Translations under genes and position numbers: made by a program
In this document: positions 1 through 64,000 of the stretch, piece by piece
Position numbering within the stretch: position 1 is the first letter of the stretch
How the letters are laid out: each line of letters starts with the position of its first letter
Assembly: GCA_036426205.1 (NCBI GenBank)
Contig: CM071570.1
Coordinates: forward strand, 48,720,629 to 48,784,628
Length of the DNA: 64,000 nt
Origin: Ascaphus truei
Taxonomy: Eukaryota; Chordata; Amphibia; Anura; Ascaphidae
Direction: 5' to 3'
The notes under the pieces: generated by a model
The model's database searches: none
What the model was told of the DNA's origin: nothing
Seen by the model: only the letters and a program-made list of their open reading frames with translations

Positions 1-249
1 AACAAGCAAGACACAAACTGATTACAGTACAGTATATGTTTACAGACATAAGATAAAAAGAGGAAGAGTGTCAATATATTAGTAATCAATAATTCATCAA
101 AACTTTATTACCAAATTGTGACTGGATAATACACCAGTCCTAGTAGAACCCTAATACTGTACATAGACAGCATTATACTAGATACCAGCCATATGTGGGT
201 ATGTCCCATGATACTACCAGCCTACTGGCACCATGCTAATAACGAAATC
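1..249. other. Unassigned AT-rich sequence
   Basis: No coding signal, hairpin or recognisable repeat was seen in this stretch. It lies just beyond the stop codon of the minus-strand open repeat array that ends at 250. Confidence 0.5.
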
Positions 250-443
250 TCAAACCGTTAGACATGTTAAATTAGCCACTGATCTATGTTTGAGCACCAT
301 ACAGATTTTTTTCTGATTAATTCTGTTGTCTAACGTGGGAGCCTTGGAATCTGCTATGGATACATAAGGCTCTGCAAGAGAATCAGTGTGCAGAAAACTG
401 GTCTTTGCAATGGGGGTCATAGAATCAGCAGAGAATGCATCAG

Positions 444-1428
444 TGTAATGCCTTTATGCCCGCAGACCTGGCCAGTCCCCGGTACTGAGGTGGGTAAGGG
501 TATAACACGCACCCACAGCAGTGAGGGCGTCCCCGGAGTGTGGTAGTAGCGTTGCCGGGCCTGGAGAGTGAGGGTTAACGTAATACTTGCTGAGTCCGGG
601 GTGCCAGAGGTCGGAGGGTAAAGTCCAAGTGTCAGAGTCCAGGGGTTGGAGAGAGCAGCGTAGTGATGTCCGAAAGCCAGGGTCCAAGGGCAGGAGAGAG
701 CAGCGTAGTCAAGTCCAAAGCAGAGTTCAAGTTCAAGCCAAAGGAATCCAAACAGGGGCAGGGACAGGAACCAGGGCTGAAACAGACAAGGGAGCTAGGC
801 ATAGACACTGCACACACAGGAGCTACAGGAAAGCTATGCAGAGCAAGGACTGAGAGGACAGAGTGGGGTTATATGGGAAGGAGGACCAATAGGGATGCAG
901 GGAGGAGCAGAGGTTTGAGTAGGGACTTGCAGGGATAGGTCAGTGAGAGCAGGGGAGGATACAGGGAGGTAATCAAGAGTTATAGCCTGCAACAGACGGG
1001 GGGCGGAGCCAGAGCATGGGGGCGGCAAGTAACTAGAGCGGGTGCGCGCACCCTCTGTAACCCTGCTATGCACGCGCACCGTGCGTGCACCAGACCGTGG
1101 GGGAAGGCCAGCAGAGGATGTGCACGGGAGAGGAGACAGAGGGGAAGGAGGAACGGAGGAACCAGGTAAGGAACGGACAGGGATGAGAGAGGCACACAGA
1201 GGAGCGCGTGACCCACGATTGGAAACCCGCGATCGTAAACGCGCGTGCTGGGTGAGGGAAGCGCGCGCATGCGCAGAGTGTGAGCCTGGGCGTGCGGACC
1301 GTGCCGTGGAGGAACGGCTGAGGGAGGAAGGTAGAGATTGGGGATGTAGGGGAGCGGAGGGACTAGGCACTGTGGAACCTGAGGTGACGGAGACACGCTG
1401 GGAACTGCGAGTCCTCCGATCCGTTACA
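444..1428 (-). mobile_element. Solo LTR, Ty3/gypsy-like, with 5-bp target duplication
   Basis: On the minus strand the element begins TGTAACGGATC and ends GGCATTACA, so it has TG...CA ends. ATCAG occurs at 439-443 and again at 1429-1433 (CTGAT on the element strand), a perfect 5-bp target-site duplication. The 985-bp interior has no gag or pol coding, only a GC-rich promoter-like half with NRF1-type sites and a pyrimidine-rich half. Its last 130 bases match the 3' end of the LTR at 52249-54111 (CGGCAAGTATT, GGCAACGC, GTCTGCGGGCA). The long minus-strand open frame inside (834-1472) is a by-product of composition. Confidence 0.9.
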
Positions 1429-1433
1429 ATCAG

Positions 1434-1857
1434 ATACCACAGGGGAATTAAAACAAGTGCGCTTGTTTTCAAAGTGGAGCATAGGAATCAGCAACGATTA
1501 CATCAGGCTCTGTGCAGGAATCAATGAGCAGTAAATCTGTCTTTAAAGCAGGATCCTTTGAATCAGTAAGGATTATATAAGGTGCATGAAAATCAGTGAG
1601 ATATAAACCTGTCTTTGAAGTAGAAACCTTAGAGTCAATATTGGGTACCTCAAACACTGTAGAACAATTAGCTAGACATACACTTGTCTTTAGAGTGGAA
1701 GTTCCAGAATCATCAAGAGTTAAATAAGGTAATGTAGGGAAATCAGTCAGAGGAAAACTAGTCTTTGATGTGGGAATTTTAGGATTAGAAATGGGTACAT
1801 CAGAAACTGCTGAGGAATCAGCGAGAGGTAAACTTGTCTTAGACGTGGGAGACTTAG
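1434..1857 (-). repeat. 75-bp minisatellite, longest uninterrupted block
   Basis: About five and a half diverged units of 75 bp (one is 72 bp) lie head to tail. Each holds AAGACAAGT or a close variant, read as KTS on the minus strand, followed about 25 bases later by GATTCT or GATTCC (DS). All indels between units are multiples of three except the one near 1476. Further units lie at 2092-2180 and at 300-443 on the other sides of the two inserts. Confidence 0.75.
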
Positions 1858-2091
1858 GCTGCGCTTATAGTGCCTGGCGACGGTGATGCGATGCTGCTCC
1901 AAAACAAATCCATTGACTCCGTCGCAAGCGCTTATAGTAAGAGCGTCGGCGACGGAGCGACGTCGCAACCAAAAATTTTGAAGCCGGGTAAATTTGATTT
2001 TTTAGAGACAGTCACCACTTGTGACTGTCTCTAAACCAATCAGAGAGCGCTGCCCACTCTCTTCATGATGTCACTGGCCTTGTCAGAGAAC
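1858..2091. mobile_element. 234-bp MITE-like insert flanked by CTTAG
   Basis: Perfect CTTAG copies at 1853-1857 and 2092-2096 flank the insert, and removing it restores the surrounding reading frame. It begins GCTGCGCTTATAG and contains a second related block, GCGCTTATAGTAAGAGCG, about 70 bases in, both followed by GCGACG-rich sequence. A hairpin near 2005-2033 pairs TTAGAGACAGTCA with TGACTGTCTCTAA. No terminal inverted repeat joins the two ends, so I cannot place it in a transposon superfamily. Confidence 0.7.
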
Positions 2092-2399
2092 CTTAGAATC
2101 AGTAATAGGGACATCAAACACTGCAGAGTAACCAGTGACAGAGGAACTTAACTTAGAAGCAGGAGCCAAGGAAAATTTGTTTCTTGGCTCCTGGAAGGCA
2201 ACATTAGCTTGGAGGCCCAAGGAAAAAGAAAGGGGCTTTCCCAATGGGGTTAGGAGCAGTACTTGAAGCGTTGAATCGACCGTAGAGGGTCTGCACTGTT
2301 TGGCCCGAGCATTATATAACGATGCTCGTCTCCGATAGGAAGCGGACCCGCAGAGCTAAGGTATGGGTATATGATCACCAACCAGAGCCAGGGGACAGG

Positions 2400-2700
2400 A
2401 TCCAGTTAGAGAAATTGTAGTCTGGATGCAGGCAGAGGTCTAGGCAGCTGGCCAGCAAGAATGGTCAGGTCCAGTTCTGGGGTTGGCAACAGGGAATCCA
2501 AAGCAACATGACAGGTAACAAGGCTGGGATGGAGACAAACAGGAACGTGCAACAAGACTAAGGAAACCGGAACCAGAAACAGGACTAGTACACAGGAACA
2601 AGAACTGTCAGGGTCCGGGACACACGGAATAGAATACCATGCTCGGGCACGATCTGGGAGTAACTGATTACTATTTAAAGCCCTCAAACAGGTGCTGCAA
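2400..2700 (-). repeat. LTR-like or retroelement leader sequence
   Basis: Read on the minus strand this stretch goes from TTTAAATAG through a pyrimidine-rich, TGTTCCTG-repeating segment resembling the downstream half of the gypsy LTRs elsewhere in the window. It ends at the acceptor-like site before the open repeat frame. No terminal repeats or target duplication were found, so the call is weak. Confidence 0.3.
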
Positions 2701-2991
2701 GTAAGTCCAGTATGTATGGTGCTCAGATTATATATGGCCCGAAAAACTTTCTGGATTGCTTTTAGTCATACATACCATATATACATTTAGATATTCAAAG
2801 GAGAAATAAGCGCCTAATGAGGTCCAAAGGATCGCCACATCTTGCAGTACAATAAATAAACTCCCTTAAGCAATATCAAATAAACAAGTTCAGAGGGGCA
2901 ACTTGCATAAAGGTGGAAGCCTAATGCCCGCCCTCCTCGTGGTTCAGCAAATCCAAGGTGTGCGATGTCCGTTGAGTGTAGAGATCTAGCA

Positions 2992-3169
2992 TAGTCAAAG
3001 AGAAGCATCGAGCACAACAACGATAGCAAAAATAGAAATAAAGCGCATAGGTGTGTTTTTTAACCAAATCCATGTGATACAATAAATTTCAATTTTTTAT
3101 TGGAGTCACCTCTTGATCTCACTGATTTTTTTTGCTATCGTGGTTGTGCTTCATGCTTCTCTTTGACTA
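2992..3169. repeat. Foldback with 42-bp arms
   Basis: TAGTCAAAGAGAAGCATCGA and the following bases (2992-3033) are the near-perfect reverse complement of 3128-3169, with a loop of about 95 bases. Outside the arms both flanks drift apart. It is probably the paired ends of a small non-autonomous element. Confidence 0.65.
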
Positions 3170-3279
3170 CGCTGGAACAGGTGCAGCCAATTACCAAGTC
3201 CAGGAAGAGGTTTGTCAGGAACCAAGATGGGCAAGTTCCAGAAAAACCCTGGATTGGAACCCGTACACCCTTCATGTTT

Positions 3280-3600
3280 GATATGTTTTAGACCTGGAAA
3301 ACACAAATGCAACCCAATCATTGCTGTAGTCCATGTCATCCGGGGAAAAACACATGTCACATGGACCAATAGGAAGCTGAACCAGGGGACGTCACAGCTT
3401 CCTATTGGCCTGCAGGGCCTGGGAGCTTTGAAAATCGTCAGTAATGGGAACTTTGGAGTGACTACCGGCACCTACTACGGAGGTATGTATCTCTGGAAAA
3501 AGGGGGTCCCCGGAGCTGAAATGAATGGGGTTCAGCTCCGGAGTCCCCCTGCTTCAATCCTGTATGAAAAAACTGAAGGAAAAAAAATGCATGCACCACC
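3280..3600. repeat. Interspersed repeat with internal palindromes
   Basis: An inverted pair, AATAGGAAGCTG and CAGCTTCCTATT, lies within 3369-3403. A second inverted pair (CGGAGCTGAA and TTCAGCTCCG) lies within 3508-3542. The block ending CCCCCTGCTTCAAT at about 3558 recurs in reverse orientation at 31963-32027, which shows it is a dispersed repeat. Confidence 0.6.
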
Positions 3601-3689
3601 TCTATAATTGGATAGATTTCTAGTTACATATACATGTTTTTGACACTCACCAGCGTCCTTGTCCTTACCCATTGAGTGCTGCGGAAATG

Positions 3690-4127
3690 GACTGGGGGGG
3701 GGGGGGGTCTCTGGAGAAGAATTGATGGTGATGTTCTGTTTCCATTTTGTCTATTCTGTTATGTCTTTAGTGTCCATTTTGTGTGTAAGAATGTGTGTGG
3801 TATGAATGAGTTTCACTCATAGTAGATTTACGACTATGCCTGTAGTTTACTCCCACATTCATGGTATATAAAAGTACCTGGTTCCTGTGGAGAGCTGTTT
3901 TAATCCAGTTCTAACCAGGTTTTAATGATTTGTAAAATGATTGGCTTAGAATAAGGGAGTATTTATTATATTCTGCCTAGTAAACTATTTTAAACAAAGG
4001 AATCTAAAATGTATAAAAAGCCTGCTTGGGCCCTCCCTTGGCAGAGAGTCTCATTGACTTTTGTGTGTCTATGCTGTTAAGGAAATAAACTACTCATTAT
4101 CTATGATCCCTTGTTTGTGAGTTTACA
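3690..4127 (+). repeat. LTR-like block with TATA box and poly(A) signal
   Basis: GGTATATAAAAG near 3865 is a good TATA box and GGAAATAAACTAC near 4080 a good poly(A) signal, spaced as in a retroviral-type LTR. A 13-14-base G run at about 3695-3708 is in the left flank. No matching target duplication or TG...CA pair could be fixed. Confidence 0.3.
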
Positions 4128-6430
4128 AACAACGACAGTACCTACTGGATTTTTGGGTAAGGTTTTTCTAAAGCAGTGGAAAGCTGAATGTGTTCCCGCC
4201 CTCGCAATTAGAGCATTCATTCTTAAATTTGCATCAACTCTCAAATGTGCAAAAGCTCTTGTTAAAGACCTAACAAGAACCTTTAAGCCCTTCTGCCGAC
4301 AACCAAAGGAAAGTGCAATGTCCTGGGCAGCATCATTAAAGCTGCAGTTCAAGCAATATCCTACATGTGTTTTACTATGAGAAAATACTTGTAGCATTTT
4401 TTTTAAGGGGAAAAAAATAAATTTTTAAAGACATTTTTAATGTATTCTAATGTAACAAGCATTTTTGTTTCTATAGCAACCATTTACAAAGTCACATCCC
4501 CTTCCTCTCTGAGACAGGCTCTGGCACACCCCTTTTGCCCTCTCTTTAACAGTGCACCAATTGTATCTGGTGCCTGCCTGGTCACATGTTCCACACAGAA
4601 CTTTGCATCTTGGGTACTCTTCTGCGGTACTAACAGTGATTTAGTAAACTCCCTAGCCGAATCTGTGCTGGTCGATCACAGAACGGATCGATCGGCAACT
4701 TAGCGAATCACTTGTTAGTGTGCAGATTATATAGATGCACATACTGAATGGAATTTTTATTTTTAAACGGCAGCTTAAACTGCTGCTTTAAAGAGGGCCT
4801 CAAATCAGCATTCTTACAATCCCATTACATCCCTGGCCTAACCACTAACCACTTTTTGATGCAATTGCTCATTGTAATTCCACCATTCATGCAATTCATA
4901 TATTTTATATGACCACAATACAATGTCCAAATACCTAAGAAACGCATTTTTCTGATGGTTTTTGACCTATTAGAATTGCTAAAATAGTGGATATTTGTTT
5001 TCAATTTCCAAAGGTCTTAGTGACTGGCTTCTCCTCCTCCCTTTTTCCTTTCCCATTATTCTCAACCAAGGTAATAACGTGAAAATTTCAACATAATCAC
5101 CCTTCCAAATAATTTATTTTATCACGACCGATAAATGTAAACTTAATGGACTCACCATGCACATATAAGCTTCCCTATGTGCCTTGCTCGTATGGACCTA
5201 GCAACCGCTTCTGAAATCGCACTACCACCAGCTGATTTCATTCTGCCTACACTCTGCGATGCCACTGTACTAGACACCTCAGCTTCTGTGTGTGTCCTCT
5301 CCCCCCCCCCTCCCCGAGAGGACATCCTGGTTACACCTGGTCTGGGTCTGCTGCCTTGACTCCAGAACTGCAGCACTGCCATTCTTTCTACTCTATGAAT
5401 TCCATATCCACCAAGACACACTCTAAACAGGAGGCCTAGAATGTCTCACTCTCAACCTTATGGATATTGCACTTGTAGAAGTGCTGATATCAGAGTTCTG
5501 ATCATTTACTATTAACTCTATTATTTGTACCTCAGCCAGAAGTCCTCACACCGCTCTGCCCATCTCTACTTATCATACAGCAGCTCCTCTATGGAAACCT
5601 GGGCCCTACCCTTCGTGGCCACGCTGACAGCCTAGATGATCAGATAAACAGAAAGAAGAAGGTGGACCTGATGTAGATTGTAAGATGCTAGATGCCCAGC
5701 ACACAGGTCCCACCAACTACTGCTTTTTACTTTGATCCAGACTCAAAACTCAGCTAAATCCTTCTCCTAACCACCAGCCCTCCGATTAGCACGCTATGTT
5801 TTCCTTCAAATATCCCCAGGGTAACCAGACTCCACCTCTCATCCTCCTTTAATGCACCTTTCTCGCCCCATTTCATAGGTATAACCTGCACAGGGCTGCA
5901 CGGGATTCCTAGATATTGGGTTAGAGGGCAATATATAGCTACTGTACATGATTTTGTAGTATAAATTACCAGAGAGAAATACCTGCAAAGAAAATGTGCT
6001 GATAAGGTAGAAACTTGAAGTGAAACCAAAAGTAAAATTCTGAAAAATGTAGTAAATATATTTCATGAAAGGAACAGCACATATTAGAAAATGTGCAGAA
6101 TTTCATCGTTCCGTTTCTTAAGCTGTAAATTTAAGAACTGACTTTGAGAAAACCATGAAAGTAAAGGTGCTGCTTGAGAGAGAAGATTTATGTACAAACT
6201 CATTAAAGGGTGTAACAGATACAAAAAAACTTTGGGTGGGTTCGCTGTGCGGGAACAATGAACATTTCCTTTCTCTTTGTTGCAGAGCTGTCACGTCCCA
6301 AGCTTGCTGTCAGTGAGCTGCAGGACCGCTATTGTTCCCTTGCCCTCTCTTCACCCAACCTTGTTTCTCACATAAAACATGTCTCACTAAGGAAAAGTTC
6401 AAAGTTCTATCAGCTGTATTGGTCCTAGAG
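4128..6430. other. No gene seen; scattered repeat remnants
   Basis: Around 4770-4800 there is a small palindrome, GGCAGCTTAAACTGCTGC. Small open frames occur on both strands but none shows family motifs or codon structure. Nothing else here supports a feature. Confidence 0.4.
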
Positions 6431-6439
6431 AAATGTAGA

Positions 6440-6660
6440 TTTATTGTAGGCCTTTTAGGGGTCTTACTGTACATTAGATTTCTTCATACAGTAGATAAGA
6501 GAATACTGTACAGAACTTTCAAAACCTCATAGGTTTCTTCTTTAAGTGTAGTGCCCTTGAAGAAGAAAACTATGAGGTTTTGAAAGCTCCATGCACTCTA
6601 ATTTCATATATGAAGAAACCCTTCCGTTGGTCTTCTAAAAGGTATCACATCCTACAATGA
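6440..6660. mobile_element. Small foldback carrying two inverted PLE-tail motifs
   Basis: The minus strand from 6543 down and the plus strand from 6555 up read almost the same: CTTRAAGAAGAAA, then CCTATGAGG or CTATGAGG, then TTTTGAAAG. The outer parts (ATTGTAGG...TTTTAGGGGTCTTA against its diverged reverse complement up to 6655) also pair. The shared motif matches the Penelope-type tail at 12816-12845, so this looks like two 5'-truncated PLE ends in head-to-head orientation. Confidence 0.5.
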
Positions 6661-7819
6661 GGGACAAGAAACAGAATCTTTATATAGTTGGACATATGCA
6701 GTGGTATTACATATTGATTTACATTGCAGCATGTTCAGTTTTGTAATGTATTTTAGCAATATAATGAAATTGATAACAGTATGGTAGGCTTTTAAAAATA
6801 AGTTTAACTCCTGCAGTGCTTCTCATAGGGCTATTGCAATATCGCAACTTTAATAAACCGTTACTTTAATAATATTTTTTTTGTAATAGTGCTAATTGCT
6901 ACAATTTAAGAAGCACAGCCATATTGTGTTTTCAGTTAGATATGAGCCTTTTACAAACCACTACCAAAATCATTTTTTTATTTAGTGATATTTGTAAGGA
7001 GCAGTTTGGAGAGCTAAAATATTACTTAAATTATAAAACTGTGAAAGAATTGTAGAAAACGTGTTCAATGGGTAAGAATTCAGATTTTTAGCGCAACTCC
7101 AAAATAGGTTGCTCAATAGGGACCAATCAAATGAAACTCCAGGAAGTGCCGCAGGATTGCTCAGGTGATGCGCTTTTCCAATTTAAGAGTAATACCTTAT
7201 GGTGATCTCAATTTGTTATATTTACTATAACTAAAGCAGTGATTATATGAAAGCAAGTTGAATAACAACTCGGCAACACAATGCTGCCACTGTGAATATC
7301 CTTTAATAATGTGTTATGAAATACGGGTTGGTTAAAGTGACCATTAGAAGCTCTAAACCTCTCGTACCACTTCTATTATGTGTGCGTGGAACAATACCTT
7401 TCATTGAATTATTTCAATAGACATTGAACGTTCCATGCACTGCTATTGAGAAACACCTAAGATATGTATGATATAACAAGCCCGTCCTGCAGTTCTGTGA
7501 GGCAGGGGTCTAATATAATAACCTGCTTGAGTGAATTCAAGAGCCAGTGAAACACTGGATGCTTTAAATGGACAATACCAATTTTAAACATTACAAGTGT
7601 AGTTGGAGAAACCACTTGGGTCATCTTTTTTTTTATAAAATAGTTCTTCCTTTCTTCCTTAACAGAGCATGTATGTCATCAATTATATATGTTTGGCTAT
7701 ATTGCAATAATGCATATAGCTGCTAAAAAAAAAAGCTGTGTGTGCTGTGCACGCGCATAGTAAGTGAAACTTCTTTGACTTTTGTCACAGAAATTGACTT
7801 ATAACGCGCGTGCTCGGCA

Positions 7820-8480
7820 CACATGTGTCAGTCAGTGTACAGTATGTGTCAGTCAGTGAGTATGTATGTGTTTGTTTGTGTGTGTGTCAACCAGTGTATG
7901 TATCTGTGCCGGTCAGTGTATGTATCTGTACCGGTCAGTGTGTGTATTTGTGTCAGTCATTGTGTGTGTGTGTGTGTGTGTCAGTGTATGTCTCTCTCTC
8001 TCTGTGTTGTGTGAATGTGTCTCTGTGTCGGTCAGTGAGTGTATGTGTGTCAGTCAGTGTGCGTGCGTATGTGTGTCAGTCAGTGTGCGTGCGTATGTGT
8101 GACAGTCAGTGTGCGTGCGCGTGCGTCAAAGTGTGCGTGCGTCAAAGTGTGCATGCGTCAGTGTGTGTGTGTATGTGTTTATTGGCAGCAGTACCAGCAT
8201 CATGAATGTTGAGCGGGTGGGGGAGCTCACAGTGGGGGGGAAGGAATAGGCACATCATTCAGGGGCGGTGTTCGGTACATCACTGGGGTGTGCGCGTGCG
8301 TCAGAGTGTGTGCGTGCGCCAGAGTAAGTGTGTGTGTGTGTGTGTGTGTGCGTCAGAGTAAGTGTGTGTGTGTCATTGTGTGTATGTGTCAGTCAATGTG
8401 TGTATGTCAGTGTGTGCGTGTCTGTCAGTGTGTGTGTGTGTGTCTGTCAGTGTATGTGTATCTCTCTGTGTGTACCGTAT
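7820..8480 (+). repeat. GT-rich minisatellite
   Basis: Units such as TGTGTCAGTCAGTGTGCG and TGTGTATGTGTCAGTCA repeat in two blocks (7820-8190 and 8290-8480), separated by about 100 bases of GGGG-rich sequence. The long cysteine- and valine-rich frames seen in it are artefacts of TGTGTG reading as Cys-Val. Confidence 0.9.
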
Positions 8481-8589
8481 GTCTCTCTGTCTGTGTCCTG
8501 CCCCCTCTCTCCTGACTCCCCCCACCCCCGACGGAGCTGCAGACCCAGGGGGCTCAGTCTGAGTCTTCTGAGCAGATACCCCCCCACCC

Positions 8590-8690
8590 CCCGGCGGCGC
8601 ACTCAAGCTCCCCCCTTCCCCACAACCCGGCGGCGCGCTCAAGCTCCCCCCTTCCCCACCCCCCGGCGGCGCGCTCAAACCACCCTATTC
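8590..8690 (+). repeat. 36-bp GC-rich tandem repeat, about three copies
   Basis: GGCGGCGC begins at 8593, 8629 and 8665, giving an exact 36-bp period, with CTCAAGCTCCCCCCTTCC between copies one and two and between two and three. Confidence 0.85.
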
Positions 8691-8734
8691 CCAGGCTGTT
8701 AGGAGCGGCGCCGGCCTCCCTCCTCCTGTCCATC

Positions 8735-8940
8735 GGCATGGCAGCGGGCGGGGAACGGCGCCGCTGCCAGCCGCTTCTGCGCATGCGTGGCGCGCGGCAT
8801 GGTAGTGGGTGGGGAACGGCGCCGCTGCCAGCCGCTTCTGCGCATGCATGGCGCGCGGCATGGCAGTGGGCGGGGAACGGCGCCACTGCCAGCCGCTTCT
8901 GCGCATGCGTGGCGCGCGGCATGGCAGCGGGCGGCGGAAC
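8735..8940 (+). repeat. 61-bp CpG-rich tandem repeat with NRF1-like sites
   Basis: GGCATGGCAG-type starts fall at 8735, 8796, 8857 and 8918, an exact 61-bp period; the fourth copy is cut short. Each full copy contains CTTCTGCGCATGCGTGG or a one-base variant, close to the NRF1 consensus YGCGCATGCGCR. GC-rich palindromes (GGCGGCTATCGCCGCC at about 8965, GGCGGCTATAGCCGCC at about 9068) follow. Open frames on both strands through it are compositional. Confidence 0.85.
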
Positions 8941-9119
8941 AGCGGCGCCGTGGCAGTTAGGAGCGGCGGCTATCGCCGCCGGATGTGAGCAACTGGGTGT
9001 GGGTGTGTGGGAGGGTGAGAGGTGTGTGGGAGTGTGAGGGGTGCGGCGGCGATTAGGAGCGGTGCCGGCGGCTATAGCCGCCGCCGCCACATGTGCCAGG
9101 GGGCATGTGAGCGGAGCGG

Positions 9120-9375
9120 CGTCCATTACGTGACGTCACTTCCGTTTCACATTTCGCCCCCATCTATCCAGTTTTATCCCATCAGAGGTGCCACTAAAGA
9201 AGTTGCACTTCAAAAAATACCGCTAACATCAACATTTGCATTTATTAAGCTTTCTGTAAAGGCGTTAGAGATATTATTTACTCAGAGTGATACTGCCTGT
9301 CTGTGTGTCAGCCTCAGCCAACAATCGTTTCGCGCGCAAACGCGCTTTGTCAGACATTGACAAAGAGTTTTAGTT
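9120..9375 (-). mobile_element. PLE-like tail fragment with hammerhead-like motif
   Basis: On the minus strand CTGACAA (9353-9347) is followed by an extra A, a perfect five-pair hairpin GCGCG/CGCGC with a TTTG loop, and GAAA at 9331-9328. The G of the CTGANGA box at position 8 is replaced by A, and the bases after GAAA (CGAT) are not a palindrome, so a cleaving ribozyme is unlikely. A perfect CRE, TGACGTCA, followed by CTTCCG lies at 9131-9144. Confidence 0.5.
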
Positions 9376-9499
9376 TTGCGCACTAACACGCTTTGTGAAG
9401 ATTACCCTGGGAGCTTTTTTCCGGACATGCGCAGTAGCGCCAATGGTCTGACAGGCCACTGGGCTACCAACTTGGCGCCAGTGTGTCTACTCAGACATC

Positions 9500-9625
9500 G
9501 GATATAAAAGCCACAGAGGATGCCAGAGGTGTGAAGAACATTTGGGCAAGGTGACTAGGCTCAAATACCCATGTCCTGGGATGAATGGAGGTCCTCGGGA
9601 CCAGTGCATGCAGCAGGGCCCAGCA
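9500..9625 (+). repeat. Interspersed repeat, copy 1
   Basis: CAGAGGATGCCAGAG, CATTTGGG, GGCTCAAATACCCATGTCCTG in this order recur at 27690-27755 (CAGAGGATGCCAGAG, CATTTGGG, GGCTCAAGTATCCATGTCCTG). GGATATAAAAGCC at about 9500 is TATA-like, so this may be the transcribed part of an LTR. Confidence 0.55.
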
Positions 9626-10639
9626 GAGACCCGGACCTGACAGTGCAGAAAGAATCAGACAGACAGAGGCTACTACAGGGAGAGATTAGGGAGCTCAGCT
9701 GTACAGGAATTACACCAGGTCGGAGTGGGTAAGCTAACCCACAAAGGATTTAAACTGCAGTTATTTTGCCATCACTGTTTGATCTTTGTGAAGCACCAGG
9801 CCTGCAACGCACACAGTGTATGAGCTCCATCGATTGTGCTAGCACACCAGGATCTACAGGCCAGTACCCCATGATTGGGAGGCCGGACAGAGATAAAAGC
9901 TATTATTTGTTTGTACAGCGTTCGCACTGTTGGTATAGTTTGCTTAAGTATACATGTGTATGAAGTGATTCTGAGATTGAGCCATCGTACTGATTCATAT
10001 GAGACATGTAACACCACAAATTATAGCTATATGAGTATATAAAGCTTGTTATAATTCATTACCACTGTGTTGTGTCTAGTCACTACAGTCTCACACAACA
10101 TGCACCACATACTATAAGAATTAAACAGTAACCCATAGGACTCAGGCTCCCACCTCAGTGACAGGCCATAAATGTAATATAAAGGTAATTACAAAGGTAA
10201 TATAAAGGTAATATAAAGAGGGGTTACATGTACTGTATAATATATATTGTATTCAACACTCACTGCAGTCCACCTGTGCTGTGCTTCAAATAGGCTCAAC
10301 CATTATCCTCCTCGCTGCCACAATGGTGGAAAGAGTAAAGGCCAAACGTAGAGGAAATTATTTATATGGGGCCTATGTATCAAAGTATGTTTTGATGTAC
10401 TGCTCCATTTTGGAGCCAATTTGCTACAGTACATATGTAAGAACATTTTTTTACATTTGATGCAGCATTTTAAACTTATGCTACTTCAGATATGGGGAAT
10501 TTTGGGGGGCAAATAGAAGGGAAAAAGAATTGCGCACAGAGATGCAGATTGTGACACATCTCATTATAATATGTGCACATTGTAACTCTATCCCCAATTC
10601 CTGCTACTAACACCACCTAGGTCGCAAGCTTGGGCAGAT

Positions 10640-10850
10640 GGGGTAAAATTGGAGAACATACTAGGACCTGCAGATTGGTCATGCCGTGAAGTGGCTGCAG
10701 GCGTATAACCTTTTGGCCAAAGGGTTTAACTAAATGACCCTTTTTCATGAGCAGATAAGCACTGAGGTATTGTTGTGCTATATGTTGTGTCATTTTGTAT
10801 GATGCGCTGGCCTTTCTGGTTTTGTTTGTTCTTTAATACATAGATGTAGG
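10640..10850 (+). repeat. Dispersed repeat family R10, copy 1
   Basis: TAGGACCTGCAGATTGGTCA, CGTGAAGTGG, CTTTTGGCCAAAGGGTTTAA and CTAAATGACCC occur here in that order. Two tandem diverged copies at 20147-20520 carry the same landmarks. No coding potential is visible. Confidence 0.65.
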
Positions 10851-11387
10851 ATGAAAAATGCCTTGGTTTTCTGCTGAAATGTGCCTTGATACATAGACCC
10901 CTATTAATTCAGCTTTTCAGCATTCAAAAGAAAACATTTCATGGTAATTATATCTGTTTGAGAGGCTGATCTCATCCTTAGTCCCTTCAGGGGTGGAGGG
11001 TCCTGATACCTCCATGGCCACTGGCCCTCCACCCCGTGCGTGTGTTTGCTCACCCTGGGTGCTGACGCAACTGCTACTTCCTCCCATGATAATGAAAGGG
11101 GAGGCTCCGCTTCCATTAAGTTTGCAGTTAGCGCTGCTCCTCTTGAGCGCTGATTGCGTGTGTCCTCTACAAAACAAGGAAACCCCATTGGCCCATTGGT
11201 GTACATCATAAGGGCTTCCAGCGTGCAACCATTTATGATGTATTGTGCACGTCCATAAAGCATGGAAGTAGTGAAGTCCTTTTTTTGTGAAATACAGATG
11301 TTGTTGGCATTATTGCACCTATTTGTGTGAGCCAGCAGATGCAATAGCACAATAGCCCCACTTCTTTATTGCATGTGAAGCTAGGGC
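10850..11387. other. No gene seen
   Basis: Short open frames on both strands lack recognisable motifs. No repeat structure was recognised apart from local homopolymers. Confidence 0.4.
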
Positions 11388-11871
11388 ATGGTTTCTGGCT
11401 ACCAGTCTGCCCTTCCCCTGGCAGTGAGCCCTGGTAAGAGCAGGCCTGCCAGGACTAATCCTGGGTTTTCTCCACCCCCCGCAGCTTCAGTGAGTCACAG
11501 GGGAGGCGGTGCAACTAGGCATGTGTGTCCTATCAGGGACTCAGACCTGGTTCCTGCTTTTCTTGTATTTAAGGGGCTGCACTACCAAAGTTAGTCAGTT
11601 GTCTCTACCTTTAAGAGAGACAGCTTCTTACCCAGAAGTGCGGATTGGCTGTGCACTTACTGCCTTCTCCCCGTGGGGAGTTAGAAGTGAGAACATTCCT
11701 CTGGCTCTAATATGGAGTCAGGGAAGAGCAAGGATTTCTGTGGGGGCCCTGTACCTGCAGTGGAGGTCCAGGGTACATACTAAGGGTGAGGCCCCAAGAA
11801 CTGCTGTAACCACTGTGTGAGCTGTATATGCTGAACATCTGGAGTGTGAACAATAAAGTGTGTTCCTATTC
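11388..11871 (+). repeat. LTR-like block abutting the PLE fragment
   Basis: CTTGTATTTAAGGGGCTGC near 11565 is TATA-like and GAACAATAAAGTGTG near 11850 is a poly(A)-signal context, about 285 bases apart as in an LTR. The block stops where the PLE endonuclease reading frame begins. The ends and target duplication were not defined. Confidence 0.35.
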
Positions 11872-12372
11872 ATCTATACCTTTCTCAAGAAAATGATGGT
11901 GAGAAGTAAAGTATCCAACAATATAACTGAATGCGGGACAAGACCATGCCAGGACTCAAGATGTAAAACCTGCGCAATGCTCCACACAGCGGGCACAATA
12001 CACGTACCACACAGGAATCTGCAGTACAAAATCACAGGAAGATTCACCTGTTCCTCCAGCAATGTCATGTAGCTCATTATGTGCATGAAATGCCCAGGGG
12101 GCTTCTACTACATAGGTGAGACGGGATAGGGGCTAAACAAGAGAATGAATCTGCATCACCACCGCATCACACGTGGAACAAGAGACAGTCCTGTCGGCGA
12201 ACATTTCTCTGACTCTGGCCATAAAATGAACGATCTGAAGGTAGCCATACACAAAGGTAATCTTAGAACACTGAAAGAGAGACGGGTGCATGAATACAAA
12301 TTTATGCAACTGTTCGGGACACTTAGCGGTGGCCTAAACCGAGACCGAAGTTTCATGAGTCATTACTGACAC
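11872..12372 (+). pseudogene. Penelope-like element, C-terminal GIY-YIG endonuclease (5'-truncated)
   Basis: The frame carries a cysteine cluster (CGTRPCQDSRCKTC) and then MYLI-type and FYYIGETG motifs, the two halves of a GIY-YIG nuclease core as found after the reverse transcriptase of Penelope-like retroelements. HRITRGTRDSPVGEHF, the ERRVHEYKFMQLF helix and the terminal GGLNRDRSFMSHY also match the family's usual C-terminus. Two in-frame TAG codons, at 12070 and about 12127, fall at positions where the family has a sense codon. The reverse transcriptase is missing, so the copy is 5'-truncated as is usual for target-primed insertion. In complete elements the enzyme nicks target DNA to prime reverse transcription. 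Confidence 0.9.
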
Positions 12373-12905
12373 AAGTGAACTCTCTTTCCATGAGGGCTAA
12401 AGGCCATGTCTATACATACCACGCTACATCAATGCACACACAGCTGTCTCCTGCACATACAAATACACAATGTAATTCCATCCCTATAGACCAATAGGGA
12501 CCACATAGTATCTACACACACTTATAGTAATGCAACACCCTCTTACATTTCTACACCTACCCACACCACTATATACACGTTCACTCCATGCACACCTTTT
12601 GTAAAGCGCTGTATACTCTGTGGGCACTTTTCAAATTTATATTTACATACACCCACACACTCTTACATCACTTACATTCAGGGACCATTTAACAACTCAA
12701 GTCATAAAACGCATACTGCACAGGGGGAGGGATAAGCTTCAATCACAGATCACATTCCAGTATGCACTGTTTTAAAGTAAAAACCCTTTTTTGGCTCCAT
12801 TCATTGCAACATCTTCGGAAGAAGAGATCAGTGTATCTCGAAAGCTCGCACAAATAAAAACATTTCTTTAGCCACAGAACGGTGTCGTCTATTCATTTTA
12901 GATTA
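12373..12905 (+). mobile_element. PLE 3' untranslated region with structured tail
   Basis: After the stop the sequence is AC-rich. It holds a hairpin motif at 12816-12845: CGGAAGA, A, GAGAT/ATCTC paired around CAGTGT, then GAAA and GCTCGC. This is the layout of the hammerhead-like motifs elsewhere in the window with one mismatch in the CTGANGA box (T to G). The element probably ends soon after CAAATAAAAACATTTC. Confidence 0.7.
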
Positions 12906-12937
12906 TTAAGCTCAGCTAACACGGTACAGATACCGCT

Positions 12938-12940
12938 CTC

Positions 12941-12973
<33 letters not shown>

Positions 12974-12989
12974 TTATATATATACTGTA

Positions 12990-13060
<71 letters not shown>
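12938..13060 (+). repeat. CT and TATC microsatellites
   Basis: A CTCT tract with occasional TTT runs into TATATATA and then about 17 tandem TATC units. The serine-leucine and tyrosine-leucine repeats in translation are artefacts. Confidence 0.95.
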
Positions 13061-13376
13061 ATCAAGTGCCTCATTAAAATGTATAAGAGGTGACAGGACA
13101 TTCGCAGTGCAAGAGTATTTGCATTTGCTAATTGGAAATTGCGCTGACATTAAACTAATTAATAAATCAGATGCAAACTGGTATCACACTTCACACCTCA
13201 GTTTGCTCTTAGAACAATAATTTGTCACTTCAGCGAACTGCCTGTTAGCTTTTGTTTTTTAAAATATAATTAACCCTACTGTGACTGATGTTCCAGAAAA
13301 AGTTTTATGTTTGGAAACTATAAATAAACTTTGTAAAGTACTCAACAACTGGCTATATACTGTAGATTTCTGTTCT

Positions 13377-13452
13377 TGTGGGTGACTCACTGGGTGACTC
13401 ACTGGGTGACTGACTGACTGGGTGGGTGACTGGGTGTGTGGGTGGGTGACTT
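13377..13452 (+). repeat. GGGTGACT minisatellite
   Basis: Variants of CTGGGTGACTCA and GGGTGGGTGACT repeat with an irregular 4-base substructure (GACT, GGGT). Confidence 0.8.
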
Positions 13453-13479
13453 TGTATAGAGAGGGCCTACCTGTGCAGC

Positions 13480-13830
13480 ATAGAGATTGGAAGGGGTCCA
13501 GATGGACGATTCTGGGATCCTGCACATGTGCGCGGTGCTGGGCAGGTATGGACGTGCTGGCTGCGCATGGCACCGGCCATGCATGCGCACAGCAATGACC
13601 GCGCCTACACACGTGCATGGCAATGGCCGCACCTATGCCTGCACATGGCAACAGCCACGACCTGCTGTACTGTGACTATTGGGTTCTGCGTATTTGCACC
13701 GCGGCTCACAGCCTGTTCTTCTGCGCATGCGTATGGTGCGGCCTGGAAAGGTGTTTTTTGCGCATGCGCGACAGCTACGCGCGACGGGCACGAGCCCATT
13801 AGGAGAGTGACATCACCCGCGTTACGGTTA
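13480..13830. repeat. CpG-rich repeat with NRF1-like sites
   Basis: TGCGCATGCGTA at about 13720 and TTGCGCATGCGCG at about 13760 match the NRF1 consensus, and GCATGG/CCATGC pairs recur. The frames crossing it are not gene-like. It resembles the GC-rich parts of the LTRs in this window, but I could not set ends. Confidence 0.4.
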
Positions 13831-13919
13831 AATGATTCTGAATCTATACATTCAAATATACTTGTAGCCTAGTGCCCCTGGCTATAGCCTTTCCACTGAC
13901 CTCAAAACAATAAGTCCTG

Positions 13920-14445
13920 ATAGAAACAGGCAGTGTTGGGGTTAAACTCCTGCACAGGGCCTAGCTTGCAGCTCAGCCTGGATAGCTACAATGTTATCAT
14001 GTCCAGGTGCAGGCCTACTGGCAGTTTGGAGTCTCATGTCTGGGGAGGGTACTGACTGGGTCACATGCAGATGGTGTAATACCTTTCAGTACCTGGACCT
14101 GCCCTGTAATGGGGCAGGTTACAAGCCCCTCCCCTGGGTATAGAAGCTGGCACTCTACCAAATTGTATCTTTCTTCCTTTCCCTCCCTCAATGGAGTGGG
14201 AGAGCTTCCCCTTTGCCCCTTCTGGGGGTACGGGAGCTAGGGAGGGGCTCTTGAGGCCTCAAGCCCCTTGCGTCTGCTCCAGGGACCTGGAGAGAGCATG
14301 GAGGCATGTGGTGTACTGCAATAAAGACCAGTTGATTATACCCTGTCTGAGTCTGGAGTCATTCATCGGGGGAAGAAGGTGCCTATGGGAGCCTATCCTG
14401 TCTCTAGTAGGATCCTCATAGGATGGAGGTGCTGTACAAAGAACC
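13920..14445 (+). repeat. LTR-like block with AATAAA
   Basis: GGGTATAGAAGCTGG near 14135 and GCAATAAAGACC near 14320 give a promoter and poly(A) arrangement similar to the 11.4-11.9 kb block. Both have repeated CCTGG and CAGG words, but I could not align them closely. No TG...CA ends were fixed. Confidence 0.3.
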
Positions 14446-15344
14446 AGAGGACAAAATCCTGACCTGTTGCTGCTCCCTACTCCATCACGCGGAGCACTCA
14501 GACCTCCTGGAAGATCACAGGTGAGCTAACCAGCACCCCAGCACACCCTGTAGCTCCATTAGGGGGGGGGGGGGGGCAGGGATACATACTCTTTATAGAT
14601 TTTCTTCCAACAGTCTTAACATAGCAATCTCCTGCTTTTCTCAGTGTCACCCCAAAATGCTCTTGGTTAATCAACAACATTAGAATACAGTGTCTTCCTT
14701 TAGCAATATTTACTGTGATTTAGAAAACACTCTTTGTTCTGTCACTAAGTAACTATAGTTAACCGATGCTCCTTATCTTTTAAGGCCCATCTCTATCATA
14801 AGGTCTTACTACTACTACAGGATTTAACTAACCGTTGAATCCAAACTGTTGCAATTTAGCAGATATTAACCATACACCTGGCTTTCTTCAGCTGATCTTT
14901 GCAGAGTTGGCTAATCATTTTCCAATATAATTTCTAACTTAATGCAAAATTACTTATTTTAACTAGTTACATGCTGAATATATATGAATATAGAGAATAT
15001 AGCATAATTAATATTTAGGTTTTAAATCATCCTATCTTCAGTAACGCACATGATATTAGCCTGCATGGAAAACTATGTTGATAGGACTGTTGGGAGGAAG
15101 AGATACCACCCTGAGGCCATAAGGATCTGGAGGTTAATTGTGACTTTTTTTTAATTTTTTTTTTCAAAGATATTTGAGATTTATGAGTTAATTGTCCTGT
15201 GCTATTTGTAGTTTGTGAGTGTAAATGCTTGTGTATTGTTTGTATATTGTCTTATTTGTAAGTTGTCTCTGTGGTTTGATAATATTTTATGTAATCATAT
15301 ATAAATATAACACACATATATTGTGTTCAATTGGGACTGTGTGA
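14446..15344. other. No gene seen; G12 run and AT-rich sequence
   Basis: A run of twelve or more G lies at about 14563-14576. The remainder is AT-rich and shows no coding or repeat structure that I can support. Confidence 0.4.
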
Positions 15345-15545
15345 TTGTAGTCTGAATGGAGGCAGAGAGGCTGAGTGGAGGCAGAGGTGGTGTAGGGGGA
15401 AAGGGGCGTAGAAGTGAAAAGAAGCATGGTGAGAGGAGGCATAGTTGGGGTGGAGGGAGTGGGGATGAGAGGAGGAATAGAGGGAAGGGAGGTGAGAGGA
15501 GGCGTAGAGGACTGGTGAGAAGGGGCATGGTGGGAGTGCTATCTA
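15345..15545 (+). repeat. Polypurine minisatellite
   Basis: About 200 bases are almost entirely A and G with recurring GAGAGGAGGC, GGGGTGGAGGG and GCATGG words. This strand asymmetry could favour triplex formation. The arginine/glycine-rich frame is a by-product. Confidence 0.75.
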
Positions 15546-18500
15546 GGTCAGCAATTGAAGACATATAATAATCGTAAAAGGAAAATACTGGCTATACTGT
15601 ACATATGAAATTATTTGAATTCCAGAAGAAAAACCATTAAAAAAATCAATACTTGAGTATGCTGTTAAGGTAACAAAATGCAGTGATTAAAAAAATTACC
15701 AGCAATGTTCACCAGGGTAGCAAAAGTAAAAATGCTAAGTCTGAGTTATAGTATTATGCCCACGAATTAACCAGGCTATTGAATGGATGAATACATTCAC
15801 CCTAACCCTAACTTTTTAGGGGAAGTTTAACAAAATTCACAAGGAAAAATAAACAGATCTGCTGTTTGAAGGCAACAAAGTTGCAGCACAAATCCATAAC
15901 CAGCAAAGGATCAAGTAAAAATCATAGATCTGAAATGGACTAAAACAACGGAAATGACTTCTCAGTCAGTTGACAGGACATGTTCAGAAATATTCACTAT
16001 ACTGTACTTATACGAATGAATGTAATGTATTGCTGCTGTGCCGATGTTGTATCTACTGTATGTGGTATGCCTGTTTCTTTCTTATTTCTTATGCTTTATG
16101 CCTTGTACAATCTATGTGAACACTTAAAATTCTTAATAAAATGTTATATATATATATAAAAAAAAAGACAGACGTTGTAAAGTACAGAGGCGTTGTAAAG
16201 TTGAAAAGTACGGAAGCGCTCAGTATGCTTTAAAAACCTCGGCAGCAGTTGCAGTCCTCACCAGCGCTTTTCACAACAGGAGTACAGAAGAGACTTGTTT
16301 CTGATAAGGACGGTTTGCCTTTTGCTTTGCTCTTTATTGCTTTCGTTTTGGAACTCCTGCTGCTCAGGGGCTACAGTTAGCTTCGGCTTTGATTTTTGTT
16401 GATGTATGCTATATACACAGTTGATTGTACTGTAGGACAGGGTTGGATTTTGTGTTGGGGAAAGAGGAATTAGGGAAGTATCTCTCGGTCCCTTTGGACC
16501 AGAGGGACTGGCTTGAATCAGAGGTTCCCACCTCAAAACGTTGCCCCCCTAACATACCCTCCTCCCCTTATTGTGTTTTCTCCCTCATTGTGTGTTGTTA
16601 CTTCCTTTCCCTGTGTCCTTTCCCCACACTCCCCATCCCAGAGACATTGCATCCATTGTGGTACATAAATCCAAGTTATTTTTTCTCTTGTGTTCATATT
16701 AAATTCATTTTCAGTTTGGTCATTATCCTCCAGTTGATTACTATGTTTTCTATTTAGACAGTGAGTGCTGGGACATTTGTGTATGTTACATATGGTCTAT
16801 GTACAGTATTATAGAAAAAGTGGCATTTTCCCACAATTTTCCACGAAGGCAGGCTGTTTCATCCGGTGTCGGTGTCCTCTGAGCCATTTTTGTACAGACC
16901 ATTAAGCAGGAAGTCCTTCAGAGCGGAGCCATGCTGAATTTGGGCCTGGGTACCCCTCCAGTTCTTCAGATACTTACCGGTTTAGTGGCCAATGTTTTAA
17001 TCCCTTTCAGGAAATCAAAATGGCCGGCGAAACTTGTAGGTCCCGAGGGCTAATGGGATGCAGCAACGTGATTGGGGCTAAATCAGGCGAGATTGCTGCT
17101 TCAATGCCAAAATTGATTACTTTGCACATATTTAACCGTATGTGTTTTCAGCTTGCAATTTAATGAGTGCCAGCAGGAGTAGTTTGAGATTATTTAAGAA
17201 ACACTTATGATACAATGGCCTTGAGTCGACAAAGTGAAATCCACACTATTGCTCCCGAATCTGCTATTGACTTAAATGGTAGATCAATTGGCAGCGATAG
17301 CATCAATCCGGCTTTGATGACTCCAATCTATTATATCCCGTGTCCATTATTTTTGTGTAATTTGTGGCACTTAAAATAATTTTGCTTTTCAGCGGCAAAT
17401 TTGTTGCTAGAAAATTAGTCAGTATTCCAGAACATTATTAATAATTTATTAGTTGTTATAATTAGCTTTGCCATCGTTTATAACAGAATAGAAAGTGACA
17501 TTTTACTGGAAACCTGCCCTTCTATAATAAATTAACTGTACGTTTATTTTCATTCAGTTCATTCATTTTCATCAAAATCAAAGAAATCAAAAGAAAAGGA
17601 ATAATGTTTGGTTTAGAAACTGCTATACCCCTCTCAACAGATGTTCTTCATTATTTGTTAACAAATGTATGGCAGTCATAAGAAGTATTAACCAAGGTAT
17701 GTGGGATATGAGACAAAAGGATTTTCTTATATCTCTCAAGCACAAAATGTTAGTCAGAGCAGATCACCGTAGGCAAAAGCAATTTGAACAAGTTAAATCT
17801 GGACATTCTTAGCTGTGAGACTGATATAAATTGCATATTTTTACCTCAAGAAAACAGATCATGTATGACTAAAATTTACCTTTTATTTATTTCAAATTCC
17901 TCTACAAGTTTTTTTTACATTACACCAATATCTATATAATTATACACCTCAGTGGTTCCCAACCTTTTTTACATTGTGCAACCCCTGCTAGAAAATATTT
18001 GTTGCCAACCCGTCTACTCATCAGCCTGTTACTAAAAACGAAACTGTTTAAGTGATCTCAGGCATTATAGTGTCCTGAGCTTGTTTGGGGAACACATGCT
18101 TAATAAGACCCCAAACTACACCTCAGTGTGTGCAGACAACATGGGTAGTATAGCTGTCAATCACTGCGGGAACTTCTAAATTCACGCTCACACCCCACAA
18201 TGCTTTGCCACTGTGGATGCAAAGATTGCGAGGAGCGATTTTGAAAGCTATACCACAGACACACTAAGATGCTGTTTGACTCATTACCAAGTGCACAGTC
18301 CCCCAATAGGATCAGAAACTCACTATACAACCTGGGATCCACCATTAACATTTTTTTGTTGGCATCTCACAAACCCCTAGGTTTTCCTGAATCCCCTGTT
18401 GAGAATTTCTGATATTCTATGAGCAACAATATAGTCAGTGTGTATGTGTTCATATACAGTATGAGATATAGCATAACATAGCAGTGTACATAATAACATT

Positions 18501-19380
18501 TTGGAGCAGTGATCCCCACATTCAAAGTGCTAACCATTTTTAGTACTTACAGATGTAACTAAGATAACTGTCTTCAGTGCCACCCATGATCATATGACAG
18601 TGGTGGTTGCAGGACCAGAGGAATAAAACTGTATGGAGTAATATTTGGAAGTCTGGATCCTCTGCATGCAGTGTGATAGCGGCAGGCTTTGTCCCTGACG
18701 CCGCATGCTTTTGCTTCTTTGACCGCGGCTTCGTAGGCGGGGAATCTAACTACATCTGTGTGTTTGCTTAAAATGAAAAACAGAAAAGGCCTAGAGTCAG
18801 TTTGCAGTTATGACCATTTCCTTTTCACCTAGAAATATTTTGCCGCTATTGTTAAAAAATGTCTTATTATGTCATTTGACCTACATGTTTTGTAAACAGA
18901 AGAATTGAATCTGGAGGATTTGTCTTCAGTCCATGACATTGTTACTATGTTACTGTATTAGTGACATTAACACTTATCAGGAAGACACAATAGATATAGT
19001 AGTACATTTTTATACGCTATGAATGGCTATTTAAGACGTTTCCTATTCTTCTCATTTATAAAATGAATATGTTTAAACCACAGTCCCTGATATTTTTGGA
19101 AAAATACAATTGTTTCTATCAATACATTGTTAGATTCAAATTGTAGTACTGCAGCGCTATCTGCATTTAATTGTATTGCTATATTTTTGCTCGGGTGGGG
19201 AAGTAAGGTCAGTAAAAATGGTCTGTGATTATTCCTCCCAGTGGTTTTGATATAATATGAAGAACATTTGACAAAGAAGTAAGGGTAGGGCCGGCTAAGA
19301 ATATTACATGGGCTCGGTGCAGGACATATGGGGCGAGACCCCTTATCTTTTCCTGCACCATATCTTCCAGCATATCTTCC
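15546..19380. other. Long AT-rich stretch without a gene
   Basis: Contents seen: a TA dinucleotide run near 16148-16160; the start of a possible hAT-like element at about 17951 (CAGTGGTTCCCAACC) without a matching right end; otherwise low-complexity AT-rich sequence. No frame over 110 residues and no family motif was found. Confidence 0.45.
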
Positions 19381-19384
19381 TTCA

Positions 19385-19640
19385 TCATGGCGATGTCAAA
19401 TGGCGTCGCCATGACAACAGGACATCACATGATGCGTGGAGCCAGTGGGCACCTCGTTGTCATAGCAACATGCAGCGTCACAACGTCACGTGATGTCCCG
19501 ATGTTATGGTGATGCAACGTCATTTGCCATCAGGTGGCACCATGTTGATAAAGTCCCTTTGGGATGAAACGCGTTAGCTCTCTCTTCACCATTGTACATT
19601 CATTAAAATACCTTTAACTTTTTATATGGAGTTGTCCTGA
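19385..19640 (+). mobile_element. PLE-like tail with hammerhead-like motif
   Basis: TTGATAA (19545-19551), an extra A, a stem GTCCC/GGGAT (19553-19557 with 19561-19565) around TTT, GAAA (19566-19569), the palindrome CGCG, then TT. Upstream, ATGGCGATG and its relatives recur in both orientations from 19387 to 19515. Downstream a CATTAAAATACC segment resembles a poly(A) site. The box departs from CTGANGA at two positions, including G8, so activity is not expected. Confidence 0.55.
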
Positions 19641-20146
19641 ACTTATTCTCTCTTCATGGATGGACTCTGTGCTGTGCTCCTTTGCTTCACTATTTCTGCA
19701 TGCTGATCTACTCTACAGGATAGCATGCCCTGGAACCTAGGAACTTTGGATCTACTCTGGATTCCCGTATGGGCAGGTAATGGGATTTGGCCCCTACTGT
19801 TTACCTTTGACCCTATTTGGGATTTTTATGGGGTTAATACACCAAGACCATTGGATGCGGTGGCCATGTGGACACTGCTAGGTCTGGTTGCCCCTGGAAT
19901 ATGTATCTCTATGGATTGCTATATACCATGATGGGTTCCAGTTTGGCCGTCTTCATATGAACTTTTATATACTGTTTGATACACATCTATATTTGAGCAC
20001 CATCTTCCCACACATCTGCCAGTTAGAAATAGAATTAACACACACATTCCTAGCAACTTGGGAGTTTTTTTTTTCATTTTGCTGTATGGACAGGACCTAC
20101 TATTGTGTTTCCCCCTCATACAGAGGCAAAAGGGAAAGTTCACAGT

Positions 20147-20520
20147 GTAGTGTTATGACCTGCAAAGTTGGTTATACCTTGACGTTGGTATGCAGGCTTG
20201 TGACGCTTTGGCCAAATGGTTTAACTAAATAACCAAGATAATATTATTATTAATGTATTTAACTTTATACTTATTACCATATATGTTTTGTCAATTGGAT
20301 GTAGCAATGGGCTCCCCTGTCTTTTGTTGTACTGCAGCAGTGTTAGGACCTACAGATGGGCCATATCGTGAAGTGGTTGAAGGCTTAAAATCCTTTGGCT
20401 AAAGAATTGAGCTAAATGACCCTTGCTTAAGAGAAGATATACAGATAAGTATTTAACTATATAATATGTCCAGTTAGATGTAGCATCAGGCCTTTTTGTC
20501 TTTTGTTAAATTCAAATCAG
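20147..20520 (+). repeat. Dispersed repeat family R10, two tandem diverged copies
   Basis: Copy one (20147-20335) has ATGACCTGCAAAGTTGGTTA and TTTGGCCAAATGGTTTAACT. Copy two (20340-20520) has TAGGACCTACAGATGGGCCA and CTAAATGACCC. Both end near CTTTTTGTCTTTTG or CCTGTCTTTTGTTG. Copy three is at 10640. Confidence 0.65.
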
Positions 20521-21290
20521 CATGTTTCTCCAGATGAATGGCATCCTCTCCCTTCTCAGACCACAACATAAAAGCATCCGTTCTGGGGCTGCTTCAGATG
20601 CTTTTGCAGAACAGGCAGTGGTTGAGTGAATACATGTGCAAAGGTGGGTCTTTTACTATATATCAAATCCCTTCACAAGGACAGTATATAATACCAATAA
20701 ATGCTATTGCTTTGTTGCATCTGTGTGTTATTAAGGCTGCTCTTTGGTATTATATTCTGCTATCTGAATAACCTAGACATTCTTTGCAAATCTGAAACCC
20801 TACAGTAGCTGTTGTTGCACTCACAGTTTTGTGCAGAATTAATATTTGATTGTAGCTTTCTGCTGACTTTTGGCAATGTGACAAACTTGGAACTTCTTCC
20901 TGATGCTTAAAAGACTCAGTGGGTGAGATATCTTCTGCCTCTTTACAAATAACATTCTTGAGAAGGTGCTGCAACAGATTTTATGGATGATAATCCATTT
21001 TTTTGTACTATTGCTTAAGAAAGAACATTCATTGAAACTGAAATCATATGTGTAATGTAAAATGAAACATTATATTATTGATTGATTATGTTTAGTTATG
21101 TTATTATAGGAATGACCTCACATCTTCCTCGTTTTATAAACGTAGTAACAAACTTTGGCAGTGCTTATGTAGTGCTGTGCTATTCGGTGTTTATTCTTCA
21201 ATAAATATCTTATTATATATTAGTGAAAGCACTGTATGCCTGTCTGCATCTTCCTGTGTCCCTACGGACAATCTGATTGCACCTTTGGCC
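20521..21290. other. No gene seen
   Basis: AT-rich sequence with short frames and no family motifs. Confidence 0.4.
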
Positions 21291-21299
21291 TGTCACTCC

Positions 21300-21385
21300 G
21301 CCTCAGGCCATGCCCGCCCCCGCACACCTCTCATTGGTCTGCGGTCCGCCCCCGCACAACTCTCATTGGTCTGCGGCCAACACCA
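21300..21385 (+). promoter_or_regulatory. Two CCAAT boxes in a 32-bp duplication
   Basis: CTCATTGGTCTGCGG occurs twice, with ATTGG at 21333-21337 and 21365-21369, exactly 32 bp apart, in a segment with GC boxes (CCGCCCCCGCAC). NF-Y-bound promoters of cell-cycle genes often have CCAAT boxes about 32 bp apart. This segment precedes the broken myosin/condensin reading frame by about 520 bp. That it drives it is inference. Confidence 0.4.
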
Positions 21386-21499
21386 CTGCCACACTGTCCC
21401 ACCCCTCACTGACCTACACCACTGACACACTCTCCCACCACTCACTCACTGAGCTTTGGGAATGCTTGCCAGCACCTAACCCTCACTGCTCTGAGAGAT

Positions 21500-21901
21500 T
21501 TGCACCTAACCCTCACTGCTCTCAACCCAGAAAACCCTGACCGCCTGCTACCACGACAGAACTGCACAATCAGGTACACAGTCTTATTGCTTTCAGCACT
21601 GCAACATTCCACACCCTCACACAACACCACACACACCGCACGCTCACACCGCCTCTTACGGCCTACACTGCCAACACACCTCCCCTTCACCTCACCGCCT
21701 CATCCTCACATCACCAACGGACACCGCACGTGGCCGCAGCTCCTCCGGAGATCACACCACACAGAACCAACATTCCCCGTGTCTCCCTGTTTCCTGCGCT
21801 TTCACCCCCCCCCGGCGCCGCTACAGTCAGCGGGGGAGCGGAGCGAGCGCCCGGGACACCTGACGACAAGTTTGAATAAGGCCAACACCGCAATTGCTAA
21901 C
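21500..21901 (+). other. Proline- and histidine-rich open leader
   Basis: The frame of the coiled-coil pseudogene stays open upstream to about 21500 with a Pro/His/Thr-rich composition unlike the coiled coil. CACCTAACCCTCACTGCTCT is repeated at 21473 and 21504. It is more probably an untranslated leader than protein; the natural start is the ATG at 21902. Confidence 0.35.
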
Positions 21902-23540
21902 ATGGAATCAGAGAGAACAAGTCCTGACTGGAGACTATGCTATCAGATGTCCCAGAGAGATGTGCAAAACTTCATCAAAGACTTAGAAGTTTCTCACCAA
22001 GAAGCTAGCACGCTCAAAACAGAACTGGAGCTCTCACGCCAGGAGGGCCACAGTCTAAACACAGAGCTGGGTATGTTGAAGGAAACCCATGAGAATGCCC
22101 TGAGGGATTTAGAGACTGTAAAGAAGGAGAATGTAAGTCTGACGCAGAAAAATTCAGACTTGACTGATTAAATCAGTAAAGGTGATAAGAAGCTCCACCA
22201 AGCAGGAAAAGTGGAGAAGCAATTGATCCAGGAAAAGCTAGAGGTGCAGGAAGCACTGCAGAATGCAGAGAGGATGCAACGTGTCTCCCTGCAGCATCAC
22301 ACACAGGCAACGCACTTATGGCAGAGCCAGCTGCAAGAGCTACATGCAAGTCTGCAAGCAGCCAAGGAGAAGCAGCGAGTGCTACAGGAACGGCTGAGTA
22401 CCCAGTATGTCCCCACAGAACAGCATGAGGAACTGAGGGCCACGCTGTACGCCACAAGAGCATCGCTAGGGGCAGAGCTGGGTACTTTGAAGAAAGCCAA
22501 TGAAACTGTCCTTAAGGATATAGAGACTGTGAAAATGGAGAATATAAACCTGAAGGAAGAGGTTTTAAACCTGACTGGTCAGGTCAGTGATGGGACTGAG
22601 AAGCTTCACCAAGCGCAGAAAGTGAAGACACAATTGGCACAAGAAAAAAATGAAGTACAGGCTGCTCTGCAGAATGCAGAGAAATTGCTGGAAAAAGAAT
22701 GCCTCGCCCTGGAGCAGCTGAAGATCACGTTGAGCGCCACAAGAGCATCGCTGGAGGCGGAGCTTAGAAGCCAGGTGACTCTGTGTGAGAGGGAACATGA
22801 GAAGGTCCAAAGACTGGAGCAAGAGCTAGAGAACTGGCGACAAGAACTGCAGAGCTCAAAAAGATGGAGGAGGCGTTGATGCAAACCCAGAGTAAGCACC
22901 GGGAAGAGGTGAAGGCCCTGAGAGGGGACTGGCAGCATCAGATTGAAGAGCTGCAAACGCAGATGGCTGAGCACGAGATGCAGCGCACCAAGATGGAGGA
23001 GGTGTCCGTCCGTCAGGTGGCCTGCCTGATGTTGCACCATGAAACTGAGATGGCTGATATCCACAAGCGGCTGGACTACACGACCAATGAGGGGGCCCGG
23101 CTACAGCTGGAGCTAGACAAGGTCCGGGAGGAGCACCAGCAGCTGCAGGTCCAGAATAAAGAAAGAGAGACAGATTTAAGCCTTGCTCTGAGTCTGCTAG
23201 GAGATGTAGAATTGCGACTCAATTCTAACGAAGATGAACTAGCAGCCGCACTGAGTGAAAGAAGAAAGGCAGAAGGACTGCTTCAAGACCTGAGGAAGGA
23301 CCTGGAGTCTGAGCGGGCTGGCCGCAGGATGGCGGAGAAACAAAAGTGTGACCTAGACAAGGAGCTCGAGTCTCTAAAGTCTGAGTGGACGCTACGTTGG
23401 ACTCTACTGCTGCCCAGCAGGAGGTTTCTCAGATGAAGCTGGAGGAAAAGCTTACAAGCCCAAGACAGACGTTTGGGTCACTGAAGCAGTCCAAGGAAAA
23501 GGTGGCGGTAGAGATAAAGTCAAAGGATGATGAAGGGGAG
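21902..23540 (+). pseudogene. Myosin-II-rod-like coiled coil, retrocopy-like and broken
   Basis: From MESERTSPDW the frame is a long heptad-patterned coiled coil. Segments such as LRKDLESER, AEKQKCDL and ATLDSTAAQQEV match the rod of smooth or non-muscle myosin heavy chains. ETVKKENVSLT and KLHQAGKVEKQ match sarcomeric-type rods. A block of about 410 bp is duplicated: 22060-22270 and 22472-22681 both encode TELG/AELG, LETVK/IETVK, KLHQA, LQNAE. The frame has one TAA at 22169 and one-base shifts near 22860 and 23390. No introns are visible over 1.6 kb, as expected for a processed copy. The head, neck and most of the rod are absent. The rod homology is firm; the exact parent paralogue is not resolved. 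Confidence 0.7.
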
Positions 23541-24062
23541 GCTGCACTGGAACATGTTTTACCAGAGCCGCTGTCTATGCAGACTATCTCTTAAGTTATC
23601 TTCAAAACCCTGCTGTTCTCACAGAAGAACAAAAAGCGGATATGACACAAATTGAAGATATGCTGATTAAAGAATTTATAGGTCAGCAGCTGATTCTTAT
23701 AGTCGGCTGTCTAGATACCAGTGAAGAAGGAGGCAGGAAACGCCTTCTTGCTGTCCTACAAGAGATGCTTGTGATACCTAATACATCAACTTCCCTTATA
23801 ACGTGTCTAGTGGAATTATTGCTCCGTATTGTTAATGTAGATGACCGGAGAATTCAGATTGTGGCAGAAATAGTCTCTGAGCTGCGAGAGCCAATTGTTA
23901 GCGTGGATATACCAGCGGATGCCACGAAATCAAGGAAATTACAGTTAAAGATTGCAGATTTAAGAGTGCAGCTTAACGAAGCCAAACAAGCCTTGGAGGA
24001 CTCCATAGTTTTACAAGATTTCAGTCTTGCATCTGAATTAAAGCAGATAGTGAGGTACCAGT
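23541..24062 (+). pseudogene. NCAPG: Condensin subunit NCAPG fragment fused in line
   Basis: Segments EHVLPEP, YADYLLSYLQNP, KEFIGQQLIL, LDTSEEGGRKRLLAVLQE, RRIQIVAEIVSELREPIV and LQDFSLASELK match the middle HEAT-repeat region of NCAPG, the non-SMC condensin I subunit that binds DNA with CAP-H. About 170 residues run without introns, with one frameshift near 23570. It follows the myosin-rod-like part on the same strand after a junction near 23500-23545. NCAPG identity is strong from memory of the family; that the two parts were once one transcript is inference. Confidence 0.75.
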
Positions 24063-24232
24063 CCTCAGGCCCAGATGGCCTGGTAATTACCCCAAAAAGA
24101 AAATGCCTAAATTGGAAGGCAAGAAAAAAAAAAGGGAAGGGCCGACGTCAGACATTGGCGACAAAGATGCTGGTGCACGGGAATGGTGCATGGGCCGCTC
24201 CACAGGACGATGTTTCGCTGGGGAGAGGGATA
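24063..24232 (+). other. Basic, A-rich tail after the NCAPG fragment
   Basis: The frame continues with a lysine-rich, non-NCAPG sequence across AAGAAAAAAAAAAGGG (about 24121-24136). The A run could be a decayed poly(A) tail of a processed copy, but further sequence follows before the LTR. Confidence 0.3.
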
Positions 24233-24882
24233 TGTGACAGAGTCACTGACTCAGTAGGCTGTGACAGTGAAAGAGAGATGCTGCAGCCAGATCACTGAGT
24301 GTTAATCTCCACAGACAGAGAAAGCACAGCTGAAGACTGATTAAACAGGGGCTGAACTCATGAGTGAAACAAGTGCTTTAAAAAGCAGGAAGTTGCTCAC
24401 ACAAGGTGAGCTTGTTTTTACAGGAAGTGGGAGAACTCTCCCGGCTTGGAAGCCGTAGCAGCTGCTGCTGCTCTGGTCCCCAGTCCTGCGAGGAGCTTTG
24501 CTGCTGGGACCAGCTGGGACCCCAACCCAGGATAAAGATAAACATTGCTGCGAGGCTGGACACAGCCTGCTCCCCGGAACCGTGTTCCTGTTTGCTGTTT
24601 GGAGCTGCAACAGATAAGATTTTATTATTACACTTATTGGTTATACTTTGTGTTGCATATGTTTTGGGCATGACCAGATTAGCTGGCTGTCTTGTTAGTA
24701 AGGGCTCAAGAAGTGAGTTAGTTTCCCTAAAGGGAACAGGCTTTAATTTTCAAGAAAGTAGTTTCTTAAAGGGACAGTGCACCCGAACTTTATTTTGGTT
24801 GTGGCTAATAAACCACTATGGTTGAACGTTTCCCACCGTGTCTAGCGTCTTACTGACCCCGCCGCGAGGCCGTCTTGCCACA
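24233..24882 (+). mobile_element. LTR (TG...CA) directly after the chimeric pseudogene
   Basis: The block begins TGTGACAGAGTCACTG and ends CGTCTTGCCACA. It has GCTTTAAAAAGCAGG near 24375 as a possible TATA region and GGCTAATAAACCAC near 24808 as a poly(A) signal. No target duplication is evident, and the other LTR is not in the window. Confidence 0.5.
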
Positions 24883-26006
24883 GTATCCACAGTGCCAATC
24901 AATAAGTTTATATTTTAACATATATTTTAAATGTACAGATGTAATAAGATTTACTGCCTGCATGACCGAGAGAAGCTAGGTCTAAATCCCCAGCAATTAT
25001 TTATGTTTTGCTGAGTGAAAGCAGGTGAAGCAGTGTGAGTGTGACTGAGCTGCAAGAGCACCATGCCTAGCCTCAGTCATAGTCCTCTGCAGTAACAATA
25101 GGTGACGCTCGTGTGCTACTGTGTCTTTAATCTATATGTAAATGCAATGTAACCCATCCCTTATTCCTGTTAATTTCATATATCATATGATATTCCATTT
25201 ATTTCAATTTAACCCACCATATAGTCCCCTGATGACTAAAAAGTATTTTTAAAGTATGATTTTTTTTATTAGATTAAAATAAATGGCAGTTTAGAGATAA
25301 GTAACAAATACTTTGTATATTTGGAAGAAGGTTGAAGAAGATTTTATCATTTCATAATCTTTATCAACCGACATTTTCTTTGTACCTGCGCTTGTGCAGT
25401 TTCACATGCAAAATAATTGTGAGAATGCTATTTATTAATAATCGAGAATAAATTTCTGCGCATGCCTCTACTATAGAATTTATGTGGAATGCATATGCGT
25501 ATCTTTCATTTCTACACAAGCGTCTCTATGGGACCTGGTTGAAATGCGTGTTATTTCATTTCTGTACATGCATACTCAGGTATTGACAATTGAATGGAAC
25601 ACATACATTACCTCCATTATCCGTTATTGCTGTTGATGTTTACCAGCTTGCCCTAAATCTGCAAAACAAGGATTAAGCAATGACTAAAATAATGCAAATA
25701 CTTTTATAAATAATCAAATCTTCTACTTGCGGTTTCTTTTACAGGTTCAAATGTTAAATAATTGTTACATTGTTTGTTATTTAGAGAAGAAATAGATGTA
25801 ATGCAATGTAATTCATACATTACAGTATCGCTAAAAAAATTCCCTACACACACATAGTAGTACTGCTCATCAGCCTGCAAAACAAGGATGAAAAGAACAA
25901 TTAAACAATGACTACAATAATTTACTAGCTTAAAAACTTTTTAATAACTGCGTTTATTCAAAGAAAGGCTTTAAAAAAAATGTTATTCATTCAATCCACA
26001 AATTCT
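24883..26006. other. AT-rich sequence with a small diverged duplication
   Basis: CTGCAAAACAAGGAT followed by AATGACTA and AATAAT occurs at about 25660 and again at about 25876, a diverged duplication 215 bp apart. No coding signal was seen. Confidence 0.45.
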
Positions 26007-26391
26007 TCACTCTGATGACTCCAGTCCACAGTCCTCTGATGCCTTTAAAGTGCATTGATTGTGTCCTTCATGATCTTGAATTGTTACAGCAGTGAGTTGA
26101 AACTGCTTCTTCAGTTCATCTAAAATGTCTCTCTTCAAATTGTTGGGAATCGCCTTCTTACCCCTTGAGTCGTCATAGTTGACTTGTTTGGACCACTGGG
26201 AATATTGTTCAAAACTTACATGTTGTTGGTAGATTAGCTGGACATATTGATTCGGCTCTCCACCGCACTTTTCAAGATATTGTGCCAAAGCTTCCTATGG
26301 TGTATCGTGAAGCTGGATGTCACTTACTGCATTCACAGTGACTATGGGAAACAGGCATCCAGGTGTCAGCAGATTGTGTTCGGTATCATGC
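26007..26391 (-). pseudogene. Possible BEN-like exon with one stop codon
   Basis: On the minus strand a pyrimidine-rich acceptor, TTTGTCTTCTCTTAG, ends at 26392. From 26391 a frame runs with LLTPGCLFPIVTVNAV, a TAG near 26294, then YLEKCGGEPNQYVQLIYQQ, YSQWSKQVNYDDSRGKKAIP and NNLKRDILDEL to a stop near 26007. The spacing of the SRGK...AIP...LKRDI pattern recalls BEN domains, which bind DNA in chromatin regulators and some transposon proteins. Family assignment is tentative. The codon structure and acceptor look real; the internal stop argues for decay. Confidence 0.4.
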
Positions 26392-26419
26392 CTAAGAGAA
26401 GACAAAGATTCGTAAAATA

Positions 26420-27640
26420 GTCTGCAGGGTCAGAACTGAGTAAATACTACATACTGTACACTTTTGCTTCTAATTTTTTTTTTCACACAGCCACACAGTA
26501 TGAATACAGTATGCATCTGCACTCTTTTAATCTTTATAATGTTCCTAATTGTCAGAGTAAAATGATTCAACTAGTGTATTAGATCAGCCTTGAAAATGAT
26601 GAGCGATCTGCTGCAGAGGTTTGGGAGATTCTGCAGAACAAGCATGATATTCCAGTGTCTGAGTTCAGCATCAGACTAATGAGATGAAAACTGGACTGGA
26701 CCTTTGGACATGTGAGGTAAAGTGCAGGTAGGCTCTGCGAGTACACAAAGTGTATTACACCGGGGCTACAAAGTTTCTCCTCGAGTCCTGGTTTTGGCCC
26801 AAGTATCCCTGTCCTATTTCCCCCACATGTATAATGTTCCCATATGCATATTATGCTTGGTACTTTTGTGTATCTCATTGTGATGGTGAGGGGGTAACCA
26901 GGCTCTTAATAAAGGTCAAGCCCTGTTTTGGTTACCTCTGATCCGAAATAAGGGTTCAAGAAGAGTCAGCTCTTGAACCCAGTAACTGTATATGCATAAC
27001 CTGTAATTTGTGGCAATAAAGATTTTATGTGGTTTGACTTTCCAGGGATGCCAGCGAGCAGGGATTGCTAGGGCATGAGTTTCAAGGGGGGTTTTGCAGA
27101 GAAATTGTTGTCAGAATGTGCCTAGGTAATTGGGGTCCAGAGTTGTCGGTTCCCCTAAAAACGTACCGAGATTCTCAGATACATGTAGGCACATTGTCCC
27201 GGCAATATCTCCCCTTAAAAACGCTTGCGCGACTCACCGCTAGGGTTTCCTGCTTAAGCATAGCCCAGAAAGCAAAGGGATAAAATGTGTCCCTGTAACT
27301 ATAAGGGGTCCCTAGGTTAATAGGGATACCCCAATTAATGCCCAGGTAGCTCAGAACCTATATTGGGGTTCATGGGTGCTCCAACCATACTGTATATAAG
27401 GTTTATATAACGTTGTTAGGGGACTCTCAGAGTCCAGTCTGTCTTAAGATAATGTGTGGGGAATAAAGGCTAATAGAAATAAAAGTGCAGCTTTCTATTC
27501 TATTCCCCATACCAAGAGACGTAGGAAAGTATTAAAAGTGTATTTTTATTTAATACTGTAATAGTGCTGGTATGTACTGTTGTGCACTGTATTTGAACTG
27601 GGATTTTCGGAACCGATGCCCCCACAGACTGTCAGGGTTA
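26420..27640. other. LTR-like fragments without defined ends
   Basis: Poly(A)-signal contexts occur at about 26895 (CTTAATAAAGG), 27015 (GGCAATAAAGA) and 27462 (GGGAATAAAGGC). TATA-like GTATATAAGG lies at about 27393. These suggest stacked LTR remnants, but no terminal pairs were found. Confidence 0.3.
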
Positions 27641-27649
27641 CCAAGTTAG

Positions 27650-27800
27650 TGCCAGTAAGTCTAGTGGACATCGGAGTTCAAAGTAGCCAGAGGATGCCAG
27701 AGTTGTGGAAGCATTTGGGTAGCAGGGAAGGGCTCAAGTATCCATGTCCTGAGAACAATGGCAGTCGTCCGAGCTGCCATTTGATTTGCCAGACCTAGAG
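27650..27800 (+). repeat. Interspersed repeat, copy 2
   Basis: This shares landmarks with 9500-9625 (CAGAGGATGCCAGAG, CATTTGGG, CATGTCCTG), with several indels between them. Confidence 0.55.
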
Positions 27801-27894
27801 GAACCTGACCCATTGGGTGGCATGAGATAGCCAGGGATGGAGGTGGCATTCTTGCGCATGTCCCTTGACAATTTCCTGCTGACCCGGCTTACTG

Positions 27895-29300
27895 GACCGG
27901 CATGGCTCTGATTGGCTACTGAGAAAGTTCCCACATGCTGATTGGCTGTAGTATTATGTGAATGGACTTCCAAATACTACAAGAAACCCCTGAGCCAATA
28001 AGGTTTGAGATTTACAGCGGTAGAAGTGCGGGCGGGCTTTTCAAAGATGCTCTTGCACAAATAGCAGAGCACCAGCTTCAGTTTTCAACCTCAGAAGCCT
28101 GCCCGAAAAGTTTCTAAGTCCCACTTTTTGCAGCCAATTCTAATAATCAAACATAGCGGTCACGGCTCGGATTGCAAGCTGATTTTAGTTCCAGGAGTTT
28201 GGTACTAACACCCGGTCAAGAAAAAGTCCAAGTTCTCAGAAGAGAAGGGAGCGGTGGCATGTGGAACTTCATGCCGATTTAGGAACCAGAGGATTTTGGG
28301 CTAAGTCCCGGTCAGGGTAAAACTCTTATTTGGACTTCCCTGCATGTAGAACAGTCTAGTTTTTGACCCCCAGTAAGTGTGCTTTTAGTCTGTATTTTGT
28401 GTTCACTGTGTGTATGCCTATTTCTGTGAATAAACTACAATTTATTTCATTACCTTGTTTTTCTCAATGAATGATTCCGGTAAAGGTGTGCATTAAACCT
28501 GGTCTCCAGTGACACTCATCTCCCTACAGACAGACCCGGTAATTCAATAAAATGAGGTGTCTGCATGGAGATGCTAGATCAAAGGAGAGGAGGGAAGTCG
28601 AGGTGTTGAACAGTTTGGTGAGAGGGGAAGGGCGGAGTACTAGGTCCAGAGAACAAGAGCTCCCCGCGAGGAAACACTTCTTCTGCCAGACTTGGGGGAG
28701 CCTGCCCAGCAGGAGGCAATGGGCTGGCTCGGGGAAGCTGCTCCTCGTAGGCACGATTCCCATTGGTCAATTCATATTTCACGCTCAACTGGCTTTTCAA
28801 GCTGGCTCGACATGCCCCCTCCTCTGACGTAGACAGCAAGACGAGCCCCATTCTTATTGGCTGGTAGAGTTACGATCCGTTCTCTGATTGGTCGCCAGTC
28901 TCCTTTCCATGTTAAGCATAGGACAGCGAGGTCTATGTAAGGAGACTGCCCGATCAGAGATCCCCAAGCCTGCAACAGTTAGTATACAACAAGCTCCCAC
29001 AATGTGCTGGAACCATCACAAGCCAACATGCTGTACCAAGGATTGGATGGATAATGCACAACTGACACTGATTCACACCCATGCAGCATCATTGGGAATT
29101 GTGTTATATTGCATACTGTCTGTAGTGATCCTCAGCTGAGGATCACAGGTTACTCGAGTTAGTAGTTTCTAAGTAAATGTGTTGTATCACCTGTTTACCA
29201 TGCCTGTATTCTTCCCACTGACCATAGGCCACGTGTTGCCCAGTAAGTTTTCAATAAGGAATCAGGCCGCACCTCAGCAATTGTCATAAGTGTAAGATCT
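27895..29300. other. Promoter-like CCAAT clusters, no gene
   Basis: ATTGG boxes occur at about 27910 and 27940 (TGATTGGCT twice), and again at about 28760, 28857 and 28887 (TGATTGGTCG) with a TGACGT half-site at 28825. AATAAACTAC lies at about 28430. This may be the LTR or leader of the retroelement that follows. No terminal repeats were identified. Confidence 0.3.
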
Positions 29301-29829
29301 AAAAGTAGAGAAGTTACATTTGAGGGGCTGCTGAGATCACAAATTTTTAAATTTAATTAGTGTGATACACACTATAAGTTCCACAGTTATACAGTCAGAC
29401 ATCGACACTTCTACAGAAGTTGCTAGAACAATCGCTCTATAGTGCTCCTGCCAACATTTTGTTCTACCTCACAATGAGTGCCGCCATTTTAACCGATTGG
29501 TGCATGTGGGACGGCATAGATTTTAATAAGGTGCTACCGGTCCCAGATACTGTACAAAAGATGATGCAAGTATCAATGGAGTAGACGTGCAGGACCCCCA
29601 TAGAGATAGGCCCAAATTCAGGAGAATATGTTGTGCTACAATACTAAGACTGCATATACAGTATATTGTGTATGTGTGATGATGATATTGACCAAAGTTC
29701 CTGATAGTATTGTGGGGAAGGACCAGAAGATGTAGGCTGTTACTGTGGGATTTAAACCTGTTGCGGGCCCTAGCAATGTTGCTTAATACACTAAACTGTA
29801 CTAGATAAGATCCAGGAATTCCTAGCTAG

Positions 29830-31740
29830 TGAGGGAGCCACAATGGAAGAGTTTCGTAAAAAAACTGTACCCTGAAGTGCCCACTTCCTCTAAAGGACAT
29901 GCCCCAGATTCTGCCAAGGCCCTTATCACAGTCATGGGACAGTTAGTGGAGAAATCTGTGCATTCCAGGGGGGAGGGGCACAATTACTAAAGGAAATTAC
30001 AAATCTTCTCAGGCCTGAATCTCAATAGGGAGGACAATTTTGAAAGTTGGATAGAGCAGGACACACAAATGGTACAGGAATCGTGGGCTCAGATCAATAC
30101 AAGAAGATCCGGATTGCGGAATGCTTAAAGGGGCAAACATTATACATAGTAAGAGACGCTAGAGAAGGAAATGTTGTTAGTACCCCTAATGTATACCTGC
30201 AGGCATTAGAAAATACATTAGGCACCACTGGAAGTGGGAAAGAATTGTATTTTAGATTCCAGGGAATATACCAAAGCGTGGGTGAGGGCGAGTTGTTGTG
30301 CAGACTGGAAGTGGCTTTACTGACGGTAGTGGTATGGGTATCACCCCTGATCTGGTTGATTGCACCCGAGTAGAACAATTGATCCATCAAGAGATGTAAT
30401 GAGCATCTACTTGCAACTCCGAGAGCAGAAAGAGTCTCCCCAAAGCTTTTAATGCTACTACAAGAGATACGGGATGAGGAAGAACAGATGACGCTCTGCC
30501 CAGCTGCAGGGCGGTCCACTAAGTGCGTAGCAGCAACTAGCGAATAGGGATCGAGAGAGTATGGCTGGTGTCTGGCCTGATGAAGGACTGATATGGGCTA
30601 TGACCCGCGATAGGCCAAGTGAGGAGCGGCCAAAAATGGGCCAAGCAGGTGAGCCCACAGAGGATGTTGCTAATGAGAATATTCGAGAAGAACATTGGGG
30701 AAAAGCATGATGGTCACCCCAAAGAGAGCAAACCTCTAGATGGAGAAGGAAGTCGTAGAGAAATCATGTTCCAAAAACTGGAGCGGCGGATTTGTGTTAT
30801 AGATGTGGGGAAGAAGGACACTGTGCCAGGAATTGCTGGAAAAGAGAGAATTTACCTCAGGTCGTGAAGCAGTTCATCTGCTTTCGTTCTGCTTCCGGAA
30901 ATGACCTCGAGATCCAGTGAAAGAGCATACTGTGACTTCAGTGCAGAAAGGCTCCATCCAAACCTCACCGGCAAGAGATCATACTACCTCCCATTTACCC
31001 CGGGAACTACTGGGGCTATCAAAGTGAATGAAAGCAAAGCTTGCGGGTCAAGTATGCAACATCCTCTTGGTTAGTGGATCACAGGTATCAATTATTTTTA
31101 AACCCTGGTATGGTCGGTACCTAAAATATCTGCCATTGCAACCGTTGGAAGGCTTCATTTTTTGAGGCCTCAGTGACACCAGCGACCCTTATCTTTGGTA
31201 TGTAGTGAAGTTTGGATTTCAAAAGAAAATAACTGGAGTTTAAGGACCGTTGATGGTGTGGCCCTCATGTGCCTTGAAGTCAGCAGCATGGAAAAACTGG
31301 AGCCATAATTGGCATGAATGCTAATTTTTTGGACAACTACTTTATCAAAATGGTGCCAGACCATTGGGGGAAACACTTATTGCTGGATATTGATCCCTTG
31401 CATTAGAAGGCATACCAAATGCTCCTCAAGAGTGTACACACTGGCGAAATATAGAAGGAATCGCTGTCATACTAGATATTTCACTCCATGGAGGAAACGC
31501 AGGAGGGTTATCAGTAAAGACTGGGGTGCTGTCCATACAGAAGAGGAAGATGACACACTAGGAGTAGAAGTAAGAAATGGGAATGCCCATGATTTGTGGA
31601 TGCGAAGAGGCACGATGGTGGCTCACCACTATAGTGCTGAGGTAAAGGGCACAACACAGATGAGAAAATCCCAATGGGATACAGATGTAGCCAGCTTTAT
31701 CTCCACCCTACCCCACAACATGTGCTTGTGAACCGCAGAC
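29830..31740 (+). pseudogene. Retroelement gag, zinc knuckle and protease, decayed
   Basis: Gag-like sequence at 30100-30330 (LKGQTLYIVRDAR, PNVYLQALENTLGTTGSGKE, FRFQGIYQ) resembles the Ty3/gypsy-derived gag also seen in PNMA-type genes. A CCHC zinc knuckle with exact C-X2-C-X4-H-X4-C spacing lies at 30795-30836. A retroviral-type aspartic protease follows, with LLVSGSQVSIIF at 31064-31099. The expected catalytic DTGS or DSGS is VSGS at 31070-31081, so the active aspartate is lost. A downstream region around 31560-31640 (NAHDLWMRRGTMVA) matches sequence after protease in such elements. Frames are shifted several times and reverse transcriptase is absent. It is a dead fragment. Confidence 0.7.
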
Positions 31741-31789
31741 CATACATGGAGTGATCACAGCCAAGTGCAGAGCAGGGGGAATTGCCCAT

Positions 31790-32060
31790 CAGGATTAATA
31801 CAGCGGGGGTTCCCTGCTTCTGAATGGGACTCCCACTGTGTTAATTCTACCGCAGCGCATCAGTCTGGAAGAGCTGTGCAGAGAGCAGACATAATCGGTC
31901 CCTCTCCCTGCACATCTCTAACAGGCGATCGCAATGTTTTTGTTTTATTTGAATTACATAGTATTGAAGCAGGGGGTCTCCAGAGCTGAACCACATTAAT
32001 TTCAGCCCTGGGAAATTCTGCTTCTGGAGTTACAGGTCGCAGTATAGGGTGTCGGTATCT
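31790..32060 (-). repeat. Interspersed repeat shared with 3.3-3.6 kb
   Basis: The minus-strand sequence of 31963-32027 matches 3500-3560 (GGAGCTGAAAT, GGTTCAGCTC, CCCCCTGCTTCAAT). A similar TGAATGGGACT segment lies at about 31820 and in the hairpin at 41184-41342, linking the three. Confidence 0.55.
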
Positions 32061-33420
32061 CCTGCACATTTAAATACATAAATAACCACACAAATCCACC
32101 TGACTGTAGCCGAGCCACAGACGAGGCATAGATGAGGCGTGGGCAACAAAGTATTCACGTTGATGTCAGATCACACCTTCTCATGGTCATGCAAGCAATA
32201 AATCTTAATACATCTGTATGTTTAATGTTTTTTTCACCCAGAGATATAGACCTCTGTAGGGGGTGCCAGTAGCTGCTCTGGCTGGGCTAGCTTTGAATTG
32301 GTCCCTGTGACGCGGAGCTTTAAACCCCAGCCAGAGCGACTACCTAGCCGGCACCCTCTATGGAGGGAGCGGTGTTGTGTTGGTGGTAGAGGAGGCAGGT
32401 GGAAGGGGTACTTGCCCTACTGTGGATGGTTTTGCCTCCTAGGGGTGATAATGGGAGGGATTAATTACATTAGCAGTTAGTAAAGCATTGCATGGCAATT
32501 ATTTACTAACCGCTAATGTAGCAAACAGGGGTTAGCTGTCTCCACAGAGCCGCTGAGGAAGGCAAGAGGTGGTGAAAATCCAGTCTCCGTATCTATTCTT
32601 CCTTTTGATGATGTAGATGACATATATGGGTACCTACGTCATGAGGAAAAACTACAGTATAGGACCATATACGGTCACATCTATCATCAAAGACAGGACA
32701 GATATAGAGGCTGCTTCTCACTACCTCTTACCTTCCTCAGCTGTTCTGGTGAAATGCGCAGCTCCTCCAGACTGGTTGGGTGGGACGATTAATTCTGTTT
32801 TTAATCCTTCGCAGACACAAACTTTGCTGTTTTTGGTGATGCGGACGAGCCATGGACAGACCAAGGATTTTCACATGTTGGTCTGCGGCACTGAAAACAG
32901 TAAATCTGGACACATCTGTACAGTAGGTCTCTGGGATCAGACCTAGCTAGTCCAGAATAGTGTCCGTGACTTTTTTTATAGTCCAATGCTTGTTCTGTGG
33001 AGAGAGCTTGGTAGGCTGCTTTTGCGTCTCTGGTAAGTAGCGGGTCCAAAGTAGTTGCTCAGCGATTCTTTTTCCAACCGTGAGCAGTATCAACCCTCTC
33101 AAAGGTCAGAAGAAATGCCAGCTTCTGTTTTAATTTTAAGCAGCAACACCGGTGGGTTGCCTGGAAGCCCTGGTCTGGCCAATGCCATGGTCTGGGCCAG
33201 CAGTTGAAGGAGCCTCTCTGTTTATTGGGTCTGCCTCTCCTGCTGGGCCTGCCTCTATGCTTGCGGGGCCTGCTATTGCCAGAGTTCTTGAAAAAAAATT
33301 CAATGATGGTCTCCTGGGCTGTTTGAAATCAAAGGGCCACCTCTAGCATATCATTTGTGACAGCAACTGTAGGCGATGCATGCAGAGGTAGCGACAGGAG
33401 ACTTGCGTTTGGAAAAGTAA
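32061..33420. other. No gene seen
   Basis: Short open frames only. No family motif or clear repeat boundary was found. Confidence 0.4.
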
Positions 33421-33424
33421 ACGT

Positions 33425-33622
33425 GGCCTTTATTCAGCCAAATTCAGCAACATACCAACACAGCTTTTCCTCAGCCAAGGTTCAGCAACACAAAAATACA
33501 GCTTTTCTTCAGCTAAAATTCAGAAACACAAAATATAGCTTTTCTTCAACTAAAATTCAGAAACACAAAATATAGCTTTTCTTCAACTAAAATTCAGAAA
33601 CACAAAATATAGCTTCAGTAAG
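33425..33622 (+). repeat. 37-bp tandem repeat, four to five copies
   Basis: AGCTTTTC-type starts fall at 33462, 33500, 33537 and 33574, with a last AGCTTCAG at 33611. The period is 37 bp after an initial 38. Copies three and four are nearly identical (CTTCAACTAAAATTCAG), and copy one is the most diverged, which suggests recent expansion at the right end. Confidence 0.9.
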
Positions 33623-35640
33623 CAACAAGTCTATGTACATACTATAGCATAGGCATGTACCTAGGGTCACTCTGCATACCAGGAACAGGAAACTGTGAGC
33701 TGTATTCTGCCTGCATTTTACATTTAAACAGCCCAGCTGAACTTTTTACACCTCCTGCCTTTTCCAGGCAGGGATTAACCTCTTGCTGGCTGACACCCAA
33801 CACCTCTTGTTGAATTCTAATTTTCTATTCAAACATACCAGCATTTATACTCAGACCTTCATGTATTCAAACACACTCCTGTCGTAAATCAGCTACTTAG
33901 CTGATACTTTTGTGACTTGGAAAAAACCCTCCTATTTTGACGTTTAAGTCTTGTTTGAATATATAAAAGGCTTCATAACTTTGTTTCTATAATACGTGAT
34001 TCATATCAATAGTTTGAGACGAGTTTGACAAACGAAACAAGACTTATTTTGACTGGCTTGCTCCTAAATTTGAGTGACAAATGGATATGTGTCCCTCTCA
34101 ATCTTCTAAAGTTCGTGTTTGGCCTTTATTGCATTCGCCTCCTTGAAACTATTACAAATATCTCAACATTATTATTCAGAGTACGTGTCAGGTCCAGGAT
34201 TTCATATCTCATCTGATATTTTTTTAATAGTAGGGTTAATCACTCCCCCTTTACACTCTGTAGAACCCTACCAGGAATGCTTTGAAAGTAACTTTAAAAG
34301 TATCCTATTTATTTTGGTGTCAGAGGAGCCATAATTTAATCCCATCTCTGGCAAAACAAATGCCGTTATCTCTAGATTCTTTCAGTCCCACACAACACAT
34401 GTTTCACCTTTATTGGGCCATCAGTTATACACCGCCCCCCTCCCACCTCCCCAATGAAGCCCTCTGTAAATCAGCACATACACAGGAAGGGCATTGACCT
34501 GTCGTAAACACAATTTCTTTTTAAGACAAACTGTAACCACATTAACCCCTGAAGCACCAGATTTATTAAAACTTAATATTCCCTGACATTTAGGGTAGTT
34601 AGGGTATTTGTATTAACCTTTTTAACTATAACGTCTAATGGGTTAATACACAGTTATTAGCTAAATTTGTTGACCTAGTTCAGGTATTCCCTTTGGCTTT
34701 TTATACTTCTAAGGATATGCTGTATAGGAAACCAAAGTAGCCCACTTCAAAACCCTGGACAAGGGAAAATAATTTTCTGCTCCTTGATGTTAGGAGCAAA
34801 CACTTAACACCAGGTATAGCCATGACCTAAATAAAAATGTTTTAATTTGCACGTTAACTTTAACGGATTGCTTTGGATATGCTTTGAGATGATCCCCTCC
34901 TCTTTTGCATTTTAGCACTAATGTCCATTAAAGTTAACGGCTGTCTGTCTTACATGTTAGACAGCACTTAATGCATTGTTGGGGAGCTTTGAAGATCCCT
35001 GTTACCACTTAACAAGACGTTAACATCAAATTAAGCCATTAACAGACTTCTGAGGTTCTACCCCCAAGTGAAAAGGCAATGCACATCAGCTTTAGTACAA
35101 AAACGTTTATATAAAGGAGAAACATTAATAGAACTAAAATACAATTTTCAAAATCAAATAATATAGGAAAAAGAAATGTTAATTATAAATAATTACTTTT
35201 ATCTGATGTCTGGTGGTGGCAATATTAAAAGATCAAAATAAATGAGTGGATTAAATGTTAAATGCCATCAAACTATTTTAATAGTCATACTGTAGTGGTC
35301 AATCAGTAGTTTCTTAGCAACACACTGGTTAAATAAGTCTCTGTGATCTAGAAAGACAAGATCAAGGTTATTTCAAAATTATTCAGTTCAGACAAATACT
35401 GTAGCATCAATTGTAGTTAACCAAATAGGGCTATTAAAGTACATGTTCTGGTTCCTTGATTACCAATGTAATAAAAAAAAATACCAGTTGCCTTTTCTTT
35501 GGAACAATCAGCAGAATTATTACACTTACATTTAAAGATTTATGGGGAAAAACATTGTTCAAATTAATAATAATTGAGAATTTGGAATCCAAATGAATGG
35601 ATGAGTGGATGAGTGGATTAGTTCAGATTATGAGGCAGGG
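33623..35640. other. AT-rich sequence without a gene
   Basis: GTTAAC-rich segments occur at 34850-35050. No coding, RNA or repeat structure could be supported. Confidence 0.4.
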
Positions 35641-35659
35641 CCGCAGATAGATTTCCAGG

Positions 35660-36115
35660 GCCAAGGATTACATGTATTTCCCTCCCCTCCGTCACACCTA
35701 TCACTCTCCCACTCCATCAATTACCCCTCTCTCACTCAATTCCTGCCCCCCCGCCTCAGATGTATTTCTCTCCCCTGCATCTTACTCTTACTCCCTCTTT
35801 TCATCACTCACCTCTCTCTCCACTCACTCTCCCTCCTCAATCAACTACCCCACTCTCACTCCATCCCCCTCCTCACACTCATTCCCTCCCCCTCACGCAA
35901 TTCCCCCCACAAAATATATAACAAAAAAAATTCCACCCCAAAGCACAAAACTTCCCACCCCAAATACATACAACAAAAAATCACCCCCCCAAATAGATAC
36001 AACCCCCACCTCACCAAATATATACAAACAACCCCCCACCTCCTCAATACATATACAAAATCCCAATACATATAACCCCCCAATACACACACATACAGTA
36101 TATATATATTTATAT
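35660..36115 (+). repeat. Pyrimidine-rich then ACATATA-type tandem repeat
   Basis: From 35690 to 35900 the plus strand is largely C and T. From 35900 to 36090 it consists of degenerate units such as CCCCAAATACATACAAC and CCCAATACATATA of about 20 bp. The same unit recurs at 36830-37045. Confidence 0.7.
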
Positions 36116-36240
36116 AGCTCAATCCTGTTATAGCGTGATCTGCTACAATGCGGATCCGCTTATAATGCAGTCTGAGTGTGGCTCCCATTTTTTCATAACA
36201 TACAAGCTCCACACACACAGACACACAGAGCATGACTATA

Positions 36241-36241
<1 letters not shown>

Positions 36242-36331
<90 letters not shown>
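36242..36331 (+). repeat. (CA)n microsatellite, about 45 units
   Basis: An uninterrupted CA dinucleotide run of about 90 bases. Confidence 0.97.
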
Positions 36332-36336
<5 letters not shown>

Positions 36337-36814
36337 CCACTCACCTGTTATTTAATATGTTTATTCAGCTTGAAGTGATTGCATCACAACCAGGAATCAA
36401 GACTATAGACATTCTCACCTCCATGCTTGTGTATGCATCACTCACCCTCGCACCCAAGTCAAATTCCCCCATACACTTATCAATCAGATAGCAAGAATAC
36501 AAAAAAGGACAACTGTATAATGCATTACGTGGTTCTATATCCTATTGTTCTTAGTGGCACCCACACAACTATTCTGTCACCTCAAACACATGTTTTAACC
36601 CTATATTATTTGATGCTTCTGTAGAAATACTATTGATAACACGTGTCGGGAGTCTCAGAGAACAGCCAGTAGTTGTTAACATCGGTTGGTAATGGATGTG
36701 GGTCAGTTTGTATACCCGGTCAATCCTGCTTCTCACCCCTTGTCCTCACCCCTTGCTCGCGTCGATCTTCCCCCCATGGCTGCCGCTGCCACCCCCCTCC
36801 GCCTCCATTACATT

Positions 36815-37045
36815 TAAAAAAAAAAAAAAAAACAATACATATAAAATAAAACCAAATACATATAAAGCCCCAATTCATATAAAAAGCCCCAATGCATATA
36901 AAAAATACATATAAAAAAAATACACATAAAAAACCCCCAATAAATATAAAAAATCCCCAATGCATTTAAAAAAAACAATGCATATAAAAAAACCAATACA
37001 TATAAAAAAAAATGCACACACTCTCCAATACATATAAAAGAAACA
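36815..37045 (+). repeat. Degenerate 18-22-bp ATACATATAAAA repeat
   Basis: About ten variants of CCAATACATATAAAAAA stand in tandem after a run of A. On the minus strand they read as hydrophobic FFICIGF-like frames of about 80 and 110 residues, but length and unit variation fit a simple repeat, not a membrane protein gene. Confidence 0.75.
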
Positions 37046-37059
37046 GACACCTTGTGGAT

Positions 37060-37520
37060 GGTTAGGCCGGGTCCGGTGTCTGTGGGGGGCCCAGCGGCAA
37101 GCGCCGCAAGTGGGTCTGACCTCTGGCCAGGCCCGGCTGCCTGTCCTCTCATGGCCGGGCCCCGGATCTCACTCAGATGCAGGCCTCTTCCTTACTCTGT
37201 CCCACACTGAGTTTCCAATGCTGACGCGCGATGGGTCTCTCTGACGTCAGAGCGCCAGATGTAAGATGGGCTTCAGCTTCCGGTGCGCGCCGTCATGAAA
37301 TGGAGATCTGGCGCGCGCTGATGTCAGAGGCCCCGGCATGCGACAGAGTGAGAAGGCCTGCAGCTGGGGAGAGTGTGGGCCCAGCCATGAGAGAAACGGC
37401 AGCCGGATCTGACCCAACTTCCAGCACCTGCCGGTCGGGCCCCCCGCAGACCCCGGGCCCGGGACACATGTCCCGGCTGTCCCCCTCTGTCAGCGGCCCT
37501 GTTGAGAGGCGGTATAGAGG
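37060..37520. repeat. GC-rich inverted repeat element
   Basis: GGTGTCTGTGGGGGGCCC at about 37076-37093 pairs with GGGCCCCCCGCAGACCCCGG at about 37438-37457. Between them lie CpG-rich blocks with two GCGCGC sites. It ends near a TATAGAGGAAGAAGAG segment that is probably part of another dispersed repeat. Confidence 0.5.
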
Positions 37521-37579
37521 AAGAAGAGATCCTAGTACAGAGCCCTGTGCGATACTGTAACAAGGTGTTTTCCCTGTTC

Positions 37580-39050
37580 AGGTAATTGTACAGGAAAACC
37601 TATGTAGAGAGCTGGAATACAGCACTGAGCAGGTTAATTCAGAGCAGACTATGCCAATTAATCAGCTCAGCTGGCTGCTCCTTTAAAAACCCTGCAGCAT
37701 TGACTGCAGGGAGATGTCCAGTCCATGGAAATGCCCTGTACTGTTTGAAAGATCGGAGGGAAGCTGCGTCTCTCTGGTTCCAGACACACACTGAACCGCT
37801 GTGGAGAGAAGCGTGCTTAAGGATTTCCAGAACCTTACCCCAGCCCGAAGGTAACTGACCTTCACTTTGTTTGCTATATGTGTTGTTGGTAAGGGGCCTA
37901 TCCCCCCAACCCATAGATATGGTGTATGGAGAGGTATAGTAAGTGCTTTCAACAGGAGTTAGGCTGTTTGTTTCAATTTCCTGTAAACCCTGTTTGGCTG
38001 ATCAATGAATGAGAGGGGAACGGAGGGACCTACTGCTACTGTATGTATATCCCCTCAAATCTACATTGAAATAACTTGTGGAGAGACACCTGTGGATACA
38101 AAGGGGCACACCTGGATGATGCAAAGGATATTTAATCTAATAGAATATGCAAAGTATATTATATGACTCACACCCCACACCTTCTAAAATATTTTCACAA
38201 GGTCAAGCCTAACATGCAACCTAAGGCACCTTTTTCGTAAGTGAGTACGGCCAGGCCCAACACGATCAGAACCCACAATTTCTGACATCAGGGCTGAAGC
38301 TCTAGCTGCTGGATAGCTCCTCTGTCGCTGCATACTTTTGAGCTCTCCTGCTCAAATCTGCAGCTATGATATCCACGGACAGTATTTCCCCTGATTTCCT
38401 TCCTATACTTTGCATATTCTATAGCATATCTCCCGGGCATTTCAAATGTGTTCCTTTCTGTCCACAAGACACATTCAACTGAAAACCAGGAAGTGGAAGG
38501 GGTCTGCTTTAAAGGGAGCCAGAGGAGTGTCCATGAGAAGCAACAGGTGTGAGCAGTAGAGCTCAAAAGTTCGCTGCGATAGTAATACAAGCAACTCCAA
38601 CCAATGGGGCTTTGAAGAAGGACCAGCCGGGTTTGAAATATCGCCCAGAGTCTACAGGTCTAAACTGCATCTCCATGGAAGATTTAATGACATCAGATAC
38701 AGCAGTGAGGAAACGAATGGCACCATAACGGGGAGAATTGAGCCACATTGAACTGATTTTGTAAGAAGTTCCAATGAACATTAGATTATTTTCTTCCATC
38801 TGTTGGAGTTACTTGCATCATTTCCTGTGGAGGGTTTTTGTCACTTTTTTTACTCACCATAACTTAACTCAGTATTATGGTTTAGCCTTCCCATAGCCTC
38901 TTGCATTCCCAGTAAAATCAACCCACACTGATGGACCCATCAAGGTCGACGAAAACGTGTCGTGGGTGGTTTTTGGGTATGCACTTAACCCTGGCTGTGC
39001 TCAAAGCTGTGACCATGCAGCAAGCTAAGCCTATAGGGAACCATGTTAAA
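37580..39050. other. No gene seen
   Basis: Several short frames exist but show no homologous motifs. A GTCGACGAAAACGTGTCG block at about 38945 is a weak candidate for a further PLE-like tail. Confidence 0.35.
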
Positions 39051-39060
39051 AATGGTTATT

Positions 39061-39200
39061 GAGGCAAAAAGTGACCACTGTGTGCTCATTTGCATGTATT
39101 TCCAGAATCCCTGCTGCAGTGAGATGCTGTATGCTGGGTGATAATGGGGAAAGGCGGGGTTGCAGACCTGCCTAAGACATGCAGATGAGCATATATATAC
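39061..39200. mobile_element. Short element with octamer-like ends, copy 1
   Basis: The ends carry inverted octamer motifs, ATTTGCAT at 39088-39095 and ATGCAGAT at 39179-39186. Between them is CCAGAATCCCTGC, then TGCTGTATGC, then AATGGGGAAAGG. A copy in the opposite orientation lies at 48555-48705. It is non-coding and probably a MITE. Confidence 0.55.
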
Positions 39201-39249
39201 ACACATACAAAGAAAACCTTTTTGAAATATTGAGATAAGAGGCCAAGAG

Positions 39250-40800
39250 CTGGTTGAATAAAATTAATATTATTTTTACTTTTGAGTGCTTGATTCCTAC
39301 ATTGCTGTTTTATTACAATATATTACAATATATGGATTTGATTTGATTTTTTGATGATTGTGCTCTCCTAATGAAGATAAAACAGAACTTGATTTTAAAG
39401 TTATACTGGTCAAGGACTCATTGGGCATGCAAAATTCTATATAAACACTGGATACAATGTCTTTGCTGTATAATAAAAAAAAACATATTTTTATGTCGCA
39501 AAGTCCCATGACTGCACTCTGATGTAAAAATGTGTGCCACCCTGAATACATGTTTATTTGCATAATTGGTTCTCAAACGGAAGAAATTTACTGTCAAATA
39601 CTTTACGTGATCAGAATATTAAAGGCAAAGTAAAAGTAGTTTGTTAAGAGATATACATATTGGACGGTACTGTATTGCTGAATTACATTTTAGAGGTGTG
39701 GAAACATTACATTTATACATTCTTGCCAAGTTCAGTGATTCATTATTTATAATAATATTTCCTAACTAAAGTATAGAGCGATCAGTGCAAAGGTAGAACA
39801 TACAAAATCTGTATGATCAACTTCCAACAATACTCAGTATTTTTGGCCCAAAATTCAACTATCATTTTTTAATTTCTGTTTAAAGAGCAACCACCTTGAA
39901 CAAAAAGGTTGGAAAGGTTACGCTTTCCTTTTGATGACCTGCCAGGTACCAAATTCACAATTTAGTTATATAAACAGTGTGTTGATTGATCTTTTGCATT
40001 TTCTATTAGATGGACCAAATTTCGTTTTCACTATAATGATTTATTATGGCCATGTCACACAACTGGATTGATGAGATTGCTTAGTGGAACTGAATTGTAA
40101 ATCCTCCACGGTAACAATGAGAAAAGGTAATCGGAATTCAAAGTAAATGGAATTGTTCAGATAAAGGAAACTCTGAATACAGTGTAATGGAAATTAGTTC
40201 ATGTTGTACTAAATGTTTTTGCAATTAAACCCAAAGTACAGACATACTGTAGTGTGACATTTACTCTCCTACTTATCGATCTTGGAGCAAAACTGGTGTA
40301 TGAGCTTAATCAATGTATCAAGTTTTTTTTTTACCTCATCGGCTTGTGATTGGGGAAGTGTCATAAGGAGGAGTTAGTATGGAGCTACAGTACATGAGGC
40401 TCATGTGTCCAGGGAGGACATACACCACAGGTCAAACCGGGATTGATGTGCTTTTTAGCAGAAAATACAAATGCGAGCACTGATTTTAAAATGATTGTTC
40501 ATACTGTATGTTTTTGAATTAAAAGTATCTACAATATGAGGTTGGGTACTGTGTGCTCATCTATTTTTTTAATACATCTGGTAACAGAGGAAAAGGGGGG
40601 AAACTGCCTGAAGGAGCATCACCAGGAAACCCACCAAGACGTTTGTTTACATACCTCAGACAATTGACATTGTTTATCTTATAAACCTCTTGTTTGATCC
40701 TCCTCTTTTACCATTGGATCTGGGAAGTTCTCCTAGACTAATTTGAATTCTTATATATTTATATTGTGTGTTACTGAAATGCCATTTGAATACAATATAT
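39250..40800. other. AT-rich sequence without a gene
   Basis: No coding or repeat feature could be supported. Confidence 0.4.
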
Positions 40801-40829
40801 TGGATTATTGATTGCCTTTAAGGTTTGGC

Positions 40830-41100
40830 TGTTTGAGCGTGGAGTGGAATTGGTATGTATGTATGTAACAGGTTACAGGACTTTTGAAAACATAAAAGAC
40901 GTTTATTACAAAAGGCCAATGCTTCAGCTCTTCAAGGTGCCTTTCTCAAGGAAGGCACATTGGAGAGCCGACAGGTTGACCTTTTGTAGTAAGCTTACAT
41001 TTTTTCAAAAGTCCTGGACTGCCTGCTACCACTTTCTTTTTTTTCCAATTCCCTTTGCAGTTAATGCACCTGGGCATGTATGTATATGTATATATATATT
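40830..41100 (-). mobile_element. PLE-like tail fragment, minus strand
   Basis: On the minus strand CCTTGAGAAAGGCACCTTG, GAGCTGAAGCATTGG at 40951-40917 has the order box, hairpin, GAA-A/G, TTGG common to Penelope-type tails. AATAAACG lies just downstream. The GAAA is changed to GAAG. Confidence 0.4.
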
Positions 41101-41183
41101 TTAATACTGTAGTGCCGACGAGTATTCTAAAACAAATCTGGGGCAATCACCAACAAGATCCAGATACATGCTGGGTACATGCT

Positions 41184-41342
41184 GCAACATTTCAGTGACA
41201 TTTCTGCAGACAGACTATGGCCATCGGATAACAGCGGGGGCCCTGGCAGTCCCATTCAAACTGAATGGGACTGTCGGGGACCCTGCTGTGTTAATCGCAT
41301 GGGCCATTAGTCTCTGCAGAAATGTCACTGAATGAAAGTTGC
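41184..41342. mobile_element. 159-bp hairpin MITE nested in left arm
   Basis: The whole element folds back: CAGTGACATTTCTGCAGA near its start pairs with TCTGCAGAAATGTCACTG near its end, and TCCCATTCAAACTGAATGGGA forms the tip. The opposite arm of the large inverted repeat lacks it, so it was inserted after the arms formed. Confidence 0.7.
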
Positions 41343-42253
41343 AGATGTAGCCAGCATGTAACCAGCATGTGACAAAAGAAAAGAAAAGAAAAGAGGTTGG
41401 GGCGCTCCCTATTTGTATAGGCTTGTGATGTGCCTGTTGGTGTGTGTAACCAAAAAAGGGTAGTGTATACTTGCCCTTGTGTTTTCTGCAGCTGGACCAG
41501 TAGAGAAGATAAAGCCGGAATCTTCTTGTAGTTGCAGTGGAGGTGGAGGGTTGGTCAGCGCACGGGATTTTGCTCAAACGTAGAGAAAGAGGATAGGAAG
41601 ATATGAACACGGTATTAGTGTTTAGTAATCGACGGTACAATACAGCCAAAGAACTTTGGAATTAAAAATGTATGAAAAATATTTTTAAATAGCTTAAAAC
41701 TCTTTGGAATTAAAGAACCTTGGTAATTAAAAGTAATAATGAAAAAATATATTCTAAAATAGCTAAAAATCCTTAAATAAAATCCTTAAATAAATTTAAA
41801 TGGAATTGTGTGGGTTTTTTTGTGAACAGAAGCAGAATACGTGATAATGTGGATGACTAACAGGGTGTGTTTATAGCCTGTGTTGGTCTGAGGTAAAAAG
41901 GGGATAATGGGGCGTTAGCAGGTTGAATGCGCAGTCTTTCCTTCACGGAATGCTGTAAAAACAATAGCTTTCTCACCCTCCTGGTGGGGGCAGTACGTGA
42001 GTTGCTTCTCGGGCCCAAATAGGAAGAAAAGGGCCGAACTCGGTGAGTGAGCAAAATAGAATTTATAGGTACAGAACAAAGTCAAAATACACACTCACGG
42101 TACGCTAAAACAGCCCAGCATCAGGCTGATGTCCGGTGATATTCCTCTCCCCAGACCCCTCCCGTGGTGCGTCCGACGGCGGGACGCGGAAGAGGAGGTC
42201 TTACTGGAGTCCGCAGGCTGGCGGGTCCTTCAATCAATGGGCTCGCAGGGAAC

Positions 42254-42281
42254 AACTAGTTTCGCAATAATGCTTCGTCAG
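42254..42281 (-). ncRNA. Hammerhead-like motif, inverted copy
   Basis: On the minus strand: CTGACGA (42281-42275), A, GCA/TGC hairpin, GAAA (42263-42260), CTAG, TT. It is identical to the plus-strand copies across the core, but the base-paired outer stem is lost beyond one pair because the palindrome centre replaces GGAAC with GGTTC. Confidence 0.4.
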
Positions 42282-42285
42282 GAAC

Positions 42286-42313
42286 CTGACGAAGCATTAT
42301 TGCGAAACTAGTT
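42286..42313 (+). ncRNA. Hammerhead-like motif, first plus-strand copy
   Basis: CTGACGA (42286-42292), A, GCA/TGC hairpin, GAAA (42304-42307), CTAG (42308-42311), TT. GGAAC precedes it, but GGAGG follows, so the outer stem is not complementary. It is the left half of a 36-bp direct duplication. Confidence 0.4.
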
Positions 42314-42316
42314 GGA

Positions 42317-42354
42317 GGAACCTGACGAAGCATTATTGCGAAACTAGTTGTTCC
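42317..42354 (+). ncRNA. Hammerhead ribozyme-like motif, best copy
   Basis: Stem I is perfect: GGAAC (42317-42321) with GTTCC (42350-42354). The core box CTGACGA is at 42322-42328, followed by an extra A. Stem II is GCA/TGC around TTAT (42330-42339), then GAAA at 42340-42343. Helix III would be the self-complementary CTAG (42344-42347), and the cleavage triplet would be GTT with cleavage after 42349. Penelope-like elements are known to carry minimal type I hammerheads with very short helix III that act as dimers. The extra A before stem II and the short stem II weaken the prediction. No activity is shown. Confidence 0.5.
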
Positions 42355-43359
42355 CTGCCGGAGCCCATTGATTGAAGGACCCAGCCAGCCTGCTGACATC
42401 CAGTAAGACCTCCTCTTCCGGTCCCGCCGTCGGACGCGACCACGGGAGCTGTACTGGTGAGAGGAATATCACCGGACGATCAGGCTGATGCTGGGCTGTT
42501 TTAAAGCTGTACCGTGAGTGTTATTTTGACTTTGTTTTCTGTACCTAATAAATTCTATTTTGCTCACTCACCGAGTTCGGCCCTTTTCTTCCTATTTGGG
42601 CCCCCGGGAGAGAAGCAACTCACGTACTGCCCCCACCAGGAGGGTGAGAAAGCTATTGTTTTTAGCAGCATTCCGTGAAGGAAAGACTGCGCATTAAACT
42701 CTGCTAACCAGCCCCATTATCCCCTTTTTACCTCAGACCAACAACAGGCTATATAAACACACCCTGTTAGTCATCCACATATAGCACGTATTCTGCTTCT
42801 GTTCACAAAAAACCCACACAATTCCATTTAAATTTTATTTAAGGATTTTATTTAAGGATTTTTAAGCTATTTTAGAATATATTTTTTCATATATTTACTT
42901 TTAATTACCAAGGTTCTTTAATTCCAAAGAGTTTTAAGCTATTTTAAAAATATATTTTTCATACATTTTTAATTCCAAAGTTCTTTTGGCTGTATTGTAC
43001 CGTTCGATTACTAAAACACTAATACCGTGTTCCATATCTTCCTATCCTCTTATCTCTACGTTTGAGCAAAATCCCGTGCGCTGACCAACCCTCCACCTCC
43101 ACTGTACCCAGCATGTACCTGGATCTTGTTGGTGATAGCCCCAGATTTTCCAAGACAAGTTTAAGGCAAGTTTTAGAATACTCGTCGGCGCACCTGTATA
43201 AGATTTTAACAGCGCGTAACTTAAGTTAAAGTACCTTTATTTTAAATACAACTCAGTGTATGGGGTCCACAAAAGACTGAAATGTAGACTGCTCTCTGGG
43301 ATAAAAAAATAAATGACAGAGTAATTCTTGGGAAAGGATGTGACGTCATCCAAAGGGAG

Positions 43360-43650
43360 TCACATGGTCTACTACAACCAATCAGATTGGGGATATAGTT
43401 CTCACAACCTGAATGGCTGAAGTGCCATGTGACGGCAGCCATTTTTTATTTTGTGACATCATATTAAAGGGAAATGAAGCACAGTCATTCTGATTGACTG
43501 GCTTCAGTCCCTTTACAATACGTCACATAAAAAAAAAGGGGGCACGTGGTTTTCACAGCCAATCAGACGGTGTGTGAACAATTTCCCGCCCAAATGTGAC
43601 GCAATAGGCCATATTTAAGGCTGGGACGTATTATTTGAGCTCAAGAAGCA
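43360..43650 (+). promoter_or_regulatory. Promoter-like block with CCAAT boxes and TATTTAAG
   Basis: CCAATCAG occurs at about 43378 and 43558, and CCATATTTAAGGCTGGG at about 43610 could act as a TATA box. The distance from the second CCAAT box to the TATA-like site is about 50 bp. A short open stretch ending in a donor-like AAGGTAACA near 43860 follows. This resembles the 5' end of a DNA transposon, but I could not identify one. Confidence 0.3.
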
Positions 43651-43899
43651 GACAGGTACATCGTGGGTTTAACATGGGGTTATTGGATTAAGAGATGAAG
43701 ACAGAAGTTAAAGAAAATAAATAAATAATCACAGATGAAAAAAGAAGAATTTTGTTACCTGTCCTGGATGTTCAAGGTGGATGGCGATGGATTGAATTTC
43801 ATGATGTCACGATACGAGAGCTTCCTGATTCCACAAGATTCAGAGGGCCAACACTTCTAAAGGTAACATAAATAATGAATGTATGTCATTTTATTTTTA

Positions 43900-45200
43900 C
43901 AGGTTTTTTTATTGGATATTTATTTTTTTATGTTTTTTATTGCCCATTGACTGCTAATGTATTAATCTGTGCCAGTTTAGGGTACAGATGAATACAGTGT
44001 AGTCAATGCATTTTTGGCCAAATGCATTTCTTCTATTGACTGTTATATTCTCTCATTCTGTTTATTGTTTAGATTAAATTGTTTTGAATTGTGATGGTTT
44101 GTTTAAAAAAAAATCATATTGATTAGCGTTTTTATTAAATGATGTATTTTGTTGGCTACTGGTTTTAATTGATGTGTTGCCTAGTGGTTGTATTAATTAA
44201 TTGTTGTATGTTGTATGTATTAAATGTATTGTTTCGCTAGTGGTGTGATTTATTTAATTGATTGCCTAGGGGTTTTATTTCTGTAATTGAATGGCTAGTG
44301 GTTTTATATAGGTAATTGATTGATTAGCTAGCGCTTTTAATTTTTGGGGTTTTAGGTGCTTGTTGTATATGTTTTATTATTATGTATTTTGGACATTCAT
44401 GCTTTTGTATTAGGGTGACCATTGACTGCTATAGTAGCTTATCATGCCCATATTATATGGGTATGATGTACTACTATGCCAATCAATGGTACAGGGTTGG
44501 TATAGTGGGTCCGGGGTGGTTGTTTAGGCCTCTCGTGTGGGTAGCGGGGGAGGGGGAGTTAACCCCTTAATTACTATAGCGGTTATTAACCGCTAAGGTG
44601 ATTAAGGAGTTAGTGGCCATTAGCTTGTATTTATAATGTATTCTTTCTGGCAACGGAGGACATCGCCCTGCAGTATGCTGAGAGGATGCCCTTCATAATG
44701 GCAGGGGCAAGTAGAACGGTTTTATTTAGTTTATTTATGTAGGCTGGCTAATGTTTTGTTTAATAATGGTCAAATAATCTATTACCCGTATCTGGATAAT
44801 AGTTATTTTGCACATTACTATACTGTATGTGTTTGGGGTGGGGTGAGGTGTATTTATTGAATTTTTTTTTTTTTTTAAACAGGAATGTTACCGCAGGCCA
44901 GCGGGGACCCAAGGGCCCCCAGACACCTGTGGGTACCACCCGGGGACCGCCGCCGGCCTCTGGTATTAATCATGTGTATAAAAAAAAAAATTATGGTTTT
45001 ATGTGGGGCACAGGGGGTGGCTTGTGTATTGGTGTTTATTACCTATTGTAATGGTTCTTGGTGGCCTAAGAGGTGGGTAGTAGGGTTGTTGTGTGTATTT
45101 TTGTTAATTGTGAGTAGCGGGGGTGGGTGAAGGGGGTAGTAGTCCCAAGGATGGGTGTTTAGATCTACCGGTGTGTAGCGGGTGGGGTTAACCCCCTTCA
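43900..45200. repeat. T-rich degenerate tandem region
   Basis: From 44140 to 44345, units like GCTAGTGGTTTTATTTNTGTAATTGATTG recur about five times with variable length (25-45 bp). Around 44560 and 45190, GGTTATTAACCGC and GGGTTAACCCC palindromes appear, followed by a T run at 44862-44877. No gene was seen. Confidence 0.5.
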
Positions 45201-45214
45201 TTACCTTGGCGGTA

Positions 45215-45920
45215 AATCAGCCTGTGAGCCACCTGTTTAGTAGTGGCTGATCTCAGAGGGAAGGCCTCAGGATATCTGGTGGCATAATCTACGACAACCA
45301 GTATGAACTTATGTCCCTTCATAGAGGGTTCTAAAGGTCATACCAGATCTCCACCAATCTTCTCGAATGAGACCGAGACCAAGGGCAGAGGAACCAAGGG
45401 AACTGACTTCTGTCCCTTTTGGCTAGTTAACTGGCATTCAGGACATGTCTCGCAAAGTTTCATGATATCACCATGTATGCCTGGCCAGTAGAATTGGGAC
45501 AAGATGCAGTCCATGGTCTTATCTCTGCCCAGAAAACCACCCCATGGGAGAGTATGGGCTAGGCTAAAAACTTTAGGGACTAATATTTGTCAAATGACCT
45601 CCCTTGTTTGTGTAACCATATTCACATGATATAGGATGTCATTCAGTAGTTCAAAATGTGGAAACACCCTTACACCTTATTCATTCACTGTTATCATTAA
45701 CCCGTACCACCTTCTCATATTGTCTAGCCAGAGTTGGGTATTCCTTCTGACTCTGACGGAAGTCAGGAAGAGCCAGGTCTGGCAAACTTCCCATGTCTGT
45801 CTGTTCCCCATCCTGGTCCTTTCCCACCATGTCTTGTAGTCTGTTGGGCTGACTAAGGACCTAGAGTCCCAGCCTTTCTTATCCAGTCCTCTTTTTCTGC
45901 ACGTCTCTGTTTACGCATCT
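45215..45920 (-). pseudogene. Ty3/gypsy integrase remnant
   Basis: On the minus strand HDIMKLCETCPECQLTSQ at about 45470-45425 is the C-C half of the HHCC zinc-binding domain. It is followed by PLVPLPLVS and FILVVVDYATRYPEAFPLR (about 45312-45254), the first aspartate region of the DDE integrase core. A TGA or TAG replaces sense codons, and the frame breaks several times. Sequence after the core aspartate is missing, so integrase is truncated. Confidence 0.75.
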
Positions 45921-46040
45921 TTAGGATGCAGTGTCTATGGGGAAAGATCTCTGGGGGAAAAGGGGAACAAGTCCCCTTACGGTACCGGAGGAGTAGGCTC
46001 TGTGAGTAGGGGCCAACAATATTCTGAAGTAGGGCCAGTC

Positions 46041-46345
46041 TCAGCCAAGTAGAACAGGGGCAGGTAGCCAGGGAGCAATTCCTACTAGTAGTCTAGCCTC
46101 TCGATCATTCATGTGGAGGAGGATGTTTGCCGTCGGGTATTTCTTTGTATCCCCATGGATACATTCGATATTCCGTGGAGAGTCATATGATAGTCGGTTG
46201 TTTGGAATTAGACCCTCTAGGATCAAAGTTTTTCCAGATCCCGAGTCCACCAAGACTTTTACTGTTTTCCCCTCCACCGATTCTGGGACCAACCACGGAT
46301 TGTGGTCCCCTCGGAGAGAAGCCGTGGCAGTGGTTCTGATATAGG
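46041..46345 (-). pseudogene. Ty3/gypsy aspartic protease remnant
   Basis: The minus-strand frame GKTVKVLVDSGSGKTLI has the protease active-site DSG (46239-46247), then HGDTKKYPTANILLHMN and VGIAPWLPAPVLLG, as in vertebrate gypsy polyproteins. The protease-to-integrase distance is under 0.5 kb where about 2 kb of reverse transcriptase and RNase H is expected. The polymerase has been deleted. The frame itself is open here but has no start and no partner domains. Confidence 0.8.
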
Positions 46346-46779
46346 AACAAATCAAACAAGTGTTCATGGCGCAAAAGAAATAATAGTGCAGTAAATGTGC
46401 AAAATGAACCCAGTGAGTATAAATAAACACTTATATCACATTAGCTGCATCTCCATGAAACGAAATCCTCTGGGGTAGGTACTCTTTGTGGACCTCATAT
46501 GAAGAAGAAAACACAAATGCATGCAAAAGAGTGCATTAACATTTAACTTTATATAACAAACAACACAGAGGGGGAAGGGACAACTCACACTTTCCCCGCT
46601 GGTAAAGAGCAGAGCGCACTCTGGGCGCACTCCAACCCTTCTCCCGAAATGGCTTCTCAGCATGCACACGTGCAGTCTCTCTCTGGTCCGTGTCTCTCAC
46701 TCGCGTCTAGGAGCACTTTGCCTGCTTCTAACGTCAGCCGCATCAGCCAATTGGATTCCTTACTTTGTTGATGTAGGGT

Positions 46780-46870
46780 TGGTACGGTGGCGTAAGAAGC
46801 CCAAAAAGTCCAACGCGTTTTGTCTATATTTTTACTTCTTCTGAGTTTATAGGTCACTCTCTGCTCTTTA
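46780..46870 (-). mobile_element. PLE-like tail with degenerate hammerhead-like motif
   Basis: On the minus strand CAGAAGA (46843-46837), A, a weak GT/AC stem around a long AT loop, AAAA, the palindrome CGCG (46817-46814), then TTGG. It shares CGCGTTGG with the motif family but has lost the CTGA part and most of stem II. Confidence 0.4.
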
Positions 46871-49065
46871 CCAGCAGGAAAAGTGTGAGTTTTCCCTTTC
46901 CCCTCTGTCCTTATTGTATTTTTTTGGGGAATATCTGTCCCTAGAAAGAGTTTAGGAAATCCTTCTGGATAGGAACTTGCACAGGACAGCTCTGTAGTCT
47001 GAGTCCGCCACCTACTACAAGCAGTAGTCTCCTTATCAAGCTGGTTGTCAGCTGTCTCAGCTTACTTCCTGATTGCCCAAGTATTCTTACTGGGTTAACG
47101 TTCTGAGTGCTGGATGAAGGACTCAGATCTATGTTTCCAAGGCATAATTATCAGTACCTGACTTCACCCTGTCACAGTGGTATTATTGATAGTGAAAGAG
47201 GATTTGGGTGTAGTAGGGTGGAGAGCAAAAGGGGAAAGAGTATTTATTATTTTTGGACATGTTAAGCTTCAGGTAACAGTGAGACATCCAGAAGGAGATT
47301 GCTGAGAGAGCGTTGGTGACACGGGACATTAGAGAGCGGTATTGGTCAGAAGAAGAGATGTAGATTTAGGCGTCATCAGCATTGAGATGATACTGAAAGC
47401 CAAAAGATTTTATTGGTTCACCAAGAGAAGCGATATAGGGGGATATTCCAGTAGTTGCGAGTTTGTCATTGCCACACTGCACGGTTTGACATGGTCATAG
47501 GCAGAGGATTAAAACTAGCCAAAATCCATACTGCAAATTACATAGTTTAAATGCATCTATAAAAAGTCACAAGCCCATGGTTTAACAGCCAAAATGCCCA
47601 GATTGTGCTTGCATTTGAAGTGAAATGACCTGAGGTGGTGCTAACTCTATCTAGAGTCTGACATTTGGGTTTTGCTGAGAGATTGGTTTTGCTGAGAGAT
47701 GGGTTTTGCTCACTCTCAGCAAAACCTAGATTTCTGGTTCTGAATGGGACTCACAATACCGATCTCTCCACTCTGAAGGAGCCGAGAAAAATAATGCGAG
47801 TTATTAGAAGCACTTTTGCATTTTACATTACTAGAATTCAGCTAGTATTCCAAAAATGCGAGTTTGAGCACTTGGATGGAGAAGGGAGTTAAATGTGGCA
47901 AATACAGAAGGTGTTGAGGGTTAGAAGACAGAGATAGTATGAGAGAAAAAAGTAGGTTTGCTTGGTAACGTAAAGGGCATTGTTATTGTAGAAGAGTAGA
48001 AATTTATAGGGGAGGAAAATCCTTTAGAGTGGGATTCCGTCCAGTAACGTTCAGCCGTGCGTGAGCACTTTTGGAGGTAGCAGGTAGCTCTTGTGTGCCA
48101 TGGTTGTAATGTCTGGGGACGACGTGTGGTGTCAGGAGCTGTCTTATCTAAGGATGATGAAAAATGATGTTGTATAGAGAGGTTCCCAAGTCACTAATCT
48201 CTGTTTTTTTTAACAACCTCTAGTTGTGTGTGCACCCTATGGACAAAATAAAAGTGTTTTTTTTTTTCAATTATAAAGCTTTTATTCAAATACATTTGTT
48301 GCCTGTGTGGTCTGCTAGAAAAATCAGAATTGCCTAAACCTGGAAACATAAAAAAAAATTGTATTATCAATTCTTAATTATTCTCATTTTATTTTTTGTA
48401 TTTGATTTCAAATATTTTCCTTTTGCAGATATGGCAAAAGGACTGGTTGTTTTGGCAAAAAAATTAAAAAATCCATTTACTGTAATCATAAATAAAATAT
48501 TATTTTGGTGAAATGCCAGAAAGAGGTGAGATGCAAATAAAAAATACCACGTCCGAGCGTATTCACATGTCTTAGACAGGTCCACAAAGTGGCCTTTCCC
48601 CATAATAACTAAGCATACAATGCTTCCACTGCAGCCAGGGATTCTGGGTAAGGATATGCAAATGAGCACTCACAGTGTGTCACTTTTTGCCTCTTGTCCA
48701 CCTGAACATGGACACCTATATGCTTGGGCCATGGATATAGTCGCTCGCATTATGGATGCTGCCTTATGCTTAGGAAGAGGTGACAATGATTCTATTTGTG
48801 GAGGCAAAACGTTTCCAGCAGGTGGAGCATGTACTGTGTCTCCACATGAACTGGTAATTTGTGCTGGCAGTTAAATAATGTGTGTATTATTAAAGGGTAA
48901 GTGATTAACTGTAATTTACAAGCTCCTACTGGAATATTTGTACGTTCATTTTCCAATCACTATAATTTGCAATGCGTCTTCATAAATAAAAAGAGGGACT
49001 GGAAAACTACATTACTACAGTTTAATGGTTTTTACAGCTGTTTCGTCTTGGGCACACCCTCTTAT
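46871..49065. other. Mostly unassigned; one dispersed repeat
   Basis: Around 47240-47440 a GACATCCAGAAGGAGATTG, GGCGTCATCAGCATTGAGATGATA segment looks like a dispersed repeat, but I cannot place its family. GGTTTTGCTGAGAGAT is duplicated at 47671-47702. No gene was seen. Confidence 0.35.
48555..48705. mobile_element. Short element with octamer-like end, copy 2 (reverse)
   Basis: This is the reverse-complement counterpart of 39061-39200: a perfect octamer ATGCAAAT at 48656-48663, GGGATTCTGGGTA, then GCATACAATGC, CCTTTCCCCATAATAAC. Confidence 0.6.
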
Positions 49066-49069
49066 TGCT

Positions 49070-49320
49070 TAACCAGTGTTAGGAGTGACTCAGGGAGTAA
49101 AGACACTGACTGAAAACAATGACACTAAGTTTGAAGCAGGGGAACTTGGTCTAAATCCTGGTGTCAGCTCCTTGGGACCTTGGGCAAATCACTTTATCAC
49201 CTTGTGCCTCAGGCACAAAATAGATTATAATCTCTATGGGGCCAACAAAAATTCTATATACAGCACTACATACACTGTCAGCGCTATACAAGACAGAAAT
49301 AATTTTGTATTATTATAAGT
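49070..49320 (+). mobile_element. tRNA-headed CORE-SINE
   Basis: A tRNA-like head has a B box GGTCTAAATCC at 49148-49158 (consensus GGTTCRAATCC). It is followed by the CORE-SINE centre GACCTTGGGCAAATCACTTT and GTGCCTCAGGCAC near 49180-49215. A LINE-like tail (CACTGTCAGCGCTATACAA) ends it near 49300. This three-part layout is typical of V-SINE and CORE-SINE families, which are mobilised by a partner LINE. Confidence 0.75.
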
Positions 49321-49870
49321 GTAAATTATTGTCTGTTCTCTGAGGGCAGATTGTCTTTTAGATATAAGTAAGCAGGTTACCAAAGATGAATAAGAACTTT
49401 AACACCTTTATTTCAAATAGTGCTTTTCTCACAATGGGACTCAAAGTTCATCACAATTACAGTATAGTGCGCATTACGCAGCACATGGTAATTTTTACAG
49501 ACACGGTGAGGTACAGTATGAATAGTTTCAACACATAAAATATAGCACTTTGTAGAGTATTTGGTTTCCAAATCTAGTACTGATCACTTGTCAATATTGT
49601 ATGTGTCATTAATCTCACTAATGTTAAAACAGCAGCAGAATTTACTAAGTGATGTAATGCCATAAAACACCTTGCACAAGGCAAATAAGACTAGCAAAAT
49701 CCCAATAGTACCCAGACAATCTTGATCAAAATCCAGCAAATCCAACAAAGTTCTGGAAGGTCATCAATAATATATTCCATCCTCATTCAATTAATGCTTT
49801 GTAGGATGTGCTACTTCCCTACTATCATGGCACAACCCTAACTACAATCATGACGTTCAAACTGTGATTA
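49321..49870. other. No gene seen
   Basis: AT-rich sequence without coding or repeat features that I can support. Confidence 0.35.
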
Positions 49871-49879
49871 CCCCTACAG

Positions 49880-51625
49880 CTCCATGCCCTCCAAACAGTG
49901 CTTACAATTTGTCCCAGTATCTGAAGAGAAGATTACACAGCTGCTAGTAGCATTACAATTAAACACACAACGTCCTGACCTGACCTACGGCAAGTTCTAC
50001 GACACTGTGCCCCAGTCACTGCCATACCAGTTTCCTCACTAATCAACTCTATTTTTTCTTCAGTCCATAGCCCACAGACCTGGAAAACTGCCAGACTTGT
50101 CCCAGTCTTTAAAAGTAGGGACAAAAACACTGTCTAACTACAGACCAATTTCACTTCTCCCGATACTATCCAAAGTCAAGTAAAAATGTATCCACAATTA
50201 AGCGATTACTATTATTTCTTAGTCAACTTCAATTTGGCGTTTTCCCAAACCACTCCAGGGTAACTACCATCTTAATAGTTGGCAATGAGATCTAGTGTGG
50301 ATGGGACTGGGACAATTTACTAGTGCAATAGTCCTAGTTTTTGTAAAGACTTTTGATACTGTTGACCATGTTATTTGGCTAAACAAGCTTCAGTGCTCTG
50401 GAACAGGGGAACATGCTGGTTTCACGTCTACCTATTGAGTAGATCCCAATACAGTATGTGTCTGTCTCTTTTTCTAACACGAACCCCTTGGATTTCACCT
50501 GTGGGGTCCTGCAATGCCCTATTCTGGGACCCCTATTATTTTCAGTCTTCATTAATGATCTATCTACAGCTTGTAAAGCAGCTTCAATGCACATGTATGC
50601 GGATGACACTATCTTATATGCACACAGCCCTAGCCTCTCTGATCATGGACAGGTACTTAAATCTCATTTTCAAGACTTGAATACTGGATTTTCCAGAACA
50701 AACTGTTTTTTTTAAACACTGTCAAAACTGTAACTATGGTATTCAGCTACATTTCTAAAGCTTCCAACAACAGATCTACAGATCAGAACCAACGCTAACA
50801 CCATTCTAGCCCCTTTCACTAGTTTTACATAACTGGGCATACTGTATGGTGTGACTCCCATTGCATACTGATATTCTGACATTCAAAACCTACAGTATGC
50901 CAAACTAGGTGTGCTTCATAGGAGCAAATCCTCCTTAAGCCCACTAGTCACAACGTGCATCGCACAGCAGATGCTAATGCCTTTATAGACTATGGGGACT
51001 AAATATATGGTACAGCACTTCAAACTCACCTAAGCAAACTAGACACCATCTGCAACGTAATATGTCGCTTTGTCCTCCAATGTAACTACAACATACACCA
51101 CTGCAAAGTGTTCAAAGAAATAGATGGGCTATCACTTGAGTCCAAGCACAAAGTACATTGTTCCTGTCTTGCTTTCAAATGCTTTCTGGACAAGCTAGAC
51201 AGTTATCTTAACATGCCCCACACCTCTACCACATGTGGCACTTATCACCTGAGAGCTGACTCCAAAAGACTGTTCATGGTCCTATGGTTTAACAAAATAA
51301 TCTGGTCGCTCCTCCTTCTGTTACCATGTACCTCGCAACTGGAACAACCTACCAGAGACTCTCAAATCCGTCTCTGTATTCAATTCTTTCAAAACTTCAT
51401 CTGTCTCACATTTTAATTTGGTTTGTAACTGTTACTGTATATAAGCTCATAACCTATGTTGCCTCTAACTATCCATGAAATGTCTGTAAATATAACTTAT
51501 AGCCTCTGTTCATTTAATATAACCATGTATTGTCATTATAACTCTGTACCCAGGACACACTTCAAAACGAGAGATAACTCTCAATGTATTACTTCCTGGT
51601 AAAACATTTTATAAATAAATTAAAT
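49880..51625 (+). pseudogene. CR1/L2-type LINE, reverse transcriptase and 3' end
   Basis: The plus strand carries, across shifted frames, NYRPISLLPILSK (near 50140-50180), VKTFDTVDHVIW (near 50350), GVLQCPILGPLLFSVFINDL and HMYADDTILYA with the YADD catalytic box at 50596-50607. The carboxy-terminal ICRFVLQCNYNIHHCK lies near 51050-51105. The order matches blocks of a non-LTR reverse transcriptase. The 3' end has ACTCTCAATGTATTACTTCC and ATAAATAAATTAAATAAT. Endonuclease and ORF1 are absent: a 5'-truncated, frameshifted copy. Confidence 0.88.
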
Positions 51626-52248
51626 AATAAAAAAATAACTTAAATGGGCTGTAAGGTGTTTTTCAGATCAGGAATGTGTCATATGGCATTTAAATACCTA
51701 GTAATTATGAATCTATGTATTTTCTATTTAAAATAAGGAAATGTATAAATATATAAAAAAATCATGTGTATAATTGATAGTTTCCTTAATCTATGTACTT
51801 AGTTACTTTATGTCTGAAGCACTTCTTCCCATAATATGTTATTTCTATTACTTGTTATTTATATGATTGTCTTGTGTATTACTGCTGTGAAGCGCTATGA
51901 CTGTACATTAATGGCACCCACTATATAAAGACATACATACTTCCTCAAATAAACATATTTTATTGGTCTGCCAATATCCCTATCTGGTGTTAACGTCCAT
52001 TTAATGGTAGTTAACATCACATTGGGTGGCTAACCTGTACAAGCTTATGATGATTCTGCCCCTATATATTTGAGATTAATAGGGGTGGAAACCTATATAT
52101 TTGCCATAGAACAATGCATAGAACAATATATACAGAGAATATTTGTAAGACTTAACAGTATGCATTGTTAGTAATTCGAACATACTCTAGGGAGGGATCC
52201 ACAAAACCTCTGGTAAATCAGGACACAATACCCTGAAACAGAAACAGA
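51626..52248. other. LINE-tail-like scrap, otherwise empty
   Basis: GAAGCGCTATGACTGTACATTAATGGC and CTATATAAAGACATACATA at about 51895-51945 look like the 3' end of a second CR1-type element. The rest is AT-rich and unassigned. Confidence 0.35.
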
Positions 52249-54111
52249 TGTTACGCTACTGTGAGGATGCGGGGATCGCGGCGTTCACAGGGCGACCCCT
52301 CCTCACCTCCGAATGCCCCTGCTGCCGTGTGACGGCTTCCTCTCCTCACCCGACCTGCTCCCGCTGTGCGGGGGCGCCTCCCTCGCTCCCGGCGGGCCAA
52401 CGCTGCCCCGCGGCCTCTCAGGGCTCTGGCGGTTCCCTCGGGTCCCGGGCGCGCGCTCTCCGACCTTACAGAGCGCGCGCCGGGCAAGTATAATTTATTC
52501 ACTGCACTAGCAGTGAAACCAAGCCCCCAAATATCACAAAGGCTGCCACTTAACCCCAAAGCTCCCCACCTGGCTGCTTATTATAGGAACCAATCCAGGA
52601 CAACTCCTCATGTTCCTCCAGGTCTGCCTCCATTCCCTATTGATTTGAGGTACTAGGGGAGCCCCTGCTACAGCCACAAATGGATATGGATGTGAACGGT
52701 GCTTTGGGTGTGAACACAGTAGTAGAAGGTGATGAGAGAGAACCCAATATAGCACTCAGGTTCACACTCTGGAGATGAGTGAATGATTTAAAACATAATC
52801 TTTATTAGTAGCAACGTATATAAAACAATGGAGCTCGTGCATTACCATACAGGGTATTAGTGCCCCGACGGTCACTCTTAGCCTCGTTCAGGAGTGTTTA
52901 CAGGGTTAGTGCTCTGATGTATATGAGTACTGAGTAACGTTGCCTGCAGCAATACTGAAGCTGCGCTGCTGTGTCCGGATTCCTTCACAGCAGCAGTGAG
53001 GTTATACCTTCTGTTAGTGCAACAGCCTAGCCCTCTGATATATGCTGAAGTTACATATTTGTCTCCTATCATCAATGTCTCCCATATTGGGGTCCAACTG
53101 ACCTTTTCCATGACCTACAGTCAGGGTACTTACCACTGGTAATAGCCACGCAGGTTACTGCAGGTCAACACACTCCTGCAGAACAGCACTCAGAAGGTTA
53201 CCTTAGGTCATTCTGACACTGTTTTGGGTATGCGATTTTTTACAGAGGAGCATAGCTGATTGCACAATTACCACCACTGATATACATAGTGTATTTGTTT
53301 ATATGTTTATCAGTTACTACTGGTCACATTTACCATGTCATACTAGGGTCTATGCAGTCATTACCCTTGTGATCTGTAGTCTCAGTACCTACCCGGGCAC
53401 ACCCAGATTATTCACTCATTACACAGGTCCATACCAGGATTTATGTGCTGTCTTGTTACCAGTGGTTTATTAAAATTACCTGGTACACACAAACAAGTCT
53501 TATCCGGAGCCAATATGGCTATCATTTATTAGGATCAACCTACCTCCAGTACGTTGTTCTATCATCCATTGTTTTATATACGTTGCTACTAATAAAGATT
53601 ATGTTTTAAATCATTCACTCATCTCCAGAGTGTGAACCTGAGTGCTATATTGGGTTCCATCTCTTCACCTTATACTACTCTGATCCCCATTGGTCAGCCA
53701 TGATATATATGTGCTGCCTCTCTCACAGCGCTCGACATAGTTTCTGCTTACAGACGTCTATTCTGGCTTTCCCTTTGCTCTTCGTTATTCAGGTTGCGAC
53801 CCGGCTTGGCGGATTTTCCTCTCTGGCTCTGGACCCCGGCTCCCACCTGACCTTGCAGCTTCTCTCATCCCTCGACCACAGCTTGGACCTCGACCTCCCT
53901 GATCTCTCTCTCCCTGACCTTGGCTTACGGCAACCACTTTGTCTCTTCTGTACCAGTACCGGCAAGTATTGCTACACCTATTCACACCTGGCCTGGCAAC
54001 GCCGAAACACTACACTACGGACACGCTCCTTCTGTTGCGGGTGCGTGCACATATATGTCCCCACCTCAGTATAAGAGACGAGTCTGGTCTGCGGGCAGCA
54101 CCGGCGTAACA
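52249..54111 (+). mobile_element. Ty3/gypsy LTR split by a nested foldback
   Basis: The element begins TGTTACGCTACTG and ends CCGGCGTAACA. Its last 130 bases match the end of the solo LTR at 444-1428. The outer LTR parts (52249-52725 and 53672-54111) add up to about 915 bp, close to the 985 bp of the other copy. The GC-rich first half is CpG-dense with GCGCGCGC sites. No 5-bp duplication flanks it (ACAGA against GCTAC), so one end may have recombined. Confidence 0.7.
52726..53671. mobile_element. Foldback element with perfect 93-bp inverted arms
   Basis: The arms 52740-52832 and 53565-53657 are exact reverse complements, 732 bp apart, with slightly diverged extensions (AAGGTGATGAGAG against AAGGTGAAGAGAT) to about 52726 and 53671. 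The right arm includes ACTAATAAAGATTATG, a poly(A)-signal context. The interior has no coding. Perfect arms inside an older LTR point to recent insertion or arm-to-arm gene conversion. Confidence 0.75.
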
Positions 54112-54239
54112 GCTACCTGAGTTAACTATTCCCTAAAATAATTACATACAAAAAAACAGCCATAATTGAGCTCATTGGCATAGGATTAAGGTCATATTAG
54201 ATTTATTAAATTGCATAAATTTACATAATATGCCGTTAT

Positions 54240-54390
54240 GTAAGTCTTGCCATTACTTCTACACTCAGTGTAACTATGTATTTGTAACCGTGTATTTGTC
54301 ATTAAAACTCTGTGCCCAGGACATACTTGAAAACGAGACGTAACTCTCAATGTATTACTTCCTGGTAAAACATTTGAGAAATAAATTCAG
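54240..54390 (+). mobile_element. 5'-truncated LINE 3' end
   Basis: CTGTGCCCAGGACATACTTG, CGTAACTCTCAATGTATTAC, TTCCTGGTAAAACATTTGAG and AAATAAATT match the 3' end of the LINE at 51520-51620 at about 85-90% by eye. Confidence 0.75.
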
Positions 54391-54882
54391 ACAACGAAAT
54401 AGGGCTATTGCTTGAGCTGAGAGAAAGAGAGGAGAGGGAATAACTCTACTGTATGTTAGTGAAATCATTGCTTACTCTGGTATTACACCCATACAGGCTC
54501 AGCAAAAGCCACATTTGAGGGTTTTGTTGTGAGTAATGGTGATTAGCTCTGACTTACAGTAGCTAGCATAATGTTACTTCCCCATGTTGACCATAACAGA
54601 GCTTAGTGAATAGGGGATGCTACGATGATGTAAAAAATGGAAAAGATGGTGCCATCATACATCAAAAAACATAATAAAATATTAATAATAGTGATTCTTA
54701 ATATATAAGTGGCTCCACTTAATCAGTGCTATATAAATAATACAAAAATTACAATGCTACTACAAAGCAACACAAGATCAAAAGATCATAAACAAGGTGT
54801 GTACTATCTGTGCTATAAACACATAGGATGGATATATAGTTTCAACCTCATCTGCTACGTAACTATGTAAAATGCATACATA
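54391..54882. other. No gene seen
   Basis: AT-rich sequence between the LINE tail and the next LTR, without supported features. Confidence 0.35.
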
Positions 54883-56610
54883 TGTAGCCAGGTCCCCTCT
54901 GGTGCGTGTGCCCTCCCTCCCTGTGCTTACCTCCGCGGTGACTGGGAGGGATGCGGACGGTTGCGGGGGCATATAGGGATCGGGCGCGAGTACGTGCATC
55001 TGCCCGTGTTCTGGAGGGGGGGCATGTAGGTGCCGTGCGGGGGTCGCGTCGCCGGGGATGCCCGATGGCTCCTGCGGCTCCTGCAGCTCCTGCGGCTCCT
55101 GCGGAGGGGGCCACCATCTTCTGTGTGCGTGTGCATGCGCCGTATCACGGAGCGACGGGAGGCACTGAGGCAGGTCGTGCATGCGCAGTGAGAAGCGCGC
55201 AAAGCACTAGCCTACCAGGGAAGGCTCTTGGAAGGGACTACAAGTCCCATGAGCCTCAGGAGCACCACACATGCCAGGGAGCCTATAGGGCTGTAGGATC
55301 TTCCTGCTAGAGGAGATAGATACATTTCACGGGGTTTGAGACAGTCAGTCGGTGCCAGGAGAGTCTAGGGGAAGGAGGTGAGGGTGCAGGGGTCAGTGGC
55401 CCACTGCACTAGGCCAGCAGCCCCCTAGCCCCTAGTTAGCCCCTGAGCCACTCAGTAAGATTGTGCTACTTCAGGAACAGGCCCTAGGTTAGGGACTCTG
55501 CCCCATTAGTGTATGCATTGATAGTTAGGGACACAGCAGACACTGCGTTTCCTACCAAGAGGCTTGAGAGCAGGCCTGCTCCGCAGAGAGAGGGGAACTG
55601 TATCCAGGGACTGCCTGACCGATCACACGCGGGTGAAACTGGACGTCATCCAGGAGGTCGTCGGATCCTTTTTGAAGATCCTTTGAACACCCAGGTGCCG
55701 TCGCACTGGGTAGGTATTGTTACGCACGTGCACCACCTACAGAGTACTCACACATAGTGGCAGCACTGTGCTGGGAGAGGACTGAGGCAGACGCAGCTAG
55801 CTGGAAAAACCTGTCCCTGCCAATAATAGACTCCTTGTCTGAGCCCAGGTGTTAACAACAGCAGCAGCAGCAGCAGCTATCCATAAGAGGGGATACTCTT
55901 TGAATTATCCATTGCCTGATTACATCCTGTTTTCGGTAAGCAGGTACCCCCACCCGAGTTGGAGAATCTTGCTTGAACCTAATATATGTTTTTATGTACT
56001 ATTTTATGTGTAATAAGTGTATTTTAAGATATTAATGATATGCCATATTAAATGCCATTGTGAGTAGTTACCTGTTGTTCTCAGCGTTTGTTAAGTGTTG
56101 TTTGTTTATGTATGTGTATGTTTTACAGTATTATGCTATGATTTGATTTCTTTGTATATTTACATGTTTACCCTTACCACGTGGAGCATCCAATCGGACG
56201 GGCGATTTCCGTGGCTCTGGTTGTATATTTTATAATATATATTTTATAATATCTATTAGAATTGCTTTGATCATTACAGTGTTGAGCGCCACTGATATAA
56301 CTTCTTTTCCACTTCTATAGCCTGACTAGGGGTCAGGGTTATATCACCGGCTGCCAGCTCACTGTGGGATATAGCGCTACCTATTTGTTTTTTCTATTGT
56401 GACTTATAGAGTATAAGATATATATGTACAGTAAAGTTCATTATTGCTTTATCATACCATTTTGTGTTATTGGTTTGTGTCCTGTGAGGGCCCCTTCCCA
56501 CCCTGTCAGGATCCCTCTCAGGTGGAGGCGTTGCACCACGAGATTAAGAATGTACCCCAGGCTCCCCGAGCAGAGGTTTAGGCTCCTCAGGGCCACACAG
56601 GTAATATACA
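54883..56610 (+). mobile_element. LTR family L3, copy 1
   Basis: It starts TGTAGCCAGGTCCCCTC and ends CACACAGGTAATATACA. A CpG-rich first third has a CTCCTGCGG/CTCCTGCAG repeat at 55070-55105. Landmarks shared with copy 2 include CTGAGCCACTCAGT, GGATCCCTC, GGTGGAGGCGTTGCACCA and CCCAGGCTCCC. No target duplication was found. At about 1.7 kb it is longer than copy 2, so it may hold inserts. Confidence 0.6.
55857..55880 (+). repeat. Short CAG repeat
   Basis: About seven CAG units within the LTR copy. Confidence 0.9.
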
Positions 56611-56648
56611 GCATTAGTGGCGTCTGTATTCACAGAGAATACCCGTTA

Positions 56649-57038
56649 GGCCTCGGCCATGTTTACCGCTTGCTGGCGGAAGCGTGCTGACGCGCGCTCC
56701 CGCTCAGCACTGAGCCCCTACGGCCGCAATTAGAGCGGCCTTAGTAGGGGCTCACCTGCGCTTCCGCGCGCTTGCGGAAGCGCAGGTCTTAGGGAAATTT
56801 AAAATTCCCCCTCTTGCCGGCACGACAGGCCGGTCATGTGAGCGTTTCGCCCAATGAGGGCGAACCAGCTCCGTGACATCACTGGCCCACCCCTGGACAG
56901 TGACGCACCCGCCCCGGCCCGCCCCCTGACGGCCTGCTGACAGCGCGTGCGATAAGCAACCGCAAGGCCAGGGAAAGCACCCGCTTTCCCTGCGCCTCAG
57001 CGCGCCTCAGCACGCCAGCAGGGAGCATGGCCGAGGCC
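56649..57038. mobile_element. PIF/Harbinger-type MITE, 390 bp
   Basis: Terminal inverted repeats GGCCTCGGCCATG and CATGGCCGAGGCC are perfect for 13 bp, and similarity continues inward. TTA stands immediately outside both ends (56646-56648 and 57039-57041), the 3-bp target duplication typical of Harbinger elements. The interior is GC-rich with a palindromic CTTCCGCGCGCTTGCGGAAG. No transposase is encoded, so it depends on one in trans. Confidence 0.85.
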
Positions 57039-57042
57039 TTAC

Positions 57043-57092
57043 ACATAGATACATACATACATACATGTACAGTACATACATACATACATATC
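57043..57092 (+). repeat. (CATA)n microsatellite
   Basis: ATACATAC units flank a GTACAGTAC interruption. Confidence 0.85.
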
Positions 57093-57129
57093 CACAAATC
57101 CCCATCTGAATGTCAGGTATGATGAAAGA

Positions 57130-57690
57130 ACTAGAGTCCAATAGAACAGAGCAAAGGAGACTTCCTACTGTACGCTTCAAAATAGATTGAGCTATTGAGA
57201 TATAAGTCCTCAGACGTATAGAAGAAAAGAGACAAAAAAAGAAATATATACAGTTTAATACTGTAATTGAACAATGAAACATAAATAGTGGTGAGACATA
57301 CACTCAAATTTGCATCTCTTGTATGGTAACTGTCAATGGTTTCTTTATTGTCCCTGCAGGTGATCCTTGCAGAATCCCTGGTCCAGCAGCAACAGTGGTT
57401 ACCATGCAAAAGAAAACTGAGCCAAAGTTAGTGCAACACAATTTATTTAACAACTATTAAAACTGAACATTTTTCACTCACCAATTAGTTTAGTTTTCTG
57501 TGCATATAAAGAAATTCTAGGTCCTGTTACAAAAATGTAGACAGTCTCCTGTGTTGGAAGAAAGGTACCTCGACGTCCCACATTCTTCTAAATCTCCCGA
57601 TGATATCACACTCAGATTTGTGATGGGGTTACTGAAACTCAGCTTGTCCAGTCCCAACGCATTTTGCTTTAATGCTTCCTCAAGGGTATG
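57130..57690 (-). mobile_element. PLE-like dispersed element, copy 1
   Basis: On the minus strand a tail motif TTGAGGA, A, GC...GC, AAAA, TGCG, TTGG (57683-57654) is followed by ACAGGACCTAGAATTTC and TTAAATAAATTGTGTT (about 57445-57430). A further block, GATCACCTGCAGGGA, with a CAATAAAG poly(A)-like signal follows. The same order recurs on the plus strand at 60115-60400, and a middle part recurs at 58060-58220. Confidence 0.55.
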
Positions 57691-58059
57691 ACACCTACCT
57701 ATCTCCATGTAGGTTCAATTCCCACATCCCTTCTGATGCTTGTCTTAAAGGGGACCACACCGTATTCTACATCTGAATATGTCTTCATGCAGAGCTGGCT
57801 GGTGGGTCTCATTTGTGGTCATTTATACCTTTTATTACATTTCATCATTATTAAACTTTGTTAACAATTTGATATAATATAACAGTTATGATGACATATG
57901 TAGCATAAAATGTAGATATTTCTCAGTTTCATACCTTTCATTATAAAACCAAATGTGATTGAGACAAAAAAATGCTGATGATCTCTCACCTAGAATGGGT
58001 GTGTGCCCATTGCAGACAGGTTGGGCTTCAGCATCTGCAGCACAGAGCTCAGTGTGGCA

Positions 58060-58225
58060 TTATAAGGGAGATTTTGGCGAACGTGGGGCACCATTGTACC
58101 TGTTCTCCAACACAGGAGAACATTAACACTTTTGCCACAGGAACAGACCTAGAATTTCTTTATATGCACAATCAATCAAAGAAACAAATGTGTGAGCGAA
58201 GATGATTGTTAAATAAATTGTAAAA
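58060..58225 (+). mobile_element. PLE-like dispersed element, partial copy 2
   Basis: CCAACACAGGAGA, ACAGACCTAGAATTTCTTTA, TATGCACA and GTTAAATAAATTGT match the minus-strand 57590-57430. The two copies form an inverted pair about 0.5 kb apart. Confidence 0.6.
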
Positions 58226-58975
58226 CAAAACACAAATACAGACCAGCGCCCAAAAGATAATAATGTCCACTAAGTCCAAATAAGAGTCCAATCGGTGATG
58301 ATATAGGATCAGGCTCCAATCAGTGGATCCGTGACATGCAGAGAAATAAAAGAAAAAACATCATAGTGTATAAAGTAGATAACATATGACAAAACTGAAT
58401 AGAAACAAAAAACATGAAACACAGAAGCTGGTGACATACAAAACTATTAATTTATTAAAGACAAGGAAGCCTTTAGTAGCGGATCATCAGGGCTAAAAAA
58501 CAGAGATATACAGAAACAAAAAAGTGAAACCGAGCGCTTCTAACTAAAAATCTAAAGTTAATTTGTGTTAACAATAACCAATAAATGTGAGGCAAAATGG
58601 AAAAAATATATACAAGTGTGATAAATAACCTTCACCAGAAAAACGTGATATATATGAAAAACGTGATATATAAAATGTGAAATACATATGAATACAGCAG
58701 CTCTACACCCTTTTAAAGGACTGTCCAGGTCCAATGTAGTCTTGCGTTGTCTTCCATATAGGAGGAGCGTTGTAGTTCTCGTAGTGGTATGTGAAAAATA
58801 AAGAAATGGTATAATGGTGCAGATGGTAATAATAAATCGAATATCAAAAAATTAGTCTCTGTGTTGATTGTACTCACAAATTGGTAAGATGTTATTAGAC
58901 ATATCAGAGATCCATCGCACTCTGATAGGAGCCCTTTAATGGAAGCCCTCTAAGGAAGCCTTATGATAGCTGGTC
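58226..58975. other. Repeat-derived sequence, unassigned
   Basis: The minus strand holds CCTGATGATCCGCTAC at about 58494-58479, a box similar to the PLE tail but without GAAA. AAAACGTGATATAT is duplicated at about 58642 and 58659. No gene was seen. Confidence 0.35.
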
Positions 58976-58979
58976 TGGT

Positions 58980-59700
58980 AAGCTTGATGTATATTAGGAA
59001 CGTGTGAAAACTCAATACATGTATACCTCCCAAGGAATATGGAGAGAGAAAAGAGAGAGCGCACAATGGTATAGTACGATAAGGGTATATATTGTACAAC
59101 AATAGCTTTTAGGTATTGCACTCACATGTTTGCATAAATAACAATGCGTTGGAGAGAACTGCTGGTTTCTCGTGGATGGCGCCGGTGCATTCAGACAACG
59201 GAGGACTTCCACATGCATCACATCGTCTACATCATGTCCTGTGACGGCTATGATCAGGGCGGAAGAAGCTGCCTTGCGTTTCAGTCTCCGTGGCTTGCCA
59301 GCACCTCCCTGCGGTATTCTCCCCAGCTCTCAGTCACCTCCAACAGCTGATTCAACGCGTTTCGCTGTGGCTTCGTCGGTAAAACCAGAGCCCTACTTAC
59401 AACAGTATCGGATAAAATGCGCGTTGAACACCAGACAAAGGCAATGATGGGATGAAGATAGTCCTCTGCAGACAACTGCACAGATGGTAGATGATCGCAC
59501 ACCTCTCCCTCTGGCCGCAGGGCTCTCAACAGGAGCACAGCAACTTGCAGGGACCACTCCAACACAGTCTGCGTATGCCGTGCGGTAGAGCAACGCGCGA
59601 CGCACTTCCGAATTCTTCCAAGGCGCCGTGACCTCTGACCCTATGCGTTTCGTGACGACGTCACTTCCACAGGGGTTTGGAAAGGTAGAGGTGGAGTTGA
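58980..59700 (-). mobile_element. PLE-like tail region with hammerhead-like motif
   Basis: On the minus strand CCGACGA (59379-59373), A, GC CACA GC, GAAA (59363-59360), CGCG (59359-59356), TT. The CTGANGA box has one change (T to C). About 280 bp upstream on that strand a second GTCACGAAACGCATAGG block next to GACGTCACTTCC (59657-59668) resembles the same end. Small open frames nearby are not gene-like. Confidence 0.5.
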
Positions 59701-60110
59701 CATATATACACCTCTAACGGCAGTGATTGGAGCAAACTTAAGAACCAATTAAATACAGTTTAAAGCAACAGCTTCTGATAGACTAAACAATGACAAACAA
59801 GGGTTAACTGCATTACACCCTACAAACAAAAAACAAACACACAACCACTACATGACTGAAACAATAAAAAATAAATAAAATAAAAGCAAATTATGACATA
59901 AGATAAAACACTAAAATCATTACTAAAACTGCAGTACAGTAATTCTAAACTTATGCATTTCTCAGCTGAACATATACCAAGCCAAAAAGCCTGACCATGA
60001 CCACATGAGAAAGTTGTAACCAGTCATCATTAATGGTAATGGTTAACCAGATATGGAGAATTTAACCCTTCCTCATTTTGTCAAGAAACCCCTAAATCGA
60101 AGTCAATGTT
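59701..60110. other. No gene seen
   Basis: A-rich sequence with no supported feature. Confidence 0.35.
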
Positions 60111-60114
60111 TAAA

Positions 60115-60400
60115 CCATTAGGAAAGAGAGTCCTTAAATAAATTGTGTTACACTATCTGCCGCCAACTTTTCTTTTACATGCTAACCACCGACGCTGCAA
60201 GTATCACCTGCAGGGAAAGTAAAGATATCATTCAAGGCAACAACACAAGAGAAGCAAATGTGAGTGTATATCTCTCTGCTTTCTATCTTTCATTCTTCAA
60301 AACAGTATTACATTATATTTTTTGTTCTCTTTTTTTTTTAATGTGTTCTCTCCCTTTCTTCCATGCACCGGAGGACTTTGTGTTGCTCGATGACATGATG
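60115..60400 (+). mobile_element. PLE-like dispersed element, copy 3
   Basis: CTTAAATAAATTGTGTTACACTA, TTACATGCTAACCACCG, TATCACCTGCAGGGA and CGGAGGACTTTGTG follow the order of the minus-strand copy at 57430-57190. Translations of the two stay alignable (ITCRESKDII against ITCRDNKETI), which may reflect a short coding history or chance. Confidence 0.55.
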
Positions 60401-60858
60401 ATGCTTCATTTTCATCTCATTATCAGTAACATCTGTTTTAGTAATGCTATGCTCTGTACAGGAGAAATCATGGCTTAGCATTATGTTATTATCCTTAGTG
60501 AATACAACATTAATATTAATCAACTTAGGTTAACAATGTCACGTTAAGTGAACTAATGGAGTTTAGGGAATACTCCCCTAAGAGGTCTAGCAATTTGTTA
60601 TGTTATGTCAGAATGCTCCTTTATGATCTTTGCCTAAAAGCTCACTGAACCACACCCTGCAATTGACTGAACCAGCTCCAGGAGTTGCTGGCAAAGCAAC
60701 AGTGTAACATGCGTCAAATGAGAGTTCAGTTGGGCAAAAATAGTCCCTGGACCACTGCTACAGAGAGTTCAGGGAAGCTGCAAAATATGCATTTGATCAC
60801 CTCATCTTTAACCCACTTCACAGAATCACATCTGAATTGCAATTGGAGTTTATGAAAA
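60401..60858. other. No gene seen
   Basis: Short frames without motifs and no clear repeat boundaries. Confidence 0.35.
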
Positions 60859-61630
60859 TGTAGCAGAGTCCCTCTCCTTACCTCCGGTGAGGGGAACTGC
60901 TATTTTGTGCCTGGACTAGGCCTAGGCTTGCCCCCTTAGGCCCCAGCTAGGTCCTGAGTCACAGCCAGTTGAGTCTTATAGGGAAGGCCCCAGATAGGGA
61001 CGTTTTCCCCTTTAGTGTTTTTCTGCACCGGTGACCGGACGGCCATGCGGTGCCCTGCAGCATGGGACCAGGTCACAGGGAATAGAGACATTGTGTGAGA
61101 CCCTCAAGCTGGAGCTCGCACCTCGTGAGGAAGATCAGGAGCCTAAGAAGTGAGGGGATTGATGTCAGAGGTCCCGCTGCGTGGGACCTGACTGATCTTT
61201 ATTCCACTAGCGGTACCTGGGCACAGGAGTGCCCAGGAATGTATACGTGCACCAACGATTCACAGGGGTAGCGCTACCTCACACTTGGGTGTGACTGACT
61301 GGGAAGGGCACCAGGGTTATTGGTGCCACCACACCCTCAGTACTTTGGGGGAATCACCAGGTGCTGGGACATTGAGTGTACACTGTGGGTACAGGAGTAC
61401 AGTTATTATATATGTTCATTATTATTGTTATTGATATGTGTTCAGTAAACGTTAGTTATATACCCTGTGTGTGTATTATTTGTTACTGTGATTGGTCCTG
61501 TGAGGGGTTATTCCGCCAACGCTGGGATCCCTCATTGGTGGAGGCGCTGCACTGATAAGGAGAAAGAGCTCACCCTAGGCTCCCAGCGGCAGAGGCTAAG
61601 GCCTCCTGTGAGCAAACAGGTATAGTAACA
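60859..61630 (+). mobile_element. LTR family L3, copy 2
   Basis: It begins TGTAGCAGAGTCCCTCTCC and ends ACAGGTATAGTAACA, about 770 bp. GGATCCCTCATTGGTGGAGG, CGCTGCACTGATAAGG and CCTAGGCTCCCAGC match copy 1. The flanks GAAAA and CGCAA are not identical. It is probably a solo LTR. Confidence 0.65.
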
Positions 61631-62359
61631 CGCAAAGTTTCCTTAGTCATAGGGAAAGCGGGCTTCAAAAGGAAAGCAATTACAGCGTTATCATTTACAA
61701 TTACTGTTGGCTTTTCATTATCATACATTGTGCTGTTTTTTAGCCACTGATGTGGAAAGTAGTCAAAGAAATGTTTAGACCAGGAATAAAATTATTGTAC
61801 TTTGTTTATTCCCGTCAGCAAAGGTTTCTGAGTACTTAGCTTCTTAGAATAGAAGTGATAGACAAGAATTGAGAACTAACAAGCCTTGATTCAAGTATTG
61901 CTCCATGTGAAATTGAGAAACTTATTCTGCTGTATCTCATTGTGCCTCTGGCATCAAACACAGACAATAAACCTTTCATGACAGGAGCTGTTGCCCATAT
62001 TGTTACAGTACATTCTAAGCAGCACTGCATAAACAGGGCTTCCAGCATTGTATTCACATTATGGGCCTTATTATACAGTATATCTACCAAAGGGGTCGTT
62101 CAGGTAAGAACAGCTGCTTTGGCAAATATAGAACATTTATAATTATATTTGGCTAAGATGCTGCAATTGCATGTATTGATTCTATTCATTCTGAAGCTAG
62201 CAATATGATGTTGCAATATACAGTACAATAAATATACGTAAAAATACATTACAAGAGGCTGTGTGGTGATCGATTTGATGTTAATCTTTGAAAATGCTAT
62301 CATCTGTTTTTACTTTTTATTATTATTTGTGTTAATGTGTTGAATTTTGAAATTATAGG
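61631..62359. other. No gene seen
   Basis: AT-rich sequence between two LTRs of the same family, with no supported feature. Confidence 0.35.
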
Positions 62360-63400
62360 TGTAGCCCTTTTTGTGGACGTCTGAACTAAGGGACTACGGT
62401 GCATAAATAAAACCGTGGCTTCAGTAGCTCTGAACCTCCGCATATTGGGAGCCTGGGGGATACCTGTTATCACTTGTGGTGCAGCGCCTCCACTACCCAG
62501 GATCCCCCATTATAGAGATTTAACCCTGAGCAAGAACCTAACACAGCATTATGCAACAGCAACCTTTTTTATATCACACAAAAAAAATGATATGCAGACT
62601 TATCCTATAACATTACATACACACACACACACAGTGGCTCGGCCCACACCTTATGGGATAGTTCCTGTACATACAGCACTCTCTGCCGCTCTCCTTAGGA
62701 GTATGTCTCATAACCAGTAAATATGGTACCATATGCAATTCTCTTAGGAAACCCAATTAGTTAGTGGGAGGCGGGATCACGCCTGGTGACCGTTGTAGGT
62801 GGCACGTGTAGACAAGGATACTTCCGGTCACTACGATGACCTTGACACTCCACAGGGCCCCAGTGATATCCACCTTGCGCCGTCTCTTCCCTTCTGCAGC
62901 ACCATCAGAACGGGGAAATCAAGATGCGGCCGCAACTTCCGCAGCTCCGCATATGAACCTCACTAAAGGGAAACTCCCTGACGACTATGGGCGTCCTTAC
63001 TAATACAGCACCCTACGATGGCGGGGAAAGACTCCTGGGGCTAGGGGCATACCCTACCTAACAGACGGGTCACTGACCCTCTGCTCTCCCGCACCCGAGG
63101 TTCCGCCCAACCTCCTCCTTCACCTCCCTCCTGCTGCTCTGCCCCACCCCGCCCACACGCATCCCGGTTCCTGCATACACAGTCTCGCATCCCTATGGTC
63201 CTCACCTCAGCTGACCTTCTCTCACCATCAGAGTTCATAGTTCAACCCCTTCCAAGTCTCTTACTTAATATTACCCTTCGCGCGCTTCCCTCGCGCATGC
63301 GCAGCCCAACTGGTACGCGTAACTTCGCTGGCAACAGGGACAATATGGCGTCTGCCTATGTAATTGACAGCGCGGACCTTTAAATATGCACATCCTTACA
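62360..63400 (-). mobile_element. LTR family L3, copy 3, as 3' LTR of an element leaving the window
   Basis: On the minus strand it begins TGTAAGGATGTGC at 63400, directly after a polypurine tract (GGGGGGGGGAGAGAGAA, 63401-63417), and ends AAGGGCTACA at 62360. GGATCCTGGG, GTGGAGGCGCTGCACCAC and CCCCAGGCTCCC (62520-62450) match copies 1 and 2. A polypurine tract next to the TG end is the primer site for plus-strand synthesis, so this is a 3' LTR and the internal region lies at higher coordinates. A (CA)n run is at 62618-62632 and NRF1-like CGCGCATGCGCAG at about 63292. Confidence 0.7.
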
Positions 63401-64000
63401 TTCTCTCTCCCCCCCCCAGATCCAGCGTCCCCGATGGACTACTAAGCACATATATAACTATGTACACACACCCTCTCTTCCTAGATTAGGTACACATCTC
63501 ATTAACATAACCATCATAGCTTGCATCCTATGCCGAGCCCACTGCTGAGCCTCATAATGGGGTGCCCCAAACTGATCATATGCCATTCGCATGGGGGGTT
63601 GACTGTTTTCTTTTGACTTCGGCGGGGTTGATCTTCCTCTGCAGAGTGCTCAGTCTCAACTGGTATTTCCATCTCTACCCTTGAGGGTGTTTCAGCATTA
63701 GCACAGTCCTCTTTGGGGTGTAAACATGGACTTTGGGGTCTAGAGCTGACTCACCGGAGTCATTTGATCAATGTTCGGGCCAAAAGGCTCTTTACACTAA
63801 CTCCTGGCTCCTTCGGGAGATGCCTCCACGTCCGGAAGGCCCCCTTTGAGAGGTTCTCTCCATTGGATCCTCAGAGGTGGCAATTTGTACAGTCTCTCTG
63901 GGCCATCCTCTGTGTGTTCAACTTCTCCATCTATGGGCGTGGCTGGAATTTCCAATTCGTTCCGTCCCTACTTGAGGGTATGGGAAGCAGATGATTCCTA
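63401..64000 (-). pseudogene. 3' internal end of the L3 LTR retroelement (partial)
   Basis: On the minus strand, upstream of the polypurine tract, a broken frame includes RMAYDQFGAPHYEAQQWARH near 63590-63530. I do not recognise it as a standard pol or env segment. The frame has several stops. The rest of the element lies outside the window. Confidence 0.4.

Follow-up and report, generated by a model that had tools for sequence, protein, structure and literature searches.

Hammerhead-like motifs with an extra core adenine in the genome of Ascaphus truei, probable minimal and dimer-acting ribozymes of Penelope-like elements

Scattered through a 64,000-nucleotide stretch of the Ascaphus truei genome (the window) are short motifs that resemble the hammerhead ribozyme, and the questions they raise are whether the likeness is real, whether it points to RNA cutting and to which elements the motifs belong. 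The motif order, taken from pattern counts and from the copies listed, is stem I, CUGANGA, one extra A, stem II, GAAA and UH. A first-pass annotation of the window, largely right in what it observed, had given this core order and missed both stem I and the palindrome of stem III, a hexamer that is mostly self-complementary (ACGCGU, ACUAGU, ACAUGU). The core deviates from the hammerhead consensus in the extra A and in U17. Judged from sequence, the motifs are likely (a probability of roughly 0.8) to be type I hammerheads of the minimal kind that act as dimers, carried by many families of Penelope-like elements in their 3′ regions (terminal repeats).

The first-pass annotation placed the motif at eight or more loci. 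When the window (contig C4) was searched, with search filters off, using a covariance model (R1) of 24 copies from contig C1, 26 matches were found at E≤10, with E-values that are rough. Ranks 1–6 all fall among the copies annotated earlier and represent four loci: 59379–59353(−) at rank 1 (24.4 bits, E 2e-4), 46843–46811(−), 42281–42253(−), 42286–42314(+) and 42322–42350(+) (18.6 bits, E 0.0056 each), and 9353–9322(−) (16.8 bits, E 0.016). These four loci are upheld, while those at 57683(−) (12.4 bits, E 0.2) and 19545(+) (11.0 bits, E 0.46) are weak; together with 59672–59641(−) (12.3 bits, E 0.22) they are not established by R1 alone, because three unlisted matches, 50044(−), 33456(−) and 33486(−), score as high (12.3–12.8 bits). 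The 12816 copy is a separate subtype that R1 does not find in the window at E≤10. The 6557 copy, in an inverted repeat of 145 nt that is 74% identical, similarly has no R1 match at E≤10, and it stays undecided because R1 also misses 12816. Stem I is poor in most window copies, and a motif identical to the 42322 copy is listed at C1:12407193. Features of the window are collected in Table 1.

Table 1. Motifs, endonuclease remnants and associated structures in the window
Feature	Coordinates	Strand	Evidence
Claimed motif copy inside inverted repeat, undecided	6557..6588	+	AGCT-type descriptor, one mismatch, weak stem II
Probable decayed motif: GC-rich 6-pair stem II, stem III decayed to ACGATT	9322..9353	−	R1 16.8 bits, descriptor
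Penelope-type GIY-YIG endonuclease frame with in-frame stops	11977..12366	+	83% identity to P0001 (Ascaphus truei hypothetical protein)
Second motif subtype, CGGAAGA-A-GAGAT-CAGTGT-ATCTC-GAA-AGCT-C, in 3′ region of endonuclease-bearing element	12816..12843	+	Same motif in L004, L014
Possible decayed motif: 5-bp stem II GTCCC/GGGAT, ACGCGTT	19545..19575	+	Descriptor, R1 11.0 bits
Large palindrome centred on three motifs	41134..43148		Self-comparison of window
Third copy of 42322 motif, inverted, head to head with 42286	42254..42281	−	Zero-mismatch scan, R1
Second, tandem copy of 42322 motif, starts 36 bp upstream, own stem I poor	42286..42313	+	Zero-mismatch scan, R1
Motif: stem I GGAAC/GTTCC, CTGACGA, extra A, stem II GCA-TTAT-TGC, GAA, palindromic stem III ACTAGT, T17	42322..42349	+	Zero-mismatch scan, R1 18.6 bits
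Motif with ACGCGTTG intact, stems I and II weak	46812..46843	−	R1 18.6 bits
Possible decayed motif: stem I CCC/GGG, GAAA changed to AAAA	57656..57683	−	R1 12.4 bits, stem I
3′ tail downstream of 59379 motif	58512..59377	−	L030 tail homology, 72% over 896 bp
Motif: 2-bp stem II GC-CACA-GC, stem III ACGCGT; top R1 match in window	59354..59379	−	R1 24.4 bits
Motif absent from first-pass annotation: CCC / CTGTGGA-A-GTGAC-GTC-GTCAC-GAA-ACGCAT-A / GGG	59642..59672	−	Descriptor, R1 12.3 bits, stem I
Tentative relic of Penelope-type endonuclease C-terminus (TLFPNGLNIDFDLGVS)	60090..60137	−	tblastn over 14–16 residues, E 0.01–0.045; translation

Descriptor scans of the window gave the three 42254 copies with zero mismatches, where shuffled sequence gave a mean of 0.0 (30 shuffles; 0.1 with free tail), six matches with 2+2 mismatches against a shuffle mean of 0.05 (20 shuffles), and 11 with 3+3 mismatches against 9.35, which is the chance level. 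This last count, and the scores of the unlisted R1 matches, which equal those of weak listed loci, are what would be expected if CTGA..GAAA words merely happened to lie beside short inverted repeats in 64 kb of sequence. Such a chance likeness is scarcely credible as a general account, and for the motif class it is refuted by the excess of matches in this genome over those in prokaryotes and by the covariation tests described below; it is a possible explanation of the weak loci 6557, 19545 and 57683.

The strict motif, with a single A ahead of the G, occurs as an exact match 7,010 times in the 2.82-Gb genome and a pattern tolerating 0–3 inserted bases 7,232 times, both patterns fixing the G-C first pair of stem II and CGCGTTG and leaving other motif forms uncounted. 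The reversed pattern has none in the same 2.82 Gb, and the strict pattern matches 29 stretches in a 257-Gb prokaryote collection and one in viral contigs. In these 30 prokaryote and viral matches stem II is paired at 22 of 77 cells; in 30 group representatives from this genome it is 92% paired (shuffle mean 46%, maximum 64%). Stem II of the 24 C1 copies is paired in 97.9% of cells against 59.7% when shuffled, and its covariation score of 0.922 compares with 0.164 for shuffled alignments (0 of 500 reach it) and at most 0.193 for slid registers. The earlier claim that stem II keeps its pairing while its sequence diverges thus passed the covariation check clearly. At 17 loci stem I shows 85% pairing; shuffled sequences give 60%, and none of 10,000 shuffles reaches the observed value. 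The lists used for covariation comprise the first 100 places on one contig, related copies among them.

The extra A follows CTGANGA directly in 100 of the 100 listed places, with a pattern that would permit 0–3 arbitrary inserted bases; it is a single A before the stem II G in 99 and two As in one. Stem II therefore does not lie directly 3′ of A9 in any listed copy, which places these motifs outside the canonical Hammerhead_1 definition. Rfam hammerhead models gave no match in the window at the gathering score or at E≤10, and none for the copy at locus L030 at E≤10; that is, they miss the extra-A copies tried here. A constant extra A is also what a dead fossil would show, a once-functional hammerhead now copied passively, its A an old defect fixed in the founder element; many window copies are decayed, and in the 12816 subtype, whose stem III is AGCT, each of the three copies read (window, L004, L014) has CGGAAGA, with G where U4 is expected. 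Passive copying would, however, lose pairing as sequences diverge, and the 100 places hold 77 unique stem-loops that fall into 33 groups with pairing kept; the tetraloop has also been replaced by other palindromes. We regard a fossil as very unlikely. A tentative suggestion, less than even in our estimation, is that the extra A has been fixed and selected in a distinct hammerhead subclass of amphibian Penelope-like elements, where it may hold a lone motif inactive until two terminal repeats pair their palindromes or an element protein binds, dozens of families having kept the A while both stems changed.

The palindrome bears on how the motif might work. It mostly occupies the four-base stretch that follows GAAA, whose two middle bases are GC in 80 of the 100 listed copies, AT in six, TA in six and other in eight, and 12 of 33 non-CGCG loops are palindromic where shuffling gives 5.2 (9 of 20,000 shuffles reach 12). 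Since two adjacent middle bases covary, pairing between two motif copies is indicated, and the covarying palindrome is sequence evidence for dimer cutting. In dimer folding, the CUGANGA-A core stays unpaired, while stems I and II and a merged stem III form, in three of four extra-A copies (window 42322, L031, L032); in the fourth, L030, the CUG of the core is mispaired. A14 pairs with U17 in the three good predicted folds, which would be unfavourable for catalysis.

The three motifs at 42254–42349 lie at the centre of a palindrome whose core (41535–43104) is 92.6% self-complementary, with outer pieces at 41134–41179 and 43103–43148 and about 355 bp present only in the left arm; we read it as a head-to-head pair of 5′-truncated element ends. 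Hairpin matches to microRNAs (mir-2062, mir-580) at this palindrome are sub-threshold and reflect the inverted repeat, and we discarded them as a way to explain the locus. Among the 100 listed places all nine neighbour pairs within 3 kb have −/+ orientation, with 0.7 pairs expected by chance. Such head-to-head insertions could suggest that the motif acts as DNA, a hairpin and palindrome of the cDNA or terminal repeat that would be recognised by protein or serve in self-priming or strand transfer as the element integrates, the hammerhead likeness being an inheritance no longer used. Self-priming is argued from palindromes at inverted Penelope junctions in the account of PMC3846280, and ribozyme mutants are described as being without effect on insertion in vitro (PMC11167929). 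Against this, only 18 of the 100 listed copies stand in inverted pairs, and the conserved letters, between variable stems, are those of the asymmetric hammerhead core (CTGANGA, GAAA, UH), which a plain DNA hairpin does not require; a role as DNA is therefore unlikely.

The first-pass annotation linked the motif to Penelope-like elements, and this holds for part of the copies. At six of 15 loci chosen by motif (L030, L034, L035, L039, L042 and L043) the motif is preceded on its own strand by a Penelope-type GIY-YIG endonuclease, and no endonuclease is found at the other nine (L029, L031, L032, L033, L036, L037, L038, L040 and L041). Three of the first eight single places listed have the upstream endonuclease, where about 0.1 is expected by an estimate from the rate of endonuclease fragments (three) in a 200-kb sample of other sequence. 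The two do not coincide in that sample: the endonuclease-fragment loci (L012, L023, L028) are without an R1 match at E≤1 and the strong-motif loci (L015, L019) without an endonuclease match. L015 has two tandem motifs 890 bp apart and no recognisable Penelope frame among ORFs of at least 110 aa. Two endonuclease-free loci (L031, L041) have sequence beyond the motif in common with endonuclease-bearing loci; three others (L033, L037, L040) have only 39–46 bp in common, barely beyond the motif. Where an endonuclease frame is found the motif is about 250 to 1,200 nt downstream, and the element parts observed are 3′ ends with endonuclease only, no complete element bearing motifs on both sides being among them. 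The style of the endonuclease sequence may point to the Neptune clade.

In the window the 12816 motif starts 447 nt past the stop (12369) of a Penelope-type endonuclease frame, and the 3′ region of this element is homologous in L004, L006 and L014. The locus was earlier held to tie the motif to Penelope-like elements; the upstream frame agrees with this, and the motif there is of a separate subtype. P0001 matches PF01541 with E 8e-4, below the cut-off, the open pieces at 11857–12072 and 12130–12369 match no Pfam family, and the L030 endonuclease matches no PDB entry and no Pfam family. Over 751 bp the 59379 motif with its downstream flank has 73% identity to L030, a locus whose motif is 3′ of the endonuclease frame. 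The tentative relic at 60090..60137 shares its strand with the 59672 motif and ends 418 nt upstream of it.

If the motifs are dimer-acting hammerheads, stem III would be too short to close within one copy, and so two copies, from two terminal repeats in one transcript or from two transcripts, would pair their palindromes into a double hammerhead that would cut after U17. Cutting would free element RNA of unit length whose ends are defined and which could then be reverse-transcribed. Lying between A9 and stem II, the extra A probably makes a motif on its own weaker, such that cutting would need the dimer and perhaps an element protein, and divergent inverted pairs such as that at 42254 would be head-to-head, 5′-truncated insertions of the same elements. 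A review from 2020 (PMC7761336) speaks of a mystery in the role of minimal hammerheads in Penelope-like elements, and an extra core nucleotide is described as tuning activity in a viroid (PMC11014351). With thousands of copies, dozens of stem II groups and one shared core change, dimer cutting and activity tuned by the A become testable.

Canonical type I hammerheads (RF00163) are also present in this genome and, unlike the extra-A class, are found by Rfam. Most have a palindromic stem III (ACAGCTGT, ACGGCCGT) and most have C17, and the extra A is in none of 11 copies read at nine loci. L006 contains one tandem unit of 403 bp. We rejected the retrozyme-like canonical hammerheads as the same thing, since they have no extra A and their core and stems are different; nor do the extra-A motifs fit non-LTR retrozymes, which are small non-coding units in tandem with a canonical type I hammerhead, since the core here is non-canonical and the motif lies 3′ of coding frames at six of 15 loci. 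The retrozyme-like units here (retrozymes being known from amphibians) form the separate class L001–L008.

The first-pass annotation took the extra A to be shared by all copies and a feature of this lineage; it is constant among the listed copies, but this is not the only known case of an extra core A. De la Pena and Flores in 2001 reportedly described an extra A between A9 and stem II in chrysanthemum chlorotic mottle viroid. The hammerhead of this viroid has a normal stem III. It has the extra A as here and differs in being a viroid ribozyme and not a retroelement family; its plus-strand hammerhead is described as a natural hammerhead with an extra A (PMC3705267). The Penelope-like element Poseidon PAc of Anolis has a hammerhead described by its stems I and II and loop II, for which the same account gives no cleavage without the element protein (PMC11167929). 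As described there, the PAc motif overlaps the start of the frame, unlike the present motifs.

The closest likeness is to the minimal type I hammerheads of Penelope-like elements, which were reportedly described by Cervera and de la Pena in 2014 and by Lunse, Weinberg and Breaker in 2017. As expected for this kind, the motifs here have CUGANGA and GAAA around stem II, UH ahead of the 3′ strand of stem I, covarying stems I and II, a very short stem III that could pair between copies and, at part of the loci, a Penelope-like element beside them. They are described as having a reduced stem III, as occurring in tandem copies and as very numerous in animals, with dimer cutting proposed (PMC7761336, PMC6466107), and Penelope-like elements with tandem minimal hammerheads are reported from the axolotl (PMC7229834). 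Compared with these hammerheads, as known from the descriptions in the papers that cite them, the present motifs differ in the constant extra A; the kind of motif is already known, and the constant extra A may be new.

The hammerhead-like motif is abundant in the Ascaphus truei genome (2.82 Gb), in which exact matches to CTGANGAAGN{4,30}CGAAACGCGTTG number 7,010 (3,452 + 3,558) and matches to the reversed version of that pattern none (0 + 0); with the four stem III bases left free the count is 10,902 (5,406 + 5,496; control 14 + 7). The pattern also matched 29 stretches of a 257-Gb prokaryote collection and one in a viral collection, and in these 30 matches stem II pairs 2–4 are paired in 22 of 77 cells, with all three pairs present in 1 of 30. 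The first-pass annotation had held the extra A to be common to all copies, and it indeed lies directly 3′ of CTGANGA in 100 of 100 among the matches listed, one of them having two A residues. A pattern in which CTGANGA and the first stem II G may be separated by 0–3 arbitrary bases gave 7,232 matches (3,556 + 3,676), 222 more than the one-A pattern, the gap ranges differing slightly; both patterns leave out copies without the stem II G-C opening pair or without CGCGTTG. Canonical type I hammerheads are present too: of 344,898 initial candidates 74 were scored, and at least 42 of these exceed the Rfam cut-off. Since none of the 11 canonical copies examined (nine loci) has the extra A, two hammerhead classes coexist side by side in this genome.

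Most of the canonical copies at L001–L008 and L014, which are without the extra A, have a palindromic stem III (ACAGCTGT or ACGGCCGT), and L006 has two canonical copies within a retrozyme-like 403-bp tandem unit. At L004 and L014 a Penelope 3′ motif of the 12816 type and a canonical copy lie in the same orientation about 1 kb or less apart, and these perhaps form one composite element; L004 has one more canonical copy, inverted.

A strict window descriptor (CTGANGA, A, a stem II with three or more pairs, GAAA, four bases, TT) recovers the three previously annotated copies at 42254–42349 with 0 mismatches, against a shuffle mean of 0.0 (30 shuffles), and with two mismatches tolerated per side it finds six places against a shuffle mean of 0.05. 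One of these six, at 29892(-), has a G-U-rich stem and is probably due to chance. With three mismatches per side the count equals the shuffle level, and weak loci are therefore not judgeable singly within the window. R1, a covariance model built from 24 motif copies on another contig (C1), gives 26 window matches at E≤10. The model bears out the proposal of dispersed motif loci for the top six, all previously annotated copies at four loci, but does not by itself establish 57683 and 19545, which rank below them together with the unlisted 59672, intermixed with equal-scoring unlisted matches. In twenty further 10-kb stretches (two next to the window and 18 placed at round coordinates, scanned with default filters) R1 gave seven matches at E≤1, three of them above 16 bits (two in L015, one in L019); one of the remainder, in L014, is a canonical copy.

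Stem II was said to keep its structure while its sequence changes, and covariation supports this. The 100 matches listed comprise 77 unique stem-loops in 33 groups at 80 % likeness, and across the 30 group representatives that are 11 nt or longer, stem II pairs 2–4 are 92 % paired, as against 46 % with the 3′ halves redealt (maximum 64 % in 2,000). For 24 of the listed C1 copies with a 14-nt stem-loop, picked for gap-free alignment, 97.9 % of stem II cells are paired, compared with 59.7 % after shuffling. Their covariation score of 0.922 compares with 0.164 after shuffling (reached in 0/500) and with at most 0.193 in slid registers, kinship among some copies meaning fewer independent covariation events. 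In these 24 copies, pairs with two-sided change and pair types are no more numerous than after shuffling (443 and 147 of 500). Stem I, scored over its inner four pairs, is 85 % paired across 17 loci (the window copy 42322, L015, and L029–L043 with one strand per inverted pair) against 60 % shuffled (0/10,000 reach this), and 84 % against 57 % for the 14 distinct arm pairs. This count did not take in the remaining window copies or the plus-strand copy of L029, and of those just 59672 and 57683 show at least three consecutive stem I pairs counted from the core.

Among the 100 matches listed the four stem III bases are CGCG in 67, CATG in 6, CTAG in 6 and others in 21, and the adjacent middle bases GC in 80, AT in 6, TA in 6 and other in 8. 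Palindromes make up 12 of the 33 non-CGCG loops listed, compared with 5.2 after shuffling, which reached 12 in 9 of 20,000 trials; this comparison overstates independence, several CTAG and CATG copies coming from the same stem II groups. Two CpG transitions can turn CGCG into CATG, but not into CTAG. Because neighbouring bases are unable to pair inside one molecule, the covarying middle bases point, at the level of sequence, to pairing between two motif copies. Dimer folds of window 42322, L031 and L032 contain stems I and II and a merged stem III while CUGANGA-A stays unpaired, and A14 pairs with U17; the L030 dimer also has stem I and a merged stem III, with the CUG of its core paired. A canonical copy folds as a clean double hammerhead dimer, and in all five single-copy folds part of the core is paired.

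Neighbouring copies within 3 kb form nine pairs among the 100 matches listed, all divergent (-/+), against a chance expectation of 0.7. The window palindrome, with a third motif at its centre, resembles inverted pairs such as L030–L032, and passages of PMC3846280 describe Penelope insertions inverted head to head, with palindromes at their junctions. The CTGTA at both palindrome ends is a possible 5-bp target duplication, going by its sequence. Inverted hammerhead junctions may be confusable with some miRNA entries.

Features of the window and of other loci; distances are from the endonuclease frame to the motif downstream
Locus	Position	Feature	Distance (nt)
Window	11977-12366	Penelope-type frame	
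Window	38802-39193, 48563-48693	Resemble L006 403-bp tandem unit	
Window	41134-43148	Palindrome	
Window	41115-43190	Outer ends of 42254 palindrome, GTGCCGACGAG and CTCGTCGGCGCAC; CTGTA adjoins both (by eye)	
Window	42256-42311	Inverted hammerhead junction; sub-cut-off Rfam matches mir-2062 (43 bits, gathering 90), mir-580 (31 bits, gathering 83)	
Window	52712-52832 / 53565-53685	121-bp inverted repeat, 95 %, 732 bp between; DNA-transposon-like	
L015	32-3428 / 6525-10000	3.4-kb direct duplication, 86 %, around two tandem motifs 890 bp apart	
L029		Inverted arms of 111 bp only	
L030		2.75-kb palindrome, 95 % identity; endonuclease in both arms	~421 (both arms)
L031		Palindrome arms ~0.7 kb, 97 %	
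L032		Palindrome arms ~0.7 kb, 99.7 %	
L034		Endonuclease at one of two motifs	~496
L035		Endonuclease at one of two motifs	~1,070
L039		Endonuclease	~1,182
L042		Endonuclease	~382
L043		Endonuclease	~255

The 12816 motif lies, as first described, downstream of an endonuclease frame, which is 83 % identical to an Ascaphus truei hypothetical protein (P0001), the sole match of that search. The wider tie between motif and Penelope-like elements held only in part. Of 15 loci chosen by motif (L029–L043: four inverted pairs, three long-spaced inverted pairs picked as expected to extend into the coding region, and the eight single places that come first in the list), six have an endonuclease frame upstream of a motif and on its strand, including three of the eight singles and two of the three long pairs; about 0.1 would be expected by chance upstream of the singles, as estimated from three fragments in 200 kb. 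The assignment is based on mutual similarity and on the relatives P0004 and P0005, which score above the PF01541 cut-off; P0001, P0002 and P0003 score below it, and a Pfam search of the L030 endonuclease piece and the window pieces matched no family. No endonuclease was found at the other nine loci, of which L031 and L041 have similarity to endonuclease-bearing loci extending beyond the motif, L033, L037 and L040 have 39–46 bp in common with such loci, L032 matches L033, and L029, L036 and L038 gave no match in the same comparison. The lack of coincidence in the twenty other stretches speaks against the link: the three with endonuclease fragments (L012, L023 and L028) have no R1 match at E≤1, and in the motif-bearing L015 and L019 an endonuclease was not found. 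In the window, homology to L030 covers both the 59379(-) motif and its tail, and the 59672(-) motif lies 418 nt downstream of a tentative 16-residue endonuclease C-terminal relic (E 0.01–0.045).

Minimal Penelope-associated hammerheads, proposed to act as dimers and with published dimer models, are already known from passages of PMC6466107 and PMC7761336, and the constant extra A may be a new variation of this known class. The passages found, in papers other than Cervera and de la Pena and Lunse et al., make no mention of an extra A in Penelope-element hammerheads, and its novelty is tentative, as those primary papers may already describe it. The motif has a fold evidenced by covariation, a palindrome, a constant extra A and, at part of the loci, a position behind an endonuclease. 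Two terminal repeats would form a double hammerhead, which would cut element transcripts after U17, and the extra A probably reduces the activity of a single motif. There is a precedent in chrysanthemum chlorotic mottle viroid, whose plus-strand hammerhead carries an additional A located between A9 and stem II. A figure legend records the extra A of this viroid hammerhead (PMC3705267), and a passage of PMC11014351 reports that a viroid hammerhead minus its extra core nucleotide gains cleavage and loses infectivity. Parts of PMC3088659 deal with insertions located at A6, within GAAA or close to C3 and with Xenopus hammerheads associated with repeats. For the Anolis element PAc, a passage of PMC11167929 states that protein is required for cleavage and that ribozyme mutants left in vitro insertion unchanged.
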